DNA of 64,000 bases from Metaphire vulgaris (lineage: Eukaryota > Annelida > Clitellata > Crassiclitellata > Megascolecidae). The stretch is taken from positions 3,384,001 through 3,448,000 of the forward strand of contig CM030870.1 of the NCBI GenBank assembly GCA_018105865.1. The letters are read 5' to 3'. The notes below the pieces were generated by a model, which was not told the origin of the DNA, searched no databases, and saw only the letters and a list, made by a program, of their open reading frames with translations. A program made the translations under genes and the position numbers. This document shows positions 1-64,000 of the stretch, in pieces (position 1 is the first letter of the stretch; every line of letters begins with the position of its first letter).

Positions 1-87
1 ATGCTTCAGGGGGAAGGTTCTAAACACAACAGAAAAAGAAAGAGATTAGGGAGTAATCATCCATAGTCTCCGTAGAATATGAATCCA

Positions 88-1256
88 TCTCAGCAATGCA
101 TGGAGGAAGCAAAAAAGGGCAACCGACTGTTGAGAATTAAAGATGAAAAGGACAATAGTGAGTCGAGAAAAAACACAATCGTAAAACTATATAAGTCATT
201 GGTAAGGCCTCATCTATTCTATTCTATTCTATTCTATTCTATTCTATTCTATTCTACATGACGATTTATAAAGCGCAGTAGCATAGCGAGGGCCAAAGTC
301 AAGAGCGCTTTACATGGGACAACGTACGATGAGCTGAAAAGATGCGTTTTAAGTTTAGTGGCGAATGAACCGAAGGAAGTGTCTGCGATCACTGAGTCGG
401 GCAGCGAGTTCCACAGGAGGGGGTTGCCTCGTGTGACGGACCTCTCTCTCTCCGAACTTTGCGGTCTTTGACGGAGGAGGGACGTAAAGTAGACACCGCG
501 TACTGGATCTCAGCTGGAGTTGTCGGTCGGCGATCGTCCGTCTACGCACCAAGGTTGATAGATACTCCGGGCAGGTAGGGTCTTGGAGGGCCCGGAAGGT
601 CAGCCAACACCGTTTGAAGACGAATCGCTCCGGGATTCGAAGCCAATGGAGCTTGTCCCTTAATAGTGGCGTCACGTGATCGTGCCATCTGACTCCGAAG
701 ATCAGCCGGGCAGATGCGTTAACAACTGACTGCAGACGGGCCAGCTGGTAGTCGGGGAGACCCAGGAGGATGCTATTACAGTAGTCCGTTCGCGATAGGA
801 CGAGAGAGCGTACTAGGAGTATCGCAGCCGCGAGTATCTAGAATATTGTGTTCAGGCATGGAATCCATCTTTGAAAAGAGATATAGAGCTTTTAGAAAAA
901 GTGCAATGACGAGCAACAAAGATGGTCAATTGATGTCATAATTTAAGCTACGAAAAAAGACTTCAATATTGTGGATTGACAACATTAGAAAGGAGAAAAG
1001 AGAGTTGGAATTTGATTGAAACATACAAAATAATGATTAGGAAAGTAGATGTGCCATACGATCGATTCTTTACATTGGCACACTGTAGCAGCACAAGAGG
1101 CCATAAATCCAAGTAGTTTAAACAGATGGTGGGTGCAAGAGATGAAACAATTTTTAGTGCAAGGGTTCTGGACAAATGGAACAATTTGTACGAGGTGGGA
1201 GTGACAGTTGAATCTGTACACGGATTCAAAGGCTATCTCGGAAAACTAGGTTTTTG
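88..1256 (+). mobile_element. Non-LTR retrotransposon remnant, reverse transcriptase C-terminal part
   Basis: The plus strand encodes a degraded C-terminal part of a LINE reverse transcriptase. Recognisable stretches include IVKLYKSLVRPHL at about 179-216, then EYCVQAWNPSLKRDIELLEK from 841, TTLERR, and a terminal ARVLDKWNNLYEV near 1160-1195. There are in-frame stops. The frame is interrupted between the L and E codons by a second LINE fragment (217-840), and the two halves join without loss of a codon, so this copy is the older one. The family is CR1/Rex-like by its motifs; the clade is not certain. Confidence 0.75.
217..840 (-). mobile_element. Nested 3' fragment of a CR1/L2-like LINE
   Basis: The minus strand encodes the end of a LINE reverse transcriptase: LRDKLHWLRIPERFVFKRCW, then ALQDPTCPEYL, then YVPPPS. 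The same protein segment occurs at 55095-55690 and, degraded, at 52430-52880. A TTCTA simple repeat (217-256) forms its 3' tail. TCTA occurs at 213-216 and again at 837-840, a short target duplication, and the host LINE frame continues exactly across it. This is a 5'-truncated retrotransposition event. Confidence 0.75.
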
Positions 1257-1442
1257 AATGTGGAAAGTTAGAATAGCGGTTTACACACAGGCTTACTTAG
1301 CCTCCTAAACCACTTAAACTCACATTATTAGTTCATTGCTATTATCTTCCTCAAGTCGGGATATCGCACTATCTAAAATTGTAATTAAAGCATTGATTTT
1401 GTTTCTCTTGCAAGTAACGCTACAAATATTTATAATCAAACG

Positions 1443-1796
1443 CAGTGGTTCTCTACCAGTGGTCCGCGGACCACATTGCGGACCAAATGTGGTCCCCAAG
1501 AGGGGGTCTAGTGGTCCGCGACAAATTCTGAAAAAACATTAATAAAATTAGACATATATTTTCCATGTCAGCGGTGCTCGGACCCAACATTTTTGGAGCA
1601 AGCATCACAATTAAGTAAGGTGACGAGACTGACGACCTTTTTTGGTTGTTGATGGGGCACTGGCGAGGGCGAGGGACGAAGATCACACTCGATGGCCTTT
1701 TTGCTTGAAACGATTTTTCTCAATTTTCAGGTGGTCCGCGAGAAATTTTCGATCTTCAAAAGTGATCCGCGAGGTAAAGAGGTAAGAGAACCACTG
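1443..1796. mobile_element. hAT-type MITE (CAGTGGTTCTC ends)
   Basis: The element begins CAGTGGTTCTCTACC and ends GAGAACCACTG, an inverted repeat of the Charlie-like hAT type. It carries internal repeats of GTGGTCCGCG. The flanking 8-mers ATCAAACG and CTCTAACG match at 6 of 8 positions, fitting a decayed target duplication. It has no coding capacity. Confidence 0.7.
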
Positions 1797-2178
1797 CTCT
1801 AACGGGTTGTATTCTAATTTTCGCTCATTTCGTAATATCAAAGAGGTGATTACAATTACATTGTCTTGAGTCCGCACTGCAACTACACATCGCTAAAATA
1901 ATTTCGGCATTGCAGAGTAAAAATCATTCCAAGATTATCTAATTGTTTGACGAATCGGCCAATAGTCTTTTTTGTATGGACATTCAATTCATATTTAGAT
2001 TATGTTTGTGGCGCAAGGCTATGTCCGGTTAATTAATTGAGATTTTTTACTTTACATAATATTACAAGCACGCGTGGGTTTATTCATTTCGAACTTTACT
2101 ACCTGCCTACCTGGATCTACAACCTTGATTACCACGGAGTCACGGACTACAGATTACGGACTATGGATTTACCCAGAT

Positions 2179-3407
2179 TAGGGTTGTCGAACTGGCGGCC
2201 CGCGGGCCGGATCCGGCCAGCAGGCCAGTTTCATCCGGCCCGCCACCGAGCTTGGGAAAATAACAAGTTTAGCCATAGGACCGGTTATTACCGTTATTAT
2301 ATAGAGGACTATACTAGGACTAGGAGGTTACCAAACTGCTTACTTATTCACACTTCACTTCACAGATGACGGAGGGTTATTAAACTTACTCGCCTGCTAC
2401 TTATTACTAACTTATTTACATTTGTCATTTCGCTGCAAGTCTCGTTCTCGCTCAGTTAAAATTTGACGCCGTTTTGAGCAGTTTGTTAACCCTTTAACTG
2501 GGGGCCCCGGATATATCCGTCCATTTTACATTGAGTTACAGTTAAATACCCAGTTAAGCGGTTAATGCAATGACACTCTCGTTTCTTGTATCCGACTTGG
2601 CGTCACAAGCATTGATATTGACATTGCTGGTACAGTATTATTAGAGAAAACCCTTTTCCGTAGTGCTCGCACTAGATTACAAAGTCTTCATTCAATAGAA
2701 TAGAATGTATCATTAGATTGGAATTGAATATGCTAGAATCAATCGAATGACTGTCACTAGTCTTACTAATAAGTCTAACTAAGACACTAAGGCGGTAGAA
2801 TACTTACTTACTAACTGCTTAATTTTAACTGGGATACTGTGTTAAAAGGATAATATAATAGCAATATAGCTGTTTATAGAAGTTACCATCCAAGTGTTTT
2901 TTATTTATTGGCTAACACTTAGTCTTATACTGATCGTATGTACTCTGGAACGCATTGCCTCAACATGTGCGCATTGCAAATACATTACAATTTTTTAGAA
3001 AAAGATTAAAAACCAATTTTTGACCTGGCCTATCCACCATAGACTTTCACCCGTTTGCCTGGCCGGACACCCTGGATTTGACCTGGATCTTTAATTATTT
3101 GGATTTGGTGTGCCATCGGTTGATGCTCCTGTGCATTATGAAGTGGCGCTATAGAAGTTTAAGATTAGATTAGATTAGATTAAATATAGTCTTATTTTTA
3201 TCACTTTTATACTTTTATCTTCAGTGGTTTTCACACAGGCTTACTTAGCCTCCAAAGCCACTTAAAATCACATTATTATTATTATGGCATGCCATACATA
3301 AGCTTATATCATAATTGTGCCATTTTAAGTGCTACAATTTGCTTGACCCGCCAAGGGTCTAAACATTTTTGTGCGGCCCGCAGTGGCATGATGGTTGGAC
3401 AACGCTG
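2179..3407. mobile_element. hAT element with perfect 8-bp target duplication, carrying other insertions
   Basis: ACCCAGAT stands at 2171-2178 and again at 3408-3415. The ends are TAGGGTTGTCGAACTGG on the left and, read inward from the right, CAGCGTTGTCCAACC, with GGCCCGC just inside both. No transposase is readable. Inside are a LINE 3' fragment (2930-3185) and a SINE-like tail (about 3225-3290) with the phrase ACACAGGCTTACTTAGCC, also present at 1284. Confidence 0.75.
2930..3185 (+). mobile_element. LINE 3' end with GATTA repeat tail
   Basis: The plus strand reads LWNALPQHVRIANT and FFRKRLKTNF, the usual end of a CR1/L2-like reverse transcriptase. A 3' UTR follows with GGCGCTATAGAAGTTTAAGA and a short AGATT array. 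The same 3' UTR occurs at 30415-30540, and inverted at 12765 and 28930. Confidence 0.65.
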
Positions 3408-3495
3408 ACCCAGATTGTGCACTCGTGAATAAGCTGGTGCACTGCGCCAAGCTTTAAAGCAGCGCTATAGAAATTTCGTTTTACTTACTTACTTA

Positions 3496-3970
3496 TAGTG
3501 AAAATTATACATACCTACTGTAGGCTAATACTGCATCTACTTCTTAAAATAATAGCGATTGATTTCACTTTCACTTTCCACCTGTACTGTACAAATACTA
3601 CATATTTGCAAGCGCGTTTCTAGGAGGAGGAGGATTTGTAAAGTGGGATTACAAAGAAAAATAAAGAATAAGGCGCTATAATAATAAAGATGGATTTAAG
3701 GGGCGTCATCTTGTGGGTCATAGTTCAGTCGTCGAGAGATGTTGAAGGACGGCACTCGCTACTATGGATTGTGAAGTTTATGATTTAATTACATATATAA
3801 TATATTGATTTAGAACCTGACAGTGTTTGAAAGTTTACACTTACTTATAGTGAAAATTCTACATACCTACTGTAGGCTAATACTGCATCCTACTGTAAAA
3901 ACCTACTCCATAAAATAATAGCGGTTGATTTCACTTTCACTTTCCACCTGTACTGTTCAAATACTACAAA
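3496..3970 (+). repeat. Direct duplication of a segment of about 120 bp
   Basis: The segment at about 3496-3608 (ATACATACCTACTGTAGGCT through CACTTTCCACCTGTACTGTA) recurs at about 3846-3968 with small differences. About 240 bp of unrelated sequence separates the copies. No coding content is visible, and I cannot name the element. Confidence 0.6.
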
Positions 3971-4439
3971 TTGTACGCTTTTACATCTGTACGAACATTG
4001 AACGCCATATGAAAAATTATAAAATCTCACCACCATTTTTCATGATTAGCTTTTGTTGAGTTCTCTGCATTTAGTCACGCAGTCTCTATACGATTTTGCT
4101 CAACGTTTCTATATTAGACCTATGGACAGGGGTCCACAGTGATTGATTGTTATTCCGTTATTCTCGCAATATTTCCACCGTCAACAGTTCTAAACGACCG
4201 TCAATGCACAATGTGGCGTAAATGTCTTTTATTCAGAATATTTTCGCAGACTCACCTCTTTTTCTTATTCTTACCCAAAGGCAGGCGCAATTTAATCTTT
4301 ATTGCAACAGACCGAACTCATAAGATTGACTGCTGTTTATAGATTTCGGTTTCGGTTTTAGGAGAACTCTATGTATTCGTCTCTTTGTAATCAAAATCGG
4401 TCTACCTTCGAAAACTCTTAACGTCTCAGCCTCCTGAAC

Positions 4440-4790
4440 TTACACGATCGTCATCTCATCTCACACTTCACGCCCGTTAAATTAGTCATCACTCAAAATC
4501 TGCAATCGCGCTTTCTCATACGCCTCCCCAGAACTTTGGAACTCAATTCCAGTTTACCTCGGCAGCATACGACATGGTCAAACAATGAGCTCTGAGTCTG
4601 AAATCCTCAATTTTCTTTAATTCCTTCACTAGCTTCTAAAGCCTTTAGGTCTAAACTTAAAACCTTCCTATTCCAAAAATCATTTCCCCCGTAGCTATAA
4701 CAACTCAATACGCCGCCTCATGGATACTCTCACCGTTGCCTGGCCGACAAACCACCTTGTCTATAGCTATTTCAAGAAAGATGAAGCGCA
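4440..4790 (+). mobile_element. Degraded CR1/L2-like LINE 3' fragment
   Basis: Across several frameshifts the plus strand contains FSYAPPRTWNSIP and, near 4650-4690, FRSKLKTFLFQKSFPP, the signature of the reverse transcriptase C-terminus in this LINE group. Stops interrupt the frame. Confidence 0.55.
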
Positions 4791-4854
4791 TAAGAAAAAG
4801 CAGCTACTATTGTACTACTAGTAAATTTACTAGATTTTACTTACTTAATTACAG

Positions 4855-4992
4855 AACTTCATGGGAACATGGAATGTACGAACCATGATTCATGGTAAAT
4901 TGGAAGTGATCAAGAAGGAAATGAGAAGGTTGAAAATCGATATTATGGGTATAAATAAATTTAAATGGATTGTCACAGGTCACTTCGCATCC
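4855..4992 (+). mobile_element. RTE-like LINE, start of the endonuclease domain
   Basis: The plus strand reads GTWNVRTMIHGKLEVIKKEM followed by RLKIDIMGINKFKW. This is the N-terminal start of the endonuclease/exonuclease/phosphatase domain in RTE-type LINEs. The frame stops where a hAT-like end (CAGGGTGCGATTTGTGAC) begins at 4993. A C-terminal piece of a similar LINE lies at 5665-6014. Confidence 0.7.
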
Positions 4993-5650
4993 AGGGTGCG
5001 ATTTGTGACTTGGAGCGGAAGGGGGGATCATGGCTAGCAGAGGGGAGCATAACAAGCAGTGGGGGCCATGGAAAATGCATGGTTTAATGCACATTACTTT
5101 TCTCTAATTTGCAATATTACTTTTATAAATTGTCACGTAGGCCTACCATTTATTTAAACCATAAATTTAACAACTGCAAGTTGCAACAATTGAAAATCTG
5201 CAACTAAAATCAAGCAACTAACATTGGGCATTAATATAGAGTTACAGTGGCAGGAATTGACGTAGATGTTTTGTCAGTTTTTTTGCCAGTTGGTGCATTT
5301 AAGGCAGCATGTCGCCCATCGCATACTCATTTTTCAACAAAGCTGGCAGGATTAGCAGTGTTGGTGCTGGTCCACTAACCTTCATGAAAACAAGATATGA
5401 AAGTGTATGAATACTGAGTTGATATATAACTGGTGTATCATTTATATTCATACACGAGAAACTCCACTCACATTCAGCTGAAGAGATAGGCAGAATTTGA
5501 ATTCTATTGGGTACTGAAGCAAACATATTGCCGATTACTTTCACATTGTTCTTGCACTGTCGAAACTGATCCAAGGCTCGTACAGTTCTGCTATGTAAAC
5601 TATTGCTCTGTTACCAAATAATGATCCGGTTTTGACGAATGAAGTGAACT
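4993..5650 (-). mobile_element. hAT transposase remnant, C-terminal dimerisation region
   Basis: The left edge CAGGGTGCGATTTGTGAC matches the end of the hAT copy at 21546-22525. The minus strand at 5574-5299 encodes RIQILPISSAECEWSFSCMN and continues to NDTPV, the conserved C-terminal dimerisation motif of hAT transposases (compare the family pattern P.SSAECERSFS). The copy is truncated; I could not find its other end. Confidence 0.7.
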
Positions 5651-5664
5651 GTAAGTAATCGTTA

Positions 5665-6035
5665 TTATCTTGTACTGTATACGAAGTTACGAACATCAAA
5701 GAAACGAAGATATTAGAAAAAGATTAGGAGCAGAAAGATCAGTAATAAACACAATCCAAGAAAGGAGACTGAGATTCTTCGGGTATGTCAACAGAATGAA
5801 TAACAACAGACTACCCTATAAAGCCCTGTTTGGAAGAGTAACACGAGTAAGATCAAGAGGACGACATAGGAAAAGATGGTTCGACAACATAAGAGAATAC
5901 TGCACTGAAATTGGAATAGATGTAACGGCCGCCACGAGACTTTCACAAGACCGCACTAGATGGAGATCCATACTGAGGCTGTCAAGGCGTGCAGAAGCAT
6001 CGCCACGGCATTGATGATGATGATAACAGATTTTA
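5665..6035 (+). mobile_element. LINE reverse transcriptase C-terminal fragment
   Basis: The frame from about 5670 to 6014 encodes RRLRFFGYVNRMNNNRLPYK, then RGRHRKRWFDNIREY and DRTRW, the stretch typical of the C-terminus of RTE-like and related LINEs. The stop codon is followed by a short ATG/GAT repeat, a common 3' tail in these elements. The 5' part is missing here. Confidence 0.75.
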
Positions 6036-6202
6036 AAAACGACTGTCTCGTATTCTGATTCAATCATCGTCAAGTTTATTAATGCTAAATGCTGAAGATA
6101 ACTATATAAGGATTGAATTGTCAGCGACATTGTAAGATTAAAATTTGTGCCACATTAGCGCGGAAACCAAACTGCGAAAAATGTCCAATATTTTTGAGTA
6201 GT

Positions 6203-9200
6203 TTATATATTGAATTTGATTTTTTCGCAGGTGTATATTAAAGAACGTCTTGATAATTTCGCATGATGTCTCCATTCAATTGCTTTATCCTCTATGATAT
6301 TCTTCAATGGAATACATCTAACGTCGTCTCTACAGACCCACTGTACTTCTCCATCGGCATCAGTTGTATCAATTCCGCCTCCAATAACAAATATTTGATC
6401 ATTCTCAATGATCATTCCGAAGTGATCGACTTCAGTTTTAATTTGACGTCTTTCTTGCCAAGTCCTCGTTTCAAGATCATACAAGAAGCAGTCGTCGCAA
6501 CCTAGTAAAACGAAAGTCTTTCCAAACAATGCAGCCCGCATGAGAAAGGATGCTCTGGGCATTGAACGGGAAAGCAAAGTACAAGTGTTTGATTTTGTAT
6601 CGTATACTTGAACTTCACTCACGGCCTCATTGTGATCGTTATATCCACCAAATATATAGAGAGACGATTTGAGGGGAACACAATTGCCTGAACTATACAC
6701 ACAGTGAACCAATTTACCAACAGATGAACAGCGATCGTTGATTGCGTCGTATGCTTCAACGTCATCGAGTAGGCCTACTCTTCCTGTGAAATTAACGTAT
6801 CCGCCGCATATGTACAGAAACTGATCAACAAACGCCACACTGTGTCGTTCTCTACCTTTGACCAAAGAAGCGCATTTCCGCCACTTATTGAAGATAGCAT
6901 CGAACTTCCAGATTTCGTCTTTATTATATCCTATTCCAGTGATATAGATTATATTGCTGTAAACAGCGGATGCAGTTTCAACTTCCATGTCAGTTGGGAT
7001 TTTCTGCAAGGACGAAACGTCATCAGATCGATGAAGATTTATTTTAATAACATCTTCAAAGACCGAAGTCCCATCATCAGAATCTCCGAGAACAATGGCA
7101 TAGCTTACCAGTCTTTTGGTCAAGTCTAAATAAAGGACTGAAATATATAAATAGCTACACTTTGTTGTAATTGAAGTGGCACCATTTTAGAAATCAATAT
7201 AACTTCAAAATATTTTACCCAGAATTTATAAAATTTAATCCACATTAAATTTTTATTCGACACAAAATATGCAAATTTGAACAAAATCAATCTTACAGTT
7301 TACGAGATACTAATTTCTTAAATAGTTGAACCAAAAAATGCAAGTTTCCGCAAAGAGTCAAATCACTGGCCGAGATGACTTTCTTAACTAGTGCAGAAAG
7401 GATTAAAAATGATATTAATTTCAACGAAAATTTAATTAGAGGCCATTTATTTCCTAAAAGTCTAGCAGAACTAGCTGGATAAGTTAGTTTCAAAGCTTAA
7501 ATTGAGTGTGTCGTTGATAATGACTGCAGACAGAAGGATCTGCATTATCGGATATAGGATATCGTTATGGGATATGTATGGAATGATTATGTTGTCCTTA
7601 GTCATAGATTATAGCGGAAGAGCGCCACACGCATACACATGCATACACACGCATACACACACTCATATATATATATATCGTCATCAGTCTCCTCCAAAAT
7701 AGAGGACGGGAACATAAGGGCTGCCGTCAGAATCCTGCTGTCAGATGAAGAACCGATCACCCCTGACACTCAGACCTACCAGGAGCCAATCCACCCAGAA
7801 ACGCTCGGGACTATCCCAGAAACGATATATATATATATGTATGTGTGTGTGATTATACTTGACTTATAACCTTTTCTACCTAGGACCTACACGAGAGCTG
7901 ATAGGTCTATGTGTGTTTCTTGTCTTCGATCACTTTTTTGTCACAAATCAAAACATCAACAAATGTGTTCCAAAAAGAACAAACGCCTAGTTCCTACCTG
8001 AAATTTAATTTAGGGTTATCTTTCCATATTGTTTTCAAATTATATTTTAATTTGTAATAATTATTCAGAAATAATGAATTCAGCCTATATTTTGGACAAA
8101 TTATTCAATAAACTGAGAGCGTAAGAAATACTATAATGCTTCAACCTCCTGACACCTTTTTGTAATAAGTCATTCAGGAACTTAGTATGGATGCAATTGA
8201 AGCATGTGCGACGTTTGGTTTCGATCTTAAAGAATAATGCTTCGATAATATGATTGTCGCTAGACGTTTCGGTTCTTTTAATGAATAAATTTTAACCTGA
8301 AAACATCAAAATTTATTTTAATTTATAATATTGTCGAAATTATGTTGCTCCCTTAGGAAGTCGATGTAGTCGTTATCTGCCGCCTCAGGATTGCACAAAA
8401 CTTGATGTGGGTTTTTAGGTGTCGTTTAGCGCTGCGTTAATTGAAACTCATTATATAAATAGGCAATATATGCATATATAAATTATATATATATAGGCTG
8501 CTAGAATAATAGATCGTAAAAAACAGTAGTCCATTTGAGTTATCAGCAAACTTAAAATTCGGCAAAAGCATAACTTTAGATTGCGATGAAGCTTTTGCTG
8601 AATCACATAAGATTCTTTTCATCAACAAATTTTCTGGTTCTTCTTTATGCGATGTAACCTATTAGCAATTTATCATATAAACATTTGTCATATAAAAATC
8701 TATCATATAAAAATTAAATCGCGTGATTCATACCTTCTATTTGGCCAATAACATTGAACCTCCGATTGAGATCATTTGGTTCAGTTGCCCTGAATTTGAT
8801 TTCAATAGCAGAGTCAGGCCGACTAAAATATTCAGCATTTTCTTTCTCCAAATGATCTGATCTTCTGATTAAGCCGTCGACAGAGCTACAAATATCAGTG
8901 GGTGAGCCTTTTGATTTGATCTCAGAACAATAGGCTTCAAAACTTTTCAGAATTGTCATCTTTCGTTCAATTTCCTCAACTTCTGTTTCCAAATTTTTCA
9001 AATGTCTTTGCTTTAGAGAGGAAAGTTTATTAAAAACAACTTGCGTGTGTTCATTAATCATTGCCTTTAGCTGTTGATTTTTCAGTCGAACGGCATTTTC
9101 TATTTCAGAAGCCTGTTCCAAAAGGTTCGTCTTCTTACTTTCCATCTTACTTTTCTCTGCTTCCAATTGTGAAATGTAATGAAGCATCTTTGTCGAACTA

Positions 9201-9847
9201 TTTTCGAGGCTTTTGCGGAAGTCTTTGTCAACTGTGGTTACGTCTTTGCAGCTGTGCGATGTATGCTTCTCAACAAAACAGGAGACACAAACGACTGTCT
9301 TGCAGTCTCCACAGTAGTAGCTGAGCACTTGAAGGGGGTGGTTTGGACAGCTTGGAGGAGGTAAAACCATTAGAATCTCTTCTTCGCTAAGATTTCCTTT
9401 CACTACAACAATTCTGTGTGCTTGGGTGAACTTGTTATATTTGTGGAGATTGGCACAGCGTTCACAAAATGTTTCGCGGCATTCCAAGCATTTCATTGTG
9501 ACTTCACTCGCATCCTTTTGTGCATCTATAATTTTACACATTTTACAACGTTGACATGTTGTTTCTTCATTGAAATTTTGCATTATTTCCAGCATATTTG
9601 CAATGAAAAAATTCTTTTGCAATCCAGTCATTCCTGGCGGTGGAATTGTGAACTCGTTTCTACACACTGGACAAGGTATGACATCGCCTGGTTTCTTTCT
9701 GTTATTCTTTTGAATATTCTCGAGGCACCTAAGACATGCAGAATGAATGCATGGCAACATTCTTGGATCCGTGAAAGGCATTAGACAGATGCAACATTCT
9801 GTCAGGCGACGAAGTTCGCTCAGTACTTTGTTATCTTTAGCTGCCAT
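6203..9847 (-). CDS. TRIM-Kelch gene A: RING, B-box 1, B-box 2, coiled coil, Kelch propeller
   Basis: Two exons, 9847-8734 and 7125-6203, are joined by a phase-1 GT-AG intron of 1608 bp, giving about 678 residues. Exon 1 starts at MAAKDNK with a good context (ACCATGG). It holds a C3HC4 RING at about residues 18-62 (CCIC, CIH, CPVC), B-box 1 at about 101-144, B-box 2 at about 166-197 (CPNH, then CGDC, CVSC), and a charged coiled-coil region to about 340. Exon 2 begins after TTTATTTAG and encodes about six Kelch blades, with GG pairs in ICGGY, IFGGY and VIGGG. The RING implies ubiquitin ligase activity; the propeller should bind the target. The gene is intact as read. Its intron is two to three times longer than in the other copies and holds LINE and microsatellite sequence. 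Function is inferred from domains only; the target is unknown. Confidence 0.88.
7126..8733 (-). other. Intron of gene A with LINE scrap and microsatellites
   Basis: The donor is GAAG|GTATGA and the acceptor TTTATTTAG|AC on the minus strand. At about 7690-7830 the plus strand encodes KIEDGNIRAAVRILLSDEEP, a motif upstream of the reverse transcriptase in several LINE families. CA/TA microsatellites flank it (7626-7680 and 7826-7855). Another TA-rich stretch lies at 8450-8500. I see no other exon in it. Confidence 0.7.
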
Positions 9848-9985
9848 GGTCTAAATTTCTGTTTGTTGGCAATGCTACAGTGTAAAACTCGTTTGGAGTT
9901 TTGAATGTTAAAATTTGCGTCAATAATTTTGCATGTATACATGCACAGTAGAAGAGATTTATGAAAATTTGGAGTCGTTTCTTCT
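9848..9985 (-). promoter_or_regulatory. Conserved 5' leader of gene A, with a 16-bp palindrome
   Basis: The region just upstream of the start codon is shared with genes B and D: TTCATAAATCTCTTCTACTG, then GCAAATTTTAACATTCAAA, then GAGTTTTAC and ATTGCCAACAAA. Gene A alone carries the perfect palindrome TGCATGTATACATGCA at 9930-9945. This is probably 5' UTR plus core promoter. No TATA box is obvious. Confidence 0.5.
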
Positions 9986-10522
9986 CAAATTTTTCGAATT
10001 CTGTTGAAAGTGAAAGATTTTATGTTAAATTTTGTTTCATTTTGTGAAAGAACTTAAAAATTGCAACGACTGCCATTTGCATGGATTGTACACTAATACT
10101 AAAACACTAATACTAATTTTGCCGAAATGGCAAATTGAAATTTTGCCCCTTTAATAAATTGTGCTTACTGAAAGTTAATGACCGTCAATCTTGAGCAGCC
10201 AATATTACTGTGTACCTTATCAGCGTTTGATAAAAAGAGCCAAACAGTGATCACAAAGACAAGGCGCTATAATGATCTGGGAGTTCTGAAATAACTAAGA
10301 TAGAAACAGCATCGTCATAACAATTGATCATGTGACAGCATGAGATATAATATTTCAATGACAACGAATAGCGGTAGTATTTGACAACGGTTGGTGTCAA
10401 GTTACAATAAAAGGATTTGAATAAAAGCAGAAAACTGATGATAATGTGAGTAAAAATTGATGGCGCCGATTCTAATAGTTTAGAGTATAATACAAAGGCA
10501 CTCTAAATCAGGCCAATACCAG

Positions 10523-10879
10523 CAGGGTTATTTCTAGGATTGTGAATTAGGGGGGTGTCGGGAAAATTTGGGGTGTGTGCTTATTTCCTAAGATTGTAGG
10601 ATTGTGAATTTGGGAGTGTCAGGAAAATCTGAGGAGTGTCGAAAATTGGAAGTCTCTACCGAGAAAGGCTGACAATAAAAAACGCTATAAAGCCTCAAAA
10701 AGTCAAGCAAAAAAAGGACGTCCGAGGATAAAAGATGGGGATGTACTCCTCCTTGTGGGGTGTTCAGGGATAATTAGTATGCATTTTGTATGCATGCCAT
10801 TGTCACATTACTAAATTTTGGGGGTGTTGACCTCAAATTGGAGAGTGTTGGGGTGTTAAAGGGTGTAGAAATATCTCTG
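10523..10879. mobile_element. hAT MITE with perfect 8-bp target duplication (AATACCAG)
   Basis: AATACCAG occurs at 10515-10522 and 10880-10887. The ends are CAGGGTTATTTCTAGG and, inward from the right, CAGAGATATTTCTACA. The inverted copy near 63690 lacks the element, which gives an empty site. Confidence 0.85.
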
Positions 10880-10926
10880 AATACCAGATATCAGCTAGTG
10901 CTTGAACAGCAAGTAAAACTTTGGAG

Positions 10927-11116
10927 CAGTGTTTATTCTAGCCACCTTGACATTGCGGGGGATTTTGAAATGTTTAGGGGACAAGGTCTGAGTCGTCACA
11001 CTTTTTGTGGGGGGGACTTGTCATCCCACCATGCAACATATCAATTTTTTTGGGGGGGGAGAATTTAAAACTTGGAAAGGGGAATTCCCCCCAGAGAAGG
11101 CCTAGAATAAACACTG
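10927..11116. mobile_element. hAT MITE with perfect 8-bp target duplication (CTTTGGAG)
   Basis: CTTTGGAG occurs at 10919-10926 and 11117-11124. The ends are CAGTGTTTATTCTAGCC and CCTAGAATAAACACTG. The ends resemble those of the element at 10523, so the two may be one family that inserted twice within 50 bp. Confidence 0.85.
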
Positions 11117-12764
11117 CTTTGGAGGGAGATCCAACTCGAAAGCAAGTGTTCTGTACTTAGATTTGTAAGGACTCTGTTTGTTGGAAGTTCCAACGGACAG
11201 TTGAAGAATGTTCGTTTGAAGAATGTTCGTTTCATGAACGCTCATGAATATAACCTGATGCCGCATATCAAGCTTCTAATTGCGCTGAGAAAATTTTTGC
11301 ACACTCTACAGTGAACATATTCTGTGAATCATTAAGGCAAGACACGTAGACAAGACAGGTACACTGCTAGAATTTCCCCGCATAGCTGAAAAATATAGGA
11401 CAGGACTGTTTATTTATAGATTCATGGATATGTTTTTCATAAATATTTTGCACTCCAATTAAATATTAGGCCTATTCAGTATTTACACTTAATTCAGCTT
11501 CTCACTTTCGATCAAGTAGCATTTGATTGCATTTAAATTAGCTAAAATTCTAAATAAGTGCGTGTGATCTGAGAACGATATCTCTATCATCGGTTTTTGA
11601 AAAGTGAAATGAGAATTGTTTACAGATCTGTTTTCATTTTCGTTTTTGCTTCAGCATTACTCTACAAAAGATTTTAAGCATCGTGCTTCAATGTCAGCCA
11701 AATGACGGATACGACTCAGAAATCAATTTTATATTCTAAAGACACTGATTAAAACGGTTAACTTTTGAAAATCAGGCTATCCATTATAACTGTTGAGAAC
11801 TTAAGAGCAATCTCATTAGATCACTCACCTGTCAGACGAGATTCTTCCGAAGCCTCTTGCTCCTATTCTTTCTTTCGGTGAAACTGGAGCAAAGATCAAA
11901 CATAATCTCTTAGCATTAATTAATCTACGCCCCATTTACAACGAAAATAGCCAATCTGAAGTTTCAACACAAAAATATGGTACCAAATGTCAAGTATTCG
12001 CGGAGACATGAAAACGCAAAAAACCAATAAGACAAGATATATGAAAAGTTGAAACTTATTCGCTAACTGTGAAGAAGCAATTGTTTCTGCTAATAAATAT
12101 TATTAATTTAAGCCTATGGGTGTAATGGTTGCATTATAATGTGATTGATATAGTTTCGTTATTAAGAACTTAAGAGGCTAGTATTGACAGACATTTTTCT
12201 TCGTGCTCTAGAATATGGTAACACTGTGACCAATTCTTCTGCTGCTTTTGTCCAACGGAGTGATGGCCATGACCTTTAGGCAGTGAAAAAAGAAAATAAA
12301 CTGATCATTTCATGAAACGACTTAAATTGCACAGAACTGTAGTGAACCAATGCCATATTTCTCACTATATCTGAAATGTTCTTGTATTTTCGCTCATATC
12401 AGCATCTAACAGTCAATAATTATTTCAGTCTAACTAACATAACAGTTTCTAACACATTACTTACTGTTTTCCTAGACGTCTACCGAGGCATTATAATCTG
12501 TGAATGCAGTGCCTTGTTTAAGTGTAATGTGAGAAGGATCATATTATGGAAGTCCCCTCCGGTTGTAGAACATGCTGGACGAGGGTTGTTTTTCTACCCA
12601 TTGATCCTCATTTTTCTCAGGCTGATGGCGCGTAAATTTCAACGATCACTGTCGCCAAATATTGGGCATTTAACTTAAGGGTCTTGTCAACTCAGAGTTA
12701 TCGGACAGATCCGTCGTAAGATTAGGGAATTATTTGAATTCATTCTACGCCTTTGGCATCAATC

Positions 12765-13455
12765 AATCAATCTATCAATCAATAAACTTCTATGGCGCCA
12801 CTATCATAATGTCCAGGGCATCAGCCGATGGCGCACCAAATCCAAATAAAATTAGAGTCAGGTCAATCCGGAAGATCAGTCAGAACAGCGGGGGTGAATC
12901 TAAAGGGGATAAGCCATATCAAACAGGTAAGTTTTAAGACCAGATCTAAAAGATGATAAATTTTTAGTTTTACGAAGTGATATTGGTAATGAATTCCAAA
13001 GCTTAGGGCCACACACTGAGAAACAACTAGTGCCAATGACAGTGCGAGAATAAGGAACAACAAATGAAAGTCCTGCCGAATACCTAGTTGACTGAATAGT
13101 AGGTCGAGGGATTAGTCGCATCTTAAGGTAATAGGGTTCATTATATAATATGGTTTTAAAAAACTAAAATACAAATTTTATAATTAATTCGGTATTTGAT
13201 AGGAAGCCAATGTAGGGACTGTCTTGTCGGAGTTATATGTTCAAATATTGGAGTTTTGGATATTGCTCTAACTAAGGAATTTTGTACTCTCTGGAGTTTC
13301 TGCATATTTGAATTTGTGATGCCGAAAAGCAGGGAATTGCAATAATCGAGGCGACTAGATACCAATGCATTGGCTACCTGAATAAGAACAGGCTTATGGA
13401 GGAGATGTCTGATGCGATAGATGTCCCGAATATGATAATGAGAAATTTGCAGACT
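12765..13455 (-). mobile_element. CR1/L2-like LINE 3' fragment at the junction of units A and B
   Basis: The minus strand encodes SSRLDYCNSLLFGITNSNMQ then KLQRVQNSLVRAISK, later LHWLPIKYRINYK and, in another frame, GPKLWNSLPISLRK. The 3' UTR ends in a TTGAT repeat (12763-12783). The same family is present in a longer form at 28925-30410. It lies exactly between the end of the gene A upstream block and the start of the B downstream flank. Confidence 0.85.
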
Positions 13456-14280
13456 GATAAAATGGGTTCGTGAATTCGGAGCCAGTAGAACTTATCCCTG
13501 AAAAGAGACGTAACGTGATCATTCCGGCGACATCCAACAATCGGTTCAGCTGGGTATCTGGAAGGCCGAATAAGACACCGTAGCAGTAGACAATTCGAAA
13601 AAGGGAGAAAATGTTTTGATTCTGTAGTTGGTAATTGCTAATCCGCTATTTAACCAAATTGTTTCAATCAACTTTCTTGTTGTCGGACTTGGCAATTTGA
13701 AAGGTACCACTTGTCTCCTCTTTTGAAAGCGTTTGCCTTAAAATTGTGTTCATTCTTATTTAACTTAAAATAGTTTTCATGTGAAAAGTAATGGACACGA
13801 GGAAGTTGAGGAAGTTTTAGACTGAAATCTGTAAAGAAATCAGAAATGCTTCATACATAAAAGTAACTCCTCGAATGAAATTCCAAGAGGAAATCTAAAC
13901 GTTTTTGCGCGTGTTTGTATTTCTAATGAGGCCAAAGTTGAATGAGAAGTCTTGTAGAGGCTAATTCAAAGACGACTATGGGGTCAGTTCGAATAGTTTT
14001 CGTTGGTGGTGGTCAACATCTAGAGGGGCGTAACCAGAACGAGTAGGGCGGCTCTCGTCCAGCAGAATTCCAACAATTTCAGCGCCGAACCTCCTCCTAT
14101 GCTATAGATCTGTGTGGAACGCATTCACGTGCGACAGACTTAGATGCAACAGTAGCCTAATTATACGAAGTAAAACCGCGTTTGAACCACATTTATTTTA
14201 CACCAAATGCCGTCAGCTGAAGAAAGAATGAGACAAAACAATAATGCAGTAAAAAGGAACAACGCACGCAAATAATGATC

Positions 14281-14412
14281 GGTGGGTGGATGGATGGAGG
14301 TTTGGATGGAGGGATGGATGCTTAGATGTATGAATAGATGGACTGAGGGATGGACGGATATAGACGGAATAGACGGACTAATAGACGGACAGATGGACGG
14401 ATTAGAGAATCA
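14281..14412 (+). repeat. Degenerate GGAT tetranucleotide repeat
   Basis: An imperfect array of GGATGGAT and GACGGAT units. The counterpart in the other arm at about 51590-51720 reads as the complementary CCATCCAT array. Confidence 0.8.
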
Positions 14413-15419
14413 ATAGATGAACATATGGATGAATGAAAGAGCTCTTCAGTGGTCACTTTACGTTGGAGGGGGGAATGTCGTTGGTGTTTATCGTGCAAGA
14501 GACTGCAAGAGGTCTTGTCTTGGTAGGCTATCTTGCGAGCGGTACGTGTCGAACAGTACTCACAGCCTGATCAAAGACCAATAGAAAGACCGACTGACAG
14601 GCATATAATGATCAAAAAACGGTGCAGGAAATACAGGAGCGACAAAAAGAAAATACTTTAATAGACTGGTTCGCACAGAGGATCTTTGTTTTAAAGTACG
14701 CACACACACAGACACACAACACGCAAGACATTAGTATTGCGTGTTGCGTTTTATGCCTACTCTTGAAAATAGAGAGTAAAATAAATTTGTTTGTTGAGGC
14801 AGTCGCGAAAATTTAGTCCATCGTTGTCAGTCATAATTTTTTAAAAATTTGAACGGATATTTTGTCTTCTCGTGTTCCTGCTTGACAGGTTATTACAGTC
14901 AGTTGAATTTTCAGGTTCTTGCTTCTTGAGCATATTATTTTGTGAAAAGATTTGGAACTATACTAAATATGAAATGGTCTGCCCACTTTGTTTATAAAGT
15001 GACAGACCAATAGACCAATTTATGGCCTAAAATAGTAAAGAGAGAGATTAAGCGACTTATTTCTGGCCGCTAAGTCTATGCCCTCACTAGCTATGTCTCA
15101 TAAAGCATAAATTTTACAGGTAACTTCATATACTGCGTTTATATGCTCCAACTGGAGTTTCAAGGTATTATTGTATTTCAGCCAAATTTTGATTTTATGG
15201 TCTAATGCCATGAACTTTTGGCTACAAACTACAGTAATGACAAAGCAAAAGCAAGCTAACTTGTATTCTGATGCAATCATCGCGAAATGTATTAGCCTAA
15301 TGCTAAATATACAGATAAATATATGTGGATTGGATACCAGTCACATTAAATAATTAATTAAAGTTGTTCCACATCAGAGCAGACACCAAATTTAATGCAG
15401 TCTTGTAACAATTTTATAC

Positions 15420-17936
15420 TCAGAGTTTGATATTTTCGCAGATGAATACTAATGAACCTCTTGATAGTTTGGCATGTTGTCGCCATTCAATTGCTTTATC
15501 CTCTATCAGATTCTTCACTGGAATACATCTGACGTCGTCTCTATAGATCCACTTTGATTTTCCACCAGCATCAGTAATATATATACCGCCTCCAAAAACA
15601 AATATTTGATCATTCTCGATGATCATACCAAAGTGACAGACTTCGCTTCTAAATTGATTTCTTTCCTGCCAAGTCCCCATATCAAGATCATACAAGAAGC
15701 ACCTGTTTCTGCCTAGTAAAATGACAGTCTTTCCAAACAATGCAGCTCGAATATGACTGGATGCCACGGGCATTGAATGAGAAAGCAGAGTACAAGTGTT
15801 TGACTTTGTATCGTATACTTGAACTCGACTCATGGCCTCGTATTTGGCACTGCTGTTTGTTCCACCGAAGAGGTAGAGAGATGATTTGTAGGGAATACAA
15901 TTGCCCGAATGCTGAACAGAGTGAACCAATTTACCAACAGATGAACAGCGATCGTTGATTGCGTCGTATGCTTCAACGTCATCGAGCGTACTTCTATCAG
16001 AATCAACATATCCGCCGCATATGTACAAAAACTGATCAACAAACGCCACACTGTGTCGTGTTCTGCCTTTGACCATAGAAGCGCATTTCTCCCAAATGTC
16101 AGATGTTGCATCGAACTTCCAGATTTCGTCTTTGTTATTTCCTAGTCCAGTGATGTAGATTGAATTGCAGTAAACAGAGGATGCAATTTCGTTCTGCGTT
16201 GCCGTTGGTATTTGTTGCAACTTATAAACCGCTTTAGGTTGACGAAGATTGACCTTAATAACATCTTTTAAGGCTAAATTGCGGCAATATCCTCCAATGA
16301 TAATGGCGGAGCTTTTTAACTTTCTCGTAGACTAAAATAATAATTTTCAGTGAACAGAGTATTAGACCTTAAATATCTGTGGCGCTACAGAGAAAGCATT
16401 AACAACTCAAAATGACATTCACCTTTCTTATCCTCTTTTATAAAAACTTGTAAATATTTCAACAGCGAAGTGAATGAATAATTATTAATAGTTAATAAAA
16501 AGAAATTCGATTGTAATATTTAGACTGTTCATCTGGACCCAGGGCATATGGCATGCTATTTTATATCGGAACTAGCAGCGATCGTCGTCAGTCATGAACG
16601 AAGTAGCTAACTAAGCAAAGTTGCTATATTGTCGTTAAGACAAGGCCTGCTAAAAATTTTCCCAGGCGCAGACGCTTAGATCGTCACAGAAATAAAATTT
16701 AATGAAGCTTATTTATTTAGTCTCTAATTTAATTAATTGTACATAAATGAACACTTCATTTTTGATGCACAGCACTCTGAGTAACTGATCAAGTGAAAGT
16801 TAAGTATTGTGATTGATACCTTTTATTTGGCCAATAACATTGATGGAACTCTCAACGAGTGCGTGTTGGTCTGTGGCTTCGAATATGACTTCAACCACGG
16901 AATCAGGTCGTTCGAGATATTTCTCATTTTCTATCTTCAATTCATCTGTTCTTCTGATTAGCCCGTCGACAAAGCTACAAACATCATTCGGAGATCCTTT
17001 GGATTTGATCTCAGAGCAATAGGCCACATAAGTTTGCAGAATTGACATCTTGAATTCAATGTCATCAATTTCGGTTTCCAGATTTTTGAAAAGTTTCTGT
17101 TTAGTACAGGAAAGTTCATTCAAAAGAAGTTTCGTGTGTTCATCAATCATTGCCTTTAGCTGTTGATTTTTCAGTCGAATTGCATTTTCTATTGCAGACG
17201 TCTGCTCCAAAATACTCGTCTTCTTAGTCTCCATCTCATTTCGCCTTGCTTTCATGTGCGCAATGTAGTGAAGCAAATTTGAGGATCTTGCCTCGATGTC
17301 TTTACGAAAGTCTTTGTCAACTGTGGTCACATCTTTGCAGTCGTGTGATTTATGCTTCTCAACAAAACAGGAGACGCAGACCACTATCTTGCAGTCTCCA
17401 CAGTAGTAGTCAAGGTTTTTGAGTGGATGGTTTGGGCATTTTGGAAGTGGTAACGCCATTAGAAACTCTTCTTCGCTAAGATTTCCTTTCACTTCAACGA
17501 TTCTGTGTGTTTCGGTAAACTTGTTATATTTGTGGAGATTGGCACAGCGTTCACAAAATGTTTCGTGGCATTCCAAGCATTTCATTGTGACTTCACTCGC
17601 ATCCTTTTGTGCATCTATAATTCTGCACATGTTGCAACGTTGAGATGTTGTTTCTTCATTTAAATTTTGGATTATTTCTAGCAGATTTGCAATGAAAAAA
17701 TTCTTCTGCAATCCAGTCATTCCTGGCGGTGGAATTGTGACCTCGTTTCTACATACTGGACAAGGTATGACATCGCCTGGTTTCTTTTTGTTCTTCGTCT
17801 GAATATCTTCGAAGCACTTGAGACATGCAGAATGAATGCATGGCAACATTCTTGGATCCGTGAAAGGCATCAGACAGATGCAACATTCTGTTAGACGACG
17901 AAGTTCGCTCAGTGCTTTGTTATCTTTAGTTTCCAT
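15420..17936 (-). pseudogene. TRIM-Kelch gene B: intact RING/B-box/coiled-coil exon, Kelch exon out of frame
   Basis: Exon 1 (17936-16820) encodes METKDNK, then a C3HC4 RING, both B-boxes and the coiled coil, with the same length as gene D (1117 bp). An upstream in-frame Met at 17966 exists but is not shared by the paralogs. Exon 2 (16331-15420) encodes a full Kelch domain without stops. The acceptor reads TTTTAG|TCTACG where gene D reads TTTAG|AGTCTACG, so two bases are missing. Splicing there gives a frame that stops after about 25 codons (total coding length 2029, not a multiple of three). If expressed, it would make a TRIM protein without Kelch, about 375-400 residues. Cryptic splicing could rescue it, but I see no AG that restores frame. 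The gene may be recently broken rather than old, because both exons are otherwise open. Confidence 0.8.
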
Positions 17937-18070
17937 GCTATAAATTTCTCTTTGTTGGCAATTCAACTGGTAAAACTCGTCTGAAGATTTGAATGTTAAA
18001 ATTTGCGCCAGCGACTTTGCATGTATACAGTAGAAGAGATTTATGAAACTTTGACCCGTCGTTTCTTCAG
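17937..18070 (-). promoter_or_regulatory. Conserved 5' leader of gene B
   Basis: The leader shares with genes A and D the order TTTCATAAATCTCTTCTACTG, TATACATGCAAAG, GCGCAAATTTTAACATTCAA and ATTGCCAACAAA before the start codon. It is probably 5' UTR and core promoter. Confidence 0.45.
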
Positions 18071-18314
18071 AAGCCTTTCGAATTCTGTAAAAAGTGAAAG
18101 AGTTTATGTTCAGGTTTGTTTAATTTAGCGAAATAATTTAAAAATTGCAACCAGGGGCGCAAACCCCACTATGTCCCTCATGTCCTGACATGGGTAACTT
18201 TTGCAGTGCCGTATTAACCATGGCGCAACAGGCGCACCTGCGCCAGGCCCACTGGTTCAATTTTTCGTTATTTTAAAAAATAAACAGATTATATTAAATC
18301 ATGAACACTGAATT

Positions 18315-18584
18315 GTGATTGGTAACACGCTAGACAGTCACGCTGACGGAACGGGTTCAACCCCGCAGGAGCCCCTAGGAATCAACCTTCATTCGCTAGA
18401 GGGCGGTGGTAACTGAGTAGCAGCTGTGGCTGCGAAGGTAAAACGCGGGTCTAGAGAAAGCAATGACAAACTACTCTAGATTAATGGCGCAAGCCACCTG
18501 CGTCGCTGCTTGCCTGACACCGGAGATCAACGCCGGGCCCGACGCTCGAAATCGAGTATGGGCGAACCTTTACCTTTGCCTTTT
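18315..18584 (+). mobile_element. tRNA-derived SINE with 10-bp target duplication
   Basis: ACACTGAATT flanks the element at 18305-18314 and 18585-18594. The head has tRNA-like promoter boxes: TGGTAACACGCTAGA (box A-like) and GGTTCAACCCC (box B). The body contains CGCTAGAGGGCGGTGGTAAC. The D arm (near 47730) has the empty site. Relatives lie at about 23930-24160 and 24740-25005. Confidence 0.85.
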
Positions 18585-18834
18585 ACACTGAATTTTAATA
18601 AAACCACTGTACTAAAAACGTCGGTAAACGCCAAGATTAGCTCAAAATAATTAATAATAATTGCAATAGATCTTGTTCAGTAGTTTTAATTTCTTGCGTC
18701 ATGTGACAATGTGAATTGTACCCAAGGTCTTCGCTGTTTCCGTGTTAAGTCTGATTTTCCGGTGAGTTAGTCCTGTTATCGTTAAGATGAACACGTTAAT
18801 TTTCTTATTGTTATCAATCAATCATAACCAGCAT

Positions 18835-20026
18835 CAGGAACGTAGCTAGGCATGGGCTTGGGGGGTTCAAGCCCCCCAAACCTGAAGCCAGCCCACCAAA
18901 TGAATTCAAGCCCAGATGACCTTGCGGGCTCAAACGTTTGTTTGTTCACAAGAATCGTACATTGGATATTGAAAAGCTCATAAACACCTTTGCTGAGTGA
19001 CTGGATAGACGAACAAAGTTCTATTAAATGTAGTGCTATATATTTGAGACCAGAAGCAATAGCACAAGTTCTAAAATGAACAATGATTGATAAGCTAGTA
19101 TTGGATGCCTGTTAATTGCTATGGCTTAACTAGCCTACTACATTAGCAATTTAGTTGCTAATGTAATGTATACTTTTTCTTGTTTTTTGTCACTTGTGAG
19201 TTGTGACACTGAATAGATTTACAGCGATTTTAAACAAGATTTGATTTAGCAGTAGCATTTGCCACGTGACTCTTACTCTTAGTAACATTGACACTAGTAT
19301 GGGCCAAAGACAAGTAATTTTTGACTTAACACGCACATAATTGAAGTAGAATTATTTGAAATTTACTTAAACATAAGAAATTACAGACATGGAACATATT
19401 GATACAACAACTGTGATTTTGTGTCCAAAATGCTCTAAAACACACGTACGAGCATCTACGACTTCAAAAATCTTCGGAAGATAAACCCCGGACCTCCACT
19501 CCGAGAGAGGCCGCGCTAAACGCGGCCGGGGAGGGAGCGTGTAACGCAAGAGATGAGAGGGAAGCAGGGTTATTTATAGGAGTATCAATTTGGGGGTTCG
19601 GTATATTCTGGGGGTCTCGGTCCCTGCTTAAAAAGTCTGACAAACAAAAAAGTCATCCGCGGCTCAGCACAGATTGTCTCCTGCTGAAAAGTCTGACAAA
19701 AAAGCATCCCTGGCTCAGATTGAGGGGGCGTTAGGGATGCCAGTCTCAGATTGGGGGATATCTTTGGAAGGAAGGAGGGGACGCAGCAGTGGCGGCTCCA
19801 CCGGGGGGGGCCAGGGGGGCCCGTGCCCCCTATTGAGAGCCTGGCCCCAGTGGCCCCCAGTTGGGACCCTATACTTAATGCTACATACATTAAACAACAA
19901 ATGGTTGGCCCCCATGATTAGAAGTTGCCCCCCCAACGGCCCCACTTGCCAAATCCTAGAGCCGCCACTGGGACGCAGGGGAATCTTGGGCTTCAGCCCC
20001 CACATAAAATTCTGGTTACGTCCCTG
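18835..20026. mobile_element. hAT-like element, 1.19 kb, perfect 8-bp target duplication, empty site in the other arm
   Basis: ACCAGCAT occurs at 18827-18834 and 20027-20034. The inverted ends are CAGGAACGTAGC and, from the right, CAGGGACGTAACC. The D arm runs straight through this position at about 47478-47500. Inside is a second hAT MITE (19787-19970). No intact transposase is present. Confidence 0.88.
19787..19970. mobile_element. hAT MITE (CAGTGGCGGCTCCA ends) nested in the 18835 element
   Basis: GGACGCAG stands on both sides (19779-19786 and 19971-19978). The ends are CAGTGGCGGCTCCA and TAGAGCCGCCACTG. A second member is at 37893-38081. Confidence 0.88.
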
Positions 20027-20132
20027 ACCAGCATGCTTGTCCGTAATCCATATACAATCAGTTAATCGGTTTCTTCAAAGTCAGAGAAAATATATTTCTC
20101 ACGTCACTCTTATAAGGGAACACCTAGTTGAA

Positions 20133-20331
20133 CAGTGGCGTAGCGATGGGCGCGGGAGTTAGCCGCAGCTGCCGCACCCGAGCGCCGAGGTGGGGCATGG
20201 GTGCCAAAATCGGGTTTGGGTTAGTAAAGTAAATAAGCGAAGACTTTCTTGCTCATCAGGGATTTTTGGAAGTTGAGGGCGCCATCGGTACACGTCGCCC
20301 CCGTGCGCAGGATACCCTCGCTACGCCACTG
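20133..20331. mobile_element. hAT MITE (CAGTGGCGTAGCGA ends), present in both arms
   Basis: The ends are CAGTGGCGTAGCGATGGG and CCTCGCTACGCCACTG, flanked by TAGTTGAA and CTGTTGAA. The inverted counterpart lies at 47187-47381, so this insertion predates the arm duplication. Confidence 0.85.
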
Positions 20332-20539
20332 CTGTTGAACCAGGCAGCTCTTAAGAAATCATGCTACATAGACGCCGATGAACGATAACGCTCGGAGACC
20401 AGTGTTTGAAATCTATAAGTACTGTTTAATTGAAATCTAAGTTACATAGTATCGTAATGTAGTATTATGTAGCTGCTTATTAATTCTTTAACTTAATAAA
20501 AATCTCTGAGGAAATGCTTAGCTCAAAAGTAGAATGAAG

Positions 20540-21300
20540 AAATGCGACTCTGGTTGGCAGAAAGAACAAAGAAACGAAAGTTTAAGAAGACAGACAAACA
20601 GCAACGCAGTATGTTTGATAAATGTTTGGCAAATAAAACCACTCAGACAGCCAAACAGCAACGCAGTACGCAGGTGGCCAAAATTGTGGACACACTTTCT
20701 GTTGATGTAGTGCACTTACTAAGAGCTATTTTAACTAAAAACATAATATTTAACTATAATTTTTATCATTTCATGAAAGAACACAACTCCACTGAGTGGT
20801 TTTATCTAAATTCATTGTAAAAACTGTGTAAGATAACTAACTGGGAAACTTATGATTTTGCTCAAAAACTCAAGTGTGTCCACAATTTTGGCCACAAGTG
20901 TATGTTTGATAAATGTTTGGCAAATAAAACCACTCAGTAGGTTACACATTCGACGACTGATTTCGGTAACCCAAGTGCCCAATGTTCCAGAAGTGGAACA
21001 TATAAGACAAACAACGATTACACGTATCATGACCACAATATGTGTTCATGATATACACGCAGCGTCAGAAGCTGGATGCAGTTCATCACCAATGCGAACA
21101 ACAGATACTATTGATGAAGTCGATGTCAGCAATGATGTGCCTAAATCAGAAACAGCCATAGAGCTACCACTGAAACAAGATTATCAGTCAGTTGAAAACG
21201 TGCCACAAACAGATAAAGCAATCTCTGAGGTCAACAGTGGGATAGGACAGATTGGCAAATTTTGTGCTTTTGAACATTGAGTCGGAAATTTTGAAAAGTA
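20540..21300 (+). pseudogene. hAT transposase remnant, N-terminal and central pieces (B arm)
   Basis: The plus strand encodes AERTKKRKFKKTDKQQRSMF and DKCLANKTTQ, a basic N-terminal region of the kind found in ZMYM/KIAA1586-like hAT transposases. Further on come VPNVPEVEHIRQTTI, DTIDEVDVSNDVPKSET and SGIGQIGKFCAFEH in another frame. Frameshifts break it. The D arm holds the matching copy at 46080-46703 with three copies of a 57-bp repeat; here there are only partial copies. Confidence 0.65.
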
Positions 21301-21545
21301 TCGACTTTCAAGACATCAGGTAGTTGAAGAATGTTCATTTGATGAACGCTCGTGAATATCCTGATGCCGCTTAACAAGTTTTGTAATTGCGCTGATAGAA
21401 TCTTTACGCACCGTAGGTCTACGGTGTACATTACATAGTCTGTACATCAAGACAAGACAGGAGCACTGCTAGAATTTCCTCGCATAGTTGAAAAATGTTT
21501 GGCAGGACTGTTTATTTATAGAACCATGTACATGTTAATTTAAAT

Positions 21546-22525
21546 CAGAGCGCGATTTGTAGGTCAGAAATGGGTAATTTTCCACCCACTGCCCAATCAC
21601 ACCCCCACTGAGGTGGCTACTGACATCGCAGCCAGGGAAGTCAATCTTTCTCCACCACTGTGACTGGAAAATGCATTCACCGTAGCAGAGAGAGAACATA
21701 TTTCGGCGCTACACGCCGAGCATGAACAAAATAAAATTAAACTTGATGTTCGGTGGTAACTGGGGACAGATTTATCTTAATCTTTGGAAAATTTACCAGT
21801 GCTGCTGATTAAACCATTTATACTTTGACATGGCCAGACAATAAAATTGACAGATCATTATTTGATGATAGAGCAATAGTTTACATAGCAGAACTGTACG
21901 AAGTAGATCCGTCACAAGCCTTGGATCAGTTTCGACAGTACAAGAACAACGTGAAACTAATCAGAAATATGTTTGCTTCGGTACTCTGTAGAATTCAAAT
22001 TCTGCCTATCTCTTAAGCTGAATGTGAGAGGAGATTCTCGTGCATGAATATAAATGATACACCAGTTAGGAATGAATTCAGTATGCATACGCTTTTATCT
22101 CTTGTGTTCGTGAAGGTTAACCACCAACACTGCTCAATCCTGCCAGTTATGCTAAAATGGGTATGCGATGGGCGAATGGGCGACATGATACTTCAGAATC
22201 CTCAGATGCATCAACTGGCAAAAAGGTGACAAGACATCTGCGTCAATTCGGGCTTGCTTTGCATTAATGTTAAATGATAGTTGCTTGAATTTAGTTGCAG
22301 ATTTTCAATTGTTGCAACTTGCAGTTGCGCTTTTACATTGATGGTTTAAATAAATGGCGTGTGACAATTTACACAAATAATATTAAAAGTTAGAGCAAAG
22401 TAATATGCATTAAACCATGCCTTTCGCATGGATGCCCCACTGCTCGTCATGTCCCCCCACCCCCACTGCTCGCCATGTTCCACCTGATGCCCTCCCCACT
22501 ACTACGGGTCACAAATCGCACCCTG
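21546..22525 (+). mobile_element. hAT element remnant with transposase C-terminus, only in the B arm
   Basis: The ends are CAGAGCGCGATTTGTAGG and, from the right, CAGGGTGCGATTTGTGACC. The plus strand at about 21825-22229 encodes YIAELYEVDPSQALDQFRQY then NNVKLIRNMFASV, RIQILPIS, a stop, AECERRFSCMNINDTPVRNE and LVFVKVN, the hAT dimerisation region. The other upstream blocks (A, D and the right edge) have no such insert at this position. Confidence 0.8.
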
Positions 22526-24620
22526 TGTTTATTCATAGATAGTTTGCACTCCAATTAAATAGTAATCAGTATTTGCACTTAATTCTGCTTCACACGTGCG
22601 ATCACTTGGCATTCGATTGCATTTAAATTAACAAAAGTCCTAAATAGGGGCGTATTTTGACTTGAGAACGATATTTCTATCATCGATCTTTGAAAAAGTG
22701 AAATGAGAAATTTTTGCAGATCTATTTTCACTTTCGTTTTTGCTTCAACGTTACTCTACAAAAGATACTAAGGTTTTACTCTTCAATGCATGCAGTTTCC
22801 ACAATCAATCTTATATTCTAACTACACTGACACAAAGGTTAACTTTAAAAAATCAGGCTATTCATTATAGCTGTTGAAAACTTGAGAGTAATTGTATTAG
22901 ATCACTGACCTGTCATGCACGATTCTTCCTTAACCTCTTGCACCACCTCTTTATTTTGGTTAAACTAGAACAAAGATCATGCATCGTGTCATGAAATAAT
23001 CTACTTGCCCATTTACAACTAAAATAGACAAACTGAAGTTTCCACACAAAAATATGGCACCAAATGTCGGGTACTGAGGCAGACATGAAAACGCAAAAAC
23101 TAAGAAAACAAGATAAACGAAAACGTATTTACTTATAGTGAAGAAGCTGAGTGTAATAATGGTCGCAGTACTAAATTGACAAATATTCGGTGTCTATGTG
23201 GTTGATAAAGCTCGTTATGAAGAGGTTGACATTGACTGACATTTGTTTTCATGCTTTAAAATAGGGTAACACTGTGATCAATTCCTCTTCAGCGTTTATC
23301 AACGACCATGGCCTTTTAGGAAGTGTAAGATGAACCATGAAAATAAACTGATCGTTTCACGAAACGACTTAAATTGCACAGAGCGCATTAATGCCATATT
23401 TCACACCGTTTCTGAAATGCTCTTGAATTCTCGCTCATATCAGCACCTAACAGTTTCTAACAAAGCAATATCTTATAGATTAGATACTGTTTTCCAATTG
23501 CCTACTGAGTCATTATAATCTCAGAATGCAGTGATAATGTTTAAATGGACTGTGGGAAGAGATTCTAATCTGGAAACCCCGCTTGTTGTAAAACATGTTG
23601 GCTGAGGTCTGTTCTTTTATACATGGATTCTCTTTTACTTCCAGGCTGATTATGGGTACAATTCGACGATCATTGTCGCCATAGATTGGATTTTTAAGGG
23701 CATTCTCTACTCAAATTTCTAGGACAGATCTGTCGAAAGATTAGAATGCTATTTGAATTCATCATACGCCTTTGGCATCGAACACATGGAAACGTCCCTT
23801 CTTCCCCTCTCATCTAAGTTCTTTATGCCACAACTAAGCTCTTTATAATTATTAGACAAGTTTTTGGGTTAAGGTTAGTAGAGCTTTCACACTTTACCTG
23901 TAGGCCCTATAACCTGATAAAAAGCATTTCTGACAGAACCTAGACATAGCCTTACTCGCTAGAGGGCGACCGTAACATCAAACTTATGGGCAGCGTTGGT
24001 TGCGAGGTGAAGCGCGGGCCTAGACCTTTGGCTGGCAACCTACTCTATGTTAATGGCTTACGCCACCCGCATCGCTGTATGCTTAAGTGTTCGGAAGTCA
24101 TTACCGACCCCAACGCTCGAATTCGATCATCGGAAAACTATTGTTGTTTTTTACTTTTGACATAATAAAAGTTATGCCTGTTATAAAGCATAGCGTTCAG
24201 ATTAGACGCTGCCAGGGTTGGAGTTGCCGGGGGCGTTAGGGGGTTGAACCCCCAGCTAACTTTGCAACCCTCCCAAAAATCGCATATCTGGTACATGCAG
24301 TTTCTGTCATGCATTGAAATCCAGTCCCTCAACCCCCCAGCTCAAATTTCACAACTCCAACACTGGACTCTGCCATTTCCTAAGGTATCGTTGTATAAAG
24401 AAGACGACATTTCTTTTAAACGTTGTCAATTCTTAACACAAAGCTGTACCCAGCCATGAAGCTGAGTAGCCTAGAGATTCCTCAAAGTAGGCCTACACAC
24501 CGAGTTTGAATTAAATATTTACTCTTCACTAAGGCTTATTAAAATTGAAACCCATCACTACATAGCATTTAATGCTCGACAACCAATAATTTTCTATAAG
24601 TGAAAGCCAGTTTCACAAAT
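22526..24620 (-). repeat. Upstream block of gene B, shared with the other TRIM-Kelch copies
   Basis: The part from 22526 to 23780 is homologous to 11430-12762, and inverted to 44985-45860 and 62007-63330. The part from 23780 to 24620 matches 61560-62010 inverted. No gene is visible. It contains a SINE relative (about 23930-24160) and a hAT MITE (24213-24365). Confidence 0.7.
24213..24365. mobile_element. hAT MITE with 7-of-8 target duplication
   Basis: The ends are CAGGGTTGGAGTTG and CAACTCCAACACTG. GACGCTGC precedes it (24205-24212) and GACTCTGC follows (24366-24373). The inverted homologous block near 61810 lacks it. Confidence 0.8.
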
Positions 24621-24739
24621 GCCTTAGGCCTCTATGAGTCATTACAATCTTAGAATTAGGCCTAAACCAGACATTAAATGGGAGTGAGAGCGTCAAGACG
24701 GAGGTTGGACGAATAGGCAGCTGGAAAAGATGCATTCAA

Positions 24740-25005
24740 TGACTAAAGTAAAGTAAAGTAAGTAAAGGTTTCACCCGTAGGCTCAATGCCCGCAGGGTCC
24801 GGTGCTGATCCCCGTATTTTGTAGCCAACAGTGGCTAAGCCATACATCGGCGGACGGTGGCCAGTCTCTTCCGCCGAACCTATGGTTACTTTCGCAATGT
24901 TGCCATTGCTACTTATTTGATGTTACTACCGCCCTCTAGCGATTAAGGCTGAGTAGACCTTAGGGGCTCCTACGACGGCTCCTTCTATGACTAGTGCTTT
25001 TGAAT
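24740..25005 (-). mobile_element. tRNA-derived SINE relative
   Basis: Read on the minus strand it contains AGGAGCCCCTAAGG and TAATCGCTAGAGGGCGGTAG, the body of the SINE at 18315, and ends in an AAAGT repeat (minus-strand ACTTT) at 24745-24765. I did not find a clear target duplication. The next 300 bases (to 25330) show nothing I can name. Confidence 0.6.
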
Positions 25006-25495
25006 TATCAGTTACTTACTAGTAATGCTTCAATCAACAGAACAGGTCTTGGAAGACGGATCCCACTTTTGTTTTTGTTTTCATCCGTGTTAGTTGTTGG
25101 CCAAAGATAAACGGATATTGGAAACTTGGGTTGCAATAGAAAACCTTCGGCGTTAGTCCTATGCTAAGTGTAATGATTTCCAACTTGTAATATAAATGCT
25201 TGAAAACAAAAAACCTGAGGTGTTTTGAAATTTTTGCAATTTGCAGCTGAATTTTAAAGACAAGTCCGATTTATGACAGGAAGTGCTTTCAAAGTTCCTT
25301 TAGCCTATTAAGCTCCTTTTAGCCGATTTAGCTTTATTAATTAATTAAAGATCGTCGAGTTGTCGTTTGGACAGCCAGCCATTGAGTCATCTAAATTGAT
25401 GATAGTCGGATAGATAACTTCTACGGACTGTTTCCCAATGTTCCATGGCAAAACTCGGAGAGATTCACTGATCTCTCGTTCTTCTTTTGGACATT

Positions 25496-34884
<9,389 letters not shown>

Positions 34885-35049
34885 CTGTCAATTAAATTAA
34901 CTATTACGTACTTTTGTAGAATAACGAGAAAATTGTGGTCTAAACTAATTCACTTCAGCAGGTTACTAGCATAGGTTGTTTAGAAGACATATGCAGTCTG
35001 AAATCATCTGAATGAAAACGAACATTTAATATTCGAATTACTTCATATG

Positions 35050-36370
35050 CCGTTAGCAGTTTAGCCTATAATTATGTGGCGTCTCCGCCGGCTCGCGATC
35101 TCGTAGCGCGGCCGGCGGTCGGGCGGTCCCCAACGCCCGCTCGGTCTCCCGATCGCCATCAGCCGCCGACTCTGCCTGATCGGCGGCGTCACTTTCCCTT
35201 TCTGACTCTCCGACATCAGAGGAGGTGTCCGCGGCTGCCGGGCAGGCAGCACACTGAGGATGGCCGCTCCTCAACGTAGGGTTCTCGTTTTCCTCCTCTG
35301 ACTATCCGTTCCGGCCCCGGCCTCGTCCGAGAGACCCTTTAACTCATGCCTCCTATCGCTGGCCACCGCTTGGTCTCGGCGCCTTAAGCGATTTCGATAG
35401 GTATTCCTGGTCTCTGGCTTCGACTTGGCCCCACGTCTCTTCATTCTCGGCAATCAGCCGTCTTCCGCTCTCTTATAGACAGGCGGCGTTGTCTCTGGCT
35501 TCCTCACACGCTGGGTAATCTCTGCTCTCGCTTGTAGACGGGCAGCGGCGTCTGTTTGCTTCCTCAGCGCTTTCACCAAACCCAAGGTTTTCCGTGCCTG
35601 AATGGACGGCGGTCCACTCTTTTCCTTGGCCGTCGATTCACCCAAACTGTCTCCCCGCTCCTTTACGACAGGCGGGCGTCTGTCTCCTCCCTTGGCTCAG
35701 AATTGACCTCCAGGGCACTAACGTGACCTCAGGTAGGCGAGGTTCATCACAGCCAAGGCTCACCTTCACGGACAGTGCGCTGAGACTCCGGCGTCACAGC
35801 GACTTTCAAAGACACGCACACAACTTGCCTTTATTGGTTTATTCTTATTTATTAATAAACCAAACAACAATGACAACAATGGCTACAGTGGCAACACTGG
35901 TCACACGGACAAAGACGCGCTGACTAGACGCAGTCGGGCAGCCACAATAACTAGCGCACAGGAACTGCAATCAATAGTCTTTGATACATCAGTATGAAAC
36001 GATAAGCTTTAGCACTTTAAACGGGCTCCAAATACTCGCTTTCAATCGCTGTGCTTTCTTTACTCTATCGCCTCACAGTATAAGCGGCCACAATGCGAAA
36101 AGACGATCTCATGACAAAGACTGAAATTTTCAGAGTTTTGAAACTTTTTGACGGACACTTAGGCGGATTTTTCGTCTGTAGTCTGTATTTTCGCGTAGTT
36201 GCCGTCAATAGGAAAAAGTAGGGACCTGTTTAAGAACGTTTTCCTTAGCGGTGGTCAGGGGCCTCGTCTACGGCTAAGCGACGCGGCAATAGCTCCTGCC
36301 AGCTGGGCGCGCGTCTCAAGCGAACTTTAGTTCAACAGCCGTCTGCGTCCGCCTACTGACGCGGGCTACA
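35050..36370 (-). other. GC-rich island with broken, basic reading frames
   Basis: Base composition changes sharply from the AT-rich surroundings, most strongly at 35070-35960. On the minus strand one frame from 35645 runs through a single stop at 35456-35454 to 35271 (KSGPPSIQARKTLGLVKALR, then RRRDQAVASDRRHELKG). After a frameshift it continues in an acidic stretch (DTSSDVGESERESDAADQAE). The protein is rich in Arg, Lys and Ala. It could be a gag-like or ORF1-like product of an unknown retroelement, or a captured host exon; I do not recognise it. From 35960 to 36370 I see no frame. Confidence 0.4.
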
Positions 36371-36619
36371 TAAAAACAAAAGAAAATTATGTCGCAAGAG
36401 GTCGCAACAAATACTGCATGAATAATCAAGAAAATACGCCGCCAATAACACTACATGGCGCCAATTATCGCCAATGTTCTTACTTATTTGTGATTACCTT
36501 CATGTTCATTCGAAGTCTACCTTAAGCGAGAATTGTCAGATCCACTATAATATTAATATCACCATTAATATTAATATTAATATTACCATATTATTATTAA
36601 TATTTCAGTTAATTAATAT

Positions 36620-36850
36620 TTATATTATATTATATTGTCCGGGTAACTACTTAGGGGATACATCTTCTTAACATATCCCTTAATGCTCTAATGGAGCCGC
36701 AGCTTAACCTAGCTTTCCCAGATAGCCTTTGAATAGTAAAAGTGACAATTTGGTGGTCACTCGTAGCAAAATTCTGCCCAACCGCCACGTTGGATGAGAT
36801 ATTCTCCTCTGTTGTTAAAAGCAGGTGGAGAATATAGCTTCAAATGACAG
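36620..36850 (-). mobile_element. LINE endonuclease-domain scrap
   Basis: The minus strand reads NISSNVAVGQNFATSDHQIV then TFTIQRLSGKARLSC, resembling the region around the SDH motif of the LINE endonuclease. It is short and broken by stops. Confidence 0.5.
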
Positions 36851-36858
36851 TAGAAAGC

Positions 36859-36926
<68 letters not shown>

Positions 36927-36985
36927 GCTGCTATTTAAAGTGGTTTAGGAGTCTGTGTAGCCTGTGTGAAAACCACTGTAAAAAT
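36859..36985. repeat. ATA/AAT array followed by a SINE-like tail
   Basis: About 20 AAT units (36860-36922) adjoin TTTAAAGTGGTTTAGGAGTC and CCTGTGTGAAAACCACTG, the same tail sequence seen inverted at 1284 and 3225 and in the SINE at 45115. Confidence 0.75.
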
Positions 36986-37892
36986 GACGCTCTGTCGAAG
37001 ACGCAGATCATGAGTACGGCTAGCGATCTAACATTCGACCGAAAGTAGAAAGCCAGATTGCCTCTGATCGGGACTTAAGCACTCGCTCGCTGACTGGTTG
37101 AGTCGCTGTGCTCGGCTGTCATCTATGCCACTGTGGCATCTGAAAGAATAGTGTGCGATGATGAGGCAGAGGTCCCGTTGGAGGAAAAGAAAGGTTTCAT
37201 TTGCTATCAATAAGAGAACGGTAGAATGCATCTCTTGCACAGTTCGTTTTGGAATGTCCATGCGCTTGTGCTGGCTATTGGCCTATAAGACGATTCATAA
37301 AGTAGACTCACATGTATGCAGCATGCGGATACTTAATGCCCGCCTATGTCTTTTGTGAATACACATGAGCGTCGGTAAATCAGTCATTCATTCGTGGACG
37401 ATTTCTATAGCGCTGTAACAGGGCTGAGGCCCAAAACAAAAGCGCTTTGTCATTCTGTGACATGTGTTTTCTATATAGCTTCGTATTGGGCTACCACTTT
37501 GTATTGCAGCCAATGGTACTGGTTATAGTGTTTGTTTGCTTAGACTTAGGCTTATCTTTGCTCTCTGATACGGTCTCAAGTGTAAGACGGACATGTGAGA
37601 AGTTGAGCACAGGCTTAGTCAAAGTAAGCAGAAGCAACAGTTACTTAGGGCCGCCATATCGACGGCTTCTTGTCGCTGTCTTTGTACTCGTCAGTGCGAC
37701 TATCCCATTAAATCGCACGGGCAGCCAACTCGCTTAGAATTATTATGTCGAACTCGCCTTTGTAGTTCGCCATTTTGATGCAACAACGAATAAATGTGCC
37801 CCGTTTAATCATTCAGGCGGCGAATGCGAGCGTGCCCTGGATTGTCGGCTACAAAGCGTTCAGTGAGCGCTAGTGACCCAGTACCATTAGAC

Positions 37893-38081
37893 CAGTGGTG
37901 GCTCCACCAGAAGGGCCAGGGGGCCCGTGCCCTCCCCTATTGAGTGCCTGCCCCCCCAGTGCCCTCCCAGTTGGGACCCTATACTTAATGCTACATACAT
38001 TAAGCAACATTTGGTTGGCCCCCATGATTAGAAGTTGACACCCCAACGGCCCCCACTTGCCAAATCCTAGAGCCGCCATTG
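37893..38081. mobile_element. hAT MITE with perfect 8-bp target duplication (CATTAGAC)
   Basis: CATTAGAC is at 37885-37892 and 38082-38089. The ends are CAGTGGTGGCTCCACC and TAGAGCCGCCATTG. It is the same family as 19787-19970. Confidence 0.88.
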
Positions 38082-38169
38082 CATTAGACACTATCTTTGC
38101 TCCTTGATACAGTCTCAAGTGTAAGACGAACAGGTGAGAAATGGAGCACAGGCTTAGTCAGCAAGAAGA

Positions 38170-39079
38170 ACATTTACTTTAATTCTCTGTTCTACGTTTA
38201 TCGAGGAAGATTCTGGAAGCACTTCGTACAGCAGTTTCGAAATAGTAGGCCCTACAATCATAATATATAGATTGACTAGAGATTAATTTGACAACACAGC
38301 ACTATTGTGCGTTTTACGTCTTCTTTCGTTTATTAGTGTTCATTGAGAAGAGCCGAAGGGAAATCGAAAATGAAAATAGGTCTAAAAGTATTCTCGCACA
38401 CTTTCGCCTTTAAACTTATTTTCTGATTTCTAATTAATAAATTATTTATAAATTAAAAAAGCTATTTTGTTCCACCCAAAATGTAAATCTACCTCCGGAT
38501 ACCCTAAAGTCTAAACTAAAAAATCAATCTTAAAATTGCTCAAAATTGTCAAAAGAATTCCTAGGTATCAGAACTTCAATTGGAAAAAGCAATTGGAATT
38601 CCTGGCCTAAAAATTATCTAAGCTTATTAGCATTATACAGTAAGACATAAATAGTATCTAAATGAGAAAGCAATATATCAATTTTATGCTCAGAACTTCT
38701 GTTCAAGTTAGATCCTCATCTAAAATATTACGTGCCGTTCAAGTTCAAGCTCATCTCTGATGCTGATGGTGTCATTGATTTATAATCCTAAATAAATAGA
38801 ACGCATGATATCAAGTTTTACTTATATTATTATGCTTCTATACAGTAAGCGCGTTTATTTGCTTATTCAATCTGAAATCATTTCTGCAGCGTGACAAGTG
38901 CTGTTGCCAAATACAGCCCCTTTCCGCTGCTACTGAAATAACATTTCTCAAATATCTCGTGTGATATCAGCTTTTCATAACAGAGCCTTCTCTTTGTGAT
39001 CACTTTTTTGACCTTGAGTAAGAAAGTTCGGCAAAGCCAAATTGACTGCTTGAAACTTACGGATATTTGCCGAAATCTA
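38170..39079. other. Stretch without a recognisable gene
   Basis: AT-rich sequence between the MITE at 37893 and the one at 39080. I see no coding frame, RNA gene or repeat that I can name. Confidence 0.5.
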
Positions 39080-39334
39080 CAGGGTGTAAAAGTGAAAAGT
39101 GGCCCCTTTATGAGAGTTTATGCGTTGTCAATTGTAAAATTTGGATCTCATCAGTTTTTTTGGCCATATTTCAGCAAATACTAAAGAATTCAGCATGAAA
39201 TTTGGCAATTACATCAGAAACACGTCCAAGTGTATGGCCTGTAAATGTCATTTAAATCGCTACACACGCGGCCGAGATATTAAATAGGCCCTATCATAAT
39301 CATAAAGGAGGCCACTTTTTACTTTTACACCCTG
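39080..39334. mobile_element. Mariner-like MITE (TA target) upstream of gene C
   Basis: The ends form an inverted repeat of about 35 bp (CAGGGTGTAAAAGTGAAAAG with a matching right end) flanked by TA on each side. A second, one-ended copy lies upstream of gene E at about 56862-57035 with its internal sequence in the opposite orientation. Confidence 0.8.
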
Positions 39335-39648
39335 TAGTTTATGAAGAGAAGAGAGTAACACTGAAATGTATGTACTTTCTTAAATTAATCTAGACTTCAA
39401 CGAAATGAAAACCTTAGCAAAATTTTAAATACTTTACTGAATAAAACAAAACTGAACTTAGAATCTTTCATTTGCCATAGAATTTGTCAGCCTCATGAAA
39501 AAAATGACGATTCAGTTGTCAATAATCGCTTTTTTATATAGTCCCCCTATGCATCATCTTCTAATCTTGCGCAAACTTCATCCTCTATAGCTAATAATTC
39601 AAATCTTCAAACGTGTTTTAGAATTGATAACCAACAAAAATTTGAAAC

Positions 39649-42191
39649 ATGGCAACTAAAGATAAGAAAGCATTGAGCGAACTTCGTCGTCTAACAGAAT
39701 GTTGCATCTGTCTGATGCCTTTCACGGATCCAAGAATGTTGCCGTGCATTCATTCTGCGTGTCTCCAATGCTTCGAAGATATTCAGACAAAGAACAGAAA
39801 GAAATCAGGCGACGTCATACCTTGTCCAGTGTGTAGAAAGGAATTCACTATTCCACCGACAGGAATGAGTGGATTGCAAAAGAATTTTGTTGTTGAAAAT
39901 CTCCTTGAAATAACAGAAAACTTTAATGAAGAAGCAACATCTCAGCACTGTCCGAATCATCCTCTTCAAGTACTTGATTACTATTGTATAGATTGCAAGA
40001 CGGTTGTCTGTGTCTATTGCTTTGTTGAGAAGCATAAATCACACGACTGTAAAGATGTGACCGCAGTTGATAAAGACTTACGCAAAAGCCTCGAAACAAG
40101 CTCCTCGAGGATGCTGCATTACATTGCACAAATGGAAGAAAAGAGGAGTAAGATGGAAGCTAAGAAGAGGAATTTTTTAGAGCAGACATCTGAAATAGAA
40201 AATGCCATTCGACTGAGAAATCAACAGCTAAAGGCATTGGTTGATCAACATACACAACTGGTCTTGAATGACCTTTACTCTTCCAGGCAGCAGCATTTGA
40301 AAACCATCGAAACAGAAATTGAAGAGATTGAAAGACAGATGGCACTACTGCAAAGTTTTGAAACATATTGTTCTGAGATAAGATTCAAAGGTTCTCCGAC
40401 TGATGTTTGTAGCTGCGTGGATGGATTAATAAGAAGATCAGAAGAATTGAAAAAAGAGAATGACGAATATCTCAGTCGACCTGATTCTTCTGTAGTTAAA
40501 GTCAAATTCAATGCAACAGATCAAAATGTACTCATCCGGAGTTCAGGCAATGTTATTGGCCAAATAGAAGGTATGAATTACACGAAAGCATTTCGAATTC
40601 TTGCTTAATTTGAATTCTTTTACTTTTCAGCAAAATACTATTAATTATACATTTTCTAATGATGTTAGATTTCTTGAGTTAAATTTTACTCATATAACAT
40701 TCATTTTGTATTTATTTTATTTTACATTTTCTTTATTAAGTTTTAATAATTTAATTTTTATCAATAGAATTTGTCTTTGGTGTAGTACCAAATTTATACT
40801 GCAGTTACAAAGTTACAATCTAAAATGTGCGGCAAATTGCAGCTGGCATATCTCTAGATATTCCTTCGTCAGTCGACTCATAACTCCTAATTAGTTCAAT
40901 TCTTAGTTTTCATAGACTTGCGAAGACTTAGTCTCGCATGTCCGACGCGATACAACATGTGCGTTAAAACCGCGATTTAAAAAATTAATCGTTTTACATC
41001 TCTATAAAAGAGTGATTTTTATGTGATTGGTTCTGTAGGTATTTGCACAAATTTAAATCAAACAATACGTGCAACTCAATTATTTGTCCAACGAAGATCA
41101 CGTTAATGATTAAAAGTTAATCTTAAGCTAACTATTGTCGTTCTAGCAATTTGCAATTTGCTGCAAACCTTTATTTAGAATCCACAGAACGGGAGAAGGG
41201 CTACGCCATAGCCGTCGAAAGATCAGATGATGGGAGTCCAGAAAGATTAAAGAGATATGCCAGTGTGGGATCAGATGATGGGAGCCCAGAAAGAGTAAAG
41301 AGGTATGCCATTGTCATTGGAGGATATGACGCCAAGTCAGTCTTTGGCGATGTCGCTATTATAAATCTCCATCGACCTGACGAAGTTTTGCTCTCACAGA
41401 AATTGCCAACCGCAATGCAATACGGCTCTGCATCCGCTGTTTACGGCAATTCAATCTATATCACTGGACTAGGAAAAAATACGGATGACGAAATCTGGAG
41501 GTTTGACGCAATATCTAAGAGATGGAAGAAATGCGCTTCCTTGGTCAAAGGCAGAAGACGACACAGTGTGGCGTTTGTTGATCAGTTTCTGTACATATGC
41601 GGCGGTTACGTTAATTTCACAGGAAGCGTTCTCGATGACGTTGAAGCTTACGACGCAATCAACGATTGTTGTTCATCTGTTGGCAAATTAGTTCACTGTG
41701 TGTTTAATTGAAGCAATTGTGTTCCCTTCAATTCGTGTCTCTATATATTTGGTGGATCTAACGCGCGCAATAAGGCCATGAGTCACGTTCAAGTATACGA
41801 CACAAAGTCAAACACTTGTAGTCTTCTATCCCAATCAATGCCCATACCATGCAGCTACATGCGATCTGCATTGTTTGGAAAGACTTTCGTTTTACTTGGC
41901 TGCGACGGCTGTTTCTTGTATGATCTCGAATCAGGGACTTGGCAGGAAAGACGTCAATTTAAAACTGAAGTCTATCACTTTGGAATGATCATTGAGAATG
42001 GTCAAATATTTGTTATTGGAGGTGGAATGGATACACTTGATGGAAAGTCTACGTGGACCTATAGCGACGACGTCAGGTGCATCCCAATGAAAAATATCCT
42101 AGAGAATAGAGCAATTAAATGGAGAAATTATGCTAAACTATCAAGACGGTCATTGGTATTCACCTGCGAAAAGATCAATTTTGAGACATAA
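39649..42191 (+). pseudogene. TRIM-Kelch gene C: RING, B-box 2, coiled coil, Kelch with an in-frame stop
   Basis: Exon 1 (39649-40570) encodes MATKDKKALSEL, a C3HC4 RING with all ligands, one B-box of type 2 (HCPNHP through HKSHDC), and the coiled coil. The whole B-box 1 is gone: the frame passes from EEATSQ straight to HCPNHP, about 66 residues shorter than gene D. Exon 2 (41179-42191) follows TTTATTTAG, phase 1, with a 608-bp intron. It starts with a 48-bp tandem duplication (RSDDGSPERLKRYA and GSDDGSPERVKRYA). In blade four a TGA at 41709-41711 stands where the paralogs have Ser, Gly or Ala; the frame is open on both sides (644 residues with one stop). As read, the product ends partway through the propeller. 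A sequencing error or allele is possible. Confidence 0.82.
40609..41178 (+). other. Intron of gene C (within 40571-41178)
   Basis: The donor is GAAG|GTATGA and the acceptor TTTATTTAG|AATCCACAGA. AT-rich; I see no other element inside. Confidence 0.75.
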
Positions 42192-42385
42192 ACTGATCAA
42201 CAATATCGGAAATTAATTCTTCGCAATTTGGTTTATGCGCTGATATGGAGCAAGCGTTAAGCTTATGATGCGACTGGGAATGCCGTCCTCATATATCTAT
42301 CTTCGCTATCTAGCATTGATGGATTTAAAGAGGCTTGAACCAAATGCGAATTACCTGTTTTCATTGCTCTGTGATTGCTTTAGCT

Positions 42386-43502
42386 CAGTGGTTCCCACAC
42401 GGTGGTACGCGTACCCCCAGGGGTACAAAATGGACTTCCTAGTGGGTACGCGGCGGAAATTGGAAAGTCAGTGGAATTCTTATGCACTGATGTTTGATAG
42501 TAACAAATGTCACAATATTTGCAAAAGTTCTAACAAAATTGTGATTGGATTTGATTTTCTCAAACTGCTGTGACAGATGTAGACCTTTTGGACTCCTCTA
42601 ACCCGTCATCCCTCGCTATAAGTTTAAAGTTTAACCTGTCCTATCACCTTGTGGTATTGGACTCTTCCTTGGTCAGCGCGGCAAATTCAAAAATCAAAAA
42701 TCCACACGCCCTATGTGGATCAAAGAGTGACAATGACGCAGCCAAGATTCTCGAAACTGGCTGATGAGATGCAACCTCATCCATCTCATTGATTCATTTT
42801 ATTGTTTTCATTTGACCGATAGGTTATGCAAGTTTAAGTTTGAATGCTACAAGTACGATATTTTTATCCTAAGGGGCTGTCCATTAATTATGTCAACAAT
42901 TTAAGGGGAGGGGGTTTGAAAAAGTTTGACAGTTGTTGACAGGGGGGTCAAGATAAGTTGACGTCAACAATTTCACTTTTTTCAAATAATCAAAAAATAG
43001 GAAATAGGCCCTACTACTTATTACAATGGAAAAAAGCATTAGAAAAAAGGTCATCACCACCACATTTCGACACTTGATGAGGAAAAAGGGAAAAATGGTC
43101 ACTACCACAAACATAATAACCTTGTTATTGGGACCTGTCATTGATCTGGGGGGTGTCAAGAGTTGTTGACGTAATTATGGGGGGTTAGGTGAAAGTTGAC
43201 AGTTGTTGACAAGGGGTGGGGGTCAAAAATTGCCCAAAAATTGTTGACATAATTAATGGACAGCCCCTAATAAGCTGTAATAAAACCTAGTAGGTCTAGT
43301 AACTAGTTAATGATTATGGCTAATGCAGTCCGATTACATGTAGGTTTGAAGACATTATTGAATTTCATGATTCAGATACCATGTTTATGCTTTTAAAAAT
43401 CGAAAGTGTGCTTCCTTAAATTTACTTTGAAAATTAGGGGTACACGGATTTTCGAAAAATGTCTGAAGGGGTACGCCGACCGAAAAAGTTTGGGAACCAC
43501 TG
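42386..43502. mobile_element. hAT element (CAGTGGTTCCCA ends) with perfect 8-bp target duplication
   Basis: CTTTAGCT stands at 42378-42385 and 43503-43510. The ends are CAGTGGTTCCCACACGG and TTTGGGAACCACTG, with GGGGTAC just inside both. A fragment resembling the hAT TIR/UTR is all that remains; no transposase is readable. A PIF/Harbinger-like MITE is nested in it. Confidence 0.88.
42873..43267. mobile_element. PIF/Harbinger-like MITE nested in the 42386 hAT
   Basis: An inverted repeat of about 30 bp (GGGGCTGTCCATTAATTATG and its complement at the right) is flanked by TAA on both sides (42870-42872 and 43268-43270). Three-base TWA targets are typical of PIF/Harbinger. The interior has further GTTGACA repeats. 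Confidence 0.75.
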
Positions 43503-43619
43503 CTTTAGCTAATAATTGTTTTATGACAACAAATACTAAACGCAATATTCAGTTAAAAGACACTGGTAGGCCTAGGCCTATATTCAAAATCAAGCCAGAG
43601 CCAATATAATGTAACAAAA

Positions 43620-44010
43620 TATTTGTATAGCGCCTCTTCTGAAGAATCACTCAGAAGCGCTCTCACAGCAAATTACTGTGTTTTGACAAAGAGATAAGTT
43701 TTAAGTCGTTTCAAAAAGAGGGTCATAGAATTAGGAGTTGCTAAGCCACGCATACTGGCGTCAAGAGCATTCCAAAGGAAAGGGCCAACTGATTCAAAAC
43801 CTCGCTTCAGGAACAAGGAGGTTCGTACTTGGGGCACGCTGAGAAGACTATTGGTTGTGAACCGAAGACATGGCCGACCAGGGATAGAGCTAAGAGGATG
43901 GAGTAGCTCTGCAAGGTAAGATGGAGTGGCACCATAAAGAGAGAGTGCAACCGCTCTCAACACACGAAACTCAACTCGAGCAGGATAAGGCAGCCAGTTT
44001 TTAAATAAAC
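43620..44010 (-). mobile_element. CR1/L2-like LINE 3' fragment
   Basis: The minus strand reads LYGATPSYLAELLHPLSSIP, RTSLFLKRGFESVGPFLWNA and FLKRLKTYLFVKTQ before a stop, the reverse transcriptase C-terminus of this group, followed by a 3' UTR with GCGCTATACA. Confidence 0.75.
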
Positions 44011-44089
44011 CCAGCTATTTAGCATTTTGTGAAAATCAAGACTTAGCGCCCAAACATGCCTGAGGCACACTTGTTACACAGCAACATTG

Positions 44090-44402
44090 CTACCAGCAAT
44101 ATTGGTGAGTGAAACAAAGAAAACGTTCAATTGCTTTATCTCCGTGTTGAGGAATAATTACCCTTCTTCGGTGGATCTTATGCGTTAAAAACTCACAGAC
44201 TACTTTTCTATCGTTTAGCATTTGCATTAGCAGAACAATCCCCAATAATTTGATTTTCAAAAACGACGTACTTGTGAGCCCATATATTAATAACATAGTC
44301 TATGAGATCGATTTTTGACTTTCCTGCGTCATTATGCTTCTTACATAGAAGCGAAAAACCATAGAATCGCCTGCTGAGTAAGGTCGATACAAAAACGAAC
44401 AT
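44090..44402 (-). other. Unassigned broken reading frames
   Basis: Two overlapping minus-strand frames (HNDAGKSKIDLIDYVINIWA and VVCEFLTHKIHRRRVIIPQH) look like one frameshifted coding region. I do not recognise it; a LINE origin is likely given the neighbours. Confidence 0.25.
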
Positions 44403-44599
44403 GAAAGTAGATGCCCGTCAATTTCCTATTTTTACTTCATGCAAAGTCAACGATGGAGAATTCGTTCTCAGGTATTTTATATTTCCAATTTTCAAAATTG
44501 TACCAATTTATATGGAAAAATCACATCACGTGACGCGGTGATGTAGTGACAAAAGAGAAGCTGCATATAACCCTAACCCTAAGATGCGTTAAATTGAAG

Positions 44600-44880
44600 T
44601 GCAGAGATCTTAGTCACAATGTCTATAGATCGGCTGTTCAGTGAAAGATTGTTCAAGCATTTCGCGAAAACAGTCAATCATTACTTTATTATGTACATAA
44701 AAGATTTTGCATACATCCTGCAGTACTAGATGATCCAAGTTATTTAAAGTGCTCTTGTTCGGGCAAGTGGCTTCAGTAGCATATAATATAATAGGTAAAC
44801 AATACGATTGGAGTAAGTCAACACAAATCAACTCAGAGGAAGAGGATTTGCTCTTGCTGCACAAATTATTAATTTTTTAA
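44600..44880 (-). mobile_element. LINE reverse transcriptase C-terminal fragment
   Basis: The minus strand encodes CVDLLQSYCLPIILYATEAT then LNNLDHLVLQDVCKIFYV, the thumb-like region after the reverse transcriptase in many LINEs. It is short and 5' truncated. Confidence 0.65.
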
Positions 44881-45111
44881 AGATAAAATTTCATTTTGGT
44901 CTCTGTTATTGATATCCTGAAATGACGACCAGCTCTAACTACAATCCCATGATATTTCAACACATCAAGATAAGCTAGAACAATGCCAATCTCTTTATAA
45001 CGAGCTTTATCAACCACATAGACACCGAATAGCCTACTTGTCAATTTAGTACTGCGACCATTATTACAATCATAAATGAATTTATTAGCAGAGACAAGGT
45101 TTCTTCACAAT

Positions 45112-45256
45112 AAAAAAAATTTAGCATGATTTAAAGTGGCTTAGGAGGCATTACTGCCTGTGTGAAAGCCTATAGGGGCACTAACGGAGCTTGAACCCCA
45201 TCCGTCAGCCTGACGCTCCAGCACGTAACCCACTCTGCCACCTTCCGCCCCCTAAG
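45112..45256 (-). mobile_element. tRNA-derived SINE, D arm only
   Basis: On the minus strand GGTGGCAGAGTGGGTTACGT (box A-like) and GGGGTTCAAGCTCC (box B) are followed by CTTTCACACAGGCAGTAATG and CCTCCTAAGCCACTT. The B arm at about 23130 has no insert here. The tail sequence is shared with 1284, 3225 and 36930. Confidence 0.75.
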
Positions 45257-46079
45257 TGAATACGTTTTCGTATATCTTGTTTTCTTAGTTTTTGTGTTTT
45301 CATTTCTGCTCCAATACCTGACATTTGGTGCCATATTTTTGTGTGGAAACTTCAGTTTGTCTATTTTCGGTGTACGTGGGCAAATAGATTATTTCATGAC
45401 GCGATGTGTGATCTTTGTTCTAGTTTAACCGAAATAAAGAGGAGGTGCAAGAGGTTAAGGAAGAATCGTGCATGACAGGTGAGTGATCTAATACAATTAC
45501 TCTCAAGTTTTCAACAGCTATAATGGATAGCCTGATTTTTAAAAGTTAACCTTTGTGTCAGTGTATTTAGAATATAAGATTGATTGTGGAAACTGCATGC
45601 ATCGAAGAGTGAAACTTTAGTATCTTTTGTAGAGTAAAGTTGAAGCAAAAACGAAACTGAAAATAGATCTGCAAAAATTTCTCATTTCACTTTTTCAAAG
45701 ATCGATGATAGAGATATCGTTCTCAAGTCAAAATACGCTCCAATCTAGGACTTGGGTTAATTTAAATTCAATCGAATGCCACGTGATCGAAAGAGAGGAG
45801 CAGAATTAAGTGCAAATACTGATTACTATTTAATTGGAGTGGAAAATACAGGTATCTATGAACAAGCATGTCCATAGATCTATAAACAAACAGTCCTGTC
45901 AAATATTTTTCACCTATGCGGGGAAATTCTAGCTGTGTACCTGTCTTGTCTTGATGTAAGCTACAGACTATGTACTGTACACCGTAGTCCTACAGTGCGT
46001 AAAGATTCTATCAGCGCAATTACAAAACTTGGTAAGCGGCTTCAGGATATTCACGAGCGTTCATCAAATGAACATTCTT

Positions 46080-46703
46080 CAACTGTCTGATGCCTTGAAA
46101 GTCGGCATATAATTTTGAAAATTTCCGACTTGATGTTCAAAAGCACAAAATTTATCAATCTGTCCTATCCCACTGTTGACCTCAAAGATTACTTTATCTG
46201 TTTGTGGCACGTTTTCAACTGACTGATAATCTTGATACAGTGGTAGCACTATGTATGGTAGTTTCTGATTTAGGCACATCATTGCTGACATCGACTTCAT
46301 CAATAGTATCTGTTGTTCGCATTGGTGATGAACTGCATCCAGCTTCTGACGTTGCGTGTATATCATGACCACATATTGTGGTCATGATACGTGTAATCGT
46401 TGTTTGTCTTATATGTTCCACTTCTGGAACATTGGGCACTTGGGTTACCGAAATCGGTCGTCGAATGTGTAACCTGCTGAGTGGTTTTATTTGCCAAACA
46501 TTTATCAAACGTACTGCGTTGCTGTTTGTCTGCCTGAGTGGTTTTATTTGCCAAACATTTATCAAACATACTGCGTTGCTGTTTGTCTGCCTGAGTGGTT
46601 TTATTTGCCAAACATTTATCAAACATACTGCGTTGCTGTTTGTCTGCCTTCTCAAACTTTCTTTTCTTTGCTCTTTCTGCCAACTAGAGTCGCATTTCTT
46701 CAT
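46080..46703 (-). pseudogene. hAT transposase remnant with three 57-bp in-frame repeats
   Basis: The minus strand encodes a basic N-terminal region followed by three copies of a 19-residue unit (ADKQQRSMFDKCLANKTTQ), unit starts 57 bp apart at 46478, 46535 and 46592. After that come VPNVPEVEHIRQ, DTIDEVDVSNDVPKSET and SGIGQIDKFCAFEHQ. The unit stays open in two frames. It is the counterpart of 20540-21300. The C-terminal half of the transposase is absent. Confidence 0.65.
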
Positions 46704-46705
46704 TC

Positions 46706-46972
46706 CAGGGCTTTTTTGTAAAAAAAACTATTTTCCGGAACGCAATAGTCAGAAGCCAATTGTCAACATGACGAAGTGGCCAAACAGTTACTATAATGAT
46801 TATTATCAATACAACATAAATTTACACATAGGAAATTTAGAACTAAATCGGTTGTAATTTTTCTATTTATGAATTTAATATTGACAAAAATACCAGTCTT
46901 CAGATTTTCCGGAACGCCGTTCATATTTTCCGAAACGCCGCTCCGCCTCGTTCCGGCTCAAAAAAGCCCTGC
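46706..46972. mobile_element. hAT MITE with perfect 8-bp target duplication (CTTCATTC), D arm only
   Basis: CTTCATTC is at 46698-46705 and 46973-46980. The ends are CAGGGCTTTTTTG and CAAAAAAGCCCTG. The B arm at about 20530-20540 carries the single uninterrupted target. Confidence 0.9.
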
Positions 46973-47186
46973 TTCATTCTACTTTTGGGCTAGGCATTTA
47001 CTCAGAGATTTTTTATTAAGTTAAGGAATTAATAATCAGCTACATAATAGGGCCTAATACATTACGATACTAGGTAACTTAAATTTCAATTAAACAGTAC
47101 TTATAGATTTCAAACACTGTTTCCGAGCTATATCGTTCGTCGGCGTTTATGTAGCATGATTTCTTAAGAGCTGCCTGGTTCAACCG

Positions 47187-47381
47187 CAGTGGCGTAGCGA
47201 GGGTATCCTGCGCACTGGGGCGACGTGTAACGATGGCGCCTCAACTTCCAAAAATCCCTGACGAGCAAGAAAGTCTTCGCTTATTTATTTTACTAACCCA
47301 ATCCCGATTTTGGCACCTCTGCCACCTCGGCGCCCGGGTGCGGCAGCTGCGGCTGCCTCCCCGCCCATCGCTACGCCACTG
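47187..47381. mobile_element. hAT MITE (CAGTGGCGTAGCGA ends), shared by both arms
   Basis: Ends CAGTGGCGTAGCGAGGG and CATCGCTACGCCACTG, flanked by TTCAACCG and TTCAACAG (7 of 8). It is the inverted counterpart of 20133-20331. Confidence 0.87.
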
Positions 47382-47964
47382 TTCAACAGGCCGTTCCCTT
47401 TTAAGAGTGACGTGAGAAATATATTTCTATGACTTTGAAGAAACCGATTAACTGATTGTATATGGATTACGGACAAGAATGCTGGACTGCTGGTTATGAT
47501 TGATTGATAACATTAAGGAAAATAACGTATTCATCTTAACGATAACGGGACTAACTCGTCGGAAAATCATACTTAACACGGAAACAACGAAGACCTTGGT
47601 TAAACTTCACATTGTCACATGACGCAAGAAATTAAAACTACTGAACAAGATCTATTGCAATTATTATTACTTATTTTGCGCTAATCTTGGCGTTTACCGA
47701 AGTTTTTAGTACAGCGGTTTTCTTATAATTCAGTGTTCGTGATCTAATATAATCTGTTTGTTTTTTAAAATAACAAAAAATTGAACCAGTGGACCTTGGG
47801 CAGGTGCGCCTGTTGCGCCATGGTTAATACGGCACTGCAAAAGATACCCATGTCTGGACATGAAGGACATAGTGGGGTTTGCGCCCCCGGTTGCAATTTT
47901 TTAATTATTTCGCTAAATGACGCAAATCTGTACATAAACTCTTTCACTTTTCACAGAATTCGAA

Positions 47965-48100
47965 AGGCTTCTGAAGAAACGGGGTGTCAAAGTTTCATAA
48001 ATCTTTTCTACTGTATACAGGCAAAGTCATTGGCGCAAATTTTAACATTCAAATCTTCAGAAGAGTTTTACAGAATTGCCAACAAACAGAAATTCAGACC
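47965..48100 (+). promoter_or_regulatory. Conserved 5' leader of gene D
   Basis: Shares with genes A and B the sequence AGTTTCATAAATCTTTTCTA, GGCGCAAATTTTAACATTCA and ATTGCCAACAAACAGAAATT before the start. An upstream in-frame ATG at 47984 exists, but it is not conserved in the paralogs, so translation probably begins at 48101. Confidence 0.5.
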
Positions 48101-50620
48101 ATGGCAGCTAAAGATAACAAAGCACTGAGCGAACTTCGTCGTCTAACAGAATGCTGCATCTGTCTGATGCCTTTCACGGATCCAAGAATGTTGCCATGCA
48201 TTCATTCTGCATGTCTCAAGTGCCTCGAAGATATTCAGACGAAGAACAAAAAGAAACCAGGCGATGTCATACCTTGTCCAGTATGTAGAAACGACGTCAC
48301 AATTCCACCGCCAGGAATGAACGGATTGCAACAGAATTTTTTCATTACAAATCTGCTGGAAATAATGCAAAATTTAAATGAAGAAACAGCATCTCAACGT
48401 TGCAAAATGTGCAGAATTATAGATGCACAAAAGGATGCGAGTGAAGTCACAATGAAATGCTTGGAATGCCACGAAACATTTTGTGAACGCTGTGCCAATG
48501 TCCACAAATATAGCAAGTTTGCCCAAACACACAGAATCGTTGAAGTGAAAGGGAATCTTAGCGAAGAAGAGATTCGAGAGGTACTACCACTTCCAAAATG
48601 TCCAAACCATCCACTCAAAGACCTTGACTACTACTGCGGAGATTGCAAAGCAGTGGTTTGTGTCTCCTGTTTTGTGGAGAAGCATAAATCACACGACTGC
48701 AAAGATGTGACCACAGTTGACAAAGACTTTCGCAAAGACATAGAAGTAAGATCCTCAAATTTGCTTCACTACATTGCGCAAATGGAAGCAAAGCGTAGTA
48801 AGATGGAGACTAACAAAACGAGTCTTTTGGAGCAGACGTCTGCAATAGAAAATGCAATTCGACTGAAAAATCAACAGCTAAAGGCAATGATTGATGAACA
48901 CACGCAACTTCTTTTGAATGAACTTTATTCTACTAAACAGAAACTTTTCAAAAATCTGGAAACAGAAATTGATGACAATGAAATCAAGATGTCAATACTG
49001 CAAACTTATGTGGCCTATTGCTCTGAGATCATATCCAAAGGATCTCCGAATGATGTTTGTAGCTTTGTCGACGGGCTAATCAGAAGATCAGATGAATTGA
49101 AGATAGAAAATGAGAAATATCTCGATCGACCTGATTCCGTGGTTGAAGTCATATTCAAAGCCACGGAACAACACGAACTCATTGAGAGTTCCAGCAATGT
49201 TATTGGCCAAATAAAAGGTATCAATTACAATACTTAACTTTCACTTGATCAGTTACTCAGAGTGCAGTGCATCAAAAATGAAGTATTCAATTAGGCATAA
49301 TTAATTAAATTAGAGATTAAATAAATAAGCTTAATTAAGTTTTATTTCTGTGGCGATCTAAGCGTCTGCGCTAGGAATATTTTTATCACGCAACGTCTTT
49401 AACGACAATATAGCAACTTTGCTTAGTTAGCTACTTCGTTCATGACTGACGTCGATCGCTGTTGGCTCAGATATAAATTAGCATGCCATATGACATAGGT
49501 CTAGCTGAACAGTCTAAATATTACAATAAAATTTCTGTTTACATGCGAACTATTAATTATTCATTCACTTCGCTGTTGAAATATCTATAAGGTTTTATAA
49601 GATAGAATAAGAAACCTGAATGCCATTTTGATTTGTTAATACTTTCTCTGTAGCACCACAGATATTTAAGGTCTAATACTCTGTTTACTGAAAATTATTA
49701 ATTTAGAGTCTACGAGAAAATTAAAAAGCTCCGCCATTATCATTGGAGGATACGACGGCAATTTAGCCTTAAACGATGTTACTAAGGTAAATCTTCATCA
49801 GCCTGAAGATGTTTCTAGATTACAACAAATGCCAACTACAATGCAACCGCAATGTGCATCCGCTGTTTACTGCAATTCATTCTACGTCGCTGGAATAGGA
49901 AATAACAAAGACGAAATCTGGAAGTTCGATGCAACATCTGATATTTGGGAGAAATGCGCTTCTATGGTCAAAGGCAGAAGACGACACAGTGTGGCTTTTG
50001 TTGATCAGGTTTTGTACATATGCGGAGGATATGTTGATTTTGATCGATGTACACTCGATGACGTTGAAGCATACGACGCAATCAACAATCGTTGTTCATT
50101 TGTTGGTAAATTAGTTCACTGTGTTCAGAATTCAGGCAATTGTGTTCCCTTCGAATCGTCTCTCTACATCTTTGGTGGTGCAAACGCCAATAATGAGGCC
50201 ATAAGGCATGTTCAAGTATACGATACAGAATTAAACACCTGTACTTTGCTCTCCCATTCAATGCCCACAGCACTCGGTTTCGTGCGAGCTGCATTGTTTG
50301 AGAAGACTGTCATTTTACTTGGCAAAGAAGGCTGTTCCTTGTACGATCTTGATATTGGGACTTGGCAGGAAAGAAATCAATTTAGAAGCGAAGTCAGTCA
50401 CTTCGGAATGATCATTGGGAACGGTCAAATGTTTGTTTTTGGAGGCGGTACAGATACAACTGATGCTGAGGGAAAAGTAAAATGGACCTGTAGAGACGAC
50501 GTCATATGTATTCCAGTGAAGAATATCATGGAGGATAAAGCAATTGAATGGCGACATCATGCGAAATTATTAAGACGTTCATTAGTATTCAGCTGCGAAA
50601 ATTTTCAACTCGAAGCATAA
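48101..50620 (+). CDS. TRIM-Kelch gene D: RING, B-box 1, B-box 2, coiled coil, Kelch propeller
   Basis: Exons 48101-49217 and 49707-50620 are joined by a phase-1 intron of 489 bp (AAAG|GTATCA and AATTTAG|AGTC), giving 676 residues. The start MAAKDNK has context ACCATGG. RING ligands are C18, C21, C33, H35, C38, C41, C59 and C62. B-box 1 spans about 101-144 (C101, C104, C120, C123, C128, C131, H135, H144) and B-box 2 about 167-198 (C167, H170, C179, C182, C187, C190, H195, H198). A coiled coil follows to about 340. The Kelch region covers about 380-670, with blades marked by AIIIGGYDG, YICGGY, YIFGGA and VFGGGTD. This is the best reference copy. It is expected to be a cytosolic E3 ligase that oligomerises through the coil and binds a target through the propeller; this is inference from domains. 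Confidence 0.9.
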
Positions 50621-52429
50621 AATTGTTACAAAGCTCCATTAAATTTGGTGTCTGCTCTGATGTGGAACAACTTTAATTATTTATATAATGGGACTGGTAT
50701 CCAATCCACATACATTTATCTGTATATTTAGCATTAATATATTTTTCGATGATTGAATTAGAATACAAATTAGCTTTTTTTTCTTTGCTGTGTCATTACT
50801 GTAGTTATTAGCCAAAATGTTCATGGCATTAGACCATAAAAACAAAATTCGGCTGAAAGACAATAATATCTTGAAACTCCATTTGAAGCATATAAACCCA
50901 GTATATGAAGTTACCTGTAAAATTTAGACTTTAGGCGATCTGGATGGTGAGGGCATAGACTCAGCGGCCAGAAATAAGTCGCTTAATCTCTCCCTTTACT
51001 ATTTTAGGCCGGCTGTAACTTGATAAACAAGGTGGGCAGACCATTTCATATTTAGTATAGTTCCAAATCTTTTCACAAAATAATATGCTTAAAAAGCAAG
51101 AACCTGAAAATTCAACTGATTGTAATAACTTGTCAAGCAGGAACACGAGAAGACAAAATATCGGTTCAAATTTTTAAAAAATTATGACTGTCAACGATGC
51201 ACTAAATTTTCGCGACTGCCTCAACTAACAAAATTATTTTACTCTCTATTTTCAAGAGTAGTCATAAAACGCAGCATGCATGCGTGTTGTGTGTGTGCAT
51301 GTGTGCGTACTTTAAAACAAAGATACTTCTGTGTGAACCAGTCTATTAAAGTATTTCCTTTTCGTCGTTTTTGTATTTCTTTCACCGTTTTTCGATCATT
51401 ATATGTCCGTCAATCGGTCTATCTACTGGTGTTTGATCAGGCTGTGAGTTCGACACGTACCGCTCGAAAGATACCAACACAAGACCTCTTGCAGTCTCTT
51501 GCACAATAAACACCAGCGACATTCCCCCTACAAAGTAAAGTGACTACCGAAGACCTCTTTCATTTATCCATATGTTCATCCATTCATTCATTAATCCGTC
51601 AATCTGTCCGTCTCTCCGTCCGTCTATTTATTCATCCGCCCCTCCCTCCGTCCATCCATTCATACATCTAGGCATCCATATCTCCATCCAAACCTCCATC
51701 CATCCACCCACCGATCATTATTTACGTGCGTTGTTCCTTTTTACTTCATTATTGTTTTGTCTCATTTCTGCTTCAGCTGACGGCATTTGGTGCAAAATAA
51801 ATGTGGTTCAAACGCGGTTTTACTTTGTATACTTAGGCTACTGTTGCATCTAAGTCTGTCGCATGTGAATGCGTTTCACGCAGGTCTATAGCATAGGAGC
51901 AGGCTCGGCGCTGAAATTGTTGGAATCCTGCTGGACGAGAGCCGCCCTTCTCGTTCTGGTTACGCCCCTCTAGATGTTGACCACCACCAACGAAAACTAT
52001 TCGAACTGACCCCATAGTCGTCTTTGGATTAGCCACTACAAGACTTCTCATTCAATTTTGGCCTCATTAGAAATACAAACACGCGCAAAAACGTTTAAAT
52101 TTCCGCCTTGGAATTTCATTCCAGGAGTTACTTTTAGGTATAAAGCATTTTATATTTCTTTATAGATTTCAGTCTAAAACTTCCTCAACTTCCTCCTGTC
52201 CATTATTTTTCACATGATAAATATTGTAAGTTAAATAAGAATAAACACAATTTTAAAGCAAACGTTTTCAAAAGAGGAAACACATGTTACTTTTAAAAAT
52301 GCCTTGTCCGACAACAAGAAAGTTGATTGGAACAATTTGGTTAAATAGCGGAATAGCAAGTACCAACTTCAGAATCAAAGCATTTTGTCCTTTTCCGAAT
52401 TGACTACTGCTACAGTAGGCCTTCCAGAT

Positions 52430-52880
52430 AACCTACCCAGCTGAACCGCTTGCAGTCAATACTGAATGTATCTGTTCATCTGATTTGTGGATGTCGCCGG
52501 AATGATCCCTTTACTTTTCTCAGGGATAAGCTCTACTGGCTCCGAATTCACGAACCCATTGCATTTAAGCGATATTTTATCACCTACCGACCCTTTCTGC
52601 CCGGAATGTACCTTATCATTCGTCCCCAGATCTCCGTCGAATGATCGTCGTTCTCAGCACCGCTCCAGCAGTCTCATTCAACTACTTGTCCCTCTTTCGA
52701 TCAAAACTTCAAAGTTCGGCGACAGATCGGCTTCACGTGGAAATCCAATTGTATGGAATTCATTGCGTGAGAACGCTATAAATCTAACTCTGCCATGTCA
52801 TTCCTAAAGAACTTCAAGACTCACTCGTTCAACATCTTCTACAAACAGTAGAGTGAACATCGATATGACTTCGACGTCGT
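52430..52880 (+). mobile_element. Degraded CR1/L2-like LINE 3' fragment
   Basis: In two frames the plus strand reads LRDKLYWLRIHEPIAFKRYF, then KTSKFGDRSASRGNPIVWNS and LRENAI. It is the same family as 217-840 and 55095-55690. The B arm has the start of this fragment at about 13456-13590, cut off by the junction LINE. Confidence 0.75.
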
Positions 52881-53225
52881 AAAATTTTACACTGCACCTT
52901 AACTTTGCCTATCTTAGAATGTGGTATACAAGGTTTATTTAACCTAGTCAATGAAATCAAAACGGAATAAGCCTCAGAAACATTATTGACCCCCAATGTT
53001 GTCATTGTCCGCTTACGAATATAATATTATAATTTATAAGTGGCTGTCTATTTAACGGTTGAATAGAGCGGCACGAAACAAAGCAGTGTTATCATCTTAA
53101 GCTTTGTTACGATTATAATTATATTATCTCGCTGCGATAAGAACATGATATTCGAGAGGTTATGACTGATGTCAAACATTTGTCTTTGGCAATGCAAAGC
53201 AATTGCAATAGCGGTTGTCTCTCAA

Positions 53226-53342
53226 CAGTGGCGTAGCCAGGATTTCCGGAAGGGGGGTTTGGTTCCGATTTTCGATCGTGACCAAATTTTGAAAAATATC
53301 TTGACAAGCAAAAGAAACGTCATAATTATAATTCCTTCATGG

Positions 53343-53398
<56 letters not shown>

Positions 53399-53618
53399 TT
53401 TTGAGGAGCTGACAAGCAAATAAGGTCGTCACCATCCTTACACCTTTGCATTCTTTCTATTTTCTATAAAACTTTGAAATGTTTCGGTCGGCAGCCAGCC
53501 AAAGAGGGTTTGACCTTAAATCGCGTCAGAAAATGGAAAATATATAGAAAACCATGTAAAAACTTTTCGTCGGCAGCCACGGGGGTTTTAAACCCCAACC
53601 CCCTTGGCTACGCCACTG
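53226..53618. mobile_element. hAT MITE (CAGTGGCGTAGCCAGG ends) carrying a TA array
   Basis: Ends CAGTGGCGTAGCCAGG and CCTTGGCTACGCCACTG; flanks TCTCTCAA and CCTCTCAT share six bases. The TA array at 53344-53396 lies inside. Confidence 0.8.
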
Positions 53619-53639
53619 CCTCTCATAGCAATCGACAGG

Positions 53640-55090
53640 TAAACAACAAAGAATAAAGAAGATTGAGGAAGAAAGATCGTAGAAAATCCGATGGTCAGAT
53701 CTAGTTCTGTTTGAAAACTTATTCATACAGTACATATGTCAAAAGTAAGCTCGTAATGCAAATAGGTCTACTATGGCAAGATACTTAACACGAGCGACCA
53801 AATTCACCACAGTGAATTTCGAGTGTCAAATAATTATTATAACAAGAGATCTCTGCAAGTGGAAGTAGTCCAGTGCTAGTAAGACATCAAGGAAAAAATC
53901 TCTCTTGTTATCAAGTTAGTATTTGACATCTAATATTCAATGAATGTTATGTTTGTAAAGGATTTAGTATACAGTATAATATTTTAACTCTTTTTCATGA
54001 GAACTTTTCAGGTGCGGCGTGACGAACGGCTTAGTGTCCGTCGCATGAGCTGTAATTGATATATATATATATATATTGAGAGAGAAAGATATATATATAT
54101 ATATATATATATAATAATTTAAATTGGCGACTCATTCGGTCATTTGTCTACATTGATATGTTTAAGATGACAGCTTAAAGTTAACTGGATTTCATTAGAG
54201 CAAAAAAGCTGAAATGGCTCTTTCATTTTCAGGCCAGCCATTAGAATCAAGAGGACCCTCTTAGGTTTACTGCCTCGTTCTTACGAGTTAACAATTGCCA
54301 TTCTGCAGTTTCTCTCTATGAGATTATTCGAAATTATATTGCATTGCATGTTCTAACTGACAAGTGAGCATCTCCTGTTGCAGGTCTAGAAATCAGTGAT
54401 CTCTTTTCTTGCGTCTGGTGAATTTTCAGTTGAGTAATAAAAAGCCAACCATGTCATTCCTAAATCTTTCACGCTACAGCCTCAAGTGCTAAAGGAGCCA
54501 AATTGCTTACACATGAACAGGGGCTTTTAATAACTATGCAATGCATATTCATTATAATTCTTTATTTCTTCATGAAACGGTTCATAAACCTTACTAAGCC
54601 GTTTAACAGCATTATAATACATTGCGCCTACCGCATTGTTTGTCTTTGTATCTTCTTATGTGCAGACAAGACAGTCATGCTACGGCATAAAATCGTCTTC
54701 AAGACTTCCTGATTTGAACCAATCCTTTTCAAAGTATGTGATAGTACTTAGCATTTCATGCTTAGCTTATATATAATATATACAGTATAGACTCTGTTCT
54801 TGATTCAACCTTTAAGCAAAAGCGATCGAAATACTGTAGCGGAGAGGAGAAGCATAGTCAAATTCAACCAGAACGACAATTTATAAACTTCTCTTTTCTG
54901 AGAGGTCGATTGCTGAGGACGATTCTGGAAACGACTCAAATACAGTAACTCGTTTGAAATTGTACAATGATAGTTATAACAAATAGACAGAAGTTTTATT
55001 ACAGATAGTAGAAATTATACTGCCTTTTAATAATTATAATTATAATTAATTTTCAATTTTATAATTATAATTAGCCTAAATGTCTTAATG
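53640..55090. other. Stretch without a recognisable gene
   Basis: AT-rich sequence with TA arrays at 54058-54112. I see no conserved coding frame. The small open frame at 54503-54712 has no recognisable features. Confidence 0.45.
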
Positions 55091-55094
55091 CGAA

Positions 55095-55690
55095 TTATTA
55101 TTATTATTATTCGACGATTTGTGAAGCGCCGTAACATGGCCATCGGCCAAAACCAAAAGCGCTGTACAGTCAACAGTCAACTGTACGATATGGTGAACAA
55201 ATGCGTTTTCAGCTCTTTAGCAAACGTTTCAGGTGAAGTAATCCCGGCCAGCGCATCAGGGAGCGCGTTCCACAGACGTGGGTTACCGCGAGTCATAGAA
55301 CGCTCGCCAAACTTCGGAGTCCTGGCCGGAGGAGGAACGTACAGCCGGTGGCGGCTGCTAGATCTCAGCTGGAGACGGCACCCGGTCGTCGTTTGTCGTC
55401 GTACTAGGCATGCCAAGTAATCGGGACAGGCTGGGTCCCGAAGAGCACGAAAAGTTAACCAACACCGCTTGTAAACTATACGCTCCGGGACCCGAAGCCA
55501 ATGGAGCTTGTCCCTTAGCACCGGTGTAACATGGTCGTGCCACCTCAAGCCGAAAATAATCCGAGCCGAGGCATTGATGACTGCCTGAAGTCTACTGAGC
55601 TGGTTCCCAGGTAGTCCGAGAAGGAGACTGTTGCTATAATCCAGTCTTGAGAGTACCAGAGCACGGACAAGATGAATAGCGGCCGGTATT
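55095..55690 (-). mobile_element. CR1/L2-like LINE 3' fragment with ATT tail
   Basis: The minus strand encodes TPVLRDKLHWLRVPERIVYK, ALRDPACPDYLACLV, YVPPPARTPKFGERSMTRGN and PRLWNALPDALAG, ending LKTHLFTISYS and a stop. An ATT array (55096-55112) is its 3' tail. This is the best preserved copy of the family at 217-840. Confidence 0.88.
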
Positions 55691-56029
55691 GTTATATAAC
55701 GACGAACTAGATCGTTAATTGATATTTAAAGGCGTTAATTGGTCTGTAAAGAGAAGAGATGAAGGAAAATGAACATGAAACTAGATCTAAATATATTTCA
55801 AAAACATATTTAAGCGCATTTTATATAGACGTTCGTAGTCGCTTGATTTCAAAACTATGCTGCTTCAAGTCTTTAAAATATGAAAAATATTAAAGCGAAA
55901 ATATCACAATGCGGAAACCATGCATATTTTAGCGTACGGGGTGTCGTCCGCGAATGTCCGGCAATCGGGGATAGATTCACAGCGACCGAAAGCCAGCCAA
56001 ATGATATTAGGAGAGAGCGAGAGATAGTT

Positions 56030-56345
56030 CATCCGGCAGGGGGGGGGGGTGGAAGCTCAAGCGAATTAGCTATAGCGACCAGGATTACTGACACATTCTG
56101 GATGTTGAGTGCAAAGGGTTCAGCCGATGGTGCGACGCATTTAGGCTCGGTACTTGTGTAAGCATTAGCCAGTCATTAAGTGTTTGTATGGGGAAGGGGC
56201 GATATCTCCCCACTGCCCAACTGCATCCCCTACTGCTACATCCCTCCACAACTACATCCCCCACTGCTACATTTTCCCAACAACTACATACCCACAAGCT
56301 CGACATATTCCCCCACTGCTCCAGGCCACAAAACGCACCCTGTGT
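56030..56345. mobile_element. Possible end of a hAT element
   Basis: GGCCACAAAACGCACCCTG at about 56324-56342 resembles the terminal sequence of the hAT copies at 4993 and 21546 (CAGGGTGCGATTTGTGAC inverted). The preceding CCCACTGCTACAT repeats resemble the CCCCACTGCTCG repeats beside those copies. No other end was found. Confidence 0.4.
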
Positions 56346-56586
56346 ATGCGAACGCTTATTATTTTATCATCTCCTCTAATGGTTGTGAATAGGCCTATAA
56401 TCCCTATATATGATGTATTAGATGCGGACGAAAAGCTCTCTTTGAATAATTGCAAACGATTGTTGAACTTTAATTTCTTCAAGCAATTTCCATTTACAGT
56501 AAACGCTCCACATACTTTATCTGCTCATTAAGCTGACGCAAGTACACTGTAGTCACAAACGCTCTGTGTCATGGCCAGTGATGTTA

Positions 56587-56770
56587 ACAAGGACCGACCC
56601 CCAAGGACGAGGATAAGGACAAGGACCGACCCCCCTAAGACGAGGATAAGGACAAGGACCGACCCTCCAAGGACGAGGATAAGAACGAGGGCCGACCCTC
56701 TACTATAAGCACAACGACCACAAGGACTGACCTACAAGGACAAGGATCAAGGGCAAGGCCGACCTGTCAG
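56587..56770 (+). repeat. Minisatellite of GGACAAGGACCGACC-type units
   Basis: About four imperfect units built on GACGAGGATAAGGACAAGGA and CCGACC, each roughly 45 bp. Confidence 0.75.
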
Positions 56771-56861
56771 ACAAAAAAGTCAGAAATAAAAAACCCAGAC
56801 ACAATATCAATTCGAATCAAAAATTTAGAAAAGCAAAAATAGAATGTTGTAAAACATAATC

Positions 56862-57035
56862 TACAAGGTGTAAAAGTGAAAAGGCACCCCTTTGTGATAT
56901 TTAATATCTCGGCTGCGTGCATAGCAATTTCAATGAAATTTATAGGCCATATACCTGGAAATGTTTCTAATGCAAATGCCAATTTTCATGCTGATATCTT
57001 TAGTGTTTGCTGAAATATGGCCAAAAAACTAAAGA
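56862..57035. mobile_element. One-ended copy of the mariner-like MITE upstream of gene E
   Basis: Begins ACAAGGTGTAAAAGTGAAAA and runs through AATATCTCGGCTGCGTGCAT to GAAATATGGCCAAAAAACT. It aligns with the reverse complement of 39080-39334 but lacks the second end. From 57040 to 57435 the sequence resembles the region upstream of gene C (AAATAAAACAAGACTAAACT against AAATAAAACAAAACTGAACT). Confidence 0.7.
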
Positions 57036-57435
57036 GACCGATACTTCTATTTGTTATATATTAGTGTTTGACAGTGAGTATCAAAGTTCCGTGAAATAAA
57101 GATCGACTGCCTAAGATTGACTGCAATCCATTGGAGTTGTAAAAGGAACAAAGTAAAATTGCAGTTTATATACTCGGTAAAATTAGTCTATAATTCAGGC
57201 AAATGAAAACCGCAGCAAGCTTTTCAACTATCCTACTAAATAAAACAAGACTAAACTTAGATTCTTTAAATTGCCACAGGATTCGAGAGCTTCTAATGAA
57301 ACGGAGATTCGATTTTCACTAATCGCTGTTACATAAGCAGCATCTGCCAAATCGACGAAAACTCAAACCTCAAGAATCAATCATTCAGATCTGCAAACGA
57401 GCATTAAAATTGCTAAAAAAACTAAATATTTAAGC

Positions 57436-60041
57436 ATGGCAGCTAAGCACAATAGACCTATGAGTGAGCTTTATCATCTGACAGAATGCTGCATCTGTCT
57501 CATGCCTTTCACCGATCCAAGAATGTTGCCATGTATTCACTCTGCATGTCTTAAATGCTTAGAAGATATTCAAACACAGAACAAAAAGAAACCAGGCGAT
57601 GTCATACCTTGTCCAGTGTGTAGGAAACAATTCCCCATTCCACCGTCCGGAATGACTGGATTGCAAAAGAATTTTTTCGTTGCGAATCTGCTGGAAATAA
57701 TGCAAAATCTCAATGAAGAGACAACATCTCAACGTTGCAAAACGTCCAAACACGGAATTCTTGAAATAAAGGACAATCTTAACAACGAGGAGACTCTAAA
57801 GGCATTTTCACCTCCGAACTGTCCAAACCATTCTCATAAAGCTCTTGACAAGTATTGTGGAGACTGCAAGACAGTCGTCTGCGTTTCCTGTTTTACCGAG
57901 AAGCATAAATCACACGACTGCAAAAATGTGGCGACAGTTGACAAAGACTTCCGCAAAGACCTCGAAAGCAGTTCTTTAAAAATTCTTCATTGTTTTGGAC
58001 AAATGGAAACAAAGCGAAGCAAGATGGAATTTAAAAAGAAGAACTTCTTAGAGCGGACAACTGAAATGGAAATTTCCATCCGACGTCAAAATCAACAGCT
58101 AAAGGCTATGATCGACCAACACACGCAACTTGTTTTGAACGAACTTTCCTCTATGAAGCAAAAACATTTGAAAAATATAGAAACCGAAATTGAAGAGGTT
58201 GAAAGACAGATGACAGTTCTGAAAAGTTTCGAGACCTATTGTTCCGAGATCAAATCCAAAGGATCTCCCACTGATGTTTGCAGCTGTGTGGATGGATTAA
58301 TCAGAAGAGCTGATGAATTGAGAAAAGAGAATGATAAATATCTTAGCCTACCTGATGATGTAGTTGAAGTCGAATTCAATGCAACTGACCACAATGTACT
58401 CATCCGGAGTTCAGGCAATGTTATTGGCAAAATAGAAGGTACGACTCCCATGATTCAATTTGCAATTGATAAGTTACTATCAGGATGCATTACAATAAGA
58501 ACGAATAATGAATTTGTTGGTTAAAAGAAACTTGCATGATTGTGCTTCATGTTAATTCAACGTGATGTTTTTGCTGAATTATGAAAGTTTGTTGATATTA
58601 TTTTTTGATTGCTTCCTTTTCTATCTGTCGTTCTCACAGAGTATGTACTGTCAAATGCGTTATAATCTTTAAACCTTTGAGAGTTCTTGGGAAATAATCT
58701 AAATATGCTGAAGAGCATGTACATTCACCAGATCAGTTGCAGGAAATTCAGTCAAAATCATTTGAAGTCATTTGCCAAAACTGGGATTCGAAATATATGC
58801 TGAATCCACGTGTACCCCATGAGAATATATGCTTATACAATGGAATGGTAGCCTAAATTAGTAGCTGTTAATATTGAACATTATTGGCATTGATGGACGA
58901 CGTCAAGCAATGAATAGAAGACACTAACTGGAATTACACGATACTCAAGTCTAGACACCATCATAGGTAGAAATGTAGCTGCATCCCCTGGAAGGCAACT
59001 TCCTATGGGTCAGAATTTGAGCCAATTTATATAAATTGGAGCAGTTACCGAAAGAAAATCACGCTATTCATTTAAATCTAGTCTTAGGTTGATTACTGTA
59101 AGCCTGACCATTTGTTATAAACTGCAATATTTTATTTAGAATCGACAGAAAGAGTGAAGAGTCATGCCATCGTCTTTGGAGGATCTGATGGGAGCTCAGT
59201 TTTTGGAGATGTCACTAAAATAAATCTTCATCACTCAGGTAACGTTTTACCCTTACAGAAAATGCCAACTCATATGCTAAACGAATCTGCAGCCGCTGCT
59301 AACAGCAACTCAATCTACATCACTGGTTTAGGAAACAAACACGCCGAAATCTGGAAGTTCGATGCAACATCTGATATTTGGGAGAAATGTGCTTCTTTGG
59401 TCAAAGGCAGAAGACGACACAGTGTGGCGTTCGTTAATAAGTTTTTGTACATATGCGGCGGATATGTTGATTCTGATAGACGCACAGTCGATGACGTTGA
59501 AGCATACGACGCAATAAACGATCGCTGTTCATCTGTTGGTAAATTGGTTCACTGTGTTCAGAGCGCAGGCAATTGTGTGGCATTCAATTCGTCTGTCTAT
59601 ATCTTCGGCGGCGTTAACGCTAGAAATGACCTAATGAGTCATGTTCAAGTATACGACACAAAGTCAAACACTTGTACTCTGCTTTCTCATTCAATGCCCG
59701 TGAAGTGTAGTCATATGCGAGCTGCATTGTTTGAAAAGACTGTCATTTTACTTGGCAGATACGACTGCTTCTTGTATGATCTTGATGCGGGATCTTGGCA
59801 GGAAAGGCGCCGATTTAAAACTGGCAACTATCACTTCGGAATGATAATTGAGAACGGTCAATTATTTGTTTTTGGAGGCGGTACAGATACAACTGGTGTT
59901 GGTGGAAAATCAAAGTGGCTTTGTAGAGACGACGTCCGATGTATTCCAGTGAAGAACCTCATGGAGGGTAAAGCAATTGAATGGCGACATCATGCGAAAT
60001 TAACAAGACGTTCATTAGTATTCGCCTGCGAAAAAATCTAA
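57436..60041 (+). CDS. TRIM-Kelch gene E: RING, B-box 2, coiled coil, Kelch propeller
   Basis: Exons 57436-58438 and 59140-60041 are joined by a phase-1 intron of 701 bp (GAAG|GTACGA and TTTATTTAG|AATCGACAGA), giving 634 residues. The start is MAAKHNRPMSEL, and the C3HC4 RING is complete. B-box 1 has been removed by an in-frame deletion of 38 codons: RCK is followed by TSKHGILEIK, where gene D has the rest of B-box 1. B-box 2 (CPNH, CGDC, CVSC, HKSHDC) and the coiled coil remain. The Kelch region has AIVFGGSDG, YICGGY, YIFGGV and VFGGGTD and ends RRSLVFACEKI. The frame is open throughout. It shares the loss of B-box 1 with gene C but has different deletion ends. Confidence 0.88.
58439..59139 (+). 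other. Intron of gene E
   Basis: Exon 1 frame stays open for about 29 codons into the intron before a stop at 58522, so intron retention would give a Kelch-less protein. No other element is visible. Confidence 0.75.
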
Positions 60042-60150
60042 TACGAAGCAGAGCCACTCAAGAAATATTGAAAATTAATTGTTCGCATTTGGTTTATGCG
60101 CTGATTTTTAAAATACTTAAATGATAAAATGGGACTTGAAATATAATCCT

Positions 60151-60181
<31 letters not shown>

Positions 60182-60516
60182 CCTCTATCTTGAATTAACA
60201 AACTTCACGATCATTGATTCGGAATACAATTTAGCTGCTTTGTTTGCGCTGTGAAAATTGTACTTAATATTTTTTATTACGCCAAATTATCACTGTTATT
60301 ATTGTTATGTGACACTAAGTTAAACGAGGCTGATATCTTTAAAATCCGGTTAAGAGCTTTTAAATCCAGTTTTTCAAACAATCGTTGAAAAGTCAAGCTT
60401 TTGAGGTTCTGGAAGAATCATGCTCTATTATTCTGGTTGGTTCAGACAAAGACTCTTATAAGCACTGGATGGTGTGAAGATAGACTCCTAGCACCCAGAA
60501 ATCAGTCGTCTATTCC

Positions 60517-61420
60517 CAGTGTTGTGATCAAGTCATTTCTCTGGAAACCAAGTCCAAGTTCAAGTCCAGGACATTCAAGTCCAAGTCCAAGTCCAAGTGA
60601 GGGACCGTCAAGTGCAAGTCCAAGTCCAAGTCAGTGACCGTGAAGTCCGAGTCTAAGTCCAAGTCATAGCGTTCCACTTCGTTTGAACCCATAACGGCCA
60701 TAAGTAAGGGTTAACTTATTCATTCATTTGGTTAATCATACAAATGAGAGCCGGATATTGCAGATAAGCTAAGTTAGCTTACGACTACATAACCGGCTTC
60801 ACCGCTTCAGTTGCAGTTATCAATTATCAAGTTATCATGCCTCAGTTATGAAACTTATCAACTAACGAATTTATTGTCGCATGTAACCAATGACAAGTTG
60901 ACAACAGAAAATAAGCAGTGTCAGTCACTCCTGAAAACCGTTACATTTCATAAAAATCAAGTTAGGGAGCATTGCATCTGACAGCCTGGCTCGACGAGGC
61001 TGCATGATAAGCCCACCCTGGCTGAAAACACGTTCCTCTGCGGCGCTAGCTGCTGGTACTTGCAGTGCACGTAAAGCTGCAATGTACAGAGTTGGAAACA
61101 TAGATCGATAGTTAAACCAAAATTCAAACGAATTATCTAAATCTTTTTTCTGACACAGGCATAACCTTTATATCAGTAAAATGATAAGATCATTAAATTT
61201 ATTATAATATTATATTAATAATATTAATAAGTTAAGCAGTTTAACATGAGAACCAAGTCCTCTTTCTGGAAGTCCAAGTCCAAGTCCAAGTCTTTGTCCA
61301 TCAAGTCCAAGTCCAAGTCTAAGTCCGGAATCGTCAAGTCCAAGTACAAGTCCAAGCCCGCAATTTTTGGACTCGAGTCCGCTTCAAGTCCAAGTCCAAG
61401 TCCAAGTCCTCGCATCACTG
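60517..61420 (-). mobile_element. hAT element with AAGTCC arrays near both ends and a transposase C-terminus
   Basis: TCTATTCC stands at 60509-60516 and 61421-61428. The ends are CAGTGTTGTGATCAAGTC and, from the right, CAGTGATGCGAGGACTTGG. AAGTCC hexamers fill about 60545-60665 and 61266-61410. The minus strand at about 61085-60925 encodes LQVPAASAAEERVFSQGGLI followed by RRARLSDAMLPNLIFMKCN and a stop, an undamaged end of the hAT dimerisation domain. The rest of the transposase is missing, so it is an internally deleted copy. Confidence 0.85.
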
Positions 61421-62006
61421 TCTATTCCTCTCCTATTTTAAATCAACTTTCAGCTCATGTATTCTATTAACGAGTGTCTTAGAGGAAGAATCAGTTGAAT
61501 TCAGAGATCACATTAAATTAATTATTAATAAGATTAGGCTTACTGGTTATTGAGTTCCATTCACGGAAAAATTGGCTGTCGAGCATTAAATGCTATAAGG
61601 TGATGGGATTTAATTTAATAAAACTTAGTGAAAAGGTAATATTTATTCAATCTCAATGTGTACCTTGAAGAACTTCTAGACTGCTTTACTTGATGGCTGG
61701 AAAATATAGCTTTGTGATGAGTCCGGAGTGTGCCGGTCAATTAAGAATTATTGACAAAGTCTAAAAGAAATGTTGTCTTCTTCATACAACGATACCTTAG
61801 GAAATGGCAAAGTGTAATCCGAAGGTTAACTCGTTAGAATGCTCTTTATTCTATCTAGACTCACAAAACGATATATCACGGTATACAGGTAAAGTGTGAA
61901 AACTCTATTACCCTTAAGCCAAAAACTCATCTTCTTGTTATAAATAGCCTAGTTGTGGCATAAAGAACTTAGATGAGAGGGGAGAAAGGGACGTTTCCAT
62001 GTTTTC

Positions 62007-64000
62007 GATGCCAAAGGCGTAGGATGAATTAAAATATCTCCCTGAAATATCTCCATAATCTTACGACGGATCTGTCCACGAAACTTCAATCAACACGACT
62101 CTTAAAATTCCTAATATTTAACAACAATGATCGTTGAGATTAACCCGTTGTCAGCCTGGGGAAAATGAAGATCAATAGGTAAAAGAACACCCTCGTCCAG
62201 CATGTTCTACAACCGGAGAGGACTTCCAGAATATGATTCCCTCTAACATTCAACTTATACATAGCACTGCATTCCCAGATTATAATGACTCAGTAGGCGT
62301 TTAGGAAAACAGTAGAAACTGTTATTTTAGTTACGCTGAAATAATTATTGACTGTTAGATGCTGATATGAGCGGAAATTCAAGAAGATTTCAGATATAGT
62401 GAGAAATATGGCAATGGTTCACTGCAGCTCTGTGCAATTTAAGTCGTTTCATGAAATGATCAGTTTATTTTCTTCTTTCACTGTCTAAAGGCCATGGTCA
62501 TGGCTCCGTTGGACAAAAACAGCAGAAGAATTGGTCACAGTGTTACCATATTCTAGAGCACGAAGAAAAATGTCTGTCAATACCAGCCTCTTAAGTTCTT
62601 AATAACGAAACTATATCAATCACATTATAATGCAATCATTACACTCATAGGACTAAATGAATTTATTAGCAGAGACAATGCTTCTTCACAGTTAGTGAAT
62701 AAGTTTTCATATAGGCTTATCTTGTCTTCTTAGTTTGTTGCGTTTTCATGTCTCCGCGAATACTTAACATTTGGTACCATATTTTTGTGTTGAAACTTCA
62801 GATTGGCTATTTTCGTTGTAAATGGGGCGTAGATAATAAAGTAATGCTAAAGAGATTATGTTGGATCTTTGCTCCAGTTTCTCCGAAAGAAAGAAGAGGA
62901 GCAAGAGCTTCCGGAAGAATCTCGTCTGACAGGTGAGTGATCTAATGAGATTGCTCTTAAGTTCTCAACAGTTATAATGGATAGCCTGATTTTCAAAAGT
63001 TAACCGTTTTAATCAGTGTCTGTAGAATATAAAATTGATTGCTGAGCCCCATGTGTCATTGGGCTGACATTGAAGCACGATGCTTAAAATCTTCTGTAGA
63101 GTAAAGCTGAAGCAAAAACGAAAGTGAAAACAAATCTGTACAAATTTCTCATTTCACTTTTTCAAAGACCGATGGTAGAGATATCGTTCTCAGTTCATAC
63201 GCACTTATTTAGGAATTTAGCTAATTTAAATGCAATCAAATGTTAGGCCCTACTTGATCGAAAGTGAGAAGCAGAATTAAGCGTAAGTACTGAATAGGCC
63301 TACTATTTAATTGTAGTGCAAAATATCTATGAAAAACATATCCATGGATCTATAAATAAACAGTCCTGCCCAATATTTTTCAGCTATGCGGGGAAATTCT
63401 AGCAGTGTGCCTGTCTTGTCTACCTGTCTTGCCTTAATGATGCACAGAATATGTTCACTGTAGAGTGTGCAAAAATTCTATCAGCGCAATTAGAAGCTTG
63501 ACATGAGGCATCAGGTTATATTCATGAGCGTTCATCAAACGAACATTCTTCAACTGTCCGTTGGATCTTCCAGCAAACTGAGTCCTTACAAATCTAGGCA
63601 TAGAACACAGGTTTACGAGTTGGATCTCCCTCCAAAATTTTACCATTTGTTCAAGCACCAGCTTGTCTCTGGTATTGACCTGATTTAGAGTGTCTTTATA
63701 AACTCAAAAATACTAGAACCGGTGTCATCGATTTTTATTTTCATTATCATCATGTTTTCTGCTATTGTTCAAATTCTTTTGACACCAGCCGTTGTCAAAT
63801 ACTGCTGCTATTCATTGTTATTGCAATATTATATCTCATGATGCCATCATATCATGATAGCGCCTTGTCTTTGTGATCATTGTTTGACACCTAATATCAA
63901 ACTCTGAATCATAAGTAAAATTGGCTGTTCAAGATTGACGGTCATTTACTTAAACGTAGGTCTACTACATGAAAGGGGCAAAATTTCAATTTGTGATTTC
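62007..64000 (+). repeat. Upstream block of a predicted sixth TRIM-Kelch gene
   Basis: Inverted match of 10124-12762 without the two hAT MITEs found there. The last bases (GGGGCAAAATTTCAATTTG at 63976-63994) correspond to 10124-10150, which lies about 280 bp upstream of the start codon of gene A. The segment before it, 61480-62006, matches 23780-24620 inverted. No gene is seen inside the block. Confidence 0.72.

Follow-up and report, generated by a model that had tools for sequence, protein, structure and literature searches.

Several described systems place a recognition domain on a ubiquitin ligase, each in a different way. In proteins of the TRIM2, TRIM3 and TRIM71 type, a RING, one or two B-boxes and a coiled coil are followed by the NHL propeller, which is six-bladed. 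The finTRIM and TRIM5-type TRIM-B30.2 proteins are expansions of an RBCC ligase whose C-terminal recognition domain is variable. In the BTB-Kelch (KLHL) adaptors of Cullin-3, the presumed substrate receptor is a Kelch propeller. The genes described here lie in a 64,000-nucleotide stretch of the Metaphire vulgaris genome (the whole DNA analysed, hereafter the window) and share features with all three. They have the domain order of TRIM-NHL proteins, with a putative coiled coil, but the propeller is Kelch rather than NHL; they are an RBCC expansion with a variable C-terminal domain, as in finTRIM and TRIM5-type proteins, but with Kelch where B30.2/SPRY sits; and they carry the Kelch propeller of the KLHL adaptors as presumed substrate receptor, but lack BTB/BACK and have the RING in the same chain. 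The reading preferred here, with a probability of roughly 0.7, is that they encode TRIM-type (RBCC) proteins with a six-bladed Kelch C-terminal domain, split over two exons and belonging to an expanded recognition family with CARD-bearing sisters.

In the window, exon 1 and exon 2 occur as five pairs, correctly ordered and on one strand within each pair (A and B minus; C, D and E plus):

8734..9847, minus strand: copy A exon 1, with RING, B-box1, B-box2 and putative coiled coil; donor G|GTATG after codon GAA
6203..7125, minus strand: copy A exon 2, Kelch propeller; joined frame open
16820..17936, minus strand: copy B exon 1, with RING (Pfam score just below cut-off), B-box1, B-box2 and putative coiled coil
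15420..16331, minus strand: copy B exon 2, Kelch propeller; open alone, out of frame with exon 1 at the acceptor
39649..40570, plus strand: copy C exon 1, with RING, B-box2 and putative coiled coil, without B-box1
41179..42191, plus strand: copy C exon 2, Kelch propeller; one in-frame stop at 41709-41711
41221-41314, plus strand: 48-bp tandem duplication near the start of copy C exon 2
48101..49217, plus strand: copy D exon 1, 372 codons plus 1 base; RING at about aa 18-62, B-box1 at aa 101-144, B-box2 at aa 167-200, putative coiled coil at about aa 205-300
49218..49706, plus strand: copy D intron, phase 1, 489 bases, GTATCA...AATTTAG, 31% GC
49707..50620, plus strand: copy D exon 2, Kelch propeller with six blades (assigned by eye); 676 aa protein from the open joined frame
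57436..58438, plus strand: copy E exon 1, with RING, B-box2 and putative coiled coil, B-box1 mostly missing
59140..60041, plus strand: copy E exon 2, Kelch propeller; 634 aa protein from the open joined frame

The remaining introns measure 1608 (A), 488 (B), 608 (C) and 701 (E) bases, and B and D form a recent duplication pair. The sequence-only reading had proposed that RING, B-box and coiled coil are separated from the Kelch propeller by a phase-1 intron at one position, and all five pairs agree: the donor is G|GTA at one conserved place in each, the acceptor is TTTAG or TTTTAG, and the junctions it had placed at 49217/49707 and 58438/59140 are exact. The frame agreement that it had seen in A, C, D and E holds: A, D and E run through the junction in an open frame, and C agrees at the junction but meets the stop in its exon 2. 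The loss of B-box1, whole in C and for the most part in E, had passed unmentioned.

A Pfam search of the window exons matches RING, zf-B_box and Kelch families. Scores exceed the cut-offs for zf-B_box in exon 1 of all five copies, for RING_UBOX in A, C, D and E (B falls just below, 24.1 vs 25.2 bits), and for Kelch_1/Kelch_6 in exon 2 of A-D and E. Copies A, C, D and E retain all eight ligands of the C3HC4 RING and those of B-box2, and B has them by eye; the B-box1 ligands are complete in A and D, absent in C and mostly absent in E. Seven of the eight RING ligand columns are invariant among aligned rows (85/85 or 86/86) and the remaining one, C59, is kept in 84/86. The arginine that follows the last RING ligand, known as the "linchpin", is present as R63 in 78/86 rows. 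These zinc ligands and R63 are compatible with a one-chain E3 ligase. Residues 205-300 of D, the putative coiled coil, include neither Pro nor Gly and show a period near 3.5, a value reached in 20 of 5000 shuffles. In profile searches the match of exon 1 extends beyond the B-box into TRIM5 and TRIM28 chains, with TRIM3, TRIM28 and TRIM2 as the nearest solved structures. Exon 2, in which six Kelch motifs plus a last strand were assigned by eye, is among solved structures nearest to the designed six-bladed SAKe, a "Kelch protein" (9tsn), KLHL2 and KLHL3, the last two being the nearest named natural propellers. Pfam detects no SPRY, NHL, MATH, FN3, bromo or filamin domain in exon 2, where only Kelch-type propeller families match, and no BTB in exon 1. 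A TRIM71-like protein of the sponge Dysidea avara (P0098), with an NHL and filamin match, is a distant relative only (E 5e-28).

Whether the two exons act as one gene is a separate question, since they could be mere neighbours, a short TRIM lacking a C-terminal domain beside a free Kelch protein. Such an arrangement would fit the early end of the exon 1 frame, which closes 6-28 residues past the donor in the window copies. It would also fit the 55 exon-1-only relatives that reach the junction, which run on past it for a median of 13 residues. Polyadenylation-like signals occur in four of the five window introns, so that exon-1-only transcripts are possible. Against separate genes, exon 2 lacks an early start codon: in the window copies the first in-frame Met falls at codon 41-86, and a protein begun there would lose the start of blade 1. 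Among 85 exon-1-only relatives 55 reach the junction, and all but one of these (54) stop no more than 65 residues beyond it; in 48 of the 55 the next residue is G, the one expected from a G|GT donor. Among 46 Kelch-only relatives, 22 extend past the acceptor, each by at most 30 residues. Two database ORFs on short contigs cross the same junction in one open frame: P0044 (702 aa on a 2443-nt contig; 99% query coverage, 43% identity) and P0001, which lacks the RING (558 aa on a 2639-nt contig). Both could in principle be processed retrocopies. Conservation also falls at the donor: in the nine copy pairs without B-D, identity is 74% over the last 120 bases of exon 1 vs 56% over the first intron stretch, with 51% expected at random. 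At the acceptor the difference is slight (54% before vs 59% after, same pairs). Finally, the copies listed from the worm's own genome keep a constant pairing and strand. Two independent neighbouring genes are thus highly improbable, and in this species the exons would be spliced together.

The local expansion that the sequence-only reading had noticed proves far larger than it had stated, with the exon pair kept in order and orientation at dozens of sites. The genome (728 Mb) contains at least 130 Kelch exons and at least 110 RBCC exons of the window type. Of the 47 Kelch exons listed on contig C39, 44 are preceded by an RBCC exon on the same strand. RBCC and listed Kelch exons less than 10 kb apart form 66 pairs with the RBCC exon upstream and on the same strand, vs 1 pair on opposite strands. 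At that distance, 32 of the 130 listed Kelch exons lack both an RBCC and a CARD partner. A search of viral contig and genome contig collections found no relatives. As judged from these counts, the window is one patch of an expanded family of many dozens of genes.

Part of this family is damaged. The acceptor of copy B is two bases short relative to D and its joined frame therefore breaks, with 20 stops, while each exon is open alone; B is a probable pseudogene or damaged allele. Together with C it makes two damaged copies among the five, and both were left out of the count of working genes. In addition, the exon 1 frame is broken or partial at 6 of 11 fetched RBCC loci (L014, L016, L017, L022, L026 and L027). 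The clusters might then consist for the most part of duplicated pseudogenes, with few genes still working. This is improbable in view of the rarity of internal stops, which affect the matched span of only 9 of the 130 best-match Kelch exons listed and 5 of 115 listed exon 1 matches (frame shifts are uncounted in the latter), and of dN/dS, which is below 1 in all ten window copy pairs for both exons. At least one of these nine Kelch exons, that of copy E, shows a stop only because its match overruns the normal end.

The suggestion that these proteins replace the BTB-Kelch/Cul3 adaptor is rejected, as both are present in the genome. Eight Kelch hits apparently share an open frame with BTB hits, judging by their position and size (554-675 aa; among them C10:9634355, C2:9550983 and C39:6618769). 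BTB hits at E <= 1e-15 (n=43; 150 of 189 candidates scored) are absent from C18, C23, C46, C50, C64, C65 and C122, and of the 14 contigs that carry listed Kelch exons only 2, C39 and C28, have BTB hits. Because BTB-Kelch frames exist in the same genome, TRIM-Kelch is better regarded as an addition beside them, an extra route.

On contigs other than C39, a second kind of partner appears: CARD exons lie upstream of 45 of the 130 listed Kelch exons. The solved chains nearest to this CARD are weak matches: a design built on the CARD of Apaf-1 (E 0.009), followed by Apaf-1 (E 0.03). In a tree of propellers the RBCC-linked and CARD-linked forms are intermixed. Since related Kelch exons sit behind CARD exons, the propeller is probably a recognition module common to both arms and exchanged by phase-1 exon shuffling. 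Among ten CARD exons examined, phase-1 donors are found in 8/8 readable cases and clear phase-1 acceptors in 7/8; phases 1-1 of the CARD and Kelch exons make direct joining possible, and the two would form one transcript. Alternatively, CARD exons may merely neighbour Kelch exons in mixed immune clusters, with no CARD-Kelch gene at all. The spacing of several kb between the exons is in keeping with this, as are the abundance of CARD in the genome (639 first-look candidates) and a single weak CARD match upstream of the RBCC exon in L027. Simple neighbourhood is nevertheless unlikely given the strand bias within 10 kb of listed Kelch exons (52 upstream CARD exons share the strand of the Kelch exon, 0 are on the other), the matching phases, and the finding that none of 53 RBCC-linked Kelch exons has a listed CARD within 10 kb. 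The putative CARD-Kelch genes resemble intracellular CARD receptors (Apaf-1, NLRC and RIG-I-like) in placing CARD exons before a repeat-type recognition domain, but differ in using Kelch as the sensor-like part; in the subset of upstream frames scanned with Pfam, no NACHT or helicase was found.

The Kelch exons behind CARD exons thus give the first concrete support to the guess, made in the sequence-only reading, of a role in immunity. Variability points in the same direction. Over 52 rows of the Kelch alignment it reaches 2.32 bits in the top loops, compared with 1.54 in the bottom loops and 1.21 in the strands (top above bottom, p = 1e-6), and is thus highest on the presumed binding face. 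Variable loops are common among Kelch proteins in general. By counting, dN/dS is 0.68 in the top loops (0.49-0.95), 0.71 in the bottom loops and 0.33 in the strands, and the top loops exceed the bottom ones in just 46% of bootstraps; this count, aimed at positive selection on the binding face, found none. Real TRIM-Kelch proteins could also work outside defence, in cellular housekeeping or in the recognition of self (the cytoskeleton, gametes and allorecognition are examples). Kelch and TRIM domains have many non-immune roles, and dN/dS stays below 1 in every pair and region counted. Such a role is rather doubtful for a family of many dozens of clustered copies, whose variability is concentrated on the likely binding face and whose sister propellers sit behind CARD exons.

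In the mechanism that seems most likely, the coiled coil would pair two chains and the propellers would bind a target through their variable BC/DA face. The RING would then recruit an E2 and, with no Cullin adaptor involved, ubiquitinate either the target or its own chain. One propeller repertoire would serve two arms, one of ubiquitin ligases and one of CARD signalling, and its likeliest task would be to recognise microbes or viruses inside the cell. The wider proposal, for which the chances seem about even, is that one lineage has evolved a two-armed intracellular recognition system in which variable Kelch exons were shuffled repeatedly, in phase 1, to RBCC or CARD, giving well over a hundred clustered receptor-like genes.

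A Kelch class of TRIM would extend the short and seemingly settled list of TRIM C-terminal domains, and would be a ligase with its own Kelch receptor instead of a borrowed BTB adaptor and Cullin-3. Should the CARD sisters prove to be real genes, a single repertoire of propellers would feed two output arms. If true, this would be a natural experiment on how intracellular recognition is diversified in animals without antibodies.

The window contains five copies of a two-exon gene in two patches: a minus-strand pair (A and B) and a plus-strand trio (C, D and E). The sequence-only reading had proposed that RING, B-box and coiled coil (RBCC) are joined to a Kelch propeller through a phase-1 intron at one conserved position, and had suggested a domain search. 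The architecture is borne out and real in its domains, its splice anatomy and two open reading frames (ORFs) that cross the junction: exon 1 of the window copies encodes RING, B-box and a helical region and exon 2 a Kelch propeller, the donor (G|GTA) occupies one conserved position in every copy, the intron closes with TTTAG or TTTTAG, and the codon split at the junction is phase 1. The joined frames are open in A (678 residues), D (676) and E (634), broken at the acceptor in B, and interrupted by one in-frame stop in exon 2 of C. B-box1 is missing from C and mostly missing from E. Between-copy identity drops at the donor from 74% to 56% and is nearly flat across the acceptor (54% to 59%). Near the start of exon 2 in C, a 48-bp tandem duplication (window 41221-41314) gives a longer linker between coiled coil and propeller.

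Whether the exons form a single chain or two genes was examined in 5.8 billion proteins, searched with copy D, an eight-row profile and a Kelch-weighted profile. Copy D gives 15 matches, including P0001, and the eight-row profile 88 at E <= 1e-5, including P0044, whose ORF, on a contig of 2443 nt, spans RING, B-box, CC and Kelch in full. Of the 55 matches to the Kelch-weighted query, two are the full-length proteins and 46 are same-clade ORFs with Kelch alone, down to P0145 at 6e-52; the next match falls to 1.7e-12. P0001 and P0044 cross the junction exactly where the window splice sites predict. The junction is reached by 55 of 85 exon-1-only rows, with G as the following residue in 48 of the 55; 54 stop within 65 residues beyond it, the sole exception being P0094. 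The earliest start codon in exon 2 comes only at codon 41-86. The predicted joining of both exons into one chain stands on the two ORFs plus the splice anatomy. Two RBCC relatives, P0076 and P0094, read on beyond the junction for 63 and 130 residues in which Pfam finds no Kelch; these tails may represent further C-terminal partners for this RBCC exon.

The family extends well beyond the window. In the assembly (728,303,522 bases), where the window is C39:3384001-3448000, exon 2 of D was used as query and the best 130 of 399 first-look candidates were scored (weakest listed E 1.7e-85); at least 47 of these Kelch exons lie on the window's contig, C39, between 2.85 and 6.01 Mb, and 9 of the 130 have an internal stop inside the matched span. 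Exon 1 of D places at least 45 RBCC exons on C39 and at least 52 on contig C23 (best 110 of 518). Because both lists hold best matches, the counts are lower bounds, skewed towards intact copies. Among the matches listed, RBCC exons up to 10 kb upstream of Kelch form 66 same-strand pairs vs 1 opposite, and those downstream 37 and 1, the 37 being as expected from tandem arrays. An upstream same-strand RBCC exon accompanies 53 of the 130 listed Kelch exons (44 of 47 on C39), and a listed Kelch exon lies within 10 kb downstream of 52 of the 110 listed RBCC exons (44 of 45 on C39).

Twenty own-genome stretches were hand-picked around Kelch matches whose open frames run to about 250-350 residues, and all 20 contain the Kelch exon. 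It is preceded by an RBCC exon in 11, whose frame is broken or partial in six (L014, L016, L017, L022, L026, L027); the phase-1 donor occurs at the conserved spot in nine of the 11 and was not found there in L016 and L027. Six stretches (L009, L013, L023, L024, L025, L028) carry CARD exons without a full RBCC exon, and three (L010, L012, L018) carry neither. B-box1-like small frames occur in L009 and L012, as do coiled-coil-like frames (by eye and by Pfam, respectively); the L012 B-box frame and both coil frames have phase-1 donors. A retroelement reverse transcriptase lies near the Kelch exon in L018 (Pfam).

The CARD exons mark putative sister genes. CARD is named by Pfam, with L028 just below the curated cut-off and L009:1320-1727 below it. 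Ten exons were examined, and among those with readable edges the phase is 1-1 (donors 8/8, clear acceptors 7/8). In two stretches the Kelch exon follows three CARD exons that share a strand:

L023 2935-3315, 3584-4141, 5756-6190: three CARD exons
L024 1314-1835, 2204-2566, 6231-6668: three CARD exons

With a single CARD exon as query (best 150 of 224 scored), CARD lies within 10 kb upstream of listed Kelch exons in 52 same-strand and 0 opposite cases, and downstream in 14 and 1. Adding the Pfam CARD list gives an upstream CARD for 45 of the 130 listed Kelch exons, with 1 upstream CARD opposite; 32 of the 130 have neither partner. No listed CARD lies within 10 kb of any of the 53 RBCC-linked Kelch exons (none on C39 and C210; 0/7 on C23, C50 and C65), and L027 shows one weak CARD match upstream of its RBCC exon. 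The own-genome CARD search yielded 639 first-look candidates; the best 150 were scored, all above cut-off and most away from listed Kelch exons, and CARD may have expanded in this genome beyond the Kelch-linked ones.

A maximum-likelihood tree was built from 40 Kelch rows, only 6 of them CARD-linked. It needs four partner-label changes, at least three forced by well-supported forks; L019 (RBCC) is nested in a 100/99 group with L009 (CARD). Clustering by partner is weak in this sample (38 of 500 shuffles as low).

Copies B and D lie inside an inverted segmental duplication, with a main block of 4.9 kb at 88.6% identity. Its blocks and some other features of the window are:

13461-18314 and 47727-52560: main block, holding B, D and surroundings
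18585-23135 and 45253-47736: further blocks, 91-93% identity
20837-21280 (+) and 46215-46727 (-): related open frames within the duplication
33950-34304: TAC trinucleotide repeat, about 118 units

Silent sites of B and D differ more in exon 2 (dS 0.27) than in exon 1 (dS 0.11), a hint of exchange involving a different copy. The minus-strand frame 46215-46727 overlaps three successive copies of a 57-bp unit (46477-46649) and reads QTNSNAVCLINVWQIKPL over and over. The TAC repeat gives rise to long Thr/Leu and Ser/Val open frames. Minus-strand fragments at 355-837, 29290-29805 and 55177-55725 are, by eye, presumably reverse-transcriptase-like.

A search of largely open-licence literature, with most subscription papers and domain-architecture databases outside its scope, found neither a TRIM–Kelch nor a CARD–Kelch family described; others may have noticed the RBCC–Kelch architecture earlier. 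The available portions of two TRIM surveys do not mention kelch (Sardiello 2008, PMC2533329, where C-terminal types are said to be few; Marin 2012, PMC3503706), and those of a 2022 review with 11 subfamilies name it for Keap1 only (PMC9583506). A 'Kelch motif containing gene' is among the genes altered by microbial patterns in the part available of a 2018 two-sponge study (PMC6208332) and is not equated here with the TRIM–Kelch family. Kelch is absent from the accessible text of the Halichondria panicea paper (PMC8242945), as are both kelch and TRIM from that of the Dysidea avara genome paper (PMC12909245).

Nearly all exon 1 rows preserve the RING and B-box2 ligands, and 78 of 86 have an arginine after the final RING ligand. 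The helical stretch 205-300 of D lacks Pro and Gly and has a period near 3.5; exon 1 matches TRIM3, TRIM28 and TRIM2 chains. With Kelch strands assigned by eye from the motif, variability across 52 rows is highest in the BC and DA loops (2.32 bits, n=77), followed by the AB and CD loops (1.54 bits, n=31) and the strands (1.21 bits, n=186). The BC/DA face is the substrate-binding face in KLHL proteins. In seven rows, dN/dS is 0.68 for the top (BC and DA) loops, 0.71 for the bottom (AB and CD) loops and 0.33 for strands, so relaxed constraint accounts for the pattern as well as selection does. Judging from sequence, the protein would be a ligase that works as a dimer and uses the propeller to bind its targets; its E3 action, those targets and any role in immunity are putative. 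The wider result is a family of many copies whose Kelch exon is preceded by one or the other of two partner types, a new combination of known parts.
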